DNA from: Sedimentibacter hydroxybenzoicus DSM 7310 | Lineage (GTDB): Bacteria > Bacillota > Clostridia > Tissierellales > Sedimentibacteraceae | DNA length: 64,000 nucleotides | Direction of reading: 5' to 3' | NCBI RefSeq assembly: GCF_013403245.1 | Contig: NZ_JACBNQ010000015.1 | Coordinates: 1-64,000 of the forward strand | Shown here: positions 1-64,000 of the stretch, one piece after another | Position numbering within the stretch: the stretch's first letter is position 1 | Layout: every line of letters begins with the position of its first letter | The notes under the pieces: generated by a model | What the model saw: the letters and a program-made list of their open reading frames with translations, nothing else | Database searches by the model: none | Told to the model about the DNA's origin: nothing | Made by a program: the position numbers and the translations under genes

Positions 1-72
1 CTTTGCTTCTGTTTGCTCTTTTTTATTTTTCTTTCAATCTTTTTTTATAATTTTATTTGCTTTTGCGGAAAC

Positions 73-1137
73 TCAAACATCTGCTTCCTGTGAAAAATAA
101 CCAAGCTTAACAGTACTTCCAATATCAACATATCCACTATCAGGCCGGATTCTTCCTGCTATTATATTCAATAATGTAGATTTTCCGGCTCCGTTATTTC
201 CAACGATACCGATTCTTGCATCTCTGTTAACAATATATTCAAAATGTTCAACAATAACTTTTTCATCATAACTTTTTGAAATGTTTTTAATTTCTATTGT
301 CTTTCTACCAAGTCTGGACGAAACAGAACTTAATTCTAATTTCTCCTCACTTTCTGTTCCTATCTGTTCCTTCAACCTTTCAAATTCTTGTATTCTGCCC
401 TTTGCCTTTGTGCCTCTCGCTCTGGCCCCTCTTTGAATCCAGGCATACTCCTTCTTGTATAATGCCTGTTTTTTTCTTTCGCTGCTCATGTCGTTTTCTT
501 CACGCAAAGCTTTTAGCTCCAGAAATTTTGAATAGTTCCCTTCATAAGAATATATACTGCCTTTATCCAGTTCAACTATTCTGTTTGAAATTCTGTCCAG
601 AAAATATCTGTCATGAGTAACCATCAATATAGCACCCTTATATCTTTTCAAATAATTCTCCAGCCACAGTATCATGCCATTATCCAGGTGATTGGTCGGC
701 TCATCCAATATCAACAGCTCGCATGGATTCACCAATACGCTTGCTATTGCAACCCTTTTTCTTTGTCCGACAGAAAGTATATTTACATCCTTGTCAAACT
801 CTGTTATGCCTAGTTTGTTTAATATTGACTTTGCTTCATATTCCATCAGCACCTTGGTTTCAGTAGAAGCATTGATAAAAACCTGCTCTAACACAGTTGT
901 ATTTTTATTGAATTCAGGATCCTGAGGCAAGTAGCAGACCCTTGCACCATTGCTGTATACAACATTGCCGCTGTCAGGCTCCTCGATCAGAGAAGCAATC
1001 TTAAGCAATGTTGATTTACCGGTTCCGTTTACTCCCACAAAACCAATTTTATCGTTATCATTAATATATAAAGTTACATTATCAAGTAAAGTCTTTTCTC
1101 CAAAGCTTTTAGATATATTTTCAAGTGTTAAAATCAT
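73..1137 (-). pseudogene. ABC-F family ATPase, truncated in the second ATPase domain
   Basis: Tandem ATP-binding-cassette protein without membrane segments, typical of ribosome-acting ABC-F proteins. The first domain is complete: Walker A GVNGTGKST near residue 35, signature LSVGQRKRVA near residue 120, Walker B LLILDEPTNHLD. It is followed by a charged linker rich in Lys and Arg. The second domain has Walker A (GNNGAGKST) but ends at YFSQEADV just after its Q-loop, so its signature, Walker B and switch His are missing. Family members are usually above 500 aa; this one has about 354. The start is placed at the sixth codon of the longest frame because AAAGG lies 7 nt before that ATG. No frame downstream to the window edge restores the missing part. 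It may be a non-functional remnant, or a sequence error may lie near position 73. Confidence 0.8.
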
Positions 1138-1300
1138 ACAATTGCCTTTCATAAAGTTTGCTCTATTATATCATATCTGAGCCGAGTGCAGCGCAAGCTC
1201 GCTTGCATTGCCAAGGCGATGGTATGATATATGTATTATACCATGTTTTTGTAATTATAAAGGATTTTTTTATTATCAGAATATTACTATTCTACAAACA
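1138..1300 (-). promoter_or_regulatory. Leader region of the ABC-F gene: -10-like boxes and a hairpin
   Basis: Read on the minus strand, this stretch holds two TATAAT hexamers (1235-1240 and 1165-1170), without convincing -35 boxes, and between them a GC-rich palindrome with arms GCAAGC and GCTTGC. Structured leaders are common upstream of ABC-F resistance genes, but I see no clear leader peptide here, so a regulatory role is only a suggestion. Confidence 0.3.
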
Positions 1301-1345
1301 AATAGCGAGCATGTCATAAACATTACCCGCTATTATTATATACTG

Positions 1346-1566
1346 TTAAGCTGTCGGTCTCATTAATTTGCCGATTAAAGAATCCTTAACAGATAATGCC
1401 ATATAGTAAGCCATTTTAGTTGGCACGGCATTTCCCACCATTTTATAGCCGTCACTGAGATTCTCATAATAAAATCTGAAACTGTCGGGAAGCATTGCTT
1501 CCGGTCACCAAGAATTTCTCTTGATGAAGTCCGGTAACATAATTCGATTTCGTTAGTTTCATGCAC
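1346..1566 (-). pseudogene. Remnant of a C5-cytosine DNA methyltransferase (C-terminal end)
   Basis: One minus-strand frame ending at a TAA (1346-1348) reads GYKMVGNAVPTKMAYYMAL followed by about 15 more residues. GNAVP (1421-1435) matches motif X of C5-cytosine methyltransferases, where it closes the protein. The frame can be read back through LPDSFRF, another typical late-MTase phrase, to an in-frame stop near 1503. Shorter stretches in other frames continue to about 1566 (for example LPDFIK), as expected of a frameshifted and shortened gene. The catalytic Pro-Cys motif and target-recognition domain are absent. Known: such methyltransferases are common cargo of mobile elements. Inferred: a relic of a former insertion. 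Confidence 0.5.
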
Positions 1567-1846
1567 CTTTTTTTTTGCACATTATGAGAATTAAAATATC
1601 TTTATCTGTGCCATAACAAAGTTTACTACGCTTGCTTTACCAGTGATAAAAGAAAATCGGGCAATCATTTTTTGACCGCCCAATCACCGTATAAAACACA
1701 GCAAGCGTTTAGGTCACGCTCCTGCGTTATGTTTATTCATGCTGTATATTTAAATATTTACTATGTAAACTTTATAAATCAATATTTAATTTGTACGTAA
1801 TTTATTACACTTTCAAATTCAAATACAATAAACTTCTTGCGATTTT
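1567..1846. other. Non-coding stretch, no recognisable gene
   Basis: AT-rich DNA between the methyltransferase remnant and the GntR gene. Short minus-strand frames here have no recognisable motif and no convincing ribosome binding site. It may be further decayed material from the same former insertion. Confidence 0.4.
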
Positions 1847-2539
1847 TTATAATTCTATTTCTTTAGAAAACTGTTCAATATTATTTAAATGAGTGTTTAT
1901 TTGTTCCACTGCTTGATCTGCATTTTTATTTTCTATAGCCTTTAAAATATTGCGATGCTCAGTAACAGTCTTCATATGATAGTCTTTTACAGTATAAAAT
2001 CTGCTTCTGAGGTCCATCATCATACTATTTACAAAGTCCAGTACTGCAGCAAAAATAGGATTGTGACTTGCTTTAGCCAAATTGATATGAAACTCGCTAT
2101 CAGCAATAAAATCGTTTGGATCTTCTTCCAGCCTGTCAACGGAACTTTTAATTAGCCTGATGTCTTCATCCGTTGCCCTCTCACAAGCCAACTTGACAAT
2201 AGCTGTTTCAATAACACGGCGAAATTCAATAAAATCTACAATAGAATCCGTATTTTTTGATAATCGTATTATTGAGATTGCTTTTTCAATAGAATCCGTT
2301 CCCTTTACTACAACCTTTCGATTACCCTTAGTTTCTATTATGCCTAAAAACTCCAGTATCGCTAAACTTTCCCTCAGAGAACCTCTCCCTACTCCTAATA
2401 TTGCAGCCAATTCTCTTTCCGGCAACAATTCTTCATTAATTTTTATATTACCGTCTATAATTGCATTTATAATTGCATCCATAACAAGTTCAGATAGTTT
2501 AGGAGAATTATTTTTAATTTTATCAAGTATTGAATTCAC
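1847..2539 (-). CDS. GntR family regulator, FadR/FCD subfamily
   Basis: A 230-aa transcription factor with an N-terminal GntR winged helix-turn-helix (residues about 10-75, with PERELAAILGVGRGSLRESL) and a C-terminal all-helical FCD ligand domain (about 90-220). The FCD metal/ligand residues fit the family pattern: an Asp in DFIEFR, His in SEFHINLAKASHN, and His in VTEHRNILKAI. Family members bind small organic acids and usually repress nearby catabolic genes. The gene lies just after the TRAP/2-oxoacid dehydrogenase operon with its own promoter, and the same palindrome marks both promoters. The first codon is GTG, but its AAAGAGG motif is only about 1 nt away, so the true start is uncertain. 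Confidence 0.9.
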   Translation of the reverse strand: MNSILDKIKNNSPKLSELVMDAIINAIIDGNIKINEELLPERELAAILGVGRGSLRESLAILEFLGIIETKGNRKVVVKGTDSIEKAISIIRLSKNTDSIVDFIEFRRVIETAIVKLACERATDEDIRLIKSSVDRLEEDPNDFIADSEFHINLAKASHNPIFAAVLDFVNSMMMDLRSRFYTVKDYHMKTVTEHRNILKAIENKNADQAVEQINTHLNNIEQFSKEIEL

Positions 2540-2555
2540 CCTCTTTATATTTTTA

Positions 2556-2607
2556 TATCATGGTAGTACTATATTACCATATTATATTATTGCTGTAACT
2601 TTGTCAA
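2556..2607 (-). promoter_or_regulatory. Promoter and operator of the GntR gene
   Basis: On the minus strand TTGACA (2602-2607) is separated by 17 bp from TAATAT (2579-2584), a good sigma-A promoter. An inverted repeat at 2556-2581 (half-sites ATGGTA and TACCAT) overlaps the -10 and extends downstream. It matches 23 of 26 positions of the element at 11543-11568 before the TRAP operon. Autoregulation by the GntR protein is the obvious inference. Confidence 0.75.
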
Positions 2608-2681
2608 GATTCTTTGGATTTGTATTAAAATGCACTTCTGTGAATTTACTTCGAACTGACTTTTTCTATTACAAAATGAAT

Positions 2682-4079
2682 TTATCTATCTACCACGTGA
2701 ATTGCTCTTTTTTCCAATGCCAGTACAGCTTCCCTTATTGCTTCAGCAACTGTGGGATGTGCATGTATTGTTGCTATTACCTCATCAATTGTTGCCTCCA
2801 TACCTATTGCAAGAGCTAATTCACCTATTAAATCAGTGGCCCTGGGGCCAAGTATGTGAGCTCCTAATACTTCTTTGTATTTCTTGCCGGCAATGATTTT
2901 TATCATGCCGTCTTCTCCCATTATCATTGCCCTGCCATTTGCGGCTAACGGGAATTTTCCTACTATATAATCCACTCCCTGTGATCTTGCAGCTTCTTCT
3001 GTCAGACCGACTGATGCAAATTCAGGTTTGGTGTATACACATGAAGGATTAGTCTTGCTGTCAAACACGCTGTTATGTCCGCATGCATTTTCTGCGGCAA
3101 CTTCTCCCTGCGCAGATGCAACATGTGCAAGCATAATCTTCCCGATGCAATCGCCTACTGCATAAATGCCGGACACATTGGTTTCCATCTTGTCATTTAC
3201 CGTAATTCTGCCTCTGTCGTTTGCAATGCCTGCCTTTTCCAAGCCCAATGCCTTAGTGTTGGTTTTTCTGCCTATAGAAATTAAGGCTTTTTCTCCGGCA
3301 AATACTTTTGTAGAGCCGTCTTTCATTTCAACGGTAACTTCAACATTACCCCCTGCATCCTTGAATGACATAACCTTTGTGCTCGTAAATATTTCCACAC
3401 CCTTTTTGGCAAGCTTTGCACGAATCATTTTTGTAAGCTCGCCGTCCATCATAGGCAGTATTTCATCCAGCATTTCTATCACAACTATTTTGCATCCCAA
3501 AGCACTGTACAATGTGGCAATCTCGATGCCGATTACTCCGCCTCCCACAATGACCATTGATTTTGGCACTTCATGAAGTTCAAGAGCTCCCGTTGAGTCA
3601 ATGCATTGTTTTGAATCTATTCCGGGTATAGGAGGTTTTGCAGGAATTGAACCTGTTGCAATTATAAACTTGTCTGCTTTTATTATTTCAGTTGCCTTTT
3701 CTGTCTTAACCTCTATTACATCCCTACCGATAAAAGAGGCCACTCCTTTGACAACCTTGACCTTGTTAGCGGCTAAAAGCCCTTTGACACCCGCTACTAA
3801 CTGTTTAGTAACTGTTTTTTTTCTTTCCTGCACCTTGGCAAAATCTACTTTTACATCTGTTGCTATTATACCGTACTTAGCTCCTTCCTTTGCTTCTTCA
3901 TAAAGTTCTGCCGAATGTAGCAATGCTTTTGTCGGAATACAGCCCACGTTTAAACAAGTACCGCCTAGATTTTCTTTCTCTATAAGTGTAACCTCTCCAC
4001 CAAGCTGTGCCGCCCTTATTGCTGCCACATAACCTCCGGGACCTCCGCCTATTACTGTTACTTTAATTTTATCACCCAT
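2682..4079 (-). CDS. lpdA: Dihydrolipoyl dehydrogenase (E3)
   Basis: A 465-aa flavoprotein that reoxidises the lipoyl groups of the E2 subunit with NAD+. Seen: N-terminal FAD-binding GGGPGG; the redox-active disulfide in GGTCLNVGCIPTKALLH (about residues 38-54); an NAD-binding GGGVIGIE near residue 175; the second FAD segment ending in AVGDC; and the C-terminal His-Glu pair in HAHPTVAEAIREAV. Length is normal. It is the last enzyme gene of the operon, about 70 bp after E2, so it most likely serves this complex. The operon's GntR regulator follows from a separate promoter. Confidence 0.95.
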   Translation of the reverse strand: MGDKIKVTVIGGGPGGYVAAIRAAQLGGEVTLIEKENLGGTCLNVGCIPTKALLHSAELYEEAKEGAKYGIIATDVKVDFAKVQERKKTVTKQLVAGVKGLLAANKVKVVKGVASFIGRDVIEVKTEKATEIIKADKFIIATGSIPAKPPIPGIDSKQCIDSTGALELHEVPKSMVIVGGGVIGIEIATLYSALGCKIVVIEMLDEILPMMDGELTKMIRAKLAKKGVEIFTSTKVMSFKDAGGNVEVTVEMKDGSTKVFAGEKALISIGRKTNTKALGLEKAGIANDRGRITVNDKMETNVSGIYAVGDCIGKIMLAHVASAQGEVAAENACGHNSVFDSKTNPSCVYTKPEFASVGLTEEAARSQGVDYIVGKFPLAANGRAMIMGEDGMIKIIAGKKYKEVLGAHILGPRATDLIGELALAIGMEATIDEVIATIHAHPTVAEAIREAVLALEKRAIHVVDR

Positions 4080-4151
4080 TACTTACTCCTTAAATTTTAA
4101 GCCGCTATCCCCTGCTGCATAACGTATGAGATAGCGGTTGTAATTGTTTTA

Positions 4152-5396
4152 TTAAACATACATGTTGTCAGGATCTTCTAAATACCCCTTTAATTTTTTC
4201 AGGAATTCTGCCGCTGTAGCACCATCTACAACCCTGTGGTCAAATGACAGGCTAAGCACCATCATTGATGCAGGAACTATTTCATCATTTTCATTTATAA
4301 CCGGTTTTCTTACAATTCTTCCAACACCAAGTATTGCACATTCAGGCAGATTTATAACCGGAGTGAACCCGTCTATGTCATATCCTCCAAGATTGCTTAT
4401 TGTAAATGTAGCTTCTGACATTTCATCAGGCAATAATGTGTTTGCTCTTGCTTTGGTAATAAGTTCCTTTGTTTCTGCGGTTATAGACTTTAATCCTTTT
4501 CTGTCCGCATCTCTCACAACAGGGACAATTAATCCTTCATCTAATGCAACGGCAATACCTATGTTGACTCTGTCATGAATAATAAAACTGTCTTCAGTAA
4601 TAGATGAATTTATTATCGGATAGCTTCTCAGAGCAGCTGCCGCCATTTTAACCAAAATATCAGTATAACTGAATCTCACGTCTGCATTTTTTGAATTTAA
4701 TTTATTTCTCAATGCAACCGTCTTATTAACATTTACTTCAGTTGTAATTGTAACGTGAGGAGCAATTTGTTTGCTTGCCTGCATTCTCTTTCCGATTACC
4801 TTGCGCATATTTGTCAATGGTTTTACAATGTCTGCGCCGGCAGCTTGAACTGCCGGAGCCAAGACTGCTGCCGGTGTTGGTTCAGATTCAGCTTTTTGAA
4901 CCGCAGTCTGTGCTTCGTGATTTTCTGATGCTTCAAACACATCTTTTTGAATAATGCGCCCTCCTGTTCCGGAGCCTGACAATCCTATTAAATCAACTCC
5001 TAAATCTACTGCAGTCTTCTTTGCCAGAGGAGAAGCTTTAATACGTCCTGTTTCTGTAACAGCTGCCGCCTTTGGAGCTTCTGCTGCCTTAGGCACTGCT
5101 TCTTCATCTTTTATATCTTCAACAGTCTTAGGTGCCGCAGAGGCATCTATACTTTCACCTTCTTCACCGATTATTGCTATTAAACCCTTGACAGGAATAT
5201 CTTCGCCTTCATTTGCTACTATTTTAAGAAGTATCCCTTCAACCTCACTTTCAATTTCACTGGAAAGCTTGTCTGTAGAAATTTCTACTAAAACATCTCC
5301 TATATTAACCTTGTCACCCTCTTGCTTTATCCAATTAACAATGGTACCTTCTTCCATTGTTAATCCAAGCTGAGGCATTATTACTTCTGTTGCCAT
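4152..5396 (-). CDS. Dihydrolipoamide acyltransferase (E2) of a 2-oxoacid dehydrogenase complex
   Basis: A 414-aa core subunit that carries acyl groups on lipoyl-lysine and passes them to CoA. Domains in order: one lipoyl domain (about 1-78, attachment lysine in EISTDKLSSEIES), an Ala/Glu/Pro-rich linker, a peripheral-subunit-binding domain (about 115-155, ASPLAKKTAVDLGVDL), a second flexible linker, and the catalytic domain (about 190-414) with active-site HRVVDG. One lipoyl domain and the overall length fit acetoin or pyruvate dehydrogenase E2 of Gram-positive bacteria. It lies 11 bp after E1beta and is followed by E3. The acyl substrate cannot be read from the sequence. Confidence 0.93.
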   Translation of the reverse strand: MATEVIMPQLGLTMEEGTIVNWIKQEGDKVNIGDVLVEISTDKLSSEIESEVEGILLKIVANEGEDIPVKGLIAIIGEEGESIDASAAPKTVEDIKDEEAVPKAAEAPKAAAVTETGRIKASPLAKKTAVDLGVDLIGLSGSGTGGRIIQKDVFEASENHEAQTAVQKAESEPTPAAVLAPAVQAAGADIVKPLTNMRKVIGKRMQASKQIAPHVTITTEVNVNKTVALRNKLNSKNADVRFSYTDILVKMAAAALRSYPIINSSITEDSFIIHDRVNIGIAVALDEGLIVPVVRDADRKGLKSITAETKELITKARANTLLPDEMSEATFTISNLGGYDIDGFTPVINLPECAILGVGRIVRKPVINENDEIVPASMMVLSLSFDHRVVDGATAAEFLKKLKGYLEDPDNMYV

Positions 5397-5407
5397 TTTG
5401 TTCCTCC

Positions 5408-6385
5408 CTATTTATTTAATACTTTTTTAACTGCTTTTACAATATCCTCCGGATGTGGGAAGAATGCATCCTCTAATGTAGGAGCAAATGGTGGTACTAC
5501 ATTTAAAGCAGCTACACGTTCTACAGGAGAATCAAGCTCATCAAACAGCTCTTCTGTAATTTGTGCTGAAAGCTCTCCTCCAAAACCGCTTCTTTTAACA
5601 CCTTCATGAACTATTACAACATTGTGTGTCTTACAAACTGATTCTCTTATAGCTTCCCAGTCTAAAGGAACAAGTGAACGAAGGTCTAATACTTCTGCGT
5701 CAATACCTTCTTTTGCAAGTTCTGCTGCTGCTTCCAGTGCAAAATATACTTGACGCGACCATGTTATTATTGTAATATCCTTGCCTTCACGTTTTATATC
5801 TGCTTTTCCTAACGGAATAATATATTCTCCTTCCGGTATTTCTTCTTTTTTGGCATATAGCAGTCTGTGCTCCAGGAACACTACCGGATCATCGTCCCTG
5901 ATTGCGGCTTTAATTAGACCTTTTGCATCCTTTGCAGTTGAAGGGCAAACAACCTTTAACCCCGGAATATGTGTAAAAAATGTTTCTAAATTTTGTGAAT
6001 GCTGACCGGCATTTCTTCTTCCTGAACCTTGAGGAGCACGAAGAACCATCGGAACGCTCACTTGTCCGCCGGTCATATATCTCATCTTAGCCGCCTGGTT
6101 CATTATCGGATCCATTGAAACACCAATAAAATCTACATACATCAGTTCAACTACAGGACGGATTCCTCTCATTGCTGCACCAACCGACATACCCAAAAAC
6201 CCTGCTTCACTTATGGGAGTGTCTATAACTCTATGTGCCCCGAATTCTTCCTGGAAGCCCTGTGTAATAGCAAATACATTTCCCATTTCCCCCACATCTT
6301 CACCAAGAATTATTACATTTTCATCTCTTAACATTTCCTCATGAAGGCCTTCGCTTATAGCCTTACTAACAGTTATTTTTTTCAT
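5408..6385 (-). CDS. 2-oxoacid dehydrogenase E1 beta subunit (acetoin/pyruvate type)
   Basis: A subunit of about 325 aa that pairs with E1alpha to form the thiamine-diphosphate-dependent decarboxylase. It shows the transketolase pyrimidine-binding fold: GEDVGEMGNVFAIT near the N-terminus, DTPISEAGFLGMSVGAAMRG, and the PQGSGRRNAGQHSQNLE loop, then the transketolase C-terminal domain (VHEGVKRSGFGGELSAQI). The ATG at 6385 is preferred over an upstream GTG because GGGAGG lies 11 nt before it. Its ATG overlaps the stop of E1alpha in an ATGA, suggesting coupled translation. Similarity to AcoB is strong but pyruvate specificity is not excluded. Confidence 0.92.
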   Translation of the reverse strand: MKKITVSKAISEGLHEEMLRDENVIILGEDVGEMGNVFAITQGFQEEFGAHRVIDTPISEAGFLGMSVGAAMRGIRPVVELMYVDFIGVSMDPIMNQAAKMRYMTGGQVSVPMVLRAPQGSGRRNAGQHSQNLETFFTHIPGLKVVCPSTAKDAKGLIKAAIRDDDPVVFLEHRLLYAKKEEIPEGEYIIPLGKADIKREGKDITIITWSRQVYFALEAAAELAKEGIDAEVLDLRSLVPLDWEAIRESVCKTHNVVIVHEGVKRSGFGGELSAQITEELFDELDSPVERVAALNVVPPFAPTLEDAFFPHPEDIVKAVKKVLNK

Positions 6386-7374
6386 CTTGCAACACACCTC
6401 CCATTATCGTCAGAATATACGTCGGTAGTAACTTCACTGTAATCCGGCAAGGGAGAATCCAATGCAAATTGTATTGCATCGTCTATTTCTTTCTTGGTTA
6501 TTTCCTCAATCGATACAATTTCATGTTCTTCAATACCTTCCTTCAAAAGATGGTTTCTGAAATTATCTATTGGATCTTTTTTACTCCATCCCTCTTCCAC
6601 TTCTTTAGAACGATACAAGGCACGATCTCCTTCATAATGTCCCCTTACTCGCCATGTCATGCATTCAACAATTGATGGACCGTTACCCTTTCGAGCATAT
6701 TCAACCGCTTTTTTAACTTCCTCGTAAACTGCAATAGGGTCATTTCCATCAACAGTTACTCCCGGAATGTTATACGCTTTGGCTCGTTCTGCAATAGTAT
6801 CTGTATTTGTAACAGTATGAATATTCACCGATACCCCATAGCTATTATTTTCACACAAGAATACAACCGGTAATTTCCATGCAGCTGACATGTTAACTGC
6901 TTCATGAAATACACCTTGATTAGATGCAGCATCTCCAAAAATTGCCATTGAAACTTCGTTTGTACCTTTAATTTTTGAAGCCAACGCTGATCCTACAGCT
7001 ATTGGAATTCCTGCTCCCACAATCCCGTTGGCACCTAAAATCCCTAAAGATACATCTGCAACATGCATCGAACCTCCTTTTCCCTTGCAATACCCTGTTG
7101 ATTTTCCAAAAAGTTCAGCCATCATTATTTTTGTATCTGCACCCTTTGCAATTATTTGTCCATGTCCTCTATGAGTTGCCGTTATAAAATCTGTTTTTTC
7201 CAAAGCTTTATTTGCACCTGCCGCTACTGCTTCCTGTCCGATGGATGTATGAATATTGCCATAAAGCATGCCTTTTGTAAAATATTCCGTTAACTTTAAT
7301 TCAAAATATCTGATCCTTATCATAGTCTGATAAAAATCAAAAAGCATTTCTTTTGAATATTTTTTATTCTCCAA
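6382..7374 (-). CDS. 2-oxoacid dehydrogenase E1 alpha subunit (acetoin/pyruvate type)
   Basis: A 330-aa thiamine-diphosphate-binding subunit that decarboxylates a 2-oxoacid or cleaves acetoin. Visible: HTSIGQEAVAAG, THRGHGQIIAKG, GKGGSMHVAD, and the cofactor motif starting FGDAASNQGVFHEAVN and ending CENN. The motif has GDA where GDG is usual. Length fits AcoA/PdhA. The start is a TTG with GGAAGG about 13 nt upstream; the next Met is at residue 10. It is separated by 127 bp from the short-chain dehydrogenase gene upstream, with no clear terminator between them, so the run is probably one transcript from the TRAP genes to E3. Confidence 0.92.
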   Translation of the reverse strand: MENKKYSKEMLFDFYQTMIRIRYFELKLTEYFTKGMLYGNIHTSIGQEAVAAGANKALEKTDFITATHRGHGQIIAKGADTKIMMAELFGKSTGYCKGKGGSMHVADVSLGILGANGIVGAGIPIAVGSALASKIKGTNEVSMAIFGDAASNQGVFHEAVNMSAAWKLPVVFLCENNSYGVSVNIHTVTNTDTIAERAKAYNIPGVTVDGNDPIAVYEEVKKAVEYARKGNGPSIVECMTWRVRGHYEGDRALYRSKEVEEGWSKKDPIDNFRNHLLKEGIEEHEIVSIEEITKKEIDDAIQFALDSPLPDYSEVTTDVYSDDNGRCVAR

Positions 7375-7501
7375 AATATGTACCGCCTTCCTGATTTTTT
7401 AAGTGTAAAAATGAATATATAACTAATGATTTTGTAAACAATTATAAAAATTATCAGCTATAGTCATAATTCAAATAAATTATAATTGACCACATATAGT
7501 A

Positions 7502-8260
7502 TTAGTCCATATGAGAACCTCCATTAATATCTATTTCTTCTCCGGTAATATATGAAGCCTCATCCGATGCTAAAAATGCAATTGCACCGGCTACTTCATA
7601 TGTTTTCCCACGTCTGCCCATAGGTATATCTTTAACAAGCAGCCCAACTTCTTTTTCGTTAAGTGTTTTTGCTATATCTGTTTCGATAAGACCCGGTGTA
7701 ACACAATTAACAGTAATACCTTCACCGGCAACTTCTCTTGCTAAATTTTTCGAAAATCCTAAAACCGCGGCTTTAGAAGCCGAATAATGGGGTCCGCCAA
7801 ATATACCTCCTCCTCTTTTACCGGCTACTGATGATACTGTAATTATTCTTCCGTATTTTTGTTTTTTCATAATCTTTAGTACTGCTTTCGTGCACAGAAA
7901 AACGCCATACATATTGACATTAAATATCCTCTTCATATCTTCAAGTTCCATATACTCAACTGTTATTTTCTGACTGATTCCGGCGACATTGACTAATATA
8001 TCAATATGTCCATATTCGGACAAAACTTTATCCACCATTTCATTTACTGAATTTTCATCCGTAACATCAAGTTTCAAGCCTAAGGCCTTACCACCCGATT
8101 CTATAATTGCTTTAACATTATCGTCTATATCCTTTTGATTTAAATCACAAATAACTACAGTTGCACCTAATCTTGCTAACATATCTGCTGTAGCTATTCC
8201 AATTCCTTTTTTTGAACCACTTCCCGTAACAATTGCAACTTTATTATTAAAATCAAACAT
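7502..8260 (-). CDS. Short-chain dehydrogenase/reductase (SDR)
   Basis: A 252-aa classical SDR, an NAD(P)-dependent alcohol/ketone oxidoreductase. Rossmann glycine motif TGSGSKKGIGIATA at the N-terminus, NVAG near residue 90, catalytic Ser in TVSSVAGK and Tyr-Lys in HYSASKAAV, followed by NCVTPGLIETD. Annotation tools would call it 3-oxoacyl-ACP reductase-like, but its place between a TRAP importer and a 2-oxoacid dehydrogenase complex points to oxidation of an imported hydroxy acid or diol to the keto compound used by E1. Substrate unknown. A good ribosome binding site (GAGGAG) precedes the ATG. Confidence 0.9.
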   Translation of the reverse strand: MFDFNNKVAIVTGSGSKKGIGIATADMLARLGATVVICDLNQKDIDDNVKAIIESGGKALGLKLDVTDENSVNEMVDKVLSEYGHIDILVNVAGISQKITVEYMELEDMKRIFNVNMYGVFLCTKAVLKIMKKQKYGRIITVSSVAGKRGGGIFGGPHYSASKAAVLGFSKNLAREVAGEGITVNCVTPGLIETDIAKTLNEKEVGLLVKDIPMGRRGKTYEVAGAIAFLASDEASYITGEEIDINGGSHMD

Positions 8261-8343
8261 ACTTTCTTCTCCTCTTTATAATATATTTATCAGTTAAAAT
8301 CAAACAAGTTAGACTGATATAAAACTGATTATTTTGTACATGA

Positions 8344-9624
8344 TTATTTTGCCATTAACCCAGGTAATATTAATGATATTGATGGTATATATGTTATCAA
8401 CAGAAGTGCAATCAAAGATGCAACCAAAAATGGAACAACCCCTTTAGCAATCTCCTTCATCGAAACATGCCCCACACCGCAAGCTACATATAAATTTACT
8501 CCAACCGGAGGTGTTATCAAGCCAATTGCTAAATTTACAATTACGACAACTCCTAAATGTATAATGTCTATTCCTAAAGATAATGCTACCGGAACAAACA
8601 CAGGAGCTAATATATATAATGCAGAGGTAGTATCAATTACACATCCCGCTATCAGCAATAAAATATTTAAAATTATCAGTAAAACAAGATAGTTACCGCC
8701 GGATAGACTTATTAGTAAATTACTTGCAGCATTTGCAACGCCTTCGACGGTCATAACCCATGCAAACAAACTGGCTGATGCAGTGATGAACATTACAACA
8801 GCCGTCTGTGCTGTTGAGTCAACCAAAATTTTATATATATCCTTTATCTTTATGGACTTATATATAAAAACTGAAATAGCTAAACCATAAATAACAGAAA
8901 CAGCTGCTGCCTCCGTAGGTGTAAAAATACCTCCATAAATTCCACCTAATATTATTATTGGCATCATCAATCCCCATAACGCATCTTTTGTAGCCGATAC
9001 CTTTTCTTCCATTGGTGCCTTAGGTAATGACTTTATATCTTCACGTCTTGTTACCCACAATGCGGCAATTGCCAAAGCTAATCCTACCAATATCCCCGGA
9101 AGGATACCAGCTATCAACAAGTCCCCTATGGACGCTCCTGTAATGGCTCCGAATATAACAAATGTAATTGATGGAGGTATTATTATACCTATTCCTCCTG
9201 CTGACGCCATCAATGCAGATGCAAAATTTTTCTTATAGCCGTTATTTACCATTGTAGGTATAATAATTGAACCAAGTGCCGCAACTGTTGCAGGTCCGGA
9301 ACCAGAAATCGCAGCGAAAAAGCACGATACGATAACACACACTAAAGCCAGTCCACCTTTTTTATGACCCACCCAGGCTTTTGCTAAATTTATCAGCTTT
9401 TCAGAAATTCCTCCCTTTTCCATAATATTTCCTGCTAAAATAAAAAACGGAATCGCAAGCAGAGCAAATTTGCTTGTAGCAGCAAAAATATTTGTAGGTA
9501 TTATATCCAAAGGGACTCCGGCAAAAATAAGAGTTATAATACTTGAAATTCCAAGGCTGATGGATATTGGAACATTTAGCAGCAGCAAAATAATAAATGT
9601 TCCGAATAATAACAATGTTGCCAT
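8344..9624 (-). CDS. dctM: TRAP transporter large permease subunit (DctM)
   Basis: The main channel of a tripartite ATP-independent periplasmic transporter, about 426 aa with roughly a dozen hydrophobic segments. Family phrases are clear: FFILAGNIMEKGGISEKLI, ISGSGPATVAALGSIIIP, GIIIPPSITFVIFGAI, and GLITPPVGVNLYVACG near the end. It uses an ion gradient to bring in organic acids. The ATG at 9624 is preferred over an earlier ATG that sits on the ribosome binding site. It follows dctQ directly. Confidence 0.95.
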   Translation of the reverse strand: MATLLLFGTFIILLLLNVPISISLGISSIITLIFAGVPLDIIPTNIFAATSKFALLAIPFFILAGNIMEKGGISEKLINLAKAWVGHKKGGLALVCVIVSCFFAAISGSGPATVAALGSIIIPTMVNNGYKKNFASALMASAGGIGIIIPPSITFVIFGAITGASIGDLLIAGILPGILVGLALAIAALWVTRREDIKSLPKAPMEEKVSATKDALWGLMMPIIILGGIYGGIFTPTEAAAVSVIYGLAISVFIYKSIKIKDIYKILVDSTAQTAVVMFITASASLFAWVMTVEGVANAASNLLISLSGGNYLVLLIILNILLLIAGCVIDTTSALYILAPVFVPVALSLGIDIIHLGVVVIVNLAIGLITPPVGVNLYVACGVGHVSMKEIAKGVVPFLVASLIALLLITYIPSISLILPGLMAK

Positions 9625-9625
9625 A

Positions 9626-10096
9626 TTACTCACCATCCTTCTTTTTCAAAATTTTTATTGTGCTATTTGCAAATTCATATAAAATAAACATGCCTCCGAT
9701 AGGAACAAAGGAACCAAAAATCCATTCCGGCCATTGCATTCCCAATGTTAATTGCATACTTTTAAATTCAAAGCTAACCATCAGAAGACCATAATATACA
9801 ATAACCCCGCAGAAAATCACAGAACATATTCCGGAAAACATTGCAACCCACTTGTTAAATTTCTCAGGTAAATAATCTGTTAAAATTGTAAGACCTAAAT
9901 GACTTCCATATCTTGCAGCTATAGCTGAACCTAAAAGGCTTAGCAGCACAAATAAAAAGGTAGTGAGCTCGTCTGTAAACGATATGGATGCTTTTAGAAA
10001 ATATCGTGAAATCACATTAATAAATGTTAATATTGTCATAACTGATAAAACAACTACAGATATAAATTCTTCTAATTTTTGAAATATTTTATTCAT
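9626..10096 (-). CDS. dctQ: TRAP transporter small permease subunit (DctQ)
   Basis: A 156-aa membrane protein with four hydrophobic segments, the expected topology for DctQ. Typical features are the early VISRYF motif and the SFTDELTTFLFVLLSLLGSA stretch. It anchors the binding protein to the large permease. It sits between the binding-protein and large-permease genes in the usual P-Q-M order. Confidence 0.93.
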   Translation of the reverse strand: MNKIFQKLEEFISVVVLSVMTILTFINVISRYFLKASISFTDELTTFLFVLLSLLGSAIAARYGSHLGLTILTDYLPEKFNKWVAMFSGICSVIFCGVIVYYGLLMVSFEFKSMQLTLGMQWPEWIFGSFVPIGGMFILYEFANSTIKILKKKDGE

Positions 10097-10221
10097 GAAT
10101 AATTTCCTTTCATTTGCTATGTATTAAAATTCAGAAATAATAATTTATCTTAATATATACAGAAATAACCTTTTCCACGTTTTCAATCAATTAAATTATA
10201 TTAATATGATGAATAAAATAC

Positions 10222-11229
10222 TTATTGAATACCAAATGCAGTACACGCTTCTTCGCCGAATTTTGCTTCAAATTTATCAATGACAGGCTGGACTATCTCC
10301 TTAAATGCATTTATTTCTTCTTCATTCAATATGGTAACTTCTACACCATTATCTATAAATTTCTGTATCAGCTCCTTTTCCTGTGTCTCAGTATCATTTC
10401 TGCCAATTTTGCAGGCTTCCGTAGCACATTCTTGTAAAATTTGCTGCTGTTCCTGACTCAATTTATTCCAACTGTCTTTGTTGACTATTATAGGATATCC
10501 ATCATACATATAATTCCACACTGTAAAATATTTGTTTACTTCATATATATTATTAGAATCGGATGTCTTTATCCCATTCTCCTGCCCATCTATAGTTTTC
10601 TGCTGCAGAGCGGTAAATACTTCGCTCCAACTCATAGCAATCGGATCAGCCCCAAATGCGTTCCAGGTATCAAGGAATATTGCTCCTCCGGGAACACGTA
10701 TTTTTAAATCCTTCAAATCTTCGGGACTTCTAATTGACCTTTTACTGTTAGAAATTTGTCTTAAGGCATTGTGTGCATTGTCCAAGTAAACAAGTCCATT
10801 AGCATCCATTATTTTTCTCATATATTCACCGCCAGTTGAATCGAATATTTCATTTGCATGTTCATAACTGGTGAATGCCCATGGTAAATTGCAAACTGCA
10901 ATTTTTTCATCTATCTTTGCCAAAGTACTTTGAGAATAAATTCCTATATCAGTCAATCCCTGAGATAGCATTTCTATACCCTTTGATTGGTTTCCACCTG
11001 CTAATTGGTCGCTGGTATAGACATCTATTTGAATACTTCCACCGGATCTCTCATTTACAAGTTCAGAAAACTTTCTTGCTACAAATGTATCCGAACCTTG
11101 ATCTGTTCCCGTAACAGTCATTTTCATGGCAACCTTTTCATTACCGTCAGTTTCATTACTATTACAACCGGATAAAATAAGCATTGTAAATACAATTAAA
11201 ATAAATATCGCCTTAATACGCTTAATCAT
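10222..11229 (-). CDS. dctP: TRAP transporter substrate-binding lipoprotein (DctP)
   Basis: Extracytoplasmic solute-binding protein of about 335 aa. It opens with a signal peptide ending in a lipobox (LILSGC, lipidated Cys near residue 22), as expected in a Gram-positive host. DctP-family signatures include GLTDIGIYS, the central LKIRVPGG with the conserved substrate-binding Arg, and the SWSEVFTALQQKTIDGQENG segment. The second Met codon (11229) is preferred because GGAGG is 9 nt before it but only 3 nt before the first Met. First gene of the operon. TRAP systems mostly carry C4-dicarboxylates, sugar acids or keto acids; the ligand is not evident. Confidence 0.93.
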   Translation of the reverse strand: MIKRIKAIFILIVFTMLILSGCNSNETDGNEKVAMKMTVTGTDQGSDTFVARKFSELVNERSGGSIQIDVYTSDQLAGGNQSKGIEMLSQGLTDIGIYSQSTLAKIDEKIAVCNLPWAFTSYEHANEIFDSTGGEYMRKIMDANGLVYLDNAHNALRQISNSKRSIRSPEDLKDLKIRVPGGAIFLDTWNAFGADPIAMSWSEVFTALQQKTIDGQENGIKTSDSNNIYEVNKYFTVWNYMYDGYPIIVNKDSWNKLSQEQQQILQECATEACKIGRNDTETQEKELIQKFIDNGVEVTILNEEEINAFKEIVQPVIDKFEAKFGEEACTAFGIQ

Positions 11230-11537
11230 TTTCATAATCCTCCAAATTTATATTTTTTTTAACTACCACAAACTAAGCTATCAGTAATATCGTTTTTTTT
11301 AATATTAAATAATCACTTCCAAATTTACTGTGATATTACAGTTTGAACAACAGAAATAACTAAAAAACACCTCCTGATTTTATCTTATATATCAATATAA
11401 AAATAAATTATATACAATATATTCGCTTTGGAAATCGTTGTCACATTGGAAAAGCTATTAACAGCAGCTTATATACTTAGAACAATTTGCAAACTAAGCT
11501 AACCTAAGAAATCGCTAATTTGCATTAATTATATTTA
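11230..11537. other. Long untranslated leader between the TRAP promoter and dctP
   Basis: About 300 bp of AT-rich DNA between the operator-bearing promoter and the first gene. Minus-strand reading shows no convincing small gene and no strong GC-rich hairpin. A distinct regulatory element cannot be excluded but none is recognised. Confidence 0.4.
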
Positions 11538-11586
11538 TGTGGTATCATGGTACTACCACATTACCATAGTACCACATTTTTGTCAA
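11538..11586 (-). promoter_or_regulatory. Promoter and operator of the TRAP/2-oxoacid dehydrogenase operon
   Basis: On the minus strand TTGACA (11581-11586) is followed 17 bp later by TAATGT. The -10 and surrounding bases lie inside a 39-bp imperfect palindrome (11538-11576) with outer arms TGTGGTA/TACCACA and inner ATGGTA/TACCAT half-sites. Positions 11543-11568 match the GntR-promoter element at 2556-2581 in 23 of 26 bases. FadR-type GntR regulators bind TGGT-N-ACCA-like sites, so repression by the GntR protein is inferred. Confidence 0.75.
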
Positions 11587-11837
11587 GATTATTTTATATG
11601 TGTTGTTCTCTTTTTGTGATTCTCTTTTCCATGCATACTATTTACAGTCAATATAAAAGAACAGAGTACACAATAAGCTGTGGCTCCTGTCCTTATTTTT
11701 AATAGGTTCTATATATAAATTTTATATTATCAACAAATCTTTAACCTCCGCCTATAGTACGACACAACCCCCTATTCCCATAAGAAACCATCTCAAAAAA
11801 CATCGGAAAGGTAGCGTCAGAGATTAACAGGCGTCTG

Positions 11838-12191
11838 TCCATACGGTGTATACGCCGCAAAAAACGGAAAAATGTCCCGTCTGATTCCACACGAGGACAT
11901 CCAGTTTATTCATAAGGAAAAAACAAATCAGTGATTCATATGCACCACGGAGAAGACATAAAAGAAATGGCAACACAGACCAAGGTCCTGAAGGAGCTGG
12001 ACTCAAGCTATTTTTTCAAATGCCGCCAGGGATATGTTGTTAATTTATTCAACATCGAGGAAATAAGCGATGACTACAAATTTCTCCTGCTAAAATCCGG
12101 TGACATAATTCCAATGTCAAGGCTTGGATTCAAGCAATTGGTAAAACCCATTCCGCTTTCAATTACGGGTGTGGATACATTTGATTATTGA
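11838..12191 (+). pseudogene. LytTR DNA-binding domain remnant with frameshift
   Basis: Two plus-strand frames together spell a LytTR domain, the DNA-binding part of AgrA/LytR-type response regulators. The first reads KMSRLIPHEDIQFIHKEK and stops at a TGA near 11935. The second continues directly with VIHMHHGEDIKEMATQ, the typical FFKCRQGYVVNL and ISDDYKFLLLKSGDIIPMSR. A single frameshift near AATCAGTG explains the break. The receiver domain is missing. It has no partner histidine kinase and is probably a dead fragment. The bases between 11587 and 11837 carry nothing recognisable. Confidence 0.75.
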
Positions 12192-12285
12192 TGCTAGCTG
12201 ACAGGAGCCCACTGTCTTATATTGATTCGGATTTTCGACCATACCGAAGGAAATAGATGAAAGAATGCTAAAGCGATCTGTATTT

Positions 12286-12897
12286 CTATTTTCCTCCCTT
12301 TTTTATTATGACATTAATCCACTTTTCTTCGTTTTTTTCACGTCTTACATCTGCTGTTACCCATAGTTTTAGCACTGTAACATTTTTTATTCCAGCTAAT
12401 AATTCCGTCAACGTTTTTTCTGTATAATCCGCAAAATATCGTCCTTTTGAATCATGTACACCTGTCCCATATTTCCAAGATCCATATAACACACCACTAT
12501 CTTTCAAAGCTACTACAATCTTTAACATTGTTTGTAACATATTTTCCTTAGAAACATGCAATAGTGATGCACAAGCCCAGACTGCATCAAACTCTGCTTC
12601 AAAAAATATATCCTCTGCCTTCATTTGAATAACTACATTATTTGTAATTAATTGCGTTCTTTCACACATTACTTTTGAAGCATCTAAAGAAGTTACACTA
12701 TATCCTTTTTGAGAAAAATATTTGCTGTCTCTCCCACTTCCACATCCAATGTCTAAAATACTACATCCAATAGATAAGTATTTTTCAAACTCACTATAAA
12801 GTTCACTCATGTCAGCATCAATTGTTGTATTAATAAACATATCCGCATTTTGATTATAATACTCAATCGTTGTATTTTCTTGTTTTAAAGTCGCCAT
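12286..12897 (-). CDS. SAM-dependent methyltransferase at the end of the dnd operon
   Basis: A 203-aa class I methyltransferase. The SAM-binding motif I is LDIGCGSGRDSKYFSQKG (about residues 47-64), with an acidic post-I SLDAS and a later WACASLLHVSKENM. There is no DNA-methylase NPPY motif or catalytic Cys motif, so a DNA target is not indicated; small-molecule or protein targets are as likely. Its start overlaps the end of the HNH gene by 13 bp, so it belongs to the same transcript as dndBCDEA. Its role there is unknown. Confidence 0.8.
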   Translation of the reverse strand: MATLKQENTTIEYYNQNADMFINTTIDADMSELYSEFEKYLSIGCSILDIGCGSGRDSKYFSQKGYSVTSLDASKVMCERTQLITNNVVIQMKAEDIFFEAEFDAVWACASLLHVSKENMLQTMLKIVVALKDSGVLYGSWKYGTGVHDSKGRYFADYTEKTLTELLAGIKNVTVLKLWVTADVRREKNEEKWINVIIKKGGK

Positions 12898-14063
12898 AAA
12901 TCATATCCTTGCAATTTTGCTGCATCGTAAACTGGTTTCAAATTATGCTCTAAAATATTTATAAATTGCTCTTCCGTATTTCCCTTTATGTACAAACTCT
13001 CTGATGCCCATATTGAATTCAAGTTATAGCGTCTGCATTTTTCAAACTTATTTTGAAATGCAGTATTTCCATGCGTATCTTCTATCGCAAATATTAACTG
13101 ATATAAATAGAATTGATATTCTGCAAAACCCTTAAAATATTTGTCCCATGGTGGCAGTTTATTATTTTTGCTTGAATTAAGGTTTTTACTCATTGGTGTA
13201 AGATTCCACAACTCGTCGTTCGCTATATATGATCTCGGAACAAAATGATCAAGATCAAATCTTTCCACATTAAGTTTTTCTCCCGTATAAATATCTCGAA
13301 TTGGCTGTCCCGTAATCTGTACTGCTGTTTTCCATAAATCTCGAGCTTTTTCTAATCTTCTCACATTATCTGATTCTGGTGATATCTTGTAAATAATACC
13401 TGGCACTCCTGGGTTTCTATCTTGAAGAAACTGTACCTTATTATATTTAATCCAACTTGTTATTACTGAATAATTATCAAATATCAACTTTCTCCAATTA
13501 TTATTCACTCTTACCTTTTTCCACAACCCACTACCATCAATAATCCTATAAAATAGATTTTCTTCATCCGTAAGTTGTTCCATATATGCGATTAGTCTAC
13601 CTCTCTGGTCCTTTCTTAAATAAGTCAATCCCTCATCATCTAAAAATGGGTACAATAATTTATATGGAACGTAATCTGTTAATCTATATTTATCATTCTT
13701 TAATTTATCATCATTCTTATTAATTGCTAGTAGTAACTCTTCCCTTGATGGATTCTGCGATAATTCGTCTCTCGCATGCTCATTTAATACATTTATTGCA
13801 TGCTCTAAAAAATTTTCGGATTTTCCATTTACTGTCGGACCTAAACGCAAGTGATAATGTGTGACAGTATGCCATGCATCACATATCATTTCATTGATTA
13901 TTTGATCAAATGATAAATCGCCCTCCATCTCTATAATTAGACGTAATATTGCTTCAAGCCAATAAAATTTATAGCTTTGAGACTTGTTGTCCAACATACG
14001 AGCAAACTTATCAGTATCTAGATTGTTTTCATATATAATTTCTAAATGTATTTTCCGATCCAT
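12885..14063 (-). CDS. HNH endonuclease-like protein linked to dnd genes
   Basis: A 392-aa protein. The C-terminal half (about 255-310) holds an HNH nuclease signature: DIYTGEKL (without the usual Cys pair), then FDLDHFVPRSYI and a later NLTPMSKNLNSSKNNKLP, giving the His-Asn-Asn core. The N-terminal half (residues 1-230) has no family I recognise. It lies 17 bp after dndA and overlaps the methyltransferase gene. Known: some HNH enzymes cut phosphorothioated DNA (ScoMcrA). Whether this one senses phosphorothioate, or guards against unmodified DNA, cannot be seen. Confidence 0.75.
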   Translation of the reverse strand: MDRKIHLEIIYENNLDTDKFARMLDNKSQSYKFYWLEAILRLIIEMEGDLSFDQIINEMICDAWHTVTHYHLRLGPTVNGKSENFLEHAINVLNEHARDELSQNPSREELLLAINKNDDKLKNDKYRLTDYVPYKLLYPFLDDEGLTYLRKDQRGRLIAYMEQLTDEENLFYRIIDGSGLWKKVRVNNNWRKLIFDNYSVITSWIKYNKVQFLQDRNPGVPGIIYKISPESDNVRRLEKARDLWKTAVQITGQPIRDIYTGEKLNVERFDLDHFVPRSYIANDELWNLTPMSKNLNSSKNNKLPPWDKYFKGFAEYQFYLYQLIFAIEDTHGNTAFQNKFEKCRRYNLNSIWASESLYIKGNTEEQFINILEHNLKPVYDAAKLQGYDLWRL

Positions 14064-14079
14064 TTTGCCCTCTCCAATT

Positions 14080-15231
14080 CTAATTCCTTATCTGTTTAGC
14101 TATCTTCAGCAATTCTCTAAAATTTTCTATTACATCATCCATAGTTGTACCTGGTCCCCAACTAACTCTTATGGAGTTCTCTATCTGTGATGTTGAAATT
14201 CCCATGGCTCCAAGTACATAACTTGGTGAATAGCTCTTTGATGTACATGCAGAACCATTAGCTAAACCACAATATTGCTTAGTTGAAATCATAAGTGCCT
14301 CTGACGAAACACCATCAATACAAATGTTCAATGTACTGTCTATACAATATTTTTGATCTCCATTTACATGATATTCAACTCCAGAAACATTCAATTCATT
14401 CAATATCTTCTCTTTTATTTCATGCAAGTATGCATTATTCTTTTTATATTCGTTTTCGGCAATCTCACACGCCTTTCCACATCCTGCAGTCAATGCTACA
14501 GGAATAGTACCAGGACGAATCCCATGCTCTTGCTGACCACCATACAATATTGCGTTAACAGGTGGTAATTTGAACGATTTCTTTCTTAAAACAAGAATAC
14601 CTACTCCCTGTGGTCCCATTAACTTATGTGCACTAAAGGACAGCATATTATACTTTAGGCTTCTAACCTCATCTACAAGTTTTCCACAGCTTTGAGTTGC
14701 ATCTGTATGAAATAATACATCCCGTTCCTGCAAAGCCTCTCCCAATTCATTAACCGGTTGAATGATTCCAGTCTCATTATTGACATGCATCACACTGACT
14801 AATAAAGTATCATCTCGAACTTTATCAAGAATTTTATCTATACTCACTCGACCAGATAAATCTGGAGAAACAATGTCAACTTCATACCCTTCTTTCTGTA
14901 AATGACTTACAGTTTCTAAAACAGCCTTATGTTCAATTGCAGTTGTTATGATATGCTTTTTATTATTTTTTTCTGCATATTCTCTCAGGCCTTGAATGGC
15001 AATGTTATTACTTTCTGTTGCTCCACTTGTAAAAAAAACCTCATCTGGTGAAATATTTAAAAGGCTTGCTACTTGTTTTCTTGAGTTCTCAACAACTTTA
15101 CGTGCACTTTCCCCATAGTTATGAGTTCTACTGTCAGCATTACCAATATTATTTTTATAAACCTCAACCATTGCATCTAGAACTCGTAAATCAATTGGAG
15201 TCGAAGCATTGTAATCTAAGTATACACTCAC
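14080..15231 (-). CDS. dndA: Cysteine desulfurase DndA
   Basis: A 383-aa pyridoxal-phosphate enzyme of the IscS/NifS family that takes sulfur from cysteine for DNA phosphorothioation. Seen: YLDYNASTPID at the N-terminus, TSGATESNNIAIQG, a substrate/PLP His in MHVNNETGIIQP, the PLP lysine in SFSAHKLMGPQGVG, and the catalytic Cys in GLANGSACTSKSY. It directly follows dndE with 2 bp between, the order B-C-D-E-A. Could in principle serve other thiolation, but its place makes DndA the clear call. Confidence 0.93.
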   Translation of the reverse strand: MSVYLDYNASTPIDLRVLDAMVEVYKNNIGNADSRTHNYGESARKVVENSRKQVASLLNISPDEVFFTSGATESNNIAIQGLREYAEKNNKKHIITTAIEHKAVLETVSHLQKEGYEVDIVSPDLSGRVSIDKILDKVRDDTLLVSVMHVNNETGIIQPVNELGEALQERDVLFHTDATQSCGKLVDEVRSLKYNMLSFSAHKLMGPQGVGILVLRKKSFKLPPVNAILYGGQQEHGIRPGTIPVALTAGCGKACEIAENEYKKNNAYLHEIKEKILNELNVSGVEYHVNGDQKYCIDSTLNICIDGVSSEALMISTKQYCGLANGSACTSKSYSPSYVLGAMGISTSQIENSIRVSWGPGTTMDDVIENFRELLKIAKQIRN

Positions 15232-15233
15232 TA

Positions 15234-15617
15234 TTATTTCTCCTTTACTGACAACTCTACCAAATCATTAATACTCTTAATAAATCCTGTTCCACAGAGA
15301 TGTGCAATCCCTCTCTCTAAATTCAGTCGAAAGTATTTATAAACAGTTTCATCATCCGTTGGTAAGTTCATTTGAATGCACCAAGCTTTTACAAGAGCTT
15401 CATATATTTCATAATAATCACCACCAAATGTGTACCATGACATCTCCAAATTACTATCAGCAATAATAAGAATATCTGTTGGAATTGTTTTTTCACTTAG
15501 CGAATAACATAATGCCCATCTACATAAAACATTCCAGTTTTTAATACCAGTTTTTCCTTTTAATCTTGATAATTGATCTTTCGCCTGTTGTGAAAGACGT
15601 ACTTGCTTCATTATCAT
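15234..15617 (-). CDS. dndE: DNA phosphorothioation protein DndE
   Basis: A 127-aa basic protein with the DndE pattern: VRLSQQAKDQLSRLKGKTG, NVLCRWALCYSLSE. DndE binds nicked DNA and works with DndC and DndD in sulfur insertion. Its ATG overlaps the stop of dndD (ATGA), with GGAG 7 nt before the start that lies inside the end of dndD, so the two are translationally coupled. Length is normal. Confidence 0.93.
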   Translation of the reverse strand: MIMKQVRLSQQAKDQLSRLKGKTGIKNWNVLCRWALCYSLSEKTIPTDILIIADSNLEMSWYTFGGDYYEIYEALVKAWCIQMNLPTDDETVYKYFRLNLERGIAHLCGTGFIKSINDLVELSVKEK

Positions 15618-17566
15618 ATTTCTGCTCCAATCAAATACCCTCTCTTAATTGAGGTGCTTTTCGTTGTTTCATCATATTTCAATGTGAATTCATCACCGAC
15701 ATTTGCTTTCATTAATTTGTAATATCCAGCATCTATTTCAGAATCAGTTGATAGAATAATAGTTTGTTCCCCTGCATTAGGGAAATAGTTTGTAACTAAT
15801 GATGTTCTATGTAAAGAATCTAATCTTGACAATGGTGTATCAATTATTACTGGTAAACTTTTCTTTGAACATATAGCCAGAGCCCACAAAATTGAAATCA
15901 CCATTAATTGCTTTTCACCTGCAGATAAAAAATCTTTAGGAACTTCCTGTCCGTCTTCAGATAAATATTGAATATCCAATGTTTCAGAATCCATAACAAT
16001 TTTCTTAATTAAATTTTTCTTATTTGCAAGCTTTTTATAACAGTCTGTAATTGTATCTGCTAGCACATCCGTCTTTCGCTTTTGAAGTTCAACTATATAT
16101 TTTTCTATAATATTCAGCGCCATATTTGAATACTTAATGATTCGATCTGTACTATCTCTTAACTCAGCTGTAGATAAATAAGATTCTACGTATTTACTGA
16201 ATTCTGCTGTTGCAGTCATCATCTTTGAATTAGCTGCACTTCTCTGTCGATCTAATTCAAGCATTTTCACCTGATAATCGATTATAATTTGTTCTGCCCC
16301 TTTTATTTGATTGTATATTTCTTGAAGCTCTTTATCATTTATGTCTAAAGAAAGATAGCTATCTAATTCTCCAATTTGCTTTTCTAATTTCTTTTTCGAT
16401 ACTAAAATGCTTCTTGTCTCATCATCAACATTTTTCATAATACTTTCAACCAAATTATTTGTCTGAAATAACGCCTGATCTGACAACTCATATATTGGTT
16501 CACTCTGATCACTATTAACCTGCGCTTTTACATAATTGATAAAGTCTAAACTCGCCTTAGTATCTCCTGAATATTCTGATTCAAATTCCTTATATAATCC
16601 ATCAAGCTGAGCAGTTACCTGCTTCATAATCATATCTGCATGCTCGTCTGTAGCTTGCAGCTTAATATCACGAATTAAATCTTTAACGAGAAGTAATGGT
16701 AATTCCGACGCCGTTAACTCATATAATCTACTTTCTTCCCCTGATAAATCAGCCATAAGAGTAGCTCTTTTTTTCACTGTCTCCTGACGCTTGTCTACAG
16801 CATCACCACCTTTAGCAGTATATAACTGATGTAGTGTCTCTAAATTATCCCTACCTCCAACTAACTTATGACTTAACTCCTCAATCTGAGCATCTATCGT
16901 TGCTAAAGCTTCTATTGCCTTTTCTTTTTCTTCTCTAAGTTCCTGAACTCTTTCTGCATTCTTGTTATCTTTCCCTTTTTTATTTGTTTTTTTAAGGTTA
17001 CGCATAATATCATTACTTAAAACATCAAGTACAGATATCCCAAGCATTGAACGAATAGAATTCTTTAGCTGAACATTTGTATTATCTACAGATAACTCTG
17101 CAATTTTCTCGCCATCAAAGAAGAAAAAACTTGATAAAGCACTTGGCAATATATTCTCTACAAACATTGGCCAGTTATTTGTCAAAAATTCATTATAGAT
17201 GCCATCCTTATAAATACTGATTCGTTCCTTTGTTATTTTAGTTACAGTATCCCATTCTCTTTTTACAATATAGTTTTCCTTAACCTCATTATTGATTTCA
17301 AATTCAAGTTCTACACTACAAGTTTTATCACTTTCACTTCTATTTACAAATGAGCGCAAATACTGTGCATACGACTTTTGATTGCTCTCAGAATATGCAA
17401 AGGAATTCGAACCATATAACGCCAAAAGTACTGCTTCGAGAAAAGTTGTCTTACCTCGTCCATTCATTCCTCCCACTAACACTATTGGCTTTCGATTTTC
17501 AAATAAAAACATATTTTCTCCGGCATATACACCGAAATTACATAATGTCAATTTCTTTATTATCAT
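15614..17566 (-). CDS. dndD: DNA phosphorothioation ATPase DndD
   Basis: A 650-aa SMC/RecN-like ATPase, the nicking and energy component of DNA phosphorothioation. N-terminal Walker A GGMNGRGKTTFLEAVLLALYG (about residues 33-53; note Met-Asn-Gly in the loop), a long central coiled coil (about 190-480) rich in Glu, Lys and Leu, then the signature FLSAGEKQLMVISILWAL, Walker B LPVIIDTPLSRLD, and a terminal switch region TIILSTDSEID. Sits 6 bp after dndC and overlaps dndE. Confidence 0.93.
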   Translation of the reverse strand: MIIKKLTLCNFGVYAGENMFLFENRKPIVLVGGMNGRGKTTFLEAVLLALYGSNSFAYSESNQKSYAQYLRSFVNRSESDKTCSVELEFEINNEVKENYIVKREWDTVTKITKERISIYKDGIYNEFLTNNWPMFVENILPSALSSFFFFDGEKIAELSVDNTNVQLKNSIRSMLGISVLDVLSNDIMRNLKKTNKKGKDNKNAERVQELREEKEKAIEALATIDAQIEELSHKLVGGRDNLETLHQLYTAKGGDAVDKRQETVKKRATLMADLSGEESRLYELTASELPLLLVKDLIRDIKLQATDEHADMIMKQVTAQLDGLYKEFESEYSGDTKASLDFINYVKAQVNSDQSEPIYELSDQALFQTNNLVESIMKNVDDETRSILVSKKKLEKQIGELDSYLSLDINDKELQEIYNQIKGAEQIIIDYQVKMLELDRQRSAANSKMMTATAEFSKYVESYLSTAELRDSTDRIIKYSNMALNIIEKYIVELQKRKTDVLADTITDCYKKLANKKNLIKKIVMDSETLDIQYLSEDGQEVPKDFLSAGEKQLMVISILWALAICSKKSLPVIIDTPLSRLDSLHRTSLVTNYFPNAGEQTIILSTDSEIDAGYYKLMKANVGDEFTLKYDETTKSTSIKRGYLIGAEI

Positions 17567-17572
17567 TCGCTA

Positions 17573-19069
17573 TTATTCCTCATCACTTTCAAATTCTGAC
17601 TCTAACGGTTGGAAATCCAAAAATTTCTCATTATACTTACCGCCATACTCTTTTTTTCGAATCATCATTTCAGAATAAAATTGTGTTGCATCCTCTTCAT
17701 TCTTGTAAAAGGTCTTTTCCAATGTACTATTAATATCATCAAGAATGCCTTTTCTCTGATTTACCCCAGACGCTTTATTCTCTATGTCAATTAAGGTATA
17801 CATCATTTCAAAAGCCAGTTCTTCATCTGGATACATTTTTGAGCATACTGTTTTCAGAATTTCCCATTCATCATTTTCAAAGTTTTCATTATGAATCCAT
17901 TCCGGATCCTCAAACGGTTTACCCAATACTTTTTCATAAATTCTGGGTAACGAATCGTCAAACTCATGCTTATCATTCACCCAAATACGTCTTATTGCCT
18001 GTAATTCCGGTAATCTTATCAATTCAAGATCACTAAACTCTTCAGGCCCATTTTCGCTAATATCTTTTTGTATTGATAATAATCTCTCAAGCCAATGTTC
18101 TCTGACTTCCTTTTTGTATGGTCCATGAAATAATTTCCCATAATTTCCTTGAAGGTTTCCTCTCATTCTCCTGAAACTTCTTCTTTCACGATCCCCTTCT
18201 TCATTTCCAAATTCGTTTCTAAACTCAAGCAATGAAGTCATCCACTCTTTTTCTTGGTCATTCGCAATCATTGCTTCCATAGATTTATCCTTTTCAACCA
18301 TGGTGCATACCCAACAACCAAAACGACTTTTTCCACATGAAGGTAAAGTTCTATCTACCATAAGCGGACACTCATTATCTGCTGTCGCACCACGATACAT
18401 TGTCATTAAATCCATATTTGAATATCCCCAAGGATTCTTATACTGCATCAGAAAAGCCCAAACATCATCATCAGTCCAATCTTCCATTGGAGAAAAAACT
18501 AATTCATTTGCTAATGTCGGATTGGGACTTAATAATTCTCTAACTCTTTTCTTCTCAAGATTTGTCATCGTTCTATTTCGTCTTGAACTTTCTTGCTTTC
18601 TAGTCCCAAGTACAAGAATCACTTCTCCATGTTCAGCTATTTTATTCTTTATAAAATTGTTTACAGGCTGAATCTTCAATCTATCTGTACACCAACGATA
18701 TTTCATTCTTGGGAATGGATATCCTCTTCCTATTAAATTTACCCAAAATGTATTGTTGTAATCTGGAATTAATCGTTCGGGAATGAAAGGTAGTTTTTTC
18801 TCTTCTGCTTCTTTGTTCATAGACTCAAGTGATTTCTCAACCCATTTTGATACAACAGGCGATTCAACTAAAGTATCTGTATTCATAATATGAATTGCCT
18901 TTTTTCTCTCATTTTCAGGAAGTTTTTCAATTGCCATCCAAACAAGCTGAACTGCAGCTGTACTATCCTTACCTCCGGAATATCCAATCATCCAAGGAAT
19001 ATCATCCGCAATATATAGATTTTGAATAGTAACAATCAACCCATCGATTGTCTCCTTTGCAATTGCCAT
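17573..19069 (-). CDS. dndC: DNA phosphorothioation sulfurtransferase DndC
   Basis: A 498-aa PAPS-reductase-like protein that activates the DNA backbone with ATP and transfers sulfur. PP-loop motif GYSGGKDSTAAVQLVW near residue 29; four cysteines in CPLMVDRTLPSC and GCWVCTM, the expected iron-sulfur ligands; and the PMEDWTDDDVWAFLM phrase typical of this superfamily. Length matches DndC. It is followed by dndD after 6 bp and preceded by dndB with 10 bp between. Confidence 0.94.
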   Translation of the reverse strand: MAIAKETIDGLIVTIQNLYIADDIPWMIGYSGGKDSTAAVQLVWMAIEKLPENERKKAIHIMNTDTLVESPVVSKWVEKSLESMNKEAEEKKLPFIPERLIPDYNNTFWVNLIGRGYPFPRMKYRWCTDRLKIQPVNNFIKNKIAEHGEVILVLGTRKQESSRRNRTMTNLEKKRVRELLSPNPTLANELVFSPMEDWTDDDVWAFLMQYKNPWGYSNMDLMTMYRGATADNECPLMVDRTLPSCGKSRFGCWVCTMVEKDKSMEAMIANDQEKEWMTSLLEFRNEFGNEEGDRERRSFRRMRGNLQGNYGKLFHGPYKKEVREHWLERLLSIQKDISENGPEEFSDLELIRLPELQAIRRIWVNDKHEFDDSLPRIYEKVLGKPFEDPEWIHNENFENDEWEILKTVCSKMYPDEELAFEMMYTLIDIENKASGVNQRKGILDDINSTLEKTFYKNEEDATQFYSEMMIRKKEYGGKYNEKFLDFQPLESEFESDEE

Positions 19070-19079
19070 CTTATATCCT

Positions 19080-20150
19080 CTATTCTTCTATTGTTTTCTT
19101 TAAAGCTTCCTCTGCATTCTTTTCTTCTTGTGTAAGAGGAATACCAATCTCTTTCTTAATAACATTTGATATAAGCATTGCAGCTTTTTTATTTGTTATT
19201 ATCCGACCATTTTTGCCAACTGCTCTCATATACCACTGTTTTGCATTTCTGCTCCAGTTAATCTTTTCTATTTTCTCAAGATACAATTCCATTTCAACTT
19301 CATTAGAATAAAAATAATTGCCAATTCGACCAAATGCTTGAATTACAATACTCTGAGTTGCTATAAAGTTTTCTCTTAAATCCACTTTGGTTATCTCTCG
19401 ATTTCGAAGATCTTTCCACTGCTTCATATTTTTTACAACTAAATCCCAATAACTCAGTAAGAAACTCTCATAATCACCATTTTGATTCCTTCCTACAATG
19501 CTTTTATTAGCTGTGTAAAATGTGTTTAATGTAAATAAACTCGACGAAAACTTTCCAAGTATGTCCTTCTCTTTATCCGTATATATATTTAAGAATTCTA
19601 TGTTCCATATTACGTTTCTAGTTATCACGGCCATTTCATCTCTAGAATCATAAAGTTCTGATATGGAGTTTGATGTCTTGACAGCATTTTTATTTAAATC
19701 CGTAAAGATTTGTTGACTTCTCTTTAATCCTTGATCCGCATAAAATACTATGGATATCGTCTCATTTTCTAGTGTAGGATCTTCTTTTAGCGCTGCCAAA
19801 ATGGCAGATTTTCGATGCTGCCCATCATTAATCAAAAAATGTGCATCCATGGACACTTCTAATATACCTGTATCATGATTAATATCATTTTCTTCAAAAG
19901 AAAATTCTCCATCAATTGAAGCAGCAAGTGCTGAGAATACATAAGAATCTCTATTATCCAGTATGTATCTACTAATTACAGGGATTCTTGCTTCATTTAA
20001 TTTTCTTTGGGCTCTGTATTCTGGCAAAATAAATTCTTCATCATCTACCAGAAACATCTTAGAAAGCATCTTTAATGGGACCATCGCAATGTAAAATTTT
20101 GTTCCAGCCTGAATACCTCTAACAACAGGAAATCTATATACAAATTCCAT
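19080..20150 (-). CDS. dndB: DndB, DGQHR-domain regulator of phosphorothioation
   Basis: A 356-aa member of the DGQHR family, with FLINDGQHRKSAILAALKED (about residues 107-126) and FTDLNKNAVKTSNSISELYD downstream. In Streptomyces and Salmonella, DndB-type proteins bind the dnd promoter and limit transcription. Here it is the first gene of the dnd block, behind its own promoter and a perfect palindrome, which suits such a regulator. GGAGGAAGT precedes its ATG. Similar domains occur in DpdB of the 7-deazapurine system, but the neighbours decide for DndB. Confidence 0.93.
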   Translation of the reverse strand: MEFVYRFPVVRGIQAGTKFYIAMVPLKMLSKMFLVDDEEFILPEYRAQRKLNEARIPVISRYILDNRDSYVFSALAASIDGEFSFEENDINHDTGILEVSMDAHFLINDGQHRKSAILAALKEDPTLENETISIVFYADQGLKRSQQIFTDLNKNAVKTSNSISELYDSRDEMAVITRNVIWNIEFLNIYTDKEKDILGKFSSSLFTLNTFYTANKSIVGRNQNGDYESFLLSYWDLVVKNMKQWKDLRNREITKVDLRENFIATQSIVIQAFGRIGNYFYSNEVEMELYLEKIEKINWSRNAKQWYMRAVGKNGRIITNKKAAMLISNVIKKEIGIPLTQEEKNAEEALKKTIEE

Positions 20151-20172
20151 ACTTCCTCCGCATAATAAAAAT

Positions 20173-20223
20173 GATATACTTAAGTATCTACTTAAGTATA
20201 TCGTCGAGTGTACTTGCTGTCAA
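20173..20223 (-). promoter_or_regulatory. dndB promoter with a perfect 30-bp palindrome
   Basis: On the minus strand TTGACA (20218-20223), 17 bp, then TATACT (20195-20200): a near-consensus sigma-A promoter within the 89-bp gap before dndB. Overlapping the -10 is a perfect palindrome at 20173-20202, two 14-bp arms (GATATACTTAAGTA and its complement) around TC. It would place a dimeric repressor on the promoter. DndB is the natural candidate. Confidence 0.85.
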
Positions 20224-20239
20224 TCGATATCTATAAAAT

Positions 20240-20902
20240 TTATCCCAACTTTTTAACAAAAGATATTCTAATTTTGCTCTCTAACTGTTCATCTCTTATC
20301 CAGGCTAATACTTTGTCATCCAAATCCTTAAGTGTAGCTCGCCCTGCATTCGTATTCTGCAAGAAAGAAATTATTCCATCATCAAGTCCTAAACTTGCGA
20401 TTAACTGATCAGCCTCATTTAATCCTGTATTCATTGTTTGGTATTTCTTTACATTAGTATCCCAAATTTCCGCTGGTTGAATTTTTCGCAAGCAATTTGA
20501 AACACTTTCAGCGTCAATTCCCTTAATAGCTTCTAAAGTACTTACTGTTGAACTTGTTAAATTAGAATATTGTTTCTGCCAATCTTTTTTCATTTCACCC
20601 TGAATATTTTTATACGAAGTTTCTGCAATTGAGACATTATCCTGAATAGCAAAGCCTGATTCCACAGCCAATTCAAGAAGTGTTAATAGCTCAATCGTTG
20701 AAGAAATAATCTCCTTATTTTTTTCAATTTTCGCTACAGTGTATAAATACTCAATTGTAGCAACAAACTTATTTATTTGAGTCAACAACAAACGATATTT
20801 TTCATCAGTTGCTTCCTGTAAATCTTTATTTTTTTTTATGGCTGCTCTTCTTTGAAGATCCTGCATGTCCTTTGTTGTTTTAACTAAATCCTCGAAAATC
20901 AT
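20240..20902 (-). CDS. Unknown 220-aa helical protein between the helicase block and dnd genes
   Basis: I do not recognise this family. It is highly charged and appears mostly alpha-helical, with a Lys/Glu-rich stretch at residues 5-70 that could form a coiled coil. It has no signal peptide, membrane segment or catalytic motif. Its start overlaps the end of the DpdH-like ATPase gene by 4 bp, so the two are probably made together, which suggests a subunit or adaptor of that ATPase. It is the last gene before the dndB promoter. Confidence 0.7.
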   Translation of the reverse strand: MIFEDLVKTTKDMQDLQRRAAIKKNKDLQEATDEKYRLLLTQINKFVATIEYLYTVAKIEKNKEIISSTIELLTLLELAVESGFAIQDNVSIAETSYKNIQGEMKKDWQKQYSNLTSSTVSTLEAIKGIDAESVSNCLRKIQPAEIWDTNVKKYQTMNTGLNEADQLIASLGLDDGIISFLQNTNAGRATLKDLDDKVLAWIRDEQLESKIRISFVKKLG

Positions 20903-23900
20903 GCATTCACCATCCCTTCAAGCTTTTGCTTATTTGTTTGTATGCTCTTTAATTCTTCTGAATATCTATCTTCACCAGTATCTTCAAACCCGTCAGTTCC
21001 TAAACTAGCTTTCTTTGTGGTCACAATATTATTTGCTTTCTCCACTTCCTTTTCGAGATTTTCAATTATTTCTACAAGTGGTTTTAATGTCTTAATTGGA
21101 TCCCCAGAAAACGCCATAATTATCGTAAGTGAATCATCTTCATCTAATACACTTGCAATATCAGAGATTGCCTTTTTAATCTGATCTCTTTTCTTTATCC
21201 CATCTAAAGGCACTTCTTTTACATTAACTTGAGATTTATTTGCCTCTTCGTAGAATTTATTAACGCGCTCGGTAAATATAGATAATTCTTCCTCACCTAC
21301 TTCATCGTCTCCAAACGCATCATAAATTCTTTGTATTTGTTCACGACCAGCGCTTAACTCAGCCTTTGCCACATTATCTAATCGTTCTTCAATATCATTT
21401 AAAAATGCATAAGCATCCCTTCTCTGTTTTATCTTATCGTCGCTCTGTTTCTCATCTTCTGCAATCACTAGTTTATTTCTTTTAACTTTTCCAAATACTT
21501 TAGAGAGCAAAAGGGAATCTAAGACAACATTTGAACTTGCTCCACCTTGTCCAATGTTGAAATATCTTCTTACAGTTTGCTGATTGTTAACATCAGCGCC
21601 TTTCTGCGACATTACATTTAAAAGGGATCTCCATTCTGTGCTATGAGAGTTGTTAGCTAGCTTATTAGGTTTACTTGCCAACAATGTTTGACCATTAAAG
21701 TTTTTTAAACTTTTCTCTCTAAATTCTCCTGCTAAAATGATTCTATACATTTCCGCTGTAACCGCAGCCTCAATATATCTTGATTCTTCTCCATCCTTAT
21801 ATTCAGATACCTTTTTAACTAATTCTTTCCTTATAGACTCTGTCCAAGTTGTTATCAAGTACGCATCAAAATCAGCATCCGGGTAATTCCAGCTTTTATT
21901 TCCGTATTCTTTCCATCGAATAAATGCAAGTAAAATATTCAAATTATTCCATGTTGCAGGAAGCGTATAAAGTCCCTCCTTCTTTGTTTGTCCCTCAAGG
22001 GCAATAAATAATACAGAGGAATCTTTAACTTTCTTGGCATTATCCATCGAAATACCTTCAGCCTGCCAGTTAATAGCAGTATATAAATAATCGGGCATTT
22101 CATCATATACAGCAGAATGAACCGTACCTGCAGCTCCAACAGTCGCGGAAATATCTATCACATGATCATTTGTCCACTTAGTCAATAATGTATTTGCCTC
22201 ATTTAACTTTTTTATTTTTGCATCCGGAACTATCTGATCATTTCCTTCTGTATGCGCCTCATTGTTCACCGGACTCACTGTGTTTACAGAGTTTATAGGA
22301 TTTACAGATTCTGGAGTTGGAGCCTGTATGACATCCATATTAAGTATTGGAAAACCAAAATCATCAAACAATTCTTTTTGAATAGCGGAAATGTATGTTT
22401 TTCCATCCTTTTCATATTGATCTGGTGCTCCATTTCCCCAGACACTCATGAATTTTAGCAATCTATCTGCTGAACTTTCGTTTCTAATCTGTGAATGAAT
22501 TCTAAAGCTCAATGTAGTATTAACATTCACAATTTTCACATCGATACTTGGAAAATTACTCTTATTAAATATCGCATCTCTAACCACTGGTTCGATAATA
22601 TCACGAATTATATATCTAGGAGTTTGATGTCCCTTTTCTAAAACATTTTGATAAAAATACAAAATACTTCTTTTAGTAAAAGGATATATATTGATTTTTT
22701 TTTCATGACTAATATCTATATACTCCCAATTTTTTCCTTCAATAACATCATGAATTGGATAATCCTCTGGATTTGCATGTCCTGCAGCCCAGTCTGAAAT
22801 AACATCTTCTGACAAAGACATTGTATTTACATATCTGGCTACAAACTCATACAACCCATTTTCGTCTAATACATCGCTTGGAATATAAATGTATTTTGTA
22901 ATACGGTCTTTATGATTATCTTTAAAGTTATCCTGTAAATAGCTGTTTGTAGTACCCACAACAGATGAAATTCTGCAAAGTTTTTCTCCATCCCTCTTTC
23001 CGGTATGCGCCTCTAGTAATGCGTCTAAAATTGCGGTATCTACACCAGTAAATGATGTAACATCCTCAATAAAAATAGTCAATTTCTTATCCAAACGATA
23101 GAGTTCTTTACGTATATCCATGAAAATCTGTTTGAAATCTCCTGGTTCAATTCCAGCACATCTCTGGATTACTTCACTGACAAATTGATTCAAGTAGTCA
23201 GCAATCTTTTTGGCATCTTCGATACCGCTTTCATCAGCCATAAGTTCACGAGCCATTTTCTCAGCTTTTGGATCAGCACCAGCACTATATATACTATCAG
23301 CCAACTCTGCAGTAACTATAAAATCTTCCTTTTTAAACTTGGCAACGGTATCTCTATCAACCAATGTATGCTCAGCTATTTTTGAATATATTCTCTCAAT
23401 AGGTCCTTTTTCACCCATTAGATAATCATGTACTACTTCATTATTTAAGAAAGCTTCTAAACGCTTTCTTTTAACATTTGTAATTTTTATATCTTGTTCA
23501 TCTTGATCGTTATGAATTTCGATAATAAAGTTATGATAAATCATATCTTTAAGCTTATTCTCGTCAACAGACAATGACGCCTTCAGCAATCGTTCATAAA
23601 CATCTTTATTGCTAATCCCCTGAACCTCTGGTTTCTCCAAAAGTTGTCGGATAGTTCCTTTTAATGTGTTATCACTTCGTCTAATAAACAATATAACTTC
23701 ATCTTTTGGCTTACTTTGCTCATAACGCGCCTCAAACCACCTAATTAGATGAGATTTCCCCGTTCCACTCTGACCATAGACTGCTATAAACTGATGCATG
23801 TCTTCAGGATTACTTATATATTTTTTAAAAATATCTTCTTCTGAAAATGTCTTTTTTTCACTCGGGGAGATATCAAATTTATCTAATACTCTTAATTTAT

Positions 23901-24000
23901 TTACAGCAACATGCGTTGCCAAGAAATCACCTTCGGATGAGGTGATTGAATCCGGTCTTGCCACATATGAAATTCGTTCTTTTGCTACTTCTGAATTCAT
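20899..24000 (-). CDS. Large P-loop ATPase, DpdH-like
   Basis: A 1033-aa protein. Walker A GQSGTGKSHLIRWF at residues 76-89 and a Walker B-like LTIFIEDVTSF near 306-316 define a P-loop ATPase in the N-terminal third. The middle has no recognised domain. The C-terminal part (about 850-1033) is charged and predicted coiled coil. Size, the SGTGKSHLIRW motif and the gene order after an SNF2-like helicase, a RecQ-like helicase and a 250-aa protein match DpdH of the Dpd 7-deazapurine clusters. PglY/BrxC of BREX is the other large ATPase to compare. It would drive a DNA-targeting complex. Confidence 0.65.
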   Translation of the reverse strand: MNSEVAKERISYVARPDSITSSEGDFLATHVAVNKLRVLDKFDISPSEKKTFSEEDIFKKYISNPEDMHQFIAVYGQSGTGKSHLIRWFEARYEQSKPKDEVILFIRRSDNTLKGTIRQLLEKPEVQGISNKDVYERLLKASLSVDENKLKDMIYHNFIIEIHNDQDEQDIKITNVKRKRLEAFLNNEVVHDYLMGEKGPIERIYSKIAEHTLVDRDTVAKFKKEDFIVTAELADSIYSAGADPKAEKMARELMADESGIEDAKKIADYLNQFVSEVIQRCAGIEPGDFKQIFMDIRKELYRLDKKLTIFIEDVTSFTGVDTAILDALLEAHTGKRDGEKLCRISSVVGTTNSYLQDNFKDNHKDRITKYIYIPSDVLDENGLYEFVARYVNTMSLSEDVISDWAAGHANPEDYPIHDVIEGKNWEYIDISHEKKINIYPFTKRSILYFYQNVLEKGHQTPRYIIRDIIEPVVRDAIFNKSNFPSIDVKIVNVNTTLSFRIHSQIRNESSADRLLKFMSVWGNGAPDQYEKDGKTYISAIQKELFDDFGFPILNMDVIQAPTPESVNPINSVNTVSPVNNEAHTEGNDQIVPDAKIKKLNEANTLLTKWTNDHVIDISATVGAAGTVHSAVYDEMPDYLYTAINWQAEGISMDNAKKVKDSSVLFIALEGQTKKEGLYTLPATWNNLNILLAFIRWKEYGNKSWNYPDADFDAYLITTWTESIRKELVKKVSEYKDGEESRYIEAAVTAEMYRIILAGEFREKSLKNFNGQTLLASKPNKLANNSHSTEWRSLLNVMSQKGADVNNQQTVRRYFNIGQGGASSNVVLDSLLLSKVFGKVKRNKLVIAEDEKQSDDKIKQRRDAYAFLNDIEERLDNVAKAELSAGREQIQRIYDAFGDDEVGEEELSIFTERVNKFYEEANKSQVNVKEVPLDGIKKRDQIKKAISDIASVLDEDDSLTIIMAFSGDPIKTLKPLVEIIENLEKEVEKANNIVTTKKASLGTDGFEDTGEDRYSEELKSIQTNKQKLEGMVNA

Positions 24001-24014
24001 AATCTACCTCCTAC

Positions 24015-24791
24015 CTACATTATTGAAATATGTGTAATTGTCGAGTCATTTGAGTAAGCTTTTAATTGGTACAATGTCCACGTATCTTTCTGGTCCAATA
24101 TGTGATCCATTTTTATCTTTCCCACATCTTGTAATGCTCTCAATCCATTTGACACTCCATAATTAAAGGTTCTATTTGCTGTGTCTGAATCAATAATAAT
24201 ATTACTCATTGGAGTAATTGCATTTACAAATTCACTTACAGAATACATTCTTTCTTTTTCAAGTGAAGCATTGCAAATAGTATCCCATAAAAAAACACAT
24301 GCATTTGGAATAATAAACATCTCTTGCAGATATCCAAACCCTAAAAACTGTGCCCAAAATCTCCAAGAACGCATTGCCACTGCATCTACCGGATAGTTTG
24401 TCATTTGAGTAAATAAGGGTCCTAAATTTGCAATATTTTTATCTTCTTTAAAAATATCACTTCCCTTTTCAAAATATGCTTTTGTAACTAGATAAAACTG
24501 ACCAGTATTAAACATTTCCAGCCTAGAATTAATGTATGTCCTCATACATTCAATATTTTTTATTACCTTTGCATCTACAGCAAGAGAAATCAGATCATCC
24601 GAAATTGAAATTAATCCCAATTCTAAAGCAGCATTTTTGTAATCATTGAAATAAACCGAACCATTTTCCAAATATTCAGGTTCCATCTTCTCTTTAAGTT
24701 CATAAGATACAATTGGTCCCTTTTCTACAATTTTGCACAAGGCAAATATTCTCTCCGGAATAGCTGTTGTTACCATTTTATCCTTAAACAT
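24015..24791 (-). CDS. DpdG-like accessory protein
   Basis: A 258-aa soluble protein with no catalytic motif. The N-terminal 75 residues (IFALCKIVEKGPIVSYELKE, then a helix-rich stretch ending ELGLISISDD) could form a winged helix. A middle segment is rich in Trp and Phe (AVAMRSWRFWAQFLGFGY). The name rests on position: it lies 14 bp before the DpdH-like ATPase and after the DpdF-like helicase, exactly where dpdG sits in Dpd clusters, and on similar size. It may link helicase and ATPase; function unknown. Confidence 0.55.
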   Translation of the reverse strand: MFKDKMVTTAIPERIFALCKIVEKGPIVSYELKEKMEPEYLENGSVYFNDYKNAALELGLISISDDLISLAVDAKVIKNIECMRTYINSRLEMFNTGQFYLVTKAYFEKGSDIFKEDKNIANLGPLFTQMTNYPVDAVAMRSWRFWAQFLGFGYLQEMFIIPNACVFLWDTICNASLEKERMYSVSEFVNAITPMSNIIIDSDTANRTFNYGVSNGLRALQDVGKIKMDHILDQKDTWTLYQLKAYSNDSTITHISIM

Positions 24792-24802
24792 AATTTCCCT
24801 TT

Positions 24803-27271
24803 CTATGTATATATAACACTAGGTAAAACACTTGGACCATCTACAAGTTCAACGAAAGTTTTACCTGCCTCATTAACATACGCATTGTTTTTTATAATGT
24901 GAATTATCTTAGTTGCACTCTTACCACACAAATTATTTTTTATAGTTATATATTGTTGCCCAATTATTCTTTCATCATCTGGATATACTACTGCTACCAA
25001 ACCAGAAGTGAAATAATATCCATGTGCCTTCAACAACATATAAACATCCTTCACTACCACTACTAGGATATTCCTTTTACTATTAATATCCAATATATTT
25101 TCAGAATTCTGCATACCTTCAGGAACAACTATCATTGAAACTCCTTTTTCAACAAGGCGATTTAACAAATTCATTCTTTCATTATCATTTACTAAAACAA
25201 CCATTTCATTTGATTCTCCAAATGGCAATAATTGTTCTTCTGATAGTACTCTTAATGGCTCATCAACCCTATTTTTTAATGGAAACTTATGAGAATCTCC
25301 GATTATAGGTATATCGTGTATATTACATCCAGCACAGTATTCATATACTTTTGAATAAGTTTTATAAAATAATTCCGAAATACATTCTTTGCTTTTACTT
25401 CTTACTGCATTAACCATCATATTATATGATGAATTATAAAAATCCCACTCTTCTTCTCTGATTTTGTCAATATGAACCTTTAGAACATCATCAATTACTC
25501 GCAATCTGTCATTTACTATTTCGATTAGTATAAAGTAATGTCCATTCTCTATTTTTACCTCAAGTATGCGGATCAAATTGTACCTTCTAAGGAACAGCAA
25601 AACATAAATATTCCAATTCCTATCAGCTTCGCTTATCGGAGAATCATCAAATATGTCGTCGTTTGCATAATTAGGCTTAATAGAAGTATCTATAAACACT
25701 CGGTTATTGGACGATCTGACAGATTGAGTGTTGTTATATAAGCTATCCCATCTTCTCCATATTTTTTTCGTCGTTAATACTCGCTTTTTAATTCTATCTT
25801 TTCCAATAGTCTCATCTCCTGGATGCAAACACATTATACTTAAACACGGTAAGTGATCTCGACCACCTCTTCCTAATTCTTGATAATATGTGTTAGCATT
25901 TTGCGGAATATATGTATGAATAACTGTTCTAACATCTCCTTTATCAACTCCAACTCCAAAAGCTGATGTTGCAACCATTATTTCATATTGGTCATCGACC
26001 CATTCTTCTATTAATTTTTTTCTCTGAGCAGAGCCGGTTAACCCAGTAAATGTCCGTACATTTTTAATTCCCGAATTAGATAAAAGCGTCTTTATATAGT
26101 CAGCATCGATCGGACGAGCAACGTAAATTATCATTGGATGAGGTAATTTTCTTACTAATTCAACAATATCTTTCTCTTTTTCCTTATTACTCTTTGCTCT
26201 AACCACACAGTATCGCGGTTCATGTCTAAGTGCATCACATCTCACTTCTATCCACTTGCCGTTCACTTCAAAGAAATCTTTTAATGTCTCAATACATCGG
26301 TCCTCAAAAGTTGCGGATAGCAAAATAGTGCGTAAAGATGGATTTGTCATAAGCAACATATTTCGCCAAGATTCTAAGCACTGATAATCAACTCTAAAAG
26401 TTGCACCCCAATCTACAACGATATGCGCCTCATCTATTATTATATTATTTAAATATCTACATTTATTGGCTTCTTTTATAGCCTCTGCAAAACTAGGGTT
26501 CTCCAATAATGCTTCCGGTGAGATGAATAATACTTTGGCCTTCTTATCTTTAATAGCTTTTAAAATTGGGCCAGCATTCATCCCGCTGGAATATGAAAAG
26601 ATTTCATTATCATTGTCATCTCGTTTAATAACTTGCTTTGTTACTCGAACCTGATCAATTGCCAATGAAACAGTAGGTACTATAACTATTGTTAATCTAT
26701 CTTTTTGATATGAAATCGTCTGCGTGACTAAACTCTTTCCTCCTCCTGTAGGCAGTGAAACGAGCGTTGTATATCCCTCCGGTGTATTCAAAGCTCCATA
26801 AACAGCTAACTTTTGATCCAAAGATTTAAAATGAGTATATCCTGTCATTGCATAAATCATAGGATCTGTAAGCAGATTACTATCAGGCGCTACATGTTGT
26901 TCAGAAACAGTTCTAATAAATGCTTCGTTTACAAATTTCTCATTTACATAGCTTGGTAGTTGAAATGATGCAAAGTATTTCTGATCAATCTCATCAAAGG
27001 CAATTCCATATTCATTGTCATCTAAGAAGCAATCTTTCTTAAATTTTATCGCTGTGTCAAACGTTAAAAGATAATCACGTAATGCAAGCAAATAATCATC
27101 TTTATATACCGACTTCTCAAGATACAATTCATATGCTCTTGTAAGTCGCTTCACTGTTTTTAAATAAAATTCTTCTCTAGAGTTCGTTCCACTTTCAAAG
27201 TCTATTTGAATAGAATTGATCTCATTGTTCAAATATTGACTTACCAAGCAAGTTATCGAATCCTTATTCAT
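24803..27271 (-). CDS. RecQ-like DNA helicase, DpdF-like
   Basis: A superfamily 2 helicase of about 822 aa. Near residues 173-180 Walker A LPTGGGKS; then TVSLAIDQV, a DEAH box in IIIDEAHIVVDWG, LLSATF, and the C-terminal helicase motifs VATSAFGVGVDKGDVRTVIH and YYQELGRGGRD, the last highly typical of RecQ. No zinc-binding RecQ-Ct or HRDC domain is visible. The ATG at 27271 has GGAG 6 nt upstream; a TTG further up gives four more residues. It overlaps the upstream SNF2-like gene by 8 bp. Order and motifs match DpdF. Confidence 0.8.
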   Translation of the reverse strand: MNKDSITCLVSQYLNNEINSIQIDFESGTNSREEFYLKTVKRLTRAYELYLEKSVYKDDYLLALRDYLLTFDTAIKFKKDCFLDDNEYGIAFDEIDQKYFASFQLPSYVNEKFVNEAFIRTVSEQHVAPDSNLLTDPMIYAMTGYTHFKSLDQKLAVYGALNTPEGYTTLVSLPTGGGKSLVTQTISYQKDRLTIVIVPTVSLAIDQVRVTKQVIKRDDNDNEIFSYSSGMNAGPILKAIKDKKAKVLFISPEALLENPSFAEAIKEANKCRYLNNIIIDEAHIVVDWGATFRVDYQCLESWRNMLLMTNPSLRTILLSATFEDRCIETLKDFFEVNGKWIEVRCDALRHEPRYCVVRAKSNKEKEKDIVELVRKLPHPMIIYVARPIDADYIKTLLSNSGIKNVRTFTGLTGSAQRKKLIEEWVDDQYEIMVATSAFGVGVDKGDVRTVIHTYIPQNANTYYQELGRGGRDHLPCLSIMCLHPGDETIGKDRIKKRVLTTKKIWRRWDSLYNNTQSVRSSNNRVFIDTSIKPNYANDDIFDDSPISEADRNWNIYVLLFLRRYNLIRILEVKIENGHYFILIEIVNDRLRVIDDVLKVHIDKIREEEWDFYNSSYNMMVNAVRSKSKECISELFYKTYSKVYEYCAGCNIHDIPIIGDSHKFPLKNRVDEPLRVLSEEQLLPFGESNEMVVLVNDNERMNLLNRLVEKGVSMIVVPEGMQNSENILDINSKRNILVVVVKDVYMLLKAHGYYFTSGLVAVVYPDDERIIGQQYITIKNNLCGKSATKIIHIIKNNAYVNEAGKTFVELVDGPSVLPSVIYT

Positions 27272-30200
27272 CATCTGCTCCAATCATCATTACAAACGCT
27301 GCTGATTCCAAGTGAATCTTTGGTCGCTTAATTGCATCTAATATTATTGTTTGTGTTGCCTTAAGCGATTCAATTCCCTCATCGCTTAGTCCGTAATATT
27401 CACTATTTGCCACTCGTGCAGATAACGTTCTTTCCATTTCTTCTCTAGCACCTTTTATATTTGATCTTCTTTTGAATATTTCGAGCGCCTTATTATATGA
27501 CTCTTTTCTTGATGAAACTATAAATTCCTCCCAATTTTCTCCACCATATTTTTGTTTAAACCAGTCTATGTTTCTTCCTGCAAACTCATCCTTCAGAAAC
27601 TGAGCCTCTCTGCTCCTCTTACCTAAATGGACGATTTTTGATTTAATAAAGCCAATATTAATTATCGAAAGGTACTCTCTTACTATTTCTTCATCGGATA
27701 ATGAATCATCATTTGAGATTGTAATAGGAGAAATAACTTGCTCAGATAATAAATAGTTTCGATATGGGCTCATTGCATAAAGTGAAACTCCGTTATCCAG
27801 CATGTATGCATTATTAGGTGCAATAGACCATGTAAATATTAATCCACACCAATTAACTCTGCTTCTTACTGCAAATGCACTTGCACATCCTTTACAAGAT
27901 TTCATAGCATTATCTACAATACAATCAAATACTTCATCTCCTGGCGCAAAGAAATGCAGATAATCATTCTCTATTGCTAACTTTCTTGAAAAAGTTCCTC
28001 GTATTGCTCTATCCTGAGATTTTCTTGAAATACTTTTATCATATGATGCTTGAACATCTATTAAAAACTTGTTTTGCTCAGAATTTAAATAATCATTCCA
28101 TCGTGGCGGAATTAGCTGAGAATTAATAGCTGATTTCGGCGAAAACGATGTAGCAGAATATGATATTTCTGTATTTTTCACGTTTCCATGAAATCCAGCT
28201 AAACTTGCCCAGTTTGACATGGTCATTGCAAATAACTCATTTTCATTCTGTGCATAATACTCAATTAATCTTCTAAGTTCAGAATACATTGGCCTATAAA
28301 TAAATCCCGCCGCATCAAAATTCTGCTCTTTTCTAATTACGTCACGCATTGAGTTTGCAAGATCTACTATTTTAGGAATTCGATTAAACAATCCATATTT
28401 AAAATCTTCCTTAATAGCAGAAACAATCTCATCATTAATATCTTTCATGATGATTTCCATTCCACTCAATGACTGATTAAATATTTGAAGTCCATTCTTA
28501 AAGAAACTAAATAATGCATCCTCAAAAGTATCTATGGTATGAACAACAACAGAATATACAACTGGTCTAGACATATCTCTTTCCAGACGATCTAATCGTC
28601 CTATTCTTTGCTCAATCGCACTTGTATCCCATGGCAAATCAATATGTACAATATAGTCAGCACACTGAAAATTTCGTCCTTCACCACCTGTATAATCGCA
28701 TAACATTATTCGGCACTCTGATTGTGTTTGAAATCTATATGCATTTAGTTCTATTGCTTCCGCCTCCATATCTGCGCCAAAGAAACTTACTTCCTCTTCA
28801 GGAAAAACATGTATAAGAGCTTCTCTATACGCTCTAAAAGTTTCCTTATAATTAGTGAATAAAACTACCTTCTTATCGTATAATTCATCAAATAACGCAT
28901 CTAGCACAACAACTAATCTTGAAGAATAACTCTCACCATACTGATCCGGATCGTTTAAAGCATCTACGATATTGTCTATATTATACTGTTCTGTTTCTAA
29001 CCATTTTCTCGCATTTTCAATAATTTCTTCTCCTAATCCAAGCTTGGATGCTCTTTCAACAAAAGCCCATGGCGAACTAAAAAATGCTGATAATAATGGT
29101 CTTATATCTACATCAACATCCGCTGATCCCACTTCTAATTCATGGATAATCCAATTTGATAACTCACTGTATGTAAGATATTCATATGAATTTTTTTCAT
29201 TGTCTGCAGAATACGTTATTTCTACAAGGTCCCGAGTCGCCATTAGTTTTTCTTCTTCATCTTCTGACTCTAAAAGCTTTCTTCTATTCCTGATGATATT
29301 GCTCTCAATCTGATAATTACTACAAATATATGAAATAATTACTTTAATTGAATAAACACCTAGGTCCTTATCAGCAAAATTTATTCTCCCAAGAAACTCT
29401 AATAATTTTTCATCATCTAATTCATCGCATATTTCCTCTAAATCATCATGAATTTCTGCAAATAATTCTTTACAATCTTCAGATTCATGCGCATCTTCCA
29501 GTTCATCTTTGGCGTTCTCAATTTCTTCTTCTAAATCCTCCAAATCATCTAAAATCAGCGCAGTTTTTTGAATAATTCTGCTTTGCTTACTAATTAGCTC
29601 TCCGAATCTTTCGACACTGTAATTGTCATATTTAAAAGGCAGAAGCAGTCTTAATAAATCCAAATACTCTTCTTTTTTTTGCTGAACTGGAGTTGCACTT
29701 AAAAGTAATAAATTTTTAGCATTCTTACTAATTGTATGTAGTTTCGCATAGTCATTCATTGAAAACAGATATTTGTGAACCTCGTCAATAATGACAAAAT
29801 CCCACATTTTACTTATATTATTGCTAGTTATTTCATCCAGCGTCTTAACCTCAACAAAGTTATTGTTCGCACCAATACCCACAAGTATATTAAATTTTAG
29901 TAACAGCTCTGATTTCCATTGAGCTTTTAATGCTTCTGGCACGATCACCAATAATTTTGTATTACTCTGATTTATTGAAAATATTTTATAAACAGAAATG
30001 GCTTCAACAGTTTTTCCCATTCCAACTTCATCGGCTAACATATATCTGCATGGAGACTCCTGGAGGCATCTCATAATAGTGTTGACCTGATGTGGTAATA
30101 AGTAAATTTTTGATCCGGCAAGTTCCTTAAAACCATAAATAGAGTTCTCTAAAATATTCATACTTTTAGAAACAACAGCTCTGCCTAAATACCAACACGG

Positions 30201-30620
30201 ATTCTGAAATTCATACCTTTTCAGCTGTGTACATGGATCTATCTGTCCATTGTTAAAGGATGCAATAATATCTTTCTCACAGACCTTATATATACTCTTA
30301 TCTTTTAAATTTTGAATATAATAGTAGTAATATTTATCTTTACTTTTCTGGTTTGAAAGAATTCTGTGATTAATTCCTTTATAAACGACCGTAGATCCAA
30401 CAAACAAGCTGCACCTCTCTACCACCCCTTCTGGAATTTCAATTGTCCCCTTTGATAGATCCTCAAAAAATATCATATATTGAAATGGATCATATATTTT
30501 AACCGATACGGTACGTTTAAATTCATCAACTTTTATTATATGCCCACAAACGAAAATTCGTGGTTCTGCCATGCTTTCTTTATCTGCAGGGCATCTAACA
30601 TACATTTTTGTATTAAGCAT
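27264..30620 (-). CDS. SNF2/RapA-like helicase, DpdE-like
   Basis: A 1118-aa superfamily 2 ATPase. An N-terminal beta-rich region (1-160) precedes motif I YMLADEVGMGKTVEAI (about 193-208), motif Ia VIVPEALKAQW, motif II IIDEVH (about 277-282), motif III LLLSATP, then an acidic insertion (about 365-410) and the C-terminal lobe with CRIMLCDYTGGEGRNFQCAD and QRIGRLDR. The late LADEVGMGKT and IGRLDR motifs are those of RapA and DpdE helicases, which lack the nuclease of classic SNF2 restriction enzymes. Its place before a RecQ-like gene matches dpdE-dpdF. Likely a DNA translocase of the restriction complex. Confidence 0.8.
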   Translation of the reverse strand: MLNTKMYVRCPADKESMAEPRIFVCGHIIKVDEFKRTVSVKIYDPFQYMIFFEDLSKGTIEIPEGVVERCSLFVGSTVVYKGINHRILSNQKSKDKYYYYYIQNLKDKSIYKVCEKDIIASFNNGQIDPCTQLKRYEFQNPCWYLGRAVVSKSMNILENSIYGFKELAGSKIYLLPHQVNTIMRCLQESPCRYMLADEVGMGKTVEAISVYKIFSINQSNTKLLVIVPEALKAQWKSELLLKFNILVGIGANNNFVEVKTLDEITSNNISKMWDFVIIDEVHKYLFSMNDYAKLHTISKNAKNLLLLSATPVQQKKEEYLDLLRLLLPFKYDNYSVERFGELISKQSRIIQKTALILDDLEDLEEEIENAKDELEDAHESEDCKELFAEIHDDLEEICDELDDEKLLEFLGRINFADKDLGVYSIKVIISYICSNYQIESNIIRNRRKLLESEDEEEKLMATRDLVEITYSADNEKNSYEYLTYSELSNWIIHELEVGSADVDVDIRPLLSAFFSSPWAFVERASKLGLGEEIIENARKWLETEQYNIDNIVDALNDPDQYGESYSSRLVVVLDALFDELYDKKVVLFTNYKETFRAYREALIHVFPEEEVSFFGADMEAEAIELNAYRFQTQSECRIMLCDYTGGEGRNFQCADYIVHIDLPWDTSAIEQRIGRLDRLERDMSRPVVYSVVVHTIDTFEDALFSFFKNGLQIFNQSLSGMEIIMKDINDEIVSAIKEDFKYGLFNRIPKIVDLANSMRDVIRKEQNFDAAGFIYRPMYSELRRLIEYYAQNENELFAMTMSNWASLAGFHGNVKNTEISYSATSFSPKSAINSQLIPPRWNDYLNSEQNKFLIDVQASYDKSISRKSQDRAIRGTFSRKLAIENDYLHFFAPGDEVFDCIVDNAMKSCKGCASAFAVRSRVNWCGLIFTWSIAPNNAYMLDNGVSLYAMSPYRNYLLSEQVISPITISNDDSLSDEEIVREYLSIINIGFIKSKIVHLGKRSREAQFLKDEFAGRNIDWFKQKYGGENWEEFIVSSRKESYNKALEIFKRRSNIKGAREEMERTLSARVANSEYYGLSDEGIESLKATQTIILDAIKRPKIHLESAAFVMMIGADDE

Positions 30621-30638
30621 AATCGGTCTCCATTTTAT

Positions 30639-33299
30639 TTATTCTATATTGGCGTAATAAGCGACACATATTTCGCGATTAGTACAATATTTACACCATA
30701 AATTAGTATCACTGCGGAATTTAATTTCTTTAAGATTTTCAACAGACAAGTCTTGGTCTATCTTATCTTGATTAACATCCGGAAATTTGTCCTTTAAAAC
30801 ATCTTGGTTGAACTTTTTAGGATCCTTTAACTGTTTGTATATGAAAAGTTCGCGTATCATCATATATTTTCTATTTTCTTCTGATAAAACAGAAAAAGAC
30901 TTATCTTTATTTAATCTATTTCTTACATTGTTGATAATATCTATTCGATTGACATTCAATACAAATGGGAAATACTTCTTTATTTCATCATAGATTTCAT
31001 TTAACTTTTCCAGCAAAAGAATTTCACTACAAGGTAACCCTTGCATACTTTCTTTGGTTTCATTTTCTAACCAAACTTCCAAATACTTGACCAACAAAAA
31101 GTTATCCTTATAAACGGTATTCCCTTCTGATAGGGTTTCGAATAAAAATCTTTGTTTGCAGATTCTATACCTGTAATAATCGTAAGAAGTATATTTTCCC
31201 ACAGAACCTACTTTAAAGTTTATATCTGAGAAATCTTCTAATTTGTTTTTTATACGTTTATCTATATTCCTTTCCTTTTTAATTCCAAGGATTTTTAACA
31301 AATAATATGGTTCTCTTTCTTGATCTCCATCTCGTTTTACAAAACTTAATTTGTACTTTCCTCTATTAAATTCTAACCCGTAGATTAACGCATATCTTTT
31401 AAAGTTCTTATACTCTTTTCTAGCTTTAACATATACTTGATATTTCCAATCTACTGGATTCTGTGCAACTTCAAAGAACTCGCCCGTTAAAGGCCAAGAG
31501 AATTCACCATTTTTTACCGAATTTATATCTTCATCAGTCAAACATGCAAAATGAAGGATACTACTTTCCTGTTCCTTTACAGTTCGCAAAACATCACCAT
31601 CAATTTGTTCAAAGTTACGTACAATCCAATTGGCGCTCTTTCCAGGTTTTGTTTCTTGAACTAAATATAATGACATTGTGGATTTTAAGCATTCAAATGA
31701 AGCGGATGCCTCAATGTTCTCCACTTCATCTAATCTGCTAAGCACTCTATTAATAATGTCTACAAACACTTCTCCAAGTTCTCTATCTTCTAGAATTTCT
31801 TCTTGCAGATATTTTTTTAGTCGCTTATAAAATGCCTTAAAATTATTAGGTCTTTTTTCAAAGTCTTCATAAAAGAATGATGCTAACTCTTCTAAATTAT
31901 TTAATGCCATCTCTAATTCATAAAGTTCACCTAAAGATACTGCATAATATGAAATATGACTAACATATTCCTGGCGTTTATCATCTGATAAATACTTACG
32001 ATTTTTTCTTACCTTTTTTATTCTTGTAAGCATGTCATCAACAGAAATGCATCCCTCAAATAATGCTTCCATTTTTCCAAATGTTGACGCCAATCTCCCA
32101 GGGGTCTCTTCTTCAAGAATTCCAGCACTTAAGCACTCTCGAATATCATTTAAATCTGAAATCACAGTACCATTTGCACTTGAATCCCACATGTTAGCTA
32201 CTGCAATAAAGAAATGACCTAATGGATAATTTAAAAATTGTCTTTCTCCAAACTGTTCTGGAAAATACACCTTCAAAATATCGTTTGCGGAACTATCTGC
32301 TGCATAGATTTGCTCATTCATTGCCAACATAGGATGCTCTGGGTCTTTTCTCTCTGCAGCCTCAAAAACTCGAGCTACGTATCCTGCAAATTCTGTCATA
32401 TTATCAAATTCGATTATTTTATATGGCTTCTCTACAGAAAAATCTTCTTTTCTTCCCGAAAGAAGTTTTCCCATATTTTGTGCCAATACGTTGCCTTCAT
32501 AGCTAATTGAACTGCTATCTATAGGATGAAATTCATCTCCTTTATAATCTATTATTTTGCAATCAAAAGACGAATAAATGTCAACCCATGTTTGATATAC
32601 GTTCTTGTATTGTTCCTGATAATTGAACAATAGAATTACTTTTTTATATTTACTTATCTCCTCAATTGTTCTTAACATTAAAGGTGAAAATTGATGAACT
32701 CCTTGAATAACAATATGATCCAAATCCTTCACTTCCACTTCGCCCTCAGAATTAGAATTTTTTCTCGCGTTATTCATAGCTTTGGAAAGAGCAATATTAA
32801 TCTCTTCTTCTGTAAAATTTTCTTTTAGGAAGAAATCTTTTTCTTTCTCGGATTCAAGTATATTTTTGAATACTGCAACAATATATCTTTGCTCTGGAGT
32901 AAGATATTCATCCACTATATTCTGAGGAATCATCCTTAATTCAAACATTGTTCTTATGCTACTGAACACTTCATCTCGATTAAATAAAAATGATTTTCTA
33001 ATATTATCTAACTCTTCATCTGTCAATCCTATTTCATTACTTGAATTAATAATAACATTGTCTATATCCGCATGTTGCTTTACTGCGCATGAAGTGCTTG
33101 TCCAAAATTCATATAATGAGTCAGTCAAATTTTTTATGGTTGTTACTCTGCCTATCTGAAAAGACTTGCCATATATACTTTTCAATCCATTTACAAGAGT
33201 CTGGGACACACAAAAATAAGGGCAATTTGATATTTCATCCCAAAATTTTTCTTTGTTTATTTTGTATGGATCATGATAAGTGTAAATAATAATTGACAT
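30639..33299 (-). CDS. AddB-like protein with C-terminal Fe-S cysteines
   Basis: An 886-aa protein. The C-terminus ends with CKYCTNREIC (CX2CX5C), and a further Cys occurs about 150 residues earlier in YRYRICKQRF. Together these are the four iron-sulfur ligands of AddB and Cas4-type PD-(D/E)XK nucleases. In AddB a GRIDRID...DYKS nuclease motif lies between them; I do not see it here, so cleavage activity is doubtful. No Walker A is visible at the N-terminus either. It lies 1 bp after a UvrD-like gene, like the addB-addA pair, and 18 bp before the DpdE-like gene. Probably an AddAB-derived partner used for holding DNA. Confidence 0.65.
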   Translation of the reverse strand: MSIIIYTYHDPYKINKEKFWDEISNCPYFCVSQTLVNGLKSIYGKSFQIGRVTTIKNLTDSLYEFWTSTSCAVKQHADIDNVIINSSNEIGLTDEELDNIRKSFLFNRDEVFSSIRTMFELRMIPQNIVDEYLTPEQRYIVAVFKNILESEKEKDFFLKENFTEEEINIALSKAMNNARKNSNSEGEVEVKDLDHIVIQGVHQFSPLMLRTIEEISKYKKVILLFNYQEQYKNVYQTWVDIYSSFDCKIIDYKGDEFHPIDSSSISYEGNVLAQNMGKLLSGRKEDFSVEKPYKIIEFDNMTEFAGYVARVFEAAERKDPEHPMLAMNEQIYAADSSANDILKVYFPEQFGERQFLNYPLGHFFIAVANMWDSSANGTVISDLNDIRECLSAGILEEETPGRLASTFGKMEALFEGCISVDDMLTRIKKVRKNRKYLSDDKRQEYVSHISYYAVSLGELYELEMALNNLEELASFFYEDFEKRPNNFKAFYKRLKKYLQEEILEDRELGEVFVDIINRVLSRLDEVENIEASASFECLKSTMSLYLVQETKPGKSANWIVRNFEQIDGDVLRTVKEQESSILHFACLTDEDINSVKNGEFSWPLTGEFFEVAQNPVDWKYQVYVKARKEYKNFKRYALIYGLEFNRGKYKLSFVKRDGDQEREPYYLLKILGIKKERNIDKRIKNKLEDFSDINFKVGSVGKYTSYDYYRYRICKQRFLFETLSEGNTVYKDNFLLVKYLEVWLENETKESMQGLPCSEILLLEKLNEIYDEIKKYFPFVLNVNRIDIINNVRNRLNKDKSFSVLSEENRKYMMIRELFIYKQLKDPKKFNQDVLKDKFPDVNQDKIDQDLSVENLKEIKFRSDTNLWCKYCTNREICVAYYANIE

Positions 33300-33300
33300 T

Positions 33301-36300
33301 TTATTCCTCCAATAGTGATGCCCAACTAATATGTGGTGTACTATCTAAATTATTAATCCAAATACAGCTTCTAATCGCTCTAGTAAGTGCTACATACAAA
33401 ATTCTTGATTCTTCTGCTATTTGCTCATCGACCTCAGTGCTTTCACTATAATTTGAATTTCGTTCTCTTATACCATTTTCAAACAACACAGTATACGACA
33501 ATTTATTATCATCATAATTTGCCTCCAACTTTACCTTTTTGGTATCACTAATATCCTCGTATGTGTAAGGTAAAATTACAGTTCCATACTCCAATCCTTT
33601 TGACTTGTGTACTGTCGTACAAATCACATGTACACCATCGTCGTCTACTTCTGTAGATCTTGACAACTGTTGTTGTCCTGTTAAAATATTTATTCCTAAG
33701 TACTCAATAACTTGACTTAATGTCAGAGCATCTATTCGAGAAAACTTAATCATGCGTTCCAATAAGTATTCATAATTAGCTATGTACATCCTCTGTTTGT
33801 CTGGAACTAAGCTATAATTTTCCCATGGTTGTAGAGTATCAAATATTTTCTTCAGTACATATAAAATAGGCTGGCTATACACTTCTGATAAGACAGAATT
33901 CCATGACATTCCCATTCTTCTCTCAAAGAATTCATCTAGTACCCCTGTCAATAGTTTAAGTTTTTCCTCTTCCGATATGCAATGCATTTTAGTATAATCT
34001 AATTTAAGGTTTGTATAATTTGATTCAATAAAATTAACCAAATATACTGGACTTGTATTATGACTTATTGCAAGAACAATTTTGTAAAGGTCTAAAGTTG
34101 ATGGCAATTGAAACAAATCTCCACCCGTACTGATTTCAATATTAATATCCCTTTTTGTTGCAGCATTAACTACACTTTCAACTTGCCAATTGCTTCGAAC
34201 CAGAATAGCTATTGTTCGTTCTTCCTTACTTAATGTCTTTGTTTGCATCAAATTTTCTATTTTAGCCTTTTCCGACAAAATAATATCATTTAGCAATTCC
34301 AATATTTTTTCACTGTCCTTACCATGACATGGCATACAAATCATTAATTCATCTTCTTTTGCATCGGTAACTACATCACTTACAAGCTGGTCATCTTCTC
34401 TTGTATAAGGAAGTATTTGTCGTGATCCCATCAAAGAGAATATCCTATCAAACAATTTAAGTAGTCTAGCATCTGTTCGATAATTTCTATTTAGTCTATA
34501 ATGGCTCCATTCGTTTTCTTTTCCATTTTGCAACCTCTGAAAAGCATTTAATTTTGCACCGCGAAATCTATAAATACTCTGTTTTAAGTCTCCCACAACA
34601 AATAACTTACATTCTGTATTTATACTTTTTTGTAATTTCTGAAATACTCCAATCTGAACATCATCCGTATCCTGAAACTCATCAATAAACATATACCTTA
34701 GTTTCAAATTTTCAAGTTTATCACATCTCATTGATAGTATTTTATTCAGTTCAATTAAGCATTCTTTTAAATCAACTTTATTACTTGCTTTCATCATTTC
34801 TAGATAGATTGCTTCTGCTGGAAAAACAACTCTTATAAGTAAGTCATTAAAATATGGAATATTATTTTCTACTGTCACACCCATTTCTTGTACTTTTATC
34901 TGTTCAAAATTGATACTCCTATCGAACAATCGATCAGCCACATTCATTAACTTTTTCTTTAAATCATAAATTGGTATGGGAAACTCATTTATAAAATTTG
35001 AATTCTCCCTTTCTCTCTCATCTAAATATTCACCTAAGAAAATGTCATAAGAGCGTCCTCTATCATATTCATTAGACGAAATTCTAAAATTTGTACCTAA
35101 TCCTGTATATAAAGACTCACCTCTCATTATTCTTATTCCAAACTTATGAATCGTTGATATATTAGCACGGTCTATATCTTCTACATGCTTTAAAAATCTT
35201 TCATGACCTGTTAATACAAAGTAATTGATGAACATCTGTTTTAACCGTTTCTTCATGTTAATAGCTGCATCATTTGTAAAGGTAACCATTGCAATTTCTT
35301 TAGATATATCTGATATCGGATTACTCTCATTGTTACATAAATAAGCAATTCTAGAGACCATTAAAAAGGTTTTACCGGTTCCCGCTCCAGCTTCAACTAG
35401 AATGTCTTTTTCCATAGTGGCATGTTCAACTTTATACTGTTGTAGATTAAATGATGAACACTTAGCCAATACCTCTAAAGTTTTATGAAAAGCTAAACTT
35501 ACATTTCCTTCATTTATGCATATTTTCTCATAACATTTACTTTCTAAAGACTTCACCCAATATAATTCAAAATTAAAAATTTTGAAGCAATCTTTATCAT
35601 GTGATAAAGGAATACCCTTATCAAAACCTATATGTAAATTATTCTTTTTATAATCAATATTACGCTGTTTTAAAGCACAATTTAGAGAACTGAGTATTTC
35701 TTCATAATAAGTTTGTGTATTTACAAAAATAATATTTTTTACACCTAAAAAATACTCGTCTATAAGAGAATCTATCTCTATCTTTGAAATAGTTACCGGA
35801 TACACAAGAAGCCTTGAATAAGGTAAAACTTTATTCTCTTCATTAACTGCTTTTAATCCCGCTTCAAGATTTCTTCTTATTCTCAGCATAAGATCATAAG
35901 AAAAATCAGAATGTGGAATTACATTATTGATGTTATATACTTCTTGAATCTTAATATTCAGTATATCTTTATCTTCAAGATCCTCTTTAAATAATGTATA
36001 TTGTTCTTCAGAAATAATGTTTAACTTGGTTTCGTAATATTGCTCTCTTGATATAAACGGATAACAAACCATATCTAAAACAAGTGGGCTTACATTATAC
36101 ATACTACTTATCTTATTAAGGATTGAAAATCTATACGCTCTTGCCTGTTTTTTGGGAGATCCTTGTGGCTTGTCATATCCCTCAACTTCTATATTGTCCA
36201 CACCATTAACAGTTATTTTATCAGGCGCCCATCCTTTAACCTCAATAACAATAATGCCTCGATTTTCTGTCATAATACAGAAATCATATTCTCTACCATT

Positions 36301-36411
36301 TATTTCTCTTTGGTTGTATACAACTGTGTCATTTGATAAGTATTCGCATAAACTATCCCAAACTTTTCCTTCACCTTTATAGGAAGGCTTTACATCTATC
36401 ATCTTAGCCAT
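33301..36411 (-). CDS. NERD-domain UvrD/AddA-like helicase
   Basis: A 1036-aa superfamily 1 helicase and first gene of the defence operon. The N-terminal 120 residues form a NERD nuclease-related domain (REYDFCIMTENRGIIVIEVKG supplies Asp and Glu-X-Lys). Helicase motifs follow: I VEAGAGTGKTFLMVSR (about 339-354), II YMFIDEFQDTDDVQ, III VGDLKQSIYRFRGA, IV LNRNYRT, V TVHKSKGLEYGTVILPYTY, VI ILYVALTRA. It unwinds 3'-5' in related enzymes. With the next gene it recalls AddAB, but the nuclease here is NERD at the N-terminus, not a C-terminal RecB domain. GGGGA lies 9 nt before the ATG. Confidence 0.85.
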   Translation of the reverse strand: MAKMIDVKPSYKGEGKVWDSLCEYLSNDTVVYNQREINGREYDFCIMTENRGIIVIEVKGWAPDKITVNGVDNIEVEGYDKPQGSPKKQARAYRFSILNKISSMYNVSPLVLDMVCYPFISREQYYETKLNIISEEQYTLFKEDLEDKDILNIKIQEVYNINNVIPHSDFSYDLMLRIRRNLEAGLKAVNEENKVLPYSRLLVYPVTISKIEIDSLIDEYFLGVKNIIFVNTQTYYEEILSSLNCALKQRNIDYKKNNLHIGFDKGIPLSHDKDCFKIFNFELYWVKSLESKCYEKICINEGNVSLAFHKTLEVLAKCSSFNLQQYKVEHATMEKDILVEAGAGTGKTFLMVSRIAYLCNNESNPISDISKEIAMVTFTNDAAINMKKRLKQMFINYFVLTGHERFLKHVEDIDRANISTIHKFGIRIMRGESLYTGLGTNFRISSNEYDRGRSYDIFLGEYLDERERENSNFINEFPIPIYDLKKKLMNVADRLFDRSINFEQIKVQEMGVTVENNIPYFNDLLIRVVFPAEAIYLEMMKASNKVDLKECLIELNKILSMRCDKLENLKLRYMFIDEFQDTDDVQIGVFQKLQKSINTECKLFVVGDLKQSIYRFRGAKLNAFQRLQNGKENEWSHYRLNRNYRTDARLLKLFDRIFSLMGSRQILPYTREDDQLVSDVVTDAKEDELMICMPCHGKDSEKILELLNDIILSEKAKIENLMQTKTLSKEERTIAILVRSNWQVESVVNAATKRDINIEISTGGDLFQLPSTLDLYKIVLAISHNTSPVYLVNFIESNYTNLKLDYTKMHCISEEEKLKLLTGVLDEFFERRMGMSWNSVLSEVYSQPILYVLKKIFDTLQPWENYSLVPDKQRMYIANYEYLLERMIKFSRIDALTLSQVIEYLGINILTGQQQLSRSTEVDDDGVHVICTTVHKSKGLEYGTVILPYTYEDISDTKKVKLEANYDDNKLSYTVLFENGIRERNSNYSESTEVDEQIAEESRILYVALTRAIRSCIWINNLDSTPHISWASLLEE

Positions 36412-36428
36412 ATTCTTAATCCCCGTTG

Positions 36429-36597
36429 TTAATTATCATCTTTATTTTTATTCGGACTAATATTAACAATGTCATCTATATTATAGACAAGAGCAAATTT
36501 TAGCCATTACATCTACTGTAACATTCTCGTTATTTTCTAATTTTACCATTGTTCTAATTCAAATATATACAAGTTCTTTTAGATCTTTCTTTTTCAT
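36429..36597 (-). pseudogene. Remnant of a small XRE/Cro-type regulator
   Basis: On the minus strand the first frame reads MKKKDLKELVYI and then a stop, followed by MVKLENNENVTVDVMAKIC; a shifted frame ends with YNIDDIVNISPNKNKDDN. These phrases, in this order, match the second half of short Cro/CI-type helix-turn-helix regulators (LKELVNIS...KLxxNENVTVDVLxKIC...DIxDIVEI). Two interruptions in about 55 codons show it is decayed. It ends only 17 bp before the NERD-UvrD gene, so it may be what is left of the island's own regulator. Confidence 0.6.
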
Positions 36598-37442
36598 GTA
36601 TAAATCTATAAATAATTAAAATAGTTTTTTGCAGGAAACTCTTTTTCCCTTTTGAAAAACAAATCCAATTACAAATTAAAATAATATAAATTTTATTATA
36701 TCACACAACTTCTTTAATTTGGTCTTTTATTTCTATTTATGCAACTAAAGCAGTATCTAACCCTTAATATGTTGCTTTATTAAACACATATACATCAAAA
36801 AGATTTTTCAAGTTTTGTAACTCTCTATTCAATTCAACCTCCTTATTTAATACGTATAAGCTTCTTTATATCATTGTGCCAAACTATATACAGAGTTCTT
36901 GTTACATTCAAAATCAAATTTATAATTTACTTAAACAGTTCATCTTTAATCTTTATTTATTAGCAATTCAAGGTAGAATCAACGCATTTTGAACACTATC
37001 AAACTCTTCTACAAGTTGCTCTTTCTCCTTGCCTTCCCAAGCTTTACTTGAAACGTATTCTAAAACAATAACTTGAAAATCATTATATTTTTTTATGTAT
37101 ATACCTAATAAATTCAATTAAGATGTTTACCTAGTATCTTTTATCATCTCTTTCACCTATTAAATATAATATTTTACATTATTTTACCATAGATGCGACA
37201 AAAAAGATAGTAAAATGCTAAAAAATACGTAATATCAGAACAATATCACAAGTTGATCGTTACTATTCGCAGTTAATTTTTTAAGTATATTCATTTTGTG
37301 TTATTCAGATGTCTTTAACACGAGTAATCTCATCTTTTAAAGTTTTGAGATTTTTCACTATCGCTCAGGATGGAAAATCTTTATGTAACTATAAATAGCA
37401 ACAATTAATCGTAATTTTATTAAAAATCTTTTACTCCCACTC
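36598..37442. other. AT-rich upstream region of the defence operon
   Basis: About 850 bp with no intact gene. On the minus strand an extended -10 box (TGATATAAT, hexamer at 36695-36700) could start the defence transcript; no good -35 is seen. A minus-strand reading frame at 36968-37119 is listed separately. A small hairpin with arms ATCTCA/TGAGAT followed by TTTTT lies at about 37331-37357 on the plus strand. Confidence 0.4.
36968..37119 (-). pseudogene. Possible C-terminal remnant of a DUF3732-type protein
   Basis: A 50-codon open stretch on the minus strand has no start and ends at 36968. It contains DFQVIVLEYVSSKAWEG and ends in VQNALILP. The pattern of a hydrophobic QVIVLEH-like strand, an acidic LVEEF and a terminal ALIP is that of DUF3732 proteins, SMC-like ATPases found in defence loci. 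The match is short, and upstream frames are broken. Confidence 0.35.
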
Positions 37443-37493
37443 TTGACAACCACCCCCTACTCATGATATAACACCGTTATATAACAGTGTTAT
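37443..37493 (+). promoter_or_regulatory. tetR promoter with palindromic operator
   Basis: TTGACA (37443-37448), 18 bp, then TATAAC (37467-37472). A palindrome with outer arms ATAACAC (37468-37474) and GTGTTAT (37487-37493) overlaps the -10 and probable transcription start. This is where an autorepressing TetR protein would bind. Confidence 0.7.
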
Positions 37494-37519
37494 ATTTCTT
37501 TCAAAGGAGGTGTCAAACA

Positions 37520-38131
37520 TTGGATGAATCTACTCAAAACCGCATCCTGGATGCCGGAAAAGCAGAATTTCTGGAAAAAGGCTTTAAAAACGCTTCGCTC
37601 CGCAGCATTGCTCAGAAGGCAGGGGTTACTACCGGGGCTATATATGGGTATTATCCTGACAAGGAGGCTTTGTTCGGGGCTCTTGTTGAGGGACCTGCTA
37701 AGTATCTGAGGGATTGGTATACTTCGGTGCAGCTTGAGTTTGAGAGGTTTCCTGCAAAGTATAAGGAAGAGCAGATGCATGATTATACGAGCAGGGCTCT
37801 GGATGAATTTGTGAATTATATTTATGATCATTTTGATGCGTTCAAGCTGGTGGTATGTCATTCTGCCGGAACTGAGTATGAGTACTATATTGACAGCCTG
37901 CTGGAGATAGAAATAGAACACACGCAGAGGTTCATAAGTGCTATGCGCAGTCTGGGACATGATATACCCATAGTTGAGGATGATATGAACCACATTCTTT
38001 CCGGTGCTTTTTATTACGGCATATTTGAAACGGTGGCACATGATATGCCGAGGGAGCGGGCGTTGGAGTATGTCAGGATTCTGAACAAGTTTTACAGTGC
38101 CGGATGGGATACAATTTTAGGGCTTAATTAG
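37520..38131 (+). CDS. TetR/AcrR family regulator of the first ABC locus
   Basis: A repressor of about 203 aa with an N-terminal TetR helix-turn-helix (NRILDAGKAEFLEKGFKNAS, RSIAQKAGVTTGAIYGYY, then DKEALFGAL) and a divergent ligand domain. The TTG start at 37520 is chosen because AAAGGAGG (37503-37510) is 9 nt upstream; the longer frame would begin before this site. It precedes two ABC transporter genes in the same direction and resembles the second TetR at 51.9 kb, including the phrase CxxAGTxY in the C-terminal domain. Confidence 0.9.
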   Translation: MDESTQNRILDAGKAEFLEKGFKNASLRSIAQKAGVTTGAIYGYYPDKEALFGALVEGPAKYLRDWYTSVQLEFERFPAKYKEEQMHDYTSRALDEFVNYIYDHFDAFKLVVCHSAGTEYEYYIDSLLEIEIEHTQRFISAMRSLGHDIPIVEDDMNHILSGAFYYGIFETVAHDMPRERALEYVRILNKFYSAGWDTILGLN

Positions 38132-38151
38132 TCCTAAATTTTTTAGCAATA

Positions 38152-38169
38152 GGTTAGTTTTCGCTAACC
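38152..38169. promoter_or_regulatory. Palindrome between tetR and the ABC genes
   Basis: An 18-bp inverted repeat, GGTTAG/CTAACC arms around TTTTCG, lies 26 bp before the first ABC gene. The corresponding gap in the second TetR-ABC locus has a similar palindrome (52540-52557, 14 of 18 identical). A shared TetR-family operator is inferred. Confidence 0.6.
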
Positions 38170-38195
38170 AAATACATGATCAGGAGGAATTATAT

Positions 38196-39980
38196 ATGAA
38201 TCAGGATTCAAGGGGAACAGTATCGTGGCTGTGGGAATTTGCATCCCCTCACAAGAAAGGATATGCTGCATCGCTGGTATTTGCCACATTGGGTGTGGCG
38301 TGCGGGATGGTGCCGTATTTCTGTGTGGCACAGATTGTGATTGCACTGCTCAGCGGTGAAGCTGCAATGAGCTTTTACGGTTTTTACTGCATCATTGCTG
38401 CCGGGGCATGGCTAATGCGTTATTTGTTCCACGGGATTTCCACTACCTTGTCTCACAAAGCTACATTTGCGGTAATATCAGAGATCAGGGTGAAACTGAC
38501 AAAGAAACTCACCGTACTTCCCATGGGATATCTGCTGGACACTCCGTCGGGTAGACTGAAAAACATATTGGTGGAGCGTGTGGACAGCATAGAGACTACT
38601 TTGGCTCACGTTGTACCTGAAATGGGAGGCAACGTCCTTGTGTCTGTCGCCACCGTGATATATCTTTTTGTACTGGACTGGCGAATGGCGCTGGCTGCTT
38701 TGGCTACACTGCCCCTCGGTATATTATGCTACCTGGGCATGATGAGAGGATATGAAGAGCGCTTTAAAAATTATGTTGAGAAAAACAAGCGCCTCAATGA
38801 TGTGGCTGTTGAATATATAGGCGGCATAGAGGTTATAAAGGCATTTAATCAGTCGGCTTCTTCTTATGAAAAATTTACGACTGCGGCAAGAGAGGCAGCC
38901 GCTTCTGCCATAGACTGGATGCGCTCCACACTTCCGTTTTTCTCTACGGCAATGTCTGTGTTCCCTGCCGTGCTGGTAAGTGTTCTGCCGATAGGAACCC
39001 TGCTATACATGAACGGCAGTCTGCCTGTTGATACGTTCCTTGTGGCAATCATTCTGTCTCTCGGTGTTATGGGACCGCTCATCACAACCATGAGCTATAC
39101 GGATGATATAGGCAAGGTTCATACAATCGTAAATGAGATTACAAGCATACTCACACAGCCCGAACTCAAGCGTCCTGCTGCCGATGCGGGTGTGAACGGT
39201 TATGATATCAATCTTGAAAATGTAAGTTTTGCGTACAATAAAAATATGGAAAAGACGGAAAAAGCGGTGCTGAAGGGAATCAACCTCAAAATCCCGGCAT
39301 GCGGTGTAACTGCTCTGGTTGGTCCTTCGGGCGGAGGCAAATCCACTATCGCCAAGCTCATTGCGTCACTCTGGGATGCAGGCAGCGGCAAAATAACAAT
39401 AGGAGGCACCAATGTACAGGACATACCTCTGTCTCAGCTCAACAGCATGGTGGCATACGTCGCTCAGGACAATTACCTGTTTGATGAAAGCATACGTGAA
39501 AACATCCGTATGGGCAAGCCTTCGGCAAGTGATGAAGAGGTGGAGCAGGCTGCCCGTCAGAGCGGATTCCACGATTTCATCATGCAGCTTGAGCACGGAT
39601 ATGAAACCTCTGCGGGCGGTGCAGGCGGTCATCTGTCCGGTGGCGAGCGTCAGCGCATAACTATTGCCCGGGCTATGCTCAAGGATGCCCCGATTATAAT
39701 TCTGGATGAGGCTACGGCATATACAGATCCGGAGAATGAGGCTGTTATACAAATGGCTGTATCAAAACTGGTGGAAGGCAAGACTCTCATCGTTATTGCT
39801 CACCGTCTTTCTACGATCACCGATTCGGATAATATCGCGGTGATAGATAACGGTCGCGTATCGGCACAGGGAACACACAATGTGCTGCTGGAAACATCTT
39901 TGCTCTATAAAAATATGTGGGTTGCTCACAGCTCTGCCAAGGACAGCATGGATACGAATGTACAGGAGGTACTTGTATGA
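38196..39980 (+). CDS. ABC transporter half-molecule, permease fused to ATPase (locus 1, first subunit)
   Basis: A 594-aa exporter-fold protein: six membrane segments in residues about 15-310, then an ATPase domain (about 335-580) with Walker A GPSGGGKSTIAK, Q-loop YVAQDNYLF, signature HLSGGERQRITIARAML, Walker B IIILDEATAYTDPENE and switch His in IVIAHRLST. Pairs of such half-transporters under a TetR regulator occur in Clostridia; relatives include IrtAB/YbtPQ-type iron and peptide transporters. The substrate is unknown. AGGAGG precedes the ATG. The next gene overlaps it by 4 bp. Codon use looks more GC-rich than in the flanking AT-rich genes. Confidence 0.92.
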   Translation: MNQDSRGTVSWLWEFASPHKKGYAASLVFATLGVACGMVPYFCVAQIVIALLSGEAAMSFYGFYCIIAAGAWLMRYLFHGISTTLSHKATFAVISEIRVKLTKKLTVLPMGYLLDTPSGRLKNILVERVDSIETTLAHVVPEMGGNVLVSVATVIYLFVLDWRMALAALATLPLGILCYLGMMRGYEERFKNYVEKNKRLNDVAVEYIGGIEVIKAFNQSASSYEKFTTAAREAAASAIDWMRSTLPFFSTAMSVFPAVLVSVLPIGTLLYMNGSLPVDTFLVAIILSLGVMGPLITTMSYTDDIGKVHTIVNEITSILTQPELKRPAADAGVNGYDINLENVSFAYNKNMEKTEKAVLKGINLKIPACGVTALVGPSGGGKSTIAKLIASLWDAGSGKITIGGTNVQDIPLSQLNSMVAYVAQDNYLFDESIRENIRMGKPSASDEEVEQAARQSGFHDFIMQLEHGYETSAGGAGGHLSGGERQRITIARAMLKDAPIIILDEATAYTDPENEAVIQMAVSKLVEGKTLIVIAHRLSTITDSDNIAVIDNGRVSAQGTHNVLLETSLLYKNMWVAHSSAKDSMDTNVQEVLV

Positions 39981-41287
39981 TAGGTATATTCAGAAAATTC
40001 TTTAAGTTCAGCGGTGATCAGAGCCGTTTGTTTTATCAGTCCCTGGGACTTTCACTGATACATGCGGTATTTGAGGCACTGAGGATTCCGGCAATTGCCA
40101 TAGTGCTTGAGGCTGTCATAGACGGAAATGTAACCATGCAGACTGTGTGGTCAGCTCTCGGTGTCATGCTCATAAGCATCGCAGGCTGTGCTCTCACACG
40201 CCGCAGCTATACCATGAAGCAGACCGTCGGCGGATACACCGTAGCCACCGACAAGCGTGTGGAAATAGGCGAACGACTGAAATACATGCCCATGGGATAC
40301 TTCAATGACAACAGCATCGGTGACATAACCTCGATCACAACCAACACTGCCGAAAATCTGCAGGATGTTGCCACAAGAGTGATTATGCTCACCACTCAGG
40401 GCATACTGACAACGGCCATGTTTACCCTTGCAATTTTGTTCTATGACTGGCGCATAGGTGTGCTGCTCATACTGGGTATCGCCGCATTCTTCGGCATCAA
40501 TGCTCTGCTGCAGAAAAAATCGCACAAGGTTTCTCCTCTCAAGACTAAATCTGATACGCGTCTGGTTACATCTGTTCTGGAATATGTACAGGGCATAGGA
40601 GTGGTGCGTTCATACAATCTCGACAAGGAGGCCAACAAGACGGTTGACCTTGCCATAAGGGAAAATGAAGAAATAAACATAGGTCTGGAAAAAACATTTG
40701 TACCGTACATGTGTCTGCAAAGCATAGTGTTTAAGCTTTTCGGCATTGCCATGATTTATCTTGCGGTGTCTCTGTATATCAGCGGAGCCATGGAGCTCAT
40801 AAACTGTCTGCTGCTTGTTATTTCGTCATTCATGGTGTATGCACAGCTGGACTCTGCGGGAAATTACAGCTCACTCTTAAGAGTGCTGGATCTTTCCATG
40901 GATAAAATAAACAAGGTGTTTGAAACTCCTGTCATGGACATAGACGGTAAGGCAATCAAGCCGGAATCATGCACCATAAAGGGAGAAAATGTAGACTTCC
41001 GATATGAAAACAAAAAGGTAATAGATGATGCTTCCTTTGTAATACCCGAGGGTACTACGACTGCCATAGTTGGACCGTCAGGCGGAGGCAAGACAACCCT
41101 CACGAGTCTCATGGCACGTTTCTGGGATGTGGACAGCAGCAAAATCACACTGGGAAATATGGATGTGCGTGATTACACGCTGGACAGTCTGCTTGCAAAC
41201 TTCAGCATGGTATTTCAGAATGTATATGTGTTCTTTACAAAGGTACAAACGATAATAAACCTAGAACTGGCTACCAACCTAACATAA
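39977..41287 (+). pseudogene. ABC transporter half-molecule, N-terminal part, split by a mobile element
   Basis: Partner of the preceding transporter. Residues 1-417 (39977-41227) carry six membrane segments, Walker A GPSGGGKTTLTSLMARFWD and the Q-loop SMVFQNVY. Native sequence ends at codon 417; the following 20 codons (to 41287) come from the inserted element and end in a stop. The signature, Walker B and switch His are on the far side of the insertion at 47308-47793. The start at 39977 overlaps the previous stop (ATGA) and has AGGAGG upstream. Without excision the heterodimer would lack a working second ATPase site. Confidence 0.92.
41203..41250. other. Left attachment junction (attL-like) of the serine-recombinase element
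   Basis: The ABC coding sequence runs to TAT (41225-41227), then changes to element sequence. The inner arm (TGTGTTCTTTACAAAGG then TACAA) is the inverted counterpart of the arm at the right junction: 17 of 22 positions match when both are counted outward from a TA core (41225-41226). This symmetry is typical of large serine integrase attP halves. Confidence 0.75.
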
Positions 41288-41324
41288 TCGCCGCCCAATT
41301 AGACAAGGGGCGGCGATTTATTTT
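41287..41324 (+). terminator. Intrinsic terminator at the left end of the element
   Basis: A 10-bp GC-rich stem, ATCGCCGCCC (41287-41296) with its complement at 41308-41317, is followed by TTATTTT. It would end transcripts entering from the broken ABC gene. Confidence 0.75.
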
Positions 41325-41335
41325 GGAAGCTGGTA

Positions 41336-41367
41336 CTTCGGGACAACACCTCGAACTTGGCCCGAAG
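41336..41367. repeat. CTTCGGG hairpin repeat, copy A (with insertion)
   Basis: A dyad with arms CTTCGGG and CCCGAAG. Two more copies occur inside the element at 44399-44421 and 45388-45410, and these are identical over 23 bp. Copy A has nine extra bases in the loop. The rest of 41325-41620 shows no gene, only GC-rich inverted stretches and the end of the XRE gene. Confidence 0.75.
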
Positions 41368-41620
41368 TCGCCGGGTTTGGGGCGGCCTGCCCCAACAAGC
41401 AATTTTTGAGATTTGCCCGCAAGAGAAAATCTTAAAAATGTGCAAGTGTCAATACACTTGCCCTGCTTGCCGTTTAGCGACTCCTCTGAAAAAGTTACAC
41501 AAATAAAGAAAAGTGCAGACCTTTTCTTGCTCTGCGTTTTTCCTCTATTTTATCTTTCTTATTTAGTTCTTGTGACAATAAACTCCATTTAGTATGTTAT
41601 CATTACTATTCTGCATTTTC

Positions 41621-42172
41621 TCAACTTGGATAATAATTGATGACCATAAATATAAGCAAAGTATCTTGTTTATTGATGTAGGTATGACCGATAGAGGAAT
41701 CAAATACGAGAGAATCCCCTACGTTCAATGTGTAATCACCAGCTTCTGTATGAAGCACCAACTCGCCTTGAATAATGTAAATATATTCTTGGGATTTTTC
41801 AGAATGGCCGATGGAGGCATTGGAAGATTGTGCATCTAGCTCTACATAGAATAGTTCAAAATTCCGAACAGGAGTATTTGTAAAATAGCAATATACTCGA
41901 TAATGTTCCGTTTCTCCGGTTTGCATAACCGAATCGGTCTTTCGTATGACAGTTGCTTCTTTCTCAATTCCATCCATTAATTTTGTATATGGCACATTTA
42001 ATCCATTAGCAATTTTCCAAATAGTATTAATTGTTGGATTGCTGTTGCCTTTTTCAATGTCTGAAAGCATGGCTTTACTTATTCCAGATATTTTTGATAG
42101 TTGTCCTAATGTTAAATTGCGCTCAGTTCTTAATTCTTTAAGATTGAATGCAATAATTTTTCCCAGTTCCAT
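41621..42172 (-). CDS. XRE family regulator with C-terminal cupin domain
   Basis: About 183 aa. N-terminal helix-turn-helix (residues 1-65, LGQLSKISGISKAMLSDIEKG and NPTINTIWKIANGLNVPY) and C-terminal cupin barrel (about 100-180, with HSEKSQEYIYIIQGELVLHTEAG). Regulators of this build sense small molecules and often control neighbouring transporters. It is divergent from azlCD, its likely target. The ATG at 42172 has AAGGGG upstream; the longer frame begins in the intergenic promoter. Confidence 0.9.
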   Translation of the reverse strand: MELGKIIAFNLKELRTERNLTLGQLSKISGISKAMLSDIEKGNSNPTINTIWKIANGLNVPYTKLMDGIEKEATVIRKTDSVMQTGETEHYRVYCYFTNTPVRNFELFYVELDAQSSNASIGHSEKSQEYIYIIQGELVLHTEAGDYTLNVGDSLVFDSSIGHTYINKQDTLLIFMVINYYPS

Positions 42173-42323
42173 AAAAATCCCCTTTCTTACTTGACTGATA
42201 AATCGAACGGTTGTATAATATAAATTACAAAGCGTCGAATTGGTCAAACAAACGTACACTATAATATAAGTTATTATAAGCAAAATCTTGAAAATAATCA
42301 AGAACATTAGGGAGCACTAATAT

Positions 42324-43013
42324 ATGAAAACAAAAGCATTTAAGGCAGCATTGCCTTATACGATACCAATTTGTGTAGGATTTCTTTTTCTTGGAATATC
42401 TTACGGGTTCCTTATGAGTAGTAAAGGTTTCTCCTTTGTATATCCCATGCTTATGAGTTTTTTTATCTTTGCAGGATCAATGGAGTTCGTAACAGTAAAT
42501 TTACTGCTTTCTGCGTTTAACCCGCTGTACGCATTTGTCTTAGCATTGATGGTAAATGCCAGACACTTATTTTATGGTATTTCCATGCTGGAAAAATATA
42601 AAAATGTTGGGTGGAAAAAGCCATATCTAATTTATGGAATGTGTGATGAGTCTTTTGCAATTAACTGCACCGTTACTCCACCCCCTGATGTAGACAAAGA
42701 CTGGTTTATGGTTTTTGTTACCTTACTCAATCAAATTTATTGGGTGGCGGGTGCGACCTTGGGAGGGCTTTTGGGACACATTATACATTTTGATACTACA
42801 GGTATTGAGTTTGTGATGACCGCACTATTCGTTGTCATGTTTATCAATCAATGGGAAGAAACGAAAAACCATCGTTCTGCTTTTACAGGACTTGGCTGTT
42901 CCCTAATCTGCCTACTGATTTTTGGAAGTGAGAATTTTATATTACCGGCTATGGCGCTGATTATTTTATGTTTTTCTTTGTTTAGAAAGAAAGAAAAGGT
43001 GGTGTCATCATGA
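42324..43013 (+). CDS. azlC: AzlC family branched-chain amino acid exporter, large subunit
   Basis: A 229-aa membrane protein with about seven hydrophobic segments. AzlC-type motifs are FAGSMEFVTVNLL, ALMVNARHLFYGISML and YGMCDESFAI. Together with AzlD it exports branched-chain amino acids or their analogues such as 4-azaleucine. The gene overlaps azlD by 4 bp and faces away from the XRE-cupin gene. Carried as cargo in the serine-recombinase element. Confidence 0.9.
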   Translation: MKTKAFKAALPYTIPICVGFLFLGISYGFLMSSKGFSFVYPMLMSFFIFAGSMEFVTVNLLLSAFNPLYAFVLALMVNARHLFYGISMLEKYKNVGWKKPYLIYGMCDESFAINCTVTPPPDVDKDWFMVFVTLLNQIYWVAGATLGGLLGHIIHFDTTGIEFVMTALFVVMFINQWEETKNHRSAFTGLGCSLICLLIFGSENFILPAMALIILCFSLFRKKEKVVSS

Positions 43014-43336
43014 CAACAATGCAAAGTATTTTCACTATTATGGTTGTGGTCTTAGGTACACTGCTGACAAGATTTATTCCATTTATTATTTTTCCTGAGG
43101 GAAAGACGCCTCCTCCTTATATTACATACTTGGGGACCGTGTTACCTTATGCAGTCATTGGTTTGCTAGTGGTATTTTGTTTGAAAGATGCAGTGTTTAC
43201 ATCATTTCATGGTTTTCCTGAAATGATAGCAATTTTCTTTATTGCTATTCTTCATAAGTGGAAAAAGAATACACTGCTAAGTATAGGGGGTGGAACTGCT
43301 CTGTATATGTTTTTGGTACAAACTTATTTTCTCTAG
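43010..43336 (+). CDS. azlD: AzlD family transporter small subunit
   Basis: A 108-aa protein with four hydrophobic segments and the AzlD pattern: LLTRFIPFIIFP early, YLGTVLPYAVIGLLVVF in the middle. It works with AzlC. The start overlaps the azlC stop with a GGTGG site just upstream. Confidence 0.88.
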   Translation: MTTMQSIFTIMVVVLGTLLTRFIPFIIFPEGKTPPPYITYLGTVLPYAVIGLLVVFCLKDAVFTSFHGFPEMIAIFFIAILHKWKKNTLLSIGGGTALYMFLVQTYFL

Positions 43337-43415
43337 TCCTGCCCTTAAAGGGTTAATATTAAGAACTACAGAAATAACATAAATAATAATAGAATTTTTA
43401 TAGGAGGATTTGAAA

Positions 43416-43988
43416 ATGGAAAAGAGACTTTCAAGAGAAGAAGCGTGGGAATTATTGACTGAATACACAAAAACTCCAGCCTTGCGAAAACATGCACTGG
43501 CTGTCGAAGCAGTCATGTGTCACTTTGCTCGCCTGAATGGAGAGGACGAAGAAGTTTGGGGTGTTTCCGGGTTGTTACATGATTTAGACTACGAAAAATT
43601 CCCGGAGGAGCATTGCAAGAAAGCGGAAGAAATTATGAGGGAACGAGGAATTGATGAACTCTATATTCGCGCCATGAACAGCCATGCATATGGTATCTGT
43701 ACTGATTTAAAGCCAGAAAGCCAGCTAGAAAAGGTGCTGTTTACCATTGATGAATTGACAGGTCTTGTCAATGCACTATGTCTTATGCGCCCCTCTAAGA
43801 GTGTGCTGGATTTGGAAGTGAAGTCTGTCAAGAAGAAATTTAAAGACAAGTCTTTTGCAGCTGGCGTTAATCGAGATACTATTCGCAATGGTTGTGAAAT
43901 GCTTGGTATGGAATTGGATGAGGTAATCAAAGAAACGATTGAGGGCATGAAAGAAAGAGCACAGGAAATTGGCCTAAAAGGGAAATAA
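43416..43988 (+). CDS. HD-domain (HDIG-type) phosphohydrolase-like protein
   Basis: About 190 aa. Metal-binding HD motif: His in ALAVEAVM preceded by RKHALAVEA, then GLLHDLDYEKFPEEHCKKAE, and a third conserved His in MNSHAYGI. Such small HD proteins are probably nucleotide or phosphoester hydrolases; the substrate is unknown. TAGGAGG is 8 nt before the ATG at 43416. It follows azlD by about 80 bp in the same direction. Confidence 0.85.
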   Translation: MEKRLSREEAWELLTEYTKTPALRKHALAVEAVMCHFARLNGEDEEVWGVSGLLHDLDYEKFPEEHCKKAEEIMRERGIDELYIRAMNSHAYGICTDLKPESQLEKVLFTIDELTGLVNALCLMRPSKSVLDLEVKSVKKKFKDKSFAAGVNRDTIRNGCEMLGMELDEVIKETIEGMKERAQEIGLKGK

Positions 43989-44178
43989 CCCTATTTGACG
44001 TTGCCCTGCGGTAATAAAAAAAACCGCATTGAGGCAAGGTGCTTTCATGTGCCTAAATGAAAGATGTAACTCAACAGCGGTTTTGATAAAAATTCAAAGC
44101 CGCTGCTTTCTATGTCTTGAAAGGTTTTGTATGTAAACCATTGGCAAAACATAGCGGTTTTGAGGTAGGAGGATTTCT

Positions 44179-44244
44179 ATGAGTATAAAGCCGCTATTGC
44201 TTGTCTTTGGGAAGCCGCCAATATACTGTGGCGGCAATATGTAG
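44179..44244 (+). CDS. Possible 21-aa peptide gene with strong ribosome binding site
   Basis: ATG at 44179 lies behind GGTAGGAGG with good spacing and opens a frame for MSIKPLLLVFGKPPIYCGGN plus a final Met. The surrounding 43989-44280 has several inverted repeats around the words AACCGC and GCGGTTTT, suggesting a structured leader. It could be a leader peptide for the sigma-like gene downstream, or a free small protein. Confidence 0.4.
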   Translation: MSIKPLLLVFGKPPIYCGGNM

Positions 44245-44288
44245 CAAACAAATTTCCACCATATAATTTCAAAAATTTATATCAAAAA

Positions 44289-44356
44289 ATGAGCGGGCAT
44301 TCCGCTCATTTTTCATTCGACACCTTTCTGGGTTTATCCCTCAAAGGTGTTTTTTT
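44289..44356 (+). terminator. Two consecutive intrinsic terminators
   Basis: Stem ATGAGCGG/CCGCTCAT (44289-44309) followed by TTTTT, then stem ACACCTTT/AAAGGTGT (44320-44350) followed by seven T. Both lie between the peptide gene and the sigma-like gene, so the second is a possible attenuator. Confidence 0.75.
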
Positions 44357-44398
44357 GTCCTCTTTTTTGACCGCAATTATCGAGGATAAACTTTTCCG

Positions 44399-44421
44399 CT
44401 TCGGGACAACTTGGCCCGAAG
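44399..44421. repeat. CTTCGGG hairpin repeat, copy B
   Basis: CTTCGGG-N9-CCCGAAG dyad, identical over all 23 bases to copy C at 45388-45410. It lies just before the leader hairpin of the sigma-like gene. Confidence 0.8.
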
Positions 44422-44444
44422 TCCGGCCCCGCTGTCGCTCTCCC

Positions 44445-44485
44445 CCTCCATTTCGATTTGCCCCGCAAAAAAATCGAAATGGAGG
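44445..44485 (+). promoter_or_regulatory. Perfect hairpin that hides the ribosome binding site of the sigma-like gene
   Basis: A 15-bp perfect stem, CCTCCATTTCGATTT (44445-44459) and its exact complement (44471-44485), with an 11-nt loop. The 3' arm ends in GGAGG (44481-44485), the only ribosome binding site for the ATG at 44494. When folded, translation should be blocked. Confidence 0.75.
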
Positions 44486-44493
44486 AACGCCCT

Positions 44494-44913
44494 ATGGCAA
44501 AAATTAATCTGCGGGATTTTTACCCGTTTTATAATACCGACCTTTTTATTGAGATACCCGATGAAGTGGAATCCGCCCTTTTGGAAGCGGAGCGACTGGA
44601 ACGGAACTACATTAGCCGCCGCTTTTACAATAAGGCTCACTACTCTTTGGACGCAGGCGATGGAATTGAAAATGATATTCTGTTCGTATCACTTACTCCC
44701 TGCGAACTCTATGAGCGCAAAATGACAGCCGAACAATTACAGGCTGCTATGGCTTCTTTGCCGGACAAGCAGGGAAAACGGATTTATGCCCATTACATAC
44801 TTGGCATAAGCAAATCAGATATTGCACGGGCCGAGGGAGTAGATGAAAAGGCTGTCAGAGTTTCTATCGAACGAGGACTGCGGAACATGGAAAAATTTTT
44901 GAAAAACTTATAA
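44494..44913 (+). CDS. Sigma-70-like (region 4) protein of a mobile element
   Basis: About 139 aa. The C-terminal half is a sigma region 4-type helix-turn-helix: MASLPDKQGKRIYAHYILGI, SKSDIARAEGVDEKAVRVSI, ERGLRNMEKFLK. The first 70 residues are acidic and rich in aromatic residues. Proteins of this type are common in Gram-positive conjugative and mobilisable elements, where they probably activate transfer or excision genes. The start at 44494 is set by GGAGG 8 nt upstream. Confidence 0.75.
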   Translation: MAKINLRDFYPFYNTDLFIEIPDEVESALLEAERLERNYISRRFYNKAHYSLDAGDGIENDILFVSLTPCELYERKMTAEQLQAAMASLPDKQGKRIYAHYILGISKSDIARAEGVDEKAVRVSIERGLRNMEKFLKNL

Positions 44914-45526
44914 TTACCCGTTCTGAATTTGTCCTCTGAATCTCATGGCTATTAGAAAGAAATTCTTTTCTTTCTAATGCTCTTTGACAACTGAATACCG
45001 ATGATTCGGATACTTTCAATCTAGGGGGAGCCGAGCCGCAGGGTACGCCATGACCGTCCGTTGAAAGGGGGAAAGACCTAAACGGAGCGTGAGCGAAAAA
45101 TATCAACTGCGATAGGGCGGAAATGGCAAGCCGCCCGGCGATAATCTCTTGATTGGTACATTGATACTTGCGGTTTGAACGCTTCACAGCATTGGCCGCC
45201 ACGCCATAAGCATGGAGTGAGGTGAAATTTCTATGAGGGTGGTTGCCGCCATCCGTTCGAATAATCGTTTATATATAGGGTGTACCGCTCCGGGTTTTTC
45301 TGTCTGATGACAGCCCGATCCGTTCCGGTGCGGTACGCCCCCTTATTTTAATAAGAAAATCGAAATGGGAAAAATAATATCTATTGGCTTCGGGACAACT
45401 TGGCCCGAAGTGTGAGGTAAGACCAAAGGTCAGCATTTGCAATTTGTATAATGCTGACCTTTCGTGTTTCCCCACGGACAATGGGAAACTAAGTTACTGG
45501 ACTATGCTAATAAGGAGGTTTGAAAT
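44914..45526. other. Non-coding, probably structured region of the element
   Basis: About 600 bp without a convincing gene. It is purine-rich and GC-rich around 45015-45260 (GGGGGAGCCGAGCCGCAGGG, many short complementary blocks), unlike the AT-rich neighbours, and ends with repeat copy C. Such regions in related elements may contain an RNA or the transfer origin; I cannot assign one. Confidence 0.4.
45388..45410. repeat. CTTCGGG hairpin repeat, copy C
   Basis: Identical to copy B. It lies about 120 bp before the small gene that precedes the recombinase. Confidence 0.8.
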
Positions 45527-45700
45527 ATGCAAGTACAAAAGTATCACAAGGAAACAAAAACTGTGCTGTTTCAAGGCAGACAGGTTGTTATTGAAAATCT
45601 AACGCCTATGCTCCCTCCAAAGCTACGGGAGCAACGAAAGAAAGAAATTGAAGAACGACTTTTTGAGGTGTTTGTCAAGTACCAGGGAAAGGGGCGTTAA
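45527..45700 (+). CDS. Small 57-aa protein next to the serine recombinase
   Basis: ATG at 45527 has AAGGAGG 8 nt upstream. The product is basic: MQVQKYHKETKTVLFQGRQV at the start and a charged helical stretch, KLREQRKKEIEERLFEVF, near the end. No enzyme motif is present. Small genes in this position directly before large serine recombinases are frequent in Clostridial elements and may be directionality factors; this is an inference. Confidence 0.65.
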   Translation: MQVQKYHKETKTVLFQGRQVVIENLTPMLPPKLREQRKKEIEERLFEVFVKYQGKGR

Positions 45701-45789
45701 ACCTCCACAACCTTGATGTATAGGGCTTCCGGCGGTATAATACAGATAAGGTTGGTAGCTCTGTTCCCTAATATGGAAGGAGCTACAAA

Positions 45790-47265
45790 ATGGAAAACAG
45801 AATCGACGCTATTTATGGAAGGCAATCCGTAGACAAAAAAGAGAGTATCAGCATTGAAAGCCAATTTGAATTTTGCCGATACGAATTAAAAGGTGGTGAA
45901 TGTAAGGAATATAAAGATAAGGGCTACTCTGGCAAGAACATTGAACGCCCCGATTTTCAAAGACTTTTGACAGACATTAGAAATGGCCTTATAAAAAGAG
46001 TGATTGTATATAAACTGGACAGGATAAGCCGCTTTATCGTGGACTTTGCAAAATTGATGGAGATTTTCAAGCAATATAATGTAGAGTTTGTATCCTGCAC
46101 AGAAAAATTTGATACCTCAACACCAATGGGCCGGGCCATGCTCAATATCTGTATTGTTTTTGCACAGTTGGAACGTGAGAGCATACAGCAAAGGGTACAA
46201 GACGCTTTTTACTCTCGTTGTTCAAAAGGCTATTATATGAGGGGTAGACCCGCATACGGTTTTGATTTAGAGCCTATCGTCATTAACGGTATAAAGACCA
46301 AAAAGCTAGTTGAAAACGAAAGCATGAGTTATGCCCTTTTGATGTATGAAATGTATGAAGTGCCGGAAGCCTCTTATGGAGATATATCTCGACACTTTGC
46401 AAAACATAATATACTTGTATATGGGAAAACACTCAAACGAGGATTTATAGCACAACTATTGAGAAACCCTGTGTATGTTCAAGCTGATATGGATATTTAC
46501 GAGTATTTCAAAGCACAGGGCGTAAAAATAGAAAATGACGCTGAGGATTTTACTGGAGAGTTTAGTTGTTATTTGTATCAAGGCCGTGAGGGGGAAGAAA
46601 AAATACTTGTACTGGCTCCCCATGAGGGAAAAGTATCTTCCCGTCAATGGCTAAATGTTCAGCATAAGTTATCACAAAATACCACGTTCCAAAATGGTCG
46701 CAAATGCCATCATACTTGGTTGGCGGGAAAAATCAAATGCGGTTGTTGTGGCTATGCCCTTACGAGTATCAAAGGTCAAAACGATGTTACATACTTTCGG
46801 TGCAAGCAACGCTTAGAAAACAAAAGTTGTGAGGGTGCGGGAACTCTTACAAAGCATGTTTTGGAAGATTCCATCTATAATGAGATGGTACAGAAAATGC
46901 AAGAGTTCCAAACGCTGACTGGTGGGAAACAAACAAACTATAACCCAAAGCTGACAACTGCCCGTGCCGGACTTGCAAAAATTGAAAGTGAGATAGAGAA
47001 ACTACTTGATACGCTCACAGGTGCAAACCCCACTTTATTGAAATATGCGAATAACCGCATAGAGGACGCACAAAGACAAGCACAAACAAAACTGATTGCA
47101 GACTTGTCTGCCAATTCGGTTTCATCATCGCAAATAGAACTTATATCGGGATATTTGAGTAATTGGGGCAACGTGGAGTTTGATGATAGACGACGAGTAA
47201 TTGACGCACTGGTTAATCAAATACAAGCTACAAGTGAGCATGTTTCTATACAGTGGAAAATATAA
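45790..47265 (+). CDS. Large serine recombinase (site-specific integrase)
   Basis: A 491-aa recombinase. N-terminal resolvase domain: IYGRQSVDKKESISIESQ with the catalytic Ser near residue 12, VIVYKLDRISR, and a middle TSTPMGRAMLNICIVFAQLE. Next comes the recombinase domain (about 170-280), then a zinc ribbon (GKIKCGCCGYALTS, then CKQRLENKSCEG) and a coiled-coil region (about 385-430). This is the enzyme that cuts at a 2-bp core and integrates without duplication. It ends 42 bp before the right junction, the usual place. Confidence 0.95.
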   Translation: MENRIDAIYGRQSVDKKESISIESQFEFCRYELKGGECKEYKDKGYSGKNIERPDFQRLLTDIRNGLIKRVIVYKLDRISRFIVDFAKLMEIFKQYNVEFVSCTEKFDTSTPMGRAMLNICIVFAQLERESIQQRVQDAFYSRCSKGYYMRGRPAYGFDLEPIVINGIKTKKLVENESMSYALLMYEMYEVPEASYGDISRHFAKHNILVYGKTLKRGFIAQLLRNPVYVQADMDIYEYFKAQGVKIENDAEDFTGEFSCYLYQGREGEEKILVLAPHEGKVSSRQWLNVQHKLSQNTTFQNGRKCHHTWLAGKIKCGCCGYALTSIKGQNDVTYFRCKQRLENKSCEGAGTLTKHVLEDSIYNEMVQKMQEFQTLTGGKQTNYNPKLTTARAGLAKIESEIEKLLDTLTGANPTLLKYANNRIEDAQRQAQTKLIADLSANSVSSSQIELISGYLSNWGNVEFDDRRRVIDALVNQIQATSEHVSIQWKI

Positions 47266-47280
47266 ACCTTTTACGCTTAT

Positions 47281-47330
47281 CATTGTACCCTTGTCAAAAA
47301 CAGTTATCTCTTTAACGACACCATCGCCAA
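47281..47330. other. Right attachment junction (attR-like)
   Basis: The element arm (TTGTACCCTTGTCAAAAACA) meets TAT (47305-47307), and ABC coding sequence resumes with CTCTTTAACGACACC. The arm mirrors the left junction arm in inverted orientation. The core TA is at 47305-47306. Confidence 0.75.
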
Positions 47331-47793
47331 CAACATAAAGTTCGGCAAGCCGACCGCCACTATGGCAGAGGTTGAGGAAGCAGCTAAAAAGGCATGCTGT
47401 CACGACTTCATCAGTGCACTGCCTCAGGGATATGACACTGTCGTAGGCGAAGGAGGCGCAACTATTTCAGGCGGAGAAAAGCAGCGTATCTCCATCGCCA
47501 GGGCTCTATTAAAGGATGCTCCCATAATTATTTTAGACGAGGCAACCGCCAATGTAGACCCGGAAAATGAATCTCTGCTCCAGAACGCCATCTCACAGCT
47601 TACCCGGGGCAAGACCATCATAATGATTGCCCACAGGCTCAAGACGGTACAGAATGCAGACCAGATACTGGTGCTGGATCAGGGGAAAATAATTCAGAGG
47701 GGCACTCATCAGGAACTGATGAAGTCCGGAGGTATTTATGCTGATTTCGTAAAAATGCGTGAAAAATCAATAGGCTGGAAATTGGGTGCATAA
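47308..47793 (+). pseudogene. ABC transporter half-molecule, C-terminal part, split by the mobile element
   Basis: Continuation of the gene at 39977. It begins in frame LFNDTIANNIKFGKP and holds signature TISGGEKQRISIARALL, Walker B IIILDEATANVDPENE and switch His in IMIAHRL. Codons 1-417 on the left plus 161 here give 578 aa, a normal length. In the present state it has no promoter or start codon of its own, though excision would restore it. Confidence 0.93.
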
Positions 47794-47806
47794 AAATAAT
47801 CATTAT

Positions 47807-47850
47807 AAAGAGCCGATAACCGTGATTTTACTCATAGTTATCGGCTCTTT
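47807..47850. terminator. Bidirectional terminator between the ABC and RlmN-like genes
   Basis: AAAGAGCCGATAAC (47807-47820) and its complement GTTATCGGCTCTTT (47837-47850) form a 14-bp stem ending in T-runs on both strands. It serves the converging ABC and methyltransferase genes. Confidence 0.85.
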
Positions 47851-47870
47851 AATTTTGTGACCGGCACTGT

Positions 47871-48851
47871 TTATTCAATTATTTTATTGTATTTATTAGC
47901 CAGCTGTCCGCACGCAGCCTTAATCTTACTGCCATGGGAAATTCTCATTGTAACTTCAAGTCCGGCTCGTTCCAGCTGCTGCTTGAATGCAGCCATTTCC
48001 TGTTTTGCCGGCTTTTTAATCTGCGTATTGCTTGTAGGATTATATTCAAGCAGATTGAGCATGACATTTTTTCCGCCGAACCACTTTACCAGCTGACGCA
48101 CATCGGAGGGTTTGTCATTTATTCCCTGCAAAAGTAAATACGCAAATACGACTTTCCGGTTGTGCCGTTCGGCATAAGACAATGCTCCATTGACAACATC
48201 ATTAATGTCGTATATGTGCATATTGGGAATAATACGGTTTCTTGCAGCCTGTGTTGCTGCGTGAAGGGATATGGTCAACTGAATTTTAAGATGTTCCTCA
48301 CGCAATTTTTTCAGTTGTTCAACCGGACCGACGGTTGATACGGTTATACCGTCTGTGGGAAAGTTCATACCGTTTCTGTCCCTCAGAATGTGAATTGCCT
48401 TTATAAAGTTGTCGTAGTTGAATAACGGCTCTCCCATACCCATAAAAACGATACGATTTACTTTTCGTCGCAGTAATACAACCTGCTGTACGATTTCTGA
48501 CGGTGTAAGGTTACGGACAAAACCGTTCCGCCCGGACTCGCAGAAGATACAACCCACGGAGCAACCGACTTGTGTACTCACACAGGCTGTTCCGCCATCC
48601 CGGCGTTTGATAAAAACCGTTTCAATACACTTGCCGTCTGACAGTTCAAATACATATTTTTCGGTGTCACAGTCCTTGTATACTGTTTTTAGCGACATAG
48701 TCCGGTATTTCTTTTTTGGTGAATGCTTATATAGTGACGAGTATAAGACTTTTGCTTCACTTTCGCCGATCACTTCCATTATTTCTTTGCAGGTAAATCT
48801 ATATGGATCATCCCATATATCAATAGGAGTATATTTGTTTAATTTTTTCAT
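47871..48851 (-). CDS. Radical SAM 23S rRNA methyltransferase, RlmN/Cfr family
   Basis: About 326 aa. The radical SAM cluster is in GCSVGCIFCESGRNGF (CX3CX2C). The two catalytic cysteines of RlmN/Cfr are in TACVSTQVGC and in AACGQL near the C-terminus. Other family phrases are FMGMGEPLFNYDN, ISLHAATQAARNRIIP and LLEYNPTSN. RlmN methylates C2 of A2503 in 23S rRNA and Cfr methylates C8, giving resistance to several antibiotics. I cannot decide by eye which activity this one has; it is divergent from a housekeeping RlmN. The promoter, leader peptide and terminator upstream suggest drug-inducible expression. ATG at 48851 is preferred, with AAGGA 10 nt before it, over an upstream GTG. Confidence 0.85.
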   Translation of the reverse strand: MKKLNKYTPIDIWDDPYRFTCKEIMEVIGESEAKVLYSSLYKHSPKKKYRTMSLKTVYKDCDTEKYVFELSDGKCIETVFIKRRDGGTACVSTQVGCSVGCIFCESGRNGFVRNLTPSEIVQQVVLLRRKVNRIVFMGMGEPLFNYDNFIKAIHILRDRNGMNFPTDGITVSTVGPVEQLKKLREEHLKIQLTISLHAATQAARNRIIPNMHIYDINDVVNGALSYAERHNRKVVFAYLLLQGINDKPSDVRQLVKWFGGKNVMLNLLEYNPTSNTQIKKPAKQEMAAFKQQLERAGLEVTMRISHGSKIKAACGQLANKYNKIIE

Positions 48852-48900
48852 TTTTTTCACTTCCTTATCAATTTCTCCGGTCGATTAATAATAAAAAAGC

Positions 48901-48944
48901 AATAAAAAATGCAGGTCTATTCTCAACGTGAGCATTGACCTGCA
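48901..48944 (-). terminator. Intrinsic terminator in the leader of the RlmN/Cfr-like gene
   Basis: Stem TGCAGGTC/GACCTGCA (48910-48917 and 48937-48944) with an inner CTCA/TGAG stem, followed on the minus strand by TTTTTTATT. It lies between the promoter and the start codon, so it must be bypassed for expression. A second small hairpin (CATAG/CTATG arms, 48980-48998) and a CCCA/TGGG hairpin further upstream may be alternative structures. Confidence 0.8.
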
Positions 48945-49088
48945 CATATAATGCGAGTAATAATACAACAAAACTAAGGCATAGTTTTATAAGCTATGTC
49001 CTGAAATCACTTTTTTGCTGTGCATACATTCACAAAACAGGCATGACAAGAGGCCCACGTTAAAATGGGAAACTGCTTTTTTATTGCC

Positions 49089-49118
49089 TTATTTTCTGAT
49101 GCGAATGCTATGCAACAT
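49089..49118 (-). CDS. Nine-codon leader peptide, MLHSIRIRK
   Basis: ATG at 49118, stop at 49089, with AAAGGAG 9 nt upstream and the transcription start only about 25 nt before. The sequence M-L-H-S-I-R-I-R-K resembles the beginning of the ErmD leader (MTHSMRLR), where the Arg-X-Arg motif stalls ribosomes in the presence of macrolides. It probably couples drug-induced stalling to read-through of the terminator downstream. Confidence 0.7.
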   Translation of the reverse strand: MLHSIRIRK

Positions 49119-49150
49119 AAGTGACTGCTCCTTTTCTTTGCAATTAAAAT

Positions 49151-49179
49151 ATTATACCCAAAAAATAATCAGCTGTCAA
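49151..49179 (-). promoter_or_regulatory. Consensus sigma-A promoter of the RlmN/Cfr-like gene
   Basis: Minus strand: TTGACA (49174-49179), 17 bp, TATAAT (49151-49156). Both hexamers are perfect consensus. The transcript leader is about 290 nt. Confidence 0.88.
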
Positions 49180-49312
49180 CTTGCGGCGGCAACATCGGCC
49201 GGAATGCGCGTCTTTTGTCATATATGTCGAAATTTGTAACAAATCGATACCTTGTACAATATACTAAGGTGTAAAACAATTTACAAATAAAACAGAAGGG
49301 CGTGTAGAAAAT

Positions 49313-49693
49313 ATGGCTGCACAACTATTTAAACTTGCAATTGATGCTACTACTTCAACTGATGTTGATATCAATCCGGCAATAGAAAAATATTTCTATT
49401 TACTGGAGGAAGTTGACAGAACAGACGATGAGCTTGTTATTCCGGCAACTAAATTTATAGATGATAACGGCAATATCATGACCGGTAATCTTACGACTGC
49501 TGCCGAAAACAACGGATATTATCTGTTATTTATAAATGGTGTACTACAGCAATCCAGTCTGTATACAGTCAGCGTTGACGGTTCTCAGGTAACTGTTAAT
49601 GACGCAGAAACCATACCGGTGCAATCACCGATTACTCTAATTGTAACAAACTTTGCACCAATATCTGATTCTGACACAACAGTAATAACTTAA
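49313..49693 (+). CDS. DUF4183 domain protein (first)
   Basis: A 126-aa acidic, beta-rich protein with the DUF4183 pattern: [37 protein letters not shown], and a PITLIVTNF end strand. No signal peptide or membrane segment. DUF4183 proteins occur in spore formers, often beside exosporium or collagen-like proteins, so a role on the spore surface is plausible. The gene starts a same-strand cluster of four. Just upstream is the divergent promoter of the RlmN-like gene. Confidence 0.8.
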   Translation: MAAQLFKLAIDATTSTDVDINPAIEKYFYLLEEVDRTDDELVIPATKFIDDNGNIMTGNLTTAAENNGYYLLFINGVLQQSSLYTVSVDGSQVTVNDAETIPVQSPITLIVTNFAPISDSDTTVIT

Positions 49694-49704
49694 TTGTCAA
49701 ATTT

Positions 49705-49735
49705 GGGATGTGCTGTCATCGCACATCCCTTTCTT
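49705..49735 (+). terminator. Terminator after the first DUF4183 gene
   Basis: GGGATGTG (49705-49712) and CACATCCC (49722-49729) form an 8-bp stem followed by TTTCTT. Confidence 0.75.
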
Positions 49736-49766
49736 ATAAAATATGTAATTTTTTGAGGTGGTCACT

Positions 49767-50471
49767 ATGATTGAAGATAGCATGCATTCCTTAAACCGGG
49801 AAAAAAATATATTAAAAGCTGATATCTATCAATATAATACTCTGTCCGACGGAGCCAAAAAAGTCTATACAAATGATGATGAATTAATCAAGTACGGCAA
49901 CAGAGGCATTCTTGATCCCGACGATGTCTCCTATTACGAATTATTTATTAACGGAGTACTGCAGCCGAGGGTTAATTATGAAATTCAAAAAGGCATTCTC
50001 ACTCTTAAAACTGAGGATGTCCCCATAAAGGATTCTCCCATTATTATTTCTTTTATTATTTTTGAAGTACCCCCTCCTTCCTTCATAATTCCCGGCGGCT
50101 GTCCAGGTTGTGCAGACAATACCGTCCGGAGGTTAAAGCCTGCTCAAAATATTATCTCGGGCCCTGTAAACGCAACTGCTTATGAAGTCAATACATGGAG
50201 GGTTGAAATAAAAATATCTGATCCGGATGTCAATACCGTGTCTTGTGTTCTGATAAAATATCTTTTATTCATTGATTATATCAAATGTATAAAAGTCATC
50301 CATATTTCTCATGGAGCAGCAGAAATATCATGCGGTGAAATCCTCTGGAAAATTGATAGGCTGAGAAAATCAGATACCGCAGTTCTTGTGTTGGACATCA
50401 CAGGCTGCTTCTGCCGAAACGAACCGGCAAATCTAGGTATTGCCTCAGGGGTTGGGTGTAAAATATGTTAG
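49767..50471 (+). CDS. DUF4183 domain protein with extra C-terminal domain (second)
   Basis: About 234 aa. Residues 20-100 repeat the DUF4183 pattern ([20 protein letters not shown], then [20 protein letters not shown]). A Pro/Gly/Cys linker ([13 protein letters not shown]) leads to a second domain of about 120 residues that I do not recognise, ending in [16 protein letters not shown] at 49767 is chosen for its GAGG 8 nt upstream. It follows the first DUF4183 gene across a terminator. Confidence 0.75.
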
Positions 50472-50501
50472 GTATAAAATATATTGATAGGAGTTTTATC
50501 T

Positions 50502-50873
50502 ATGGGCGTCAATACAAAACTTATGAGTATCGTTTTTAATTTAGAAGATCCATTATTAACAAGAGAATATCCGTCTGATATTGTCTTGTTCCGAACCTTT
50601 ACCACACTTCAGACAAATACACCTATATGGACACCCGGTGCCGGTAAAAGTATTTATCTCACTGCATTGCAGGTCTCTGCCCCTGCTCCGCTGGTTGTAC
50701 AGTTAAACAGAGGAAGTAATGACACCTTTATGTCAATAGCTCTTACCACTACTCTCGCCACTTATGGGCTAAGCTTTCCGTCCCCGATTGAATTTAATCC
50801 TGATGAGGTAATCTCCGTTACAACCGGCAGTGCTGGGACGGTCAATATTACCCTTCTGGGCTACGAGCTTTGA
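50502..50873 (+). CDS. Beta-rich unknown protein related to the next gene
   Basis: About 123 aa, rich in Thr, Ser, Val and Leu in an alternating pattern expected of a beta sandwich. No named family recognised. Core phrases TPGAGKSIYLTALQVSAP and a terminal VNITLLGYEL recur in the next protein (KSIYLTSVQVSAP and ITVSGYEA). ATG at 50502 follows GATAGGAG by 8 nt. Given the DUF4183 neighbours, a surface or spore-coat role is possible. Confidence 0.7.
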   Translation: MGVNTKLMSIVFNLEDPLLTREYPSDIVLFRTFTTLQTNTPIWTPGAGKSIYLTALQVSAPAPLVVQLNRGSNDTFMSIALTTTLATYGLSFPSPIEFNPDEVISVTTGSAGTVNITLLGYEL

Positions 50874-50903
50874 TGCATTGCAGGCACTTAAAGGAGAGAT
50901 ATA

Positions 50904-51752
50904 ATGGAACAAATATTGTTAACTATAAAGGAAAGCTCCGATGTAATCAATTATTACAGTCTGGGTATACAATCTTCAAAGACAATTCTCTGGACACCGG
51001 AACCGCAAAAGAGTATTTATCTCACCTCTGTCCAGGTATCCGCTCCGTTGGCAGCATCCATTTTATTCAGCGATGATAATACGGATTTTTTATCTCTGAG
51101 GATAACACAGCCCTTTGGTACTGTAAGTCAGGTGTTTCCTTCAGAATACAGGCTTACGACCGGTAATCCTCTTAAGCTGAGTACTTCTGATGAAGAAATA
51201 TCATGTAATACTTCCGGTGCCGTAACCGCTGCTCAGGCTGCCTATAACGGCAGAAGTGACTTTACCAATGTCAATAATGCAACAGGTCTTGCCAACGGGA
51301 CACTTGCTTCTCTGAACTCAGCCCTGATTAATCAGACCGGAGGACGGCTTGTCCTGGGATACAGCCTGCTGCCGGCACAATATAAGTATCTGGAAATTGA
51401 ACAGGTTATAATAAAATATTATTGCCGTCTTAACCTGACTCTTGCCGTGGGTGTCAGTTCCATGATTCTTTACTGGCGGCCGGATACCAATGCGGGTTGG
51501 ATTGAATTGCAACAAATAAGTCTGTCTATAATAGGATCCGCAAACTATTTAAGCAACCCTATAGAACACGATATCACAGATGCTGTACGTGAAGCATCTG
51601 ACCCCTGGGATGTAATCAATAATTTACAAACATCCTTTGTGGGCTCTCATACCGGTCTGGGTCTCGGAAACACCGTGCAGCTGGATGCCATAGAAATTGA
51701 AATATGTGTGGCAGGTAAAAATCAGATTACGGTTTCCGGATACGAAGCTTAG
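50904..51752 (+). CDS. Beta-rich unknown protein with an inserted domain
   Basis: A 282-aa relative of the preceding protein. Residues 1-100 align with its first three quarters, and the last ten residues (NQITVSGYEA) with its end. Between them lies an extra domain of about 160 residues with GGRLVLGYSLLPAQYKYLEI and PIEHDITDAVREASDPWDVI, again beta-rich. No signal peptide. AAAGGAGA precedes the ATG, and it follows the previous gene by 30 bp. Confidence 0.7.
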   Translation: MEQILLTIKESSDVINYYSLGIQSSKTILWTPEPQKSIYLTSVQVSAPLAASILFSDDNTDFLSLRITQPFGTVSQVFPSEYRLTTGNPLKLSTSDEEISCNTSGAVTAAQAAYNGRSDFTNVNNATGLANGTLASLNSALINQTGGRLVLGYSLLPAQYKYLEIEQVIIKYYCRLNLTLAVGVSSMILYWRPDTNAGWIELQQISLSIIGSANYLSNPIEHDITDAVREASDPWDVINNLQTSFVGSHTGLGLGNTVQLDAIEIEICVAGKNQITVSGYEA

Positions 51753-51810
51753 CTGAAATTCACCCCGGATTACAAAAATAATTATTGACAAGTTTTAAAC
51801 AATTTGATAG

Positions 51811-51858
51811 AGTGATAATTGAATTATCGGTATTTTAATTATCACTTTTTATTTTTGT
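51811..51858 (+). terminator. Terminator after the beta-rich protein cluster
   Basis: AGTGATAATT (51811-51820) and its complement AATTATCACT (51837-51846) are followed by TTTTTATTTTTG. The stem is AT-rich, and it lies in the leader of the second tetR gene, so it might also act there. Confidence 0.6.
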
Positions 51859-51885
51859 TTATTTAATTTAATGGAGGTTAAATAA

Positions 51886-52500
51886 ATGTCCAAACCGGAT
51901 CTTTCCATCGACCCGCGTATAATGGAAAGCGCAAAAAAAGAATTCCTTGCTCACGGCTTTGAAAAGGCTTCGTTGAAGGCAATATGTGAGGATGCCGGAG
52001 TTACCACAGGCGCGCTGTACAAAAGATATACAGGAAAGGAAGAATTGTTCTGCGCCGTAGTAGACGACACGGTCAAGGCCCTGAATGCTTTTATGGAAAT
52101 GCGAAGCTCCGCTGTTGTGAGTGAGCTGTCAGATGAAGCTCTCATCAAGGCATGGGAGATGAATGAAAGCATGCTGCCCTGGCTGGAGTATCTCTATCGT
52201 TATCATGACGGCTTTGTTCTTCTGATTGCATGTGCGGCAGGAACCAGGTATGCCAATTTTCAGCACGACTTCGCAGAGTCAATGACAGTTAAAACCCATG
52301 AATATTTTACGGAAGCAAAAAGGCGTGGTCTGACTGATGCAGATATCTCCATGGAGGAAATGCATATACTGCTTTCGGCATTCTGGACAACAGTATGCGA
52401 GCCCTTCATTCACGGTTATACATGGGAGCAGATGGAAGCACATTCTGAAATTATCTGCAAGCTGTTCAACTGGAATAAGGTCTTAGGTTTTACGGAATAA
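51886..52500 (+). CDS. TetR/AcrR family regulator of the second ABC locus
   Basis: A 204-aa repressor. N-terminal helix-turn-helix ESAKKEFLAHGFEKASLKAI, CEDAGVTTGALYKRYTGKEE; C-terminal ligand domain with CAAGTRYANFQHDFAE. Paralogous to the TetR at 37.5 kb, including gene order with two ABC half-transporters downstream. ATGGAGGTTAAATA gives a reasonable ribosome binding site. Confidence 0.9.
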   Translation: MSKPDLSIDPRIMESAKKEFLAHGFEKASLKAICEDAGVTTGALYKRYTGKEELFCAVVDDTVKALNAFMEMRSSAVVSELSDEALIKAWEMNESMLPWLEYLYRYHDGFVLLIACAAGTRYANFQHDFAESMTVKTHEYFTEAKRRGLTDADISMEEMHILLSAFWTTVCEPFIHGYTWEQMEAHSEIICKLFNWNKVLGFTE

Positions 52501-52506
52501 AAATAA

Positions 52507-52531
52507 GATTCTCTTACGAGAATTTTTATTT
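52507..52531 (+). terminator. Terminator after the second tetR
   Basis: ATTCTC/GAGAAT stem (52508-52523) followed by TTTTTATTT, 7 bp after the stop codon. Confidence 0.65.
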
Positions 52532-52539
52532 AATCCCAC

Positions 52540-52557
52540 GGTTAGTTTAAACTAACA
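52540..52557. promoter_or_regulatory. Palindrome between tetR and ABC genes (locus 2)
   Basis: GTTAGTTTAAACTAAC (52541-52556) is a perfect 16-bp palindrome. The 18-bp window including it matches the 38152-38169 element of locus 1 in 14 positions. Probable TetR-family operator. Confidence 0.6.
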
Positions 52558-52628
52558 TAAAAGTGATAAATAAAAATTAAATTATATAAGGAAGGGCGAC
52601 ACACCTCTTTTTAACAGAGTGAATCTCT

Positions 52629-52653
52629 GCGGGACAGGAGGAATGTCCCCGCC
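52629..52653 (+). other. GC-rich leader hairpin before the ABC genes of locus 2
   Basis: GCGGGACA and TGTCCCCGC arms (one unpaired C) around a GGAGGAA loop, about 28 bp before the start codon. It could influence translation or mRNA stability; no known riboswitch class is recognised. Confidence 0.35.
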
Positions 52654-52680
52654 ACAATTTATAAAACAAGGAGGGTTATT

Positions 52681-54450
52681 TTGTTCAAAACAGTATTGGA
52701 ATACACCGGTGAACACCGGAAAACCACTTACGCCGCCGTTGCGGCAATGCTTGCAGGCATGATCATGCAGGTGCTTCCGTTCTGGTTTATCTACCGGATC
52801 ATCAGACCGCTGTTGATGCGCCAGACCGTTACAACAGGGTATGTTATCTTCAACATTGCAGCAATTGCAATATGCTTGTCACTGTATGCGGTGCTGTATA
52901 TGTGGGGGCTTTCTCTGTCTCATAATGCAGCCTACAACACTCTGAAAAACCTGCGTATATCTCTGCAGGGCAAGCTTGAGAATCTGCCGCTGGGTATAAT
53001 TCAGGAAAAAGGTGTGGGAGCTGTAAAGAAAATGTTCATAGACGACGTTGAAACCATTGAGCTGCCCTTAGCTCACGCCATACCGGAGGGTATTGCCAAC
53101 ATTACAATCCCCGTGCTGGTGTTTGCAGGCATGTTTGCCGCCGACTGGCGGCTGGCACTCTTAGCACTGGCTTCTCTGCCTCTTGGCATGCTCGCCATGG
53201 GAATTATGTTCAAAGCCGGCACAAGCAAGATGGATGACTATTACAAATCGGCACAAAAGATGAACAAGACCATCGTTGAGTATATCAACGGCATGGAGGT
53301 TGTGAAGGTATTCAACAGGGACGGAGAATCCTACAAGCGCTATGAAAATGACATAAAAAATTATCGCGACTTCACACTGGCGTGGTACAGAACGTGCTGG
53401 CCGTGGATGGCTATTTATTACAGCATCGTACCATGCGTGGCACTTTTTGTACTGCCTGTGGGATCATACTTTGTATTGCAGGGATATTCGACTCTGCCTG
53501 ATTTAGCACTCGTACTATGCATGTCCTTTGGTGTCAGCGCACCTCTTTTAAAGGTAATGAACTTTTTCCCCACCATGGTGCGTATTAATTATACGGTAAA
53601 CAACCTGGAGCAGATGATGAGCGAACCGCCCGTACAGCAGTCGGATGCGTCATTTACAGGCAAGGATTACGGCATACAATTTGAGGACGTACGCTTTGCT
53701 TACAAGGAAGCAGAGGTACTCCACAGAATTAACCTGATTATCCCCGAGGGCAGTCTGACGGCTCTTGTAGGAGAATCGGGCAGCGGAAAAAGCACGCTTG
53801 CCAAGCTGCTGGTACATTTTTACGATGTAACAGGCGGTGCAGTGAAAATAGGCGGACAGGATATACAACATATGAGTCTTGAAGCCCTTAACAATCAGAT
53901 TTCCTACGTGGCTCAGGAGCAGTTTCTTTTTAACATAAGCCTTTTGGAAAATATCAGACTGGGCAAGCCTGATGCCACAGATGAAGAGGTAATGGCAGCT
54001 GCTGAAAAGGCACAGTGCGGCGAATTTTTGGCAAGGCTGGAAAAGGGCATCCACACCATGGCAGGTGACGGAGGCAAGCAGCTTTCCGGCGGCGAACGTC
54101 AGCGTATATCTCTGGCCCGCGCCATACTGAAAAATGCTCCGATAGTAGTGCTTGACGAGGCAACTGCATTTATGGACCCGGAGAACGAGGAAAAGATGAA
54201 CGACGCCATCGCAGAGGTCATCCGGGGCAAGACGGTTATAGTTATAGCTCACCGTCTGCATTCCATAGTCAACGCAGACCAGATCTGTGTTTTGGATGCG
54301 GGAAATTTAATTGATGCCGGAACTCATGATGAACTGCTTTCAACCTGCCCCGCTTATCAAAAGCTCTGGCGTGCTGCCGAGAGCAGTGCTCAGTGGAAGG
54401 TCAGCACAGAAGAGATGAAAGAAACACAAAGGGAGGTGGAATCTGTATGA
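52681..54450 (+). CDS. ABC transporter half-molecule (locus 2, first subunit)
   Basis: A 589-aa fused permease-ATPase. Six membrane segments (about 15-305) and an ATPase domain (about 330-570): Walker A GESGSGKSTLAKLL, Q-loop YVAQEQFLF, signature QLSGGERQRISLARAI, Walker B IVVLDEATAFMDPENE, switch His in VIAHRLHS. TTG start with AAGGAGGG well placed upstream. The gene overlaps the next by 4 bp. Close paralogue of the gene at 38196, so both loci probably arose from one ancestor. Substrate unknown. Confidence 0.92.
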   Translation: MFKTVLEYTGEHRKTTYAAVAAMLAGMIMQVLPFWFIYRIIRPLLMRQTVTTGYVIFNIAAIAICLSLYAVLYMWGLSLSHNAAYNTLKNLRISLQGKLENLPLGIIQEKGVGAVKKMFIDDVETIELPLAHAIPEGIANITIPVLVFAGMFAADWRLALLALASLPLGMLAMGIMFKAGTSKMDDYYKSAQKMNKTIVEYINGMEVVKVFNRDGESYKRYENDIKNYRDFTLAWYRTCWPWMAIYYSIVPCVALFVLPVGSYFVLQGYSTLPDLALVLCMSFGVSAPLLKVMNFFPTMVRINYTVNNLEQMMSEPPVQQSDASFTGKDYGIQFEDVRFAYKEAEVLHRINLIIPEGSLTALVGESGSGKSTLAKLLVHFYDVTGGAVKIGGQDIQHMSLEALNNQISYVAQEQFLFNISLLENIRLGKPDATDEEVMAAAEKAQCGEFLARLEKGIHTMAGDGGKQLSGGERQRISLARAILKNAPIVVLDEATAFMDPENEEKMNDAIAEVIRGKTVIVIAHRLHSIVNADQICVLDAGNLIDAGTHDELLSTCPAYQKLWRAAESSAQWKVSTEEMKETQREVESV

Positions 54451-56219
54451 CAGCTTTAATGAAACGAATTTTTATGGCTTCCGGAAAATATAAGGGCAGG
54501 ATTGCTCTGGCATTTGTATTTTCTTTTTTAAAGGGTCTTTTGAAAAACATGCCCATAGCCCTGGGGTTTTTCGTTCTGGCAGCCTTTTATAACGGCACTG
54601 CGACCACAGAGCTGTGTATACGTATAGGTATTGCTCTGATTGTAATTATACTGCTTCAGATTCTGTTCCAGAACATTGCAGACAGGCTGCAATCTGCGGC
54701 AGGCTACCTGCTTTTTGCCGACAAGCGCATGGAGCTTGGAGCGCATCTGAGAAAGATGCCCATGGGATACTTTACGGAGGGCAACATCGGTAAAATCAGC
54801 TCGGTTCTTTCAACGGACATGGTATTTATAGAGGAAAACTGCATGACTGTATTAGCCGACATGATGAACTATATATTTTCTCAGATTATAATGCTGGCAT
54901 TCCTGTTTTTCTTCAACCCGTGGATCGGTATTGCGGGAGTGGTTGTAACATTTATGATTCTTCTGTTAGGAAGAGGATTAAAGAAAGAAGCTATGGAGGA
55001 TTCCGCCATCAGGCAGGAGCAGCTTGGTATCCTGACTGATGCAGTTTTAGACTTTACCGAGGGCATCGGTATAATTAAGAGCTACAACATGCTGGGAGAG
55101 AAATCCAAAACCCTGACCGACAGCTTTAAGGAGGTTTGCCGCACCAGCATAGAATTTGAAGAAAACCATACTCCATGGCAGCGCGGGCTAAACCTGATTT
55201 ACAGTCTCGGCGTAACCGCCGTGATTGCACTTTCCGCATTTTTGTATTTTAAAGGAACTATGGATACCCCATACATGATAGGTATCATGCTCTTTGTATT
55301 TGACCTTTTCGGACCTCTCAAGGCACTGTACGGACAGAGTGCAAGGCTGACGGTTATGAACAGCTGCATGGACCGCATCGAGGAGGTTTTTGCGCAGAAG
55401 GAGCTGCCGGACAACGGTGTACGTACCATTCCCGAAAGTACATCCGGACCCCAGGTGCAGTTTGAAAATGTCAGCTTTGCATACGGTGAAAAGAATGTGC
55501 TGAACAATATTTCCTTCAGTCTTGAAAAAAATAAGATGCTTGCTCTCGTAGGACCCTCCGGCGGCGGAAAATCCACAATCGCAAGCCTGCTGGCACGCTT
55601 CTGGGATATTAAATCCGGAAAAATCCTGGTACGTGGTCAGGATGTGCGTGACGTTCCTCTCAGCAACCTCATGGATCATATAAGCATGGTGTTCCAGCGG
55701 GTGTATTTGTTTCAGGACACCATTTACAACAACATCATTATGGGCAGACCCACTGCCGGCCGCGACGAGGTAATAGAAGCTGCAAAGAAAGCCCGCTGCT
55801 ACGACTTTATCATGGCACTGCCCGACGGCTTTGAAACAATCGTTGGCGAAGGCGGCGCAAGCCTTTCCGGAGGTGAGCAGCAGCGTATCTCAATTGCCCG
55901 CTGCATACTGAAGGACGCTCTCATAGTAATCCTGGATGAAGCAACCGCCAGCGTGGATGCCGACAATGAAAGCTACATCCAACAGGCCATAAGCGAGCTC
56001 TGCAAGGGTAAGACACTGCTTGTCATTGCCCACAGACTGAATACCATCCGTCATGCGGACAAAATACTGGTAATATCGGACGGAAAAATTGCAGAGCAGG
56101 GCACACATGAGGAGCTCATGCATACAGGCGGCATCTACAAGCACTTTGTAACCGCAAGAGAAAACAGCAGGGGCTGGAGCAGAAACAGGGGCTGCTTCTG
56201 CCAAAATTCGTCGGCGTAG
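54447..56219 (+). CDS. ABC transporter half-molecule (locus 2, second subunit)
   Basis: About 590 aa. Six membrane segments, then Walker A GPSGGGKSTIASLLARFWD, Q-loop SMVFQRVYLF, signature SLSGGEQQRISIARCIL, Walker B IVILDEATASVDADNE and switch His in VIAHRLNT. It pairs with the preceding subunit, whose stop overlaps its ATG. The last ten or so residues (GCFCQNSSA) look non-native: they run into the DNA of a MATE-like remnant in another frame, suggesting a deletion joined the two. It is the intact equivalent of the split gene at 39977/47308. Confidence 0.92.
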   Translation: MTALMKRIFMASGKYKGRIALAFVFSFLKGLLKNMPIALGFFVLAAFYNGTATTELCIRIGIALIVIILLQILFQNIADRLQSAAGYLLFADKRMELGAHLRKMPMGYFTEGNIGKISSVLSTDMVFIEENCMTVLADMMNYIFSQIIMLAFLFFFNPWIGIAGVVVTFMILLLGRGLKKEAMEDSAIRQEQLGILTDAVLDFTEGIGIIKSYNMLGEKSKTLTDSFKEVCRTSIEFEENHTPWQRGLNLIYSLGVTAVIALSAFLYFKGTMDTPYMIGIMLFVFDLFGPLKALYGQSARLTVMNSCMDRIEEVFAQKELPDNGVRTIPESTSGPQVQFENVSFAYGEKNVLNNISFSLEKNKMLALVGPSGGGKSTIASLLARFWDIKSGKILVRGQDVRDVPLSNLMDHISMVFQRVYLFQDTIYNNIIMGRPTAGRDEVIEAAKKARCYDFIMALPDGFETIVGEGGASLSGGEQQRISIARCILKDALIVILDEATASVDADNESYIQQAISELCKGKTLLVIAHRLNTIRHADKILVISDGKIAEQGTHEELMHTGGIYKHFVTARENSRGWSRNRGCFCQNSSA

Positions 56220-56338
56220 GCGGCATATATTACGGCTCTCTCGTAATTGACACAATTATCGTTCTGTGGACAATGCTGATGGTAAAGAAGGAATTTAACA
56301 GCTTGAGAGAAAGAAAAAATGCTTCAGCGGGGGCATAA
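56210..56338 (+). pseudogene. C-terminal remnant, possibly of a MATE-type efflux protein
   Basis: A plus-strand frame without a start reads VGVGGIYYGSLVIDTIIVLW, then a few residues later VKKEFNSLRERKN and a stop at 56338. A final membrane segment followed by a short charged tail is what the end of a MATE transporter looks like. It overlaps the ABC stop in a different frame. The assignment is weak because only one membrane segment is left. Confidence 0.4.
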
Positions 56339-56389
56339 CCTCCCGCTGTAACCGGTATTACAAATCGTATAGACAGTGTTTTTCAAGTT

Positions 56390-57532
56390 TTATTCCTTAT
56401 TAAAAATATCAATATATCTTTTATAAACAAATATTTTCTTACGTTTACGATTGTCAAGATTATTTAATATTCCCTCTTCAAAAAGTCTTTCAAGCAAGCG
56501 TCCGCTTGTTGCAACACTCACATTTAATTTAGTTGCGGCTTCTTCAATACTAATGGTAGGTTTGTCAAATAAGCCTTCATAAATAATCATAGCATTCTCA
56601 CTGGTACGTCCCATAGCATTTATCTTTTTCAAATCCTCTTCTCTGAGAGTAGTGATACTTCTTGCAATATCAACTGCTTCCTGAGCTGTTTCAATAACTC
56701 CGGTCAGAAAAAACTTTATCCATGTCTCATAATCTCCTTTTGAATGAATACTGTAAAGACAATCATAATACGCTTGTTGATTGCGCTTGATGAATTTTGA
56801 AATATAAAGCGTTGGCTTGTGCAGAATATCATTTGCCGCTAAATAAAATGCAATCAAAAGCCTTCCAACTCTGCCGTTACCGTCCAAGAACGGATGAATC
56901 ATTTCAAATTGACTATGAATAAGTGCTGCTTTGACAAGTGGTGACATCATGTCATCCTCATGCATGAACTTTTCGAAATTATCTAAGCAGCCATTTAAGT
57001 AATCTGCTGAGGGTGGAATATAGCTTGCTGTACTTATAGAATATCCTCCAATCCAGTTCTGTGATCTTCTGAATTCTCCCGGTGTTTTATTTTCCCCTCT
57101 GACACCTTCCATAAGAATGCCATGTATTTCTCTGATAAGTCTTAAAGACAGCGGCAAGGTTTCCAACCTGTCAAATCCGTAAGTTGTAGCTTTTACATAG
57201 TTTTCAATCTCTTTTACATCATTAGGAACTTCATCCGCCATGCCCGCTTCTGCTTTTATCAGATCAGAAAAAGTTGCTTGTGTACCTTCAATTTGCGAAG
57301 ACAAGGCTGCTTCCTTGCGTGCATACATATATACAAAATATCTGGGCGAAATGAGTGTATCTGTCACTTCATCAAGTCTTCCAATATATCTGTTTGCTTC
57401 AGATATTAAATAAATCATTTCATCATCATATTGTATTGATGGGTTTTGCGGCGGCATAGGTGCAGGTATAAAACAATTATACTCAGCATTGCCGCTTCCT
57501 GCTTTAATTTTTCGTCCTGCTCTGTTTTTCAC
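56390..57532 (-). CDS. Fic family protein, probable AMP transferase with winged-helix end
   Basis: About 380 aa. Canonical Fic motif HPFLDGNGRVGR (about residues 213-224), which binds ATP and transfers AMP to a protein hydroxyl. An inhibitory-helix motif, SSQIEGT near residue 83, marks a self-inhibited Fic protein with the helix in front of the core. The last 70 residues (TISIEEAATKLNVSVATSGR) form a winged helix, so it may bind its own promoter. The GTG at 57532 is preferred over the ATG 15 bp upstream because GAGGAG lies 7 nt before it. No antitoxin gene is next to it. Confidence 0.9.
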   Translation of the reverse strand: MKNRAGRKIKAGSGNAEYNCFIPAPMPPQNPSIQYDDEMIYLISEANRYIGRLDEVTDTLISPRYFVYMYARKEAALSSQIEGTQATFSDLIKAEAGMADEVPNDVKEIENYVKATTYGFDRLETLPLSLRLIREIHGILMEGVRGENKTPGEFRRSQNWIGGYSISTASYIPPSADYLNGCLDNFEKFMHEDDMMSPLVKAALIHSQFEMIHPFLDGNGRVGRLLIAFYLAANDILHKPTLYISKFIKRNQQAYYDCLYSIHSKGDYETWIKFFLTGVIETAQEAVDIARSITTLREEDLKKINAMGRTSENAMIIYEGLFDKPTISIEEAATKLNVSVATSGRLLERLFEEGILNNLDNRKRKKIFVYKRYIDIFNKE

Positions 57533-57576
57533 AAAATCACTCCTCATTTTTAACTTTAAAATGATTATATATTATT

Positions 57577-57669
57577 TTTATTTGCATTTCAATAGTTGAA
57601 TTGAAAATTAAGTTAATTTATTTGCATTTTTATGCCCCAAATGAAAATACATAATTTTTATTTGCATTT
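57577..57669. repeat. Three 13-bp repeats at exact 40-bp spacing upstream of fic
   Basis: TTTATTTGCATTT occurs at 57577-57589, 57617-57629 and 57657-57669, each start exactly 40 bp after the last. They lie 45 to 137 bp before the Fic start. Evenly phased sites suggest cooperative binding of a regulator, possibly the Fic protein's own winged helix. Confidence 0.85.
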
Positions 57670-57805
57670 ATAACAAAAATCGGTTGAGCTATAATTTTTC
57701 CAGCTCAACCGATATAAATTTACATAACAATTAAAAAGTACCACATTTCATTTCTGAACCACTTGCTTGGTCACAGCATAATTGCTCGAAATACGGATAA
57801 ATCAA

Positions 57806-58765
57806 TCATGCATTATTGGTTTCTTCTTTCTCGTCTTTCATTGCAGCAAAGAAATTAGCAATTATCGCTCCTGAAATATTATGCCATACACTGAATATTG
57901 CACCTGGTATTGTAGCCAGCGGATATTGAGCAAATGCTGTTGCAGCCAAAGATGTTGCTAAGCCTGAATTTTGCATACCTACTTCGATAGCTATTGTCTT
58001 TTGTTTTGATAAGCTTAATCCAAATACTCTAGCTGTAAAGAAGCCTAATAAATATCCGAAGCTATTGTGTAATATTACAATTGCAATAATTAAAAGTCCG
58101 CTGGTCATTAATTTTGCTGAATTTAATGAAACTACGGTAGCAACTATGGCCACAATTGCTGTTACAGAAACAAGCGGTAAAATCTTAACCAATTTTTCTG
58201 TTATTTTTCCAAAGAACTTGTTGATTACAAAACCTAAAGCAATTGGTACAATTACAACCTGAACTATAGAAATAAACATACTCATAACATCTACTTCTAC
58301 AGTTGCCCCTATAAGAAGCTTAGTTATAAACGGAGTTAAAATCGGTGCAAATAAAGTTGAAAAGCTTGTTATTGTTACAGATAATGCTACATCACCCTTT
58401 GCTAAGAAAGTCATAACATTTGAAGATGTTCCGCCGGGACATGTACCTACCAGCACAACACCTACTGCTAATTCCGGCGGCAGATTAAATATTTTAACCA
58501 ATGATAAAGCAATCAGCGGCATAATCGCAAACTGCGACGCAAATCCTATCAATACTTCTAAAGGTCTGCTTAATACTAATTTAAAATCGTCCAATTTTAA
58601 AGTCAGTCCCATACCAAACATTACAATCATTAATAATGGATTAATATAAGATGCCTTTAAGAAAGAAAATGTTGTCGGCACAAATAATGCTATTGCCGCT
58701 ATTACTATAACTATATATGCCATGTACTTTCCTACAAAATTACTTAATTTTTCTAATACCCTCAT
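57806..58765 (-). CDS. BASS family sodium-dependent organic anion transporter
   Basis: About 319 aa, with nine or ten hydrophobic segments. Bile-acid:sodium symporter family phrases: MFGMGLTLKLDDFKLVLSRP, GTCPGGTSSNVMTFLAKGD and IEVGMQNSGLATSLA. Members carry bile acids, pantoate, keto acids and other organic anions with sodium. It follows ilvD (about 46 bp) in one transcript, so its substrate may be a keto or hydroxy acid linked to that enzyme. The ATG at 58765 has AGGAGAGGA upstream. Confidence 0.88.
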   Translation of the reverse strand: MRVLEKLSNFVGKYMAYIVIVIAAIALFVPTTFSFLKASYINPLLMIVMFGMGLTLKLDDFKLVLSRPLEVLIGFASQFAIMPLIALSLVKIFNLPPELAVGVVLVGTCPGGTSSNVMTFLAKGDVALSVTITSFSTLFAPILTPFITKLLIGATVEVDVMSMFISIVQVVIVPIALGFVINKFFGKITEKLVKILPLVSVTAIVAIVATVVSLNSAKLMTSGLLIIAIVILHNSFGYLLGFFTARVFGLSLSKQKTIAIEVGMQNSGLATSLAATAFAQYPLATIPGAIFSVWHNISGAIIANFFAAMKDEKEETNNA

Positions 58766-58811
58766 TTTAATATCCTCTCCTATTAACATAATTTTAATTT
58801 TTGTACATTAA

Positions 58812-60479
58812 CTATTTTTGAACCTCTAATACTGCTCCCCTGTTTCCGGAAGTAACCAAAGCTGCATATCTTGATAGATAGCCTGTCGTAATTCTCGGCT
58901 CTCTTGGCTTCCACTCCGCTCTTCTTCTTTCTAATTCTTCATCTGTAGCTACAAATTCTATTTTATTATTTTTTATATCAATTTTTATAATATCTCCTTC
59001 TTCAACTAAGGCTATATTTCCTCCTACCGCAGCTTCCGGAGAAACATGACCTATGGCTGCACCTCTCGTTGCTCCCGAGAAACGTCCGTCAGTTATAAGT
59101 GCGACACTGCTTCCTAATCCTCTTCCCACAATTGCCGATGTAGGACTCAGCATTTCTCTCATACCCGGTCCGCCCTTAGGGCCTTCATAACGTATGACAA
59201 CAACATCTCCTGCCACAATCTTCCCTGAGTTGATTGCTTCAATTGCATCTTCTTCACAATCAAACACTTTTGCAGGTCCTTCATGAACCATCATTTCAGG
59301 TGCAACAGCCGATCTTTTTACAACGCAGGAATCAGGAGCTAAGTTACCTTTCAATACGGCAATTCCGCCTATTTCGCTATAAGGGTTTTCAATTGGTCTG
59401 ATAACGTCATGATTTTTATTAACACAGCCTTCAATATTTTCTGCTACTGTTTTTCCTGTGCAAGTTATTAAATCAGTTTTTAACAGACCTTTTTTATTTA
59501 ATTCATTCATAACCGCATAAACACCGCCGGCCTCATTTAAATCTTCAATATAAGTATGTCCTGCCGGTGCCAAATGACAAAGGTTCGGTGTTTTAGCACT
59601 GATTTCGTTAGCTATATCAAGATTTAATTCTACTTTAGCTTCGTGAGCTATGGCCGGTAAATGAAGCATGCTGTTTGTGCTGCAGCCTAATGCCATGTCC
59701 ACTGCAAGCGCGTTGAGAAATGCATCCTCAGTCATTATGTCTCTGGGTTTTATATCATTTTTTATTAATTCCATGATCTGCATACCTGCGTGTTTTGCAA
59801 GTCGTATTCTTTCTGAATAAACAGCTGGGATTGTACCGTTTCCTTTTAACCCCATCCCTAAAACTTCAGTCAGACAATTCATACTGTTTGCTGTATACAT
59901 GCCTGAACATGAACCACATGTCGGACATGCTTTATTTTCATATTCTTCTACTTCTTCCAATGTCATTTTTCCTGCATTATAAGCTCCGACTGCTTCAAAC
60001 ATGCTTGAAAGGCTTGTTTTCTGACCTTTAACTCTTCCGGCAAGCATTGGTCCGCCGCTTACGAATATAGCCGGAATATTAATTCTTGCAGCTGCCATTA
60101 ATAAGCCCGGTACATTTTTATCACAGTTAGGAACCATTACAAGACCGTCAAAAGCATGAGCCATTGACATTGCTTCTGTAGAATCTGTTATTAACTCTCT
60201 CGTAGCAAGTGAATATTTCATCCCTACATGCCCCATTGCAATACCGTCGCATACTGCTATGGCAGGAAATACTACCGGTGTCCCTCCGGCCATAGCAACT
60301 CCCATTTTTACCGCTTCAACAATTTTATCAAGATTCATATGACCGGGAACTATTTCATTGTATGAACTGACAATACCTATTAAAGGTCTGTCCAGCTCCT
60401 CCTTAGTAAGTCCTAATGCATTAAATAATGAACGATGCGGTGCTTTTTGAACACCTTTTGTTACTGAATTACTTCTCAT
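58812..60479 (-). CDS. ilvD: Dihydroxy-acid dehydratase
   Basis: A 555-aa iron-sulfur dehydratase converting 2,3-dihydroxy acids to 2-oxo acids in valine, leucine and isoleucine synthesis. Fe-S cysteines in [11 protein letters not shown] and [39 protein letters not shown] near the end. Length normal. No other ilv gene is nearby; instead it pairs with a BASS transporter and a FadR-type regulator, so it may have a catabolic or specialised role, for example on a sugar acid. Confidence 0.93.
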
Positions 60480-60600
60480 TTTTGTTTTCCTCCTACTTTT
60501 AAGGTAGTTTCAATAAGCTACCCTTATTTTCTTTTAATATATATTCGGCAAAACTTGTATGATGTCTTTTTTCAAAAAAACTCTTAATTTCTATATTTTC

Positions 60601-60629
60601 ATTATAATCTATATGAAAATCGCTGTCAA
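60601..60629 (-). promoter_or_regulatory. Promoter of ilvD
   Basis: Minus strand TTGACA (60624-60629), 17 bp, TATAAT (60601-60606): perfect consensus hexamers and spacing, about 120 bp before the ATG. Confidence 0.85.
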
Positions 60630-60656
60630 TACGATAAAAAATAATTTTTTATCAAA

Positions 60657-60697
60657 AAGAGGTAGTACCTCTTTATCAAAAAGACATATTACCTCTC
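60657..60697. promoter_or_regulatory. FadR-type operator pair between ilvD and the GntR gene
   Basis: AAGAGGTAGTACCTCTT (60657-60673) is a perfect 17-bp palindrome around a central G. A second, weaker copy (AAGACATATTACCTCTC) follows at 60681-60697. Both fit the GGT-N-ACC rule of FadR-type GntR regulators and lie between the two divergent promoters. Confidence 0.75.
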
Positions 60698-60698
60698 C

Positions 60699-60727
60699 TT
60701 TACTTTACAGCAAAAATATACTACAAT
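60699..60727 (+). promoter_or_regulatory. Promoter of the second GntR gene
   Basis: TTTACT (60699-60704), 17 bp, TACAAT (60722-60727), directly downstream of the second operator half and about 36 bp before the start codon. Confidence 0.7.
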
Positions 60728-60762
60728 AAAAATATAAAATTTTTTAAATATCGGAGATGATT

Positions 60763-61452
60763 ATGATAAATAATTTCGTTCCTGTCTCAAGTATAATTGC
60801 GAATAGAATAAGTGATATGATTTTTATTGAAAAAAAATACATGCCTGGTGATAAATTGCCCAGCGAAAAAATACTGTCCGATGAACTTGGCGTCAGCCGG
60901 ACATCATTAAGAGAAGCAATTAAAATGCTTGTTGCAAATGGAGTACTGACGATTGAGAGAGGGCGAGGCACTTTTGTCACAGCTAATCCGAATTCTCAGA
61001 ATGATCCTTTTGGAATATCTTACTTAGAAGATAAAAAAAAGTTAGTACTGAACTGGTTTGAAATGCGTCTGATGTTTGAACCCGCTGTAGTGAAACTGGC
61101 AATTGAAAGAGCAACCGAAAGCGATATTGAAGAAATCATAAAATATGAGCAGGAAGCATTTACAGAAGCTACAAATAACAGACCTTTTCAAGCAGCTGAC
61201 CAGAAATTTCACGCAGCTATAGCAAAAGCAACACATAATAATGTTATCGAATCAATGCTGCCGACACTTGGAGCCGCTATAAAAGATGCTATAGATACCG
61301 CCTTTTATACCGGTAATTATAAGTTAGCTGTCGAAAACGCAATAATATATCACCGTATGATAGCTGATTTTATTAAAAACAGAGATGCCGACGGTGCTGC
61401 TTTAGCAATGTACTATCATATTAAAAGAGGGATAACTGATTTAAATTTATGA
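60763..61452 (+). CDS. GntR family regulator, FadR/FCD subfamily (beside ilvD)
   Basis: About 229 aa. Winged helix KLPSEKILSDELGVSRTSLR, EAIKMLVANGVLTIERGRGT, then an FCD domain with ligand/metal residues in the FEMRLMFEP Asp/Glu region, DQKFHAAIAKATHN and YHRMIADFI. Divergent from ilvD-BASS with a palindromic operator pair between, so it probably represses both. The ATG at 60763 is chosen since GGAG is 6 nt upstream, whereas it touches the earlier ATG. Confidence 0.9.
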   Translation: MINNFVPVSSIIANRISDMIFIEKKYMPGDKLPSEKILSDELGVSRTSLREAIKMLVANGVLTIERGRGTFVTANPNSQNDPFGISYLEDKKKLVLNWFEMRLMFEPAVVKLAIERATESDIEEIIKYEQEAFTEATNNRPFQAADQKFHAAIAKATHNNVIESMLPTLGAAIKDAIDTAFYTGNYKLAVENAIIYHRMIADFIKNRDADGAALAMYYHIKRGITDLNL

Positions 61453-61620
61453 TACACCATCCTTCGCCGCAGGGTACACACCTTTAAGGATGAAGCTCGT
61501 TGTGCTACTGTTTCACTTTATGCTGCTGATGTTAAAATACTACTAAATACGCCAAAATCCAGAAAAGACAAAATACCACTTTAGTAAGTTAGCTTTTGTC
61601 TCTCTTAAATCCTATATAAG

Positions 61621-61712
61621 AATAAACCATTATTTATGTTTATACAGATTGACGACAAAGTCATCAAGATGATAGGCTTCGGCAGCCTTAATAAACTATT
61701 ATTTATGTTTAT
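61621..61712. repeat. Short direct repeat around the end of the AP2-domain gene
   Basis: A 23-bp sequence (AATAAAC then ATTATTTATGTTTAT) is present at 61621-61643 and, with one difference, at 61690-61712: a 69-bp unit. The unique part between contains two small dyads (TTGACGAC/GTCATCAA and AGGCT/AGCCT). It looks like a tandem duplication or insertion at the 3' end of the gene. Confidence 0.65.
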
Positions 61713-62529
61713 CTTTTTCTCTGTCATACAAATAAAAATTGTTTTCCAAGAATGGTCTTACCAGTCGTTCTTCTGCTTCCCATCTAGCTTTTGCAGCATC
61801 CGTTATATTATCATATTTCCCAAGATAATAATCTACACCTTTAAATGTAAGCTTAGCAATCCATGAATTACTTCTGCTATGATATGAAACACCTTTTATC
61901 CCACTTCGATTATTAACAGGAACTTTTGTGGATGCTATAATTTCAAGACATGTACCATCAATCAAGGTTCTATAATCAATTTTCTGCAGGCATCCGCAGC
62001 TTTGGGTATGTCCATTTTTTAGGTTTGAAATGCTGACACTGCATAAATTGCCACAATCACATCTACATATCCATTTTTGTGGTAGATTCTCCACTGAAGT
62101 ATCTGGATACAGGGATGTAAGTTTCCCAAATCTTTGGTTTGAGATATCTTTCTTCTCCAAATTATAACATCCGCAACTTTTGGTAAACCCTCTTGTGAGA
62201 TTTGGCCCTGAAACTAAAATCGTATTACCACAATCACAACTGCATTCCCAAACAATACTTCCGCTGCTTCTATGCTCTGTAGGTCTGTTGGCTATTAATC
62301 TTCCAAAACGCCGCCCGCTTATATCCCTATATTTTCGCCTGTTTTTCTCTTCAAGACAACCGCAACTTTTTGTTCTTCCTGATACTATATTGCTTTTATA
62401 AGCAGTCTTTATAGTACCACACTCACATATACATTCATAAACCAGGTAACCTTTTTCATTTCTATATTCTCTTAAAACAGTAAGAAGTCCGAATTTATGA
62501 CCAATTATATTCTTACTAGTTCCTTTCAT
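61699..62529 (-). CDS. AP2-domain protein with three zinc-ribbon-like repeats
   Basis: A 276-aa protein of four modules. Three repeats of about 55 residues, each opening with a G/Q-K/R-FG-L-T phrase (GHKFGLLTVL, GRRFGRLIAN, NQRFGKLTSL), followed by a CxCxCG cluster and ending in SCGC (TKSCGCL, TKSCGCY, TQSCGCL), are plausible zinc binders. The C-terminal 75 residues form an AP2-like DNA-binding domain (SGIKGVSYHSRSNSWIAKLT). Proteins of this kind occur in phages and Clostridial genomes, often beside mobile DNA. It stands alone here. Likely DNA-binding; function unknown. Confidence 0.75.
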   Translation of the reverse strand: MKGTSKNIIGHKFGLLTVLREYRNEKGYLVYECICECGTIKTAYKSNIVSGRTKSCGCLEEKNRRKYRDISGRRFGRLIANRPTEHRSSGSIVWECSCDCGNTILVSGPNLTRGFTKSCGCYNLEKKDISNQRFGKLTSLYPDTSVENLPQKWICRCDCGNLCSVSISNLKNGHTQSCGCLQKIDYRTLIDGTCLEIIASTKVPVNNRSGIKGVSYHSRSNSWIAKLTFKGVDYYLGKYDNITDAAKARWEAEERLVRPFLENNFYLYDREKDKHK

Positions 62530-62867
62530 ATATGAATCACCCTTTTTATTTCACTTTATATTGACATGCTTTCAGATTGACTTACGGCAAATGATACAAC
62601 TTAAATAAAGTATAATAGAAAAATTGTTTTATTTTAAATCCATGTATTGAGTTATTGTTTTCATGTATCGAATTTCCCTCCGTATAGCCTTATCCTGTTA
62701 CCGGAAAAGAAATAAGTATATTATAACTAGTTAAAGGTACAATATACTTAATCAATTGATCCTTGACAGATTAGCAATAACCATATTTCTACATTATATT
62801 ACTTTGTATCCTTAACCAATTATTAATTAAAGATATGAGAATATTAAAAACCATTTACACTACCGAT
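62530..62867. other. AT-rich intergenic DNA
   Basis: Between the AP2-domain gene and the SLH protein gene. A TTGACA and several TATAAT-like words are present, but none at proper mutual spacing. No gene or clear terminator was recognised. Confidence 0.4.
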
Positions 62868-64000
62868 TCATTCCCAGATTTCCCATCCATCTTTATCTCG
62901 TGTATAGAGATGTTCAACCGAAGCTTCTATTATATCTCCAAATGCCCAATGTTCGATAGTTAGATCACTATATAGCGTATGCAGATTCTTTGGTATGTCT
63001 TCTGATTTTATACCTCTTCCAAGCATGTTATTTACGATTTTTACAACTTCAGATCGAGTAATGTTTTGCTCAGGTCTGAATGTATTGTCCGGATAACCAC
63101 TTATCCAACCTTTATCACTGGCTGACATTATATATTTATATGCCCAATGACTATTTGCCAAATCAATAAAACTCTTATTATTATCACTGCTCAAATTATC
63201 AAATCTTGATGCAATGGCAGCAAACTCTGCTCTAGTTATATATTGATCTGGTTTATAGGTTTCGTCCGGGTATCCCAAGATAATATTATTTGCACTTAAA
63301 CAATGAATTGCATCTGCATACCAGGAGCTTGATTTTACATCAGAAAAACTTGAATAATATCCGGTTTTATCTACATCAATTAATAAATTGTAAAAGATTT
63401 GTGCCGATTCCGCTCTGGTAATTGGATTTTCCGGTCTGAAATCTCCCTCCGGATAGCCTTGTACATAAGCAATGTGGTCATCTTTTAATAATCCTAAAGG
63501 AATCTCTCCTGTAATAACTATTTCTTTCTCATCTCCATTAGATGGACCCTCAGTTTCTTTTCCCGGTTTTTTCTCTGGTTTTTTCTCTGGTTTCTCCTCT
63601 TGTTTTTCCTCTGTAATTTTAGGTCCATTTGGGTCTATTGCAGTTTTACCATCATCGGTTATTACTCTATTCTCTATGACTGTTCCTATCTTACCACTAT
63701 TATTTACTCTTACAGTAATGGTCACCGTTTTGCTTTCACCTATATTTACATCTCCAAAGTCTATGGTTAACTCTCTGCCATTTGCTGAAACCACTACTCC
63801 ATCTTCGCTTTTGTAACCAATATAGTCCAATTCATCATTTAATACATCCCGCGCTATAACATCTTCCCATATACTTTCGGCGTGTTCGGAATAAACCACC
63901 GTAATTGTATAAGTGAAGCTTTTGCCAATGGTTATTTTATCTGTACTTGAATTTTTAGTTATTTTACCTAAATCCCAATCAGCCCATAATGTCGTGTTTT
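62868..64000 (-). CDS. S-layer homology (SLH) surface protein, 5' end outside the window
   Basis: The reading frame stays open to the window edge, so only the C-terminal 377 residues or so are seen. From the edge: TLWADW, like the end of an InlB-type B-repeat; a DUF11-like beta domain (KITIGKSFTYTITV and SKTVTITVRVNNSGKIGT); a Lys/Glu/Pro-rich linker (KPEKKPEKKPGKE); and three SLH domains (GYPEGDFRPENPITRAESAQ, GYPDETYKPDQYITRAEFAA, GYPDNTFRPEQNITRSEVVK). SLH domains bind pyruvylated cell-wall polymers, so this is a surface-anchored protein. Confidence 0.9.
   Translation of the reverse strand, partial: NTTLWADWDLGKITKNSSTDKITIGKSFTYTITVVYSEHAESIWEDVIARDVLNDELDYIGYKSEDGVVVSANGRELTIDFGDVNIGESKTVTITVRVNNSGKIGTVIENRVITDDGKTAIDPNGPKITEEKQEEKPEKKPEKKPGKETEGPSNGDEKEIVITGEIPLGLLKDDHIAYVQGYPEGDFRPENPITRAESAQIFYNLLIDVDKTGYYSSFSDVKSSSWYADAIHCLSANNIILGYPDETYKPDQYITRAEFAAIASRFDNLSSDNNKSFIDLANSHWAYKYIMSASDKGWISGYPDNTFRPEQNITRSEVVKIVNNMLGRGIKSEDIPKNLHTLYSDLTIEHWAFGDIIEASVEHLYTRDKDGWEIWE

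What the first reader, a model, noticed from the sequence alone, without database searches (positions are those of the whole stretch)
12286..36411. Hybrid defence island: dnd phosphorothioation joined to a dpdEFGH-type helicase block and an AddAB-like pair
Seen: fourteen minus-strand genes with tiny gaps or overlaps, in the order NERD-UvrD, AddB-like, SNF2/RapA-like, RecQ-like, 258 aa, large P-loop ATPase, 220 aa, then dndB-C-D-E-A, HNH, methyltransferase. Known: dnd genes insert sulfur into DNA and are normally read by DptFGH, SspE-like or, in haloarchaea, PbeABCD effectors; dpdE-F-G-H order belongs to 7-deazapurine modification clusters. Inferred: here a Dpd-type effector module, extended by an AddAB-derived pair, has been coupled to a phosphorothioate mark. 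No dptFGH and no dpdA/TGT-like gene is present.
Basis: partly seen in the sequence, partly recalled or inferred. Interest (0 to 1): 0.9.

Follow-up and report, generated by a model that had tools for sequence, protein, structure and literature searches.

The report
Sulfur-marked DNA defence with Dpd engine
A bacterial gene block that is predicted to tag its own DNA with sulfur is joined to a DNA-attacking gene set otherwise known from systems that tag DNA with an altered base, which suggests that such attack sets can be re-paired with a different self-mark.

Summary
In detail: 14 minus-strand genes with gaps of -20 to +89 bases fill 12286-36411. Five are dpdE-F-G-H plus the gene that follows dpdH, in exact Dpd order: E, F, H by profiles (all below NCBI's equivalog cut-offs), the two small ones by profile-profile comparison. 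dpdA/B/D/J/K were not found; dndB-C-D-E-A stand there instead. A NERD-UvrD helicase and an AddB-like protein (AddB fold, four invariant cysteines) precede the block. In other species' genomes a DpdE-F-G-H run after this pair has dnd genes beside it in 13 of 14 contigs, and block and dnd distances correlate (r 0.87). A second, divergent lineage carries a different dnd lineage (one DndC clade rejected, AU p 2e-44), so the pairing arose more than once or the mark module was exchanged. A Paenibacillus plasmid has a related block with dpdA. I found no description in the papers I could search. Best reading: a phosphorothioate-based restriction system whose effector is a Dpd-type helicase cassette plus an AddAB-derived pair with an intact NERD motif. 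Modification, defence and mechanism are untested. New variant of a known kind.

The parts
33301..36411 (-). NERD-UvrD: N-terminal NERD PD-(D/E)xK nuclease plus UvrD-family SF1 helicase, 1036 aa
   Evidence: Pfam NERD, UvrD-helicase, UvrD_C; Walker A AGAGTGKT and DEFQ; D43...E57-x-K59 present in the window and 13 core relatives and in L020; the ORF seen in L047 starts after D43 and P7 lacks the region at its contig start
30639..33299 (-). AddB-like protein, 886 aa, with C-terminal C...C-x2-C-x5-C; no Walker A and no GxxDRxD nuclease motif by regular expression
   Evidence: Foldseek top hits AddB 4cei_B E 5.9e-9 and 3u44_B 1.1e-8 (model pLDDT 65); C714, C869, C872, C878 invariant in 15 sequences; motif scans; no Pfam, NCBIfam or PADLOC hit
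27264..30620 (-). DpdE homologue, SNF2/RapA-type SF2 translocase, 1118 aa
   Evidence: NF041062 E 8e-104, 349 bits, cut-off 500; best PADLOC family DpdE, 239 bits
24803..27283 (-). DpdF homologue, RecQ-like SF2 helicase, 826 aa (TTG start as listed)
   Evidence: NF041063 E 3e-145, 486 bits, cut-off 550; best PADLOC family DpdF
24015..24791 (-). DpdG homologue, winged-helix protein, 258 aa
   Evidence: hhalign against canonical DpdG-position proteins 98.4%, E 8e-15, crossed controls at most 0.3%; AF2 pLDDT 90.5; N-terminal winged-helix matches Z up to 9.7
20899..24000 (-). DpdH homologue, large P-loop ATPase, 1033 aa
   Evidence: NF041065 E 6e-84, 283 bits, cut-off 450; Walker A GQSGTGKS
20240..20902 (-). 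homologue of the small gene that follows dpdH in dpd islands ('DpdI position'), 220 aa
   Evidence: blastp 9e-15 to the Paenibacillus protein; hhalign 94.7%, E 6e-8 to canonical ones only
19080..20150 (-). DndB, DGQHR domain
   Evidence: TIGR03233 407 bits, cut-off 328; DGQHR at 109
17573..19069 (-). DndC, PAPS-reductase-like sulfurtransferase
   Evidence: TIGR03183 618 bits, cut-off 290; SGGKDS at 31
15614..17566 (-). DndD, ABC-type ATPase
   Evidence: TIGR03185 455 bits, cut-off 246; Walker A
15234..15617 (-). DndE
   Evidence: TIGR03184 117 bits, cut-off 72; Pfam DndE
14080..15231 (-). DndA-type cysteine desulfurase
   Evidence: TIGR03235 439 bits, just under cut-off 480; PADLOC SspA 436 and DndA 421 bits; NGSAC329TS
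12885..14063 (-). HNH_4 endonuclease, accessory
   Evidence: Pfam HNH_4; in 9 of 13 related loci plus one fragment
12286..12897 (-). class I SAM methyltransferase, accessory
   Evidence: Pfam Methyltransf_11; in 5 of 13 related loci plus one fragment

Best explanation
A single restriction-modification-like defence system with a phosphorothioate (PT) self-mark and a Dpd-type effector. DndA-E put sulfur into short sites of the host DNA, DndB tuning the level. The effector is the DpdE-F-G-H cassette with its post-H protein, plus an AddAB-derived pair. I propose that DpdG (winged helix), the post-H protein and the DpdH ATPase form a DNA-bound sensor and loader; DpdE and DpdF translocate along and open DNA; the NERD-UvrD/AddB-like pair resects and cuts it with the NERD nuclease, the cysteine-bearing end of the AddB-like protein being structural. 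DNA without PT is engaged and degraded; PT-bearing DNA is spared because PT stops loading or movement. Shown: gene content, homologies, intact ATPase and NERD motifs, conserved linkage, repeated pairing. Inferred: joint action, PT formation and reading, each role, direction of the effect.
For: Dpd identity and order; no DpdA, B, D or K match and only short DpdJ matches in the window and 38 related (partly overlapping) loci, while the same queries ring in control islands; a full DpdE-F-G-H run in 14 of 19 loci, dnd beside it in 13 of those 14; distance matrices of block and dnd correlate, r 0.87, p 0.0001, r 0.94 without L015; two dnd lineages paired with related blocks; Dpd counterpart with dpdA and an AddB-like/UvrD pair in Paenibacillus; operon-like spacing; [quoted passage not shown]
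Against: No experiment. The equivalog cut-offs for DpdE, F and H are not reached. In L015/L037 the dnd genes lie on the opposite strand, so one transcript is not required. In Ruminococcaceae P7 (L019/L050) no dnd gene lies beside the block in the part seen. L021 has an AddB fragment and no block gene. The Dpd parts with the PLD nuclease and YprA helicase (K, J) are missing, so the cassette need not act as in Dpd. The AddB-like model has low confidence (pLDDT 65). NERD nucleases near dnd genes are known and have been read as backup effectors (PMC10853773, passages).
Confidence: 0.65

Rival explanations
1. The effector works in the opposite sense: PT, or a phage modification, activates the cassette (as PT activates SspE), or it acts by abortive infection rather than by sparing marked DNA.
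For: PT-based systems differ in sign: SspE needs PT, DndI and SspFGH are toxic without it (PMC11662687 and PMC8092258, passages). PbeABCD is PT-dependent and does not cleave viral DNA (PMC6459918, passages).
Against: The Dpd counterpart is described as acting against unmodified DNA (PMC11888242, passage) or as lowering transformation (PMC12707154, passage). Nothing in the sequence fixes the sign.
Confidence: 0.15
2. Two separate defence systems that are neighbours in a defence island: a solitary dnd module and a Dpd-derived helicase system that needs no mark.
For: Modules can be swapped; dnd is convergent in L037; P7 has the block without dnd beside it in the part seen; the dnd locus with the closest DndC outside the group has no such block in the 19 kb seen (L057).
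Against: Fixed order and adjacency in 13 of 14 contigs with the full run, correlated divergence, pairing with two different dnd lineages, no DpdA or DpdB in these loci.
Confidence: 0.12
3. The HNH (or a ResIII nuclease in its place) is the restriction enzyme; the block serves repair or regulation.
For: An HNH gene follows dndA here and in 9 of 13 loci; L028 and L034 have a ResIII helicase with a weak MTES_1575 match next to dndA. HNH proteins next to dnd are proposed restriction components (PMC10853773, passages).
Against: HNH and methyltransferase vary between loci while the block is kept.
Confidence: 0.06

Closest known systems
Dpd (7-deazapurine in DNA) islands, restriction operon dpdD-K
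   Same: dpdE-F-G-H and the following small gene in the same order, homologous one by one
   Different: no dpdA, dpdB, dpdD, dpdJ (YprA helicase) or dpdK (PLD nuclease) found (dpdC only by family scans of the 14 proteins); dnd genes and an AddAB-like pair instead
Paenibacillus sp. 37 plasmid pART37 dpd island (NZ_CP043762.1)
   Same: best DpdE match among plasmids (31.7% identity over nearly full length), DpdF, G, H and post-H relatives; a UvrD helicase (1.5e-32) and a weakly AddB-like protein (0.002, same C-x2-C-x5-C) at the far end
   Different: carries dpdA, queC, queE, dpdJ, dpdK, DpdD; its UvrD aligns only to the helicase part, without NERD; the pair is not directly before dpdE
DndABCDE-DndFGH (dpt) systems
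   Same: same PT modification genes dndB-E plus a DndA
   Different: no DptF, G, H match among the 14 proteins
DndCDEA-PbeABCD
   Same: dnd genes paired with a helicase-bearing effector set
   Different: PbeA is a PLD-helicase, PbeC an ABC-type ATPase, PbeB and PbeD are small (PMC6459918 and PMC10853773, passages); not the same gene set as this block
SspABCD-SspE, SspABCD-SspFGH, IscS-DndBCDE-DndI
   Same: PT-based self/non-self systems with interchangeable effectors
   Different: effectors are DUF262-HNH proteins or a set with an FtsK-like part (PMC8092258, PMC11662687, passages)
BRIGADE (Dpd/ARMADA hybrids of haloarchaea)
   Same: a hybrid built on Dpd parts
   Different: keeps YprA helicases and a predicted 7-deazaguanine cluster (PMC12458937, passages)
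AddAB / RecBCD
   Same: AddB fold, C-x2-C-x5-C plus a distal cysteine, SF1 UvrD-family partner
   Different: the nuclease seen is an N-terminal NERD on the helicase; no GxxDRxD motif in the window's AddB-like protein

Membership tests
Dnd PT modification system | DndB, C, D, E by curated profile | tested here: met
   all four over NCBIfam cut-offs
Dnd PT modification system | dedicated cysteine desulfurase DndA | tested here: met
   TIGR03235 439 bits, slightly under its cut-off of 480; PADLOC ranks SspA (436) a little above DndA (421); catalytic-type cysteine present
Dnd PT modification system | phosphorothioate in the DNA | not testable with these tools
   needs LC-MS or iodine cleavage
DndFGH (dpt) restriction | DptF, DptG, DptH in the locus | tested here: not met
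   no such match among the 14 proteins in PADLOC or NCBIfam
DndFGH (dpt) restriction | DptH elsewhere in the genome | tested here: inconclusive
   TIGR03237 (dnd_assoc_2; that this is DptH is recalled): 0 of 14 genomes, but no control genome rang either
PbeABCD | PLD-helicase PbeA and ABC ATPase PbeC of its own | tested here: not met
   a 29-bit match of DpdF's helicase C-terminal part to PbeA; the PbeC matches listed are the DndD gene; PbeABCD content
Dpd | DpdE, F, H homologues | tested here: met
   E-values 8e-104, 3e-145, 6e-84, all below equivalog cut-offs
Dpd | DpdG and the gene after dpdH | tested here: met
   hhalign 98.4% and 94.7% to canonical proteins, crossed controls at most 0.3%; no NCBIfam hit, NF041064 search without a ringing control
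Dpd | DpdA (TGT-like) and DpdB | tested here: not met
   tblastn E 0.001 finds none in the window or 38 related loci; control islands ring. The rest of the host genome was not searched
Dpd | DpdC | tested here: inconclusive
   no DpdC match among the 14 proteins; no DpdC query was run
Dpd | DpdJ, DpdK, DpdD | tested here: not met
   only short helicase-domain matches of DpdJ inside dpdF genes of 6 loci
BRIGADE | YprA-family helicases and 7-deazaguanine genes | tested here: not met
   no DpdJ-type (YprA) gene and no DpdA; definition from PMC12458937 passages
AddAB | AddB fold | tested here: met
   Foldseek E 5.9e-9 and 1.1e-8; VIA Z 10.4 over 526 residues, rmsd 6.7; low-confidence model
AddAB | AddA with C-terminal RecB-type nuclease | tested here: not met
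   Pfam gives NERD at 11-109 and UvrD domains to 1012 of 1036 aa; no other nuclease domain

The most novel reading that the evidence does not exclude
The Dpd restriction cassette is a mark-agnostic engine that has been moved between a base mark (7-deazaguanine) and a backbone mark (phosphorothioate) more than once. In this version sparse PT links act as chemical stop signs for an AddAB-like resecting nuclease, a role like Chi: host DNA is spared because resection meets a nuclease-resistant link within a short distance, while unmarked phage DNA is run through to the end. This would explain how a mark on a minority of its sites can protect a whole genome.
Probability: 0.13. Interest if true: 0.9.

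Novelty: new variant of a known kind. Interest (0 to 1): 0.74.

Why it matters
In the papers I saw, Dpd restriction genes are tied to 7-deazaguanine marks, and many dnd modules have no known restriction partner (806 of 3416 taxa with a dnd-linked nuclease have DndFGH; PMC10853773, passage). A conserved block that couples the Dpd effector to dnd makes it possible to ask by gene exchange whether the Dpd effector reads a mark or only its absence, and gives dnd loci of gut Clostridia a candidate effector. It gives a way to separate mark from engine: two engines with one mark, and one engine with two marks.

Tried and rejected
PbeABCD gene for gene: rejected from its described content and PADLOC hits. 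DptFGH: none among the 14 proteins; genome-wide test inconclusive. DpdA elsewhere in the host genome: not searched. NF041064 (DpdG) search of the genome found nothing, without a ringing control; homology came from comparison with DpdG-position proteins. PHROGs gave only weak matches of unknown function for the 258 aa, 220 aa and AddB-like proteins (E 0.02-0.1). Solved-structure sequence search: AddB alignment 1 match at E 0.31, DpdG alignment none. Foldseek for DpdG gave no match at E 0.001; VIA shows common winged-helix matches, on residues 9-155. Viral contigs: 36 pattern matches, none a relative. DpdH in 398 genomes of the phylum: 3 with a match, this genome and two weak fragments, too rare for a neighbourhood census. 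DndC in 398: 32 at E 0.001, 5 over the cut-off, this genome among them. Empty site: flank DNA matched 3 and 22 of 25 same-genus genomes, own included, with partial and scattered matches; I did not follow these to a site. Base composition: 0.29-0.34 inside, 0.32-0.48 outside, suggestive only. Promoter-like sites 7 and 8 against 5.6 and 8.5 in shuffles, terminator-like 1 and 1 against 0.6 and 0.2: nothing usable. P7 (L019) as dnd-coupled: dropped, its DndC lies on another contig and is cut short. Loss of the AddB nuclease in the whole family: not settled; a loose D-x(8-14)-(D/E)-x-K pattern does match the last 250 residues of the L046, L047 and Paenibacillus proteins, and the window protein was scanned for GxxDRxD only.
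Full report
Observation. Window 12286-36411 holds 14 minus-strand ORFs with gaps from -20 to +89 bases. From 36411 downward: NERD-UvrD, AddB-like, DpdE, DpdF, 258 aa, DpdH, 220 aa, DndB, DndC, DndD, DndE, DndA, HNH, methyltransferase. The window lies in an unnamed 3.8 Mb genome; among 25 genomes of the genus, this one included, it alone has the DpdH protein.

Dpd identity. DpdE, DpdF and DpdH match their NCBIfam models over most of their length (349, 486 and 283 bits), all under the equivalog cut-offs of 500, 550 and 450, so they are relatives, not orthologues by that standard. The 258 aa and 220 aa proteins hit nothing in PADLOC, Pfam or NCBIfam and only weak PHROGs of unknown function. In annotated plasmid dpd islands the order is dpdE-F-G-H, a small unnamed gene, then dpdJ, K, D. 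The 258 aa protein matches the DpdG-position protein of Paenibacillus sp. 37 at 2e-17 and of Deinococcus at 5e-7, and the 220 aa protein matches the post-dpdH protein of the same two at 9e-15 and 3e-5. With the Paenibacillus and second-lineage rows removed, hhalign still gives 98.4% (E 8e-15) and 94.7% (E 6e-8), while three crossed controls give at most 0.3%. So the cassette is dpdE-F-G-H plus the post-H gene, in order. That the post-H gene is the published dpdI is my reading of its position, not a tested name.

What is missing. With Enterobacter, Caulobacter and Paenibacillus proteins as queries, DpdA, DpdB, DpdD and DpdK give no match at E 0.001 in the window or in 38 related (partly overlapping) loci, and DpdJ only short matches inside dpdF in 6 of them; each of these five proteins finds a gene in at least one of four control islands. 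DpdC was not used as a query; none of the 14 proteins matched a DpdC model.

The AddAB-like pair. P0003 has no Pfam, NCBIfam or PADLOC hit, but its predicted fold (15 sequences, mean pLDDT 65) matches AddB first: 4cei_B E 5.9e-9, 3u44_B E 1.1e-8, then UvrD and RecC chains. Four cysteines, C714 and C-x2-C-x5-C at 869-878, are invariant in 15 sequences, and the C-x2-C-x5-C recurs in four distant relatives; this resembles the Fe-S ligands of AddB (recalled, from no call). No GxxDRxD motif was found in the window protein, but a looser nuclease-like pattern does match three of the four distant relatives, so loss of catalysis across the family is not shown. The helicase partner carries an N-terminal NERD domain whose D43 and E57-x-K59 are kept in the 13 core relatives and in L020. 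UvrD/AddB-like pairs also occur without Dpd genes (Geobacillus plasmid).

Spread. A scan of the collection of 84,980 species genomes with the AddB-like protein gave 19 loci, mostly Lachnospiraceae and other Clostridia, one labelled actinobacterium and one Erysipelotrichaceae. NERD-UvrD lies directly before AddB in 18 of 19; DpdE follows in 16 of 19 (L016 and L020 end inside AddB; L021 has an AddB fragment and no block gene in the rest of its 8 kb); a full DpdE-F-G-H run is present in 14 of 19, L003 and L005 being cut by contig ends. DndC occurs in 15 of 19 of these genomes; the four without are those of L003, L005, L016 and L021. Of the 14 with the full run, 13 have dndC-D-E-A beside the 220 aa gene; in 12 on the same strand, in L015/L037 converging. 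dndB is present in 10 of 13, HNH in 9 of 13 plus a fragment, the methyltransferase in 5 of 13 plus a fragment. The fourteenth (Ruminococcaceae P7, L019/L050, its NERD part cut by the contig start) shows an Mrr-type nuclease downstream, and its only DndC is a short one on another contig.

A second lineage. In the order of the host, 4 of 249 genomes, this one included, have an AddB relative. One, G249, carries NERD-UvrD, AddB, two small genes, DpdE, F, G, H, the post-H gene, DndC and the start of DndD before the contig ends (AddB 27% identical). G222 has AddB, two genes and the block up to DpdG, where the contig ends, and no DndD match in its genome. G050 has only a very distant AddB (19%) without Dpd genes in the part seen. 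L020 (Ruminococcus) has dndC, dndD, dndA directly before NERD-UvrD and AddB; its contig ends there.

Co-inheritance and swapping. Over 14 systems, distances of the six block proteins and of DndC/D/E/A correlate (r 0.87, permutation p 0.0001; 0.94 without L015, in which two systems had broken ORFs). The trees share the main groups with local differences. In the DndC tree the block-linked DndCs fall into two places: the core group next to a dnd locus without the block (L057), and G249 with L020; holding the 13 tested block-linked rows in one clade costs 148 log units (AU p 2e-44). The dpdA-linked Paenibacillus protein joins the second lineage with support 99 for DpdE, 66 for DpdF and 98 for DpdH (95 for DpdE), and a clade of dnd-linked DpdE is rejected only weakly (p 0.019, long branches). 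Both tests were run after the first trees had been seen. So related Dpd-type blocks stand beside at least two dnd lineages and one dpdA: either repeated pairing or exchange of the mark module. This recurrence is my main argument that the two halves function together.

Mechanism. The motifs for ATP use are intact in NERD-UvrD, DpdH and DndD; in DpdE and DpdF the SF2 motifs are seen in the translations (DEVGMGKT and DEVH; TGGGKS and DEAH). DpdG is predicted with high confidence and its N-terminal part matches winged-helix proteins. From this and from the described role of dpdD-K as the restriction operon (PMC11888242, passages) I infer that PT marks self and that the cassette, with NERD as the nuclease, attacks unmarked DNA. 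The sign of PT control cannot be read from sequence: known PT effectors include both PT-activated and PT-restrained ones.

Literature. Searches for Dpd names with dnd or phosphorothioate, PbeABCD, AddB-like with antiphage and helicase names with dnd showed no description of this pairing. In PMC10853773 the terms Dpd, AddB, RecQ, RapA and UvrD do not occur in the main text, but NERD nucleases at the edges of dnd loci are reported there; PMC12839542 does not name DpdE, F, H, J or D; the census in PMC11888242 required dpdAB and so would miss it; PMC12458937 describes Dpd hybrids that keep YprA and 7-deazaguanine genes. PMC11931770 reports a PT motif in a Lachnospiraceae gut isolate (passage), not linked to these loci by me. 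I saw passages of these papers and the outline of PMC10853773, not whole texts, and no supplements; subscription papers are not held, and three dpd papers I asked for, the 2016 one among them, could not be read.

Verdict. A real, conserved, repeatedly assembled composite: dnd modification genes plus a Dpd-type effector plus an AddAB-derived pair. New variant of a known kind; function to be tested.

Noticed in passing
L046 3896-5629; L047 8270-9691: In the second lineage two uncharacterised proteins (181-192 aa and 284-379 aa) sit between AddB and DpdE; no Pfam or NCBIfam match.
   Followed up: partly
L028 5252-7537 (-); L034 7784-10060 (+): Where HNH is missing, a 758-761 aa ResIII helicase with a weak MTES_1575 nuclease match lies beyond dndA: perhaps an alternative accessory nuclease.
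   Followed up: partly
L014 and L038 (Eubacterium plexicaudatum ASF492): NERD-UvrD, AddB, DndB and DndC are split into two ORFs each: decay or sequencing errors.
   Followed up: no
L040 (Paenibacillus sp. 37 plasmid pART37): A dpd island with two dpdJ genes and two DpdD-type genes, and a UvrD with a weakly AddB-like neighbour at its far end.
   Followed up: partly
L056 (MT836883.1, 'Bacteriophage sp.', 8.4 kb, unverified): The record encodes NERD-UvrD and AddB-like relatives at 31-32% identity; it may be bacterial DNA labelled as phage.
   Followed up: no
L055 15419-22392 (Geobacillus zalihae plasmid pJS1-2): UvrD/AddB-like pair followed by a small protein and a second helicase, without Dpd or dnd matches: possibly a separate defence unit.
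   Followed up: no
L050 15112-16601 (Ruminococcaceae bacterium P7): The same kind of block and post-H gene is followed by an HARE-HTH/Mrr-type nuclease and not by dnd genes in the part seen.
   Followed up: partly
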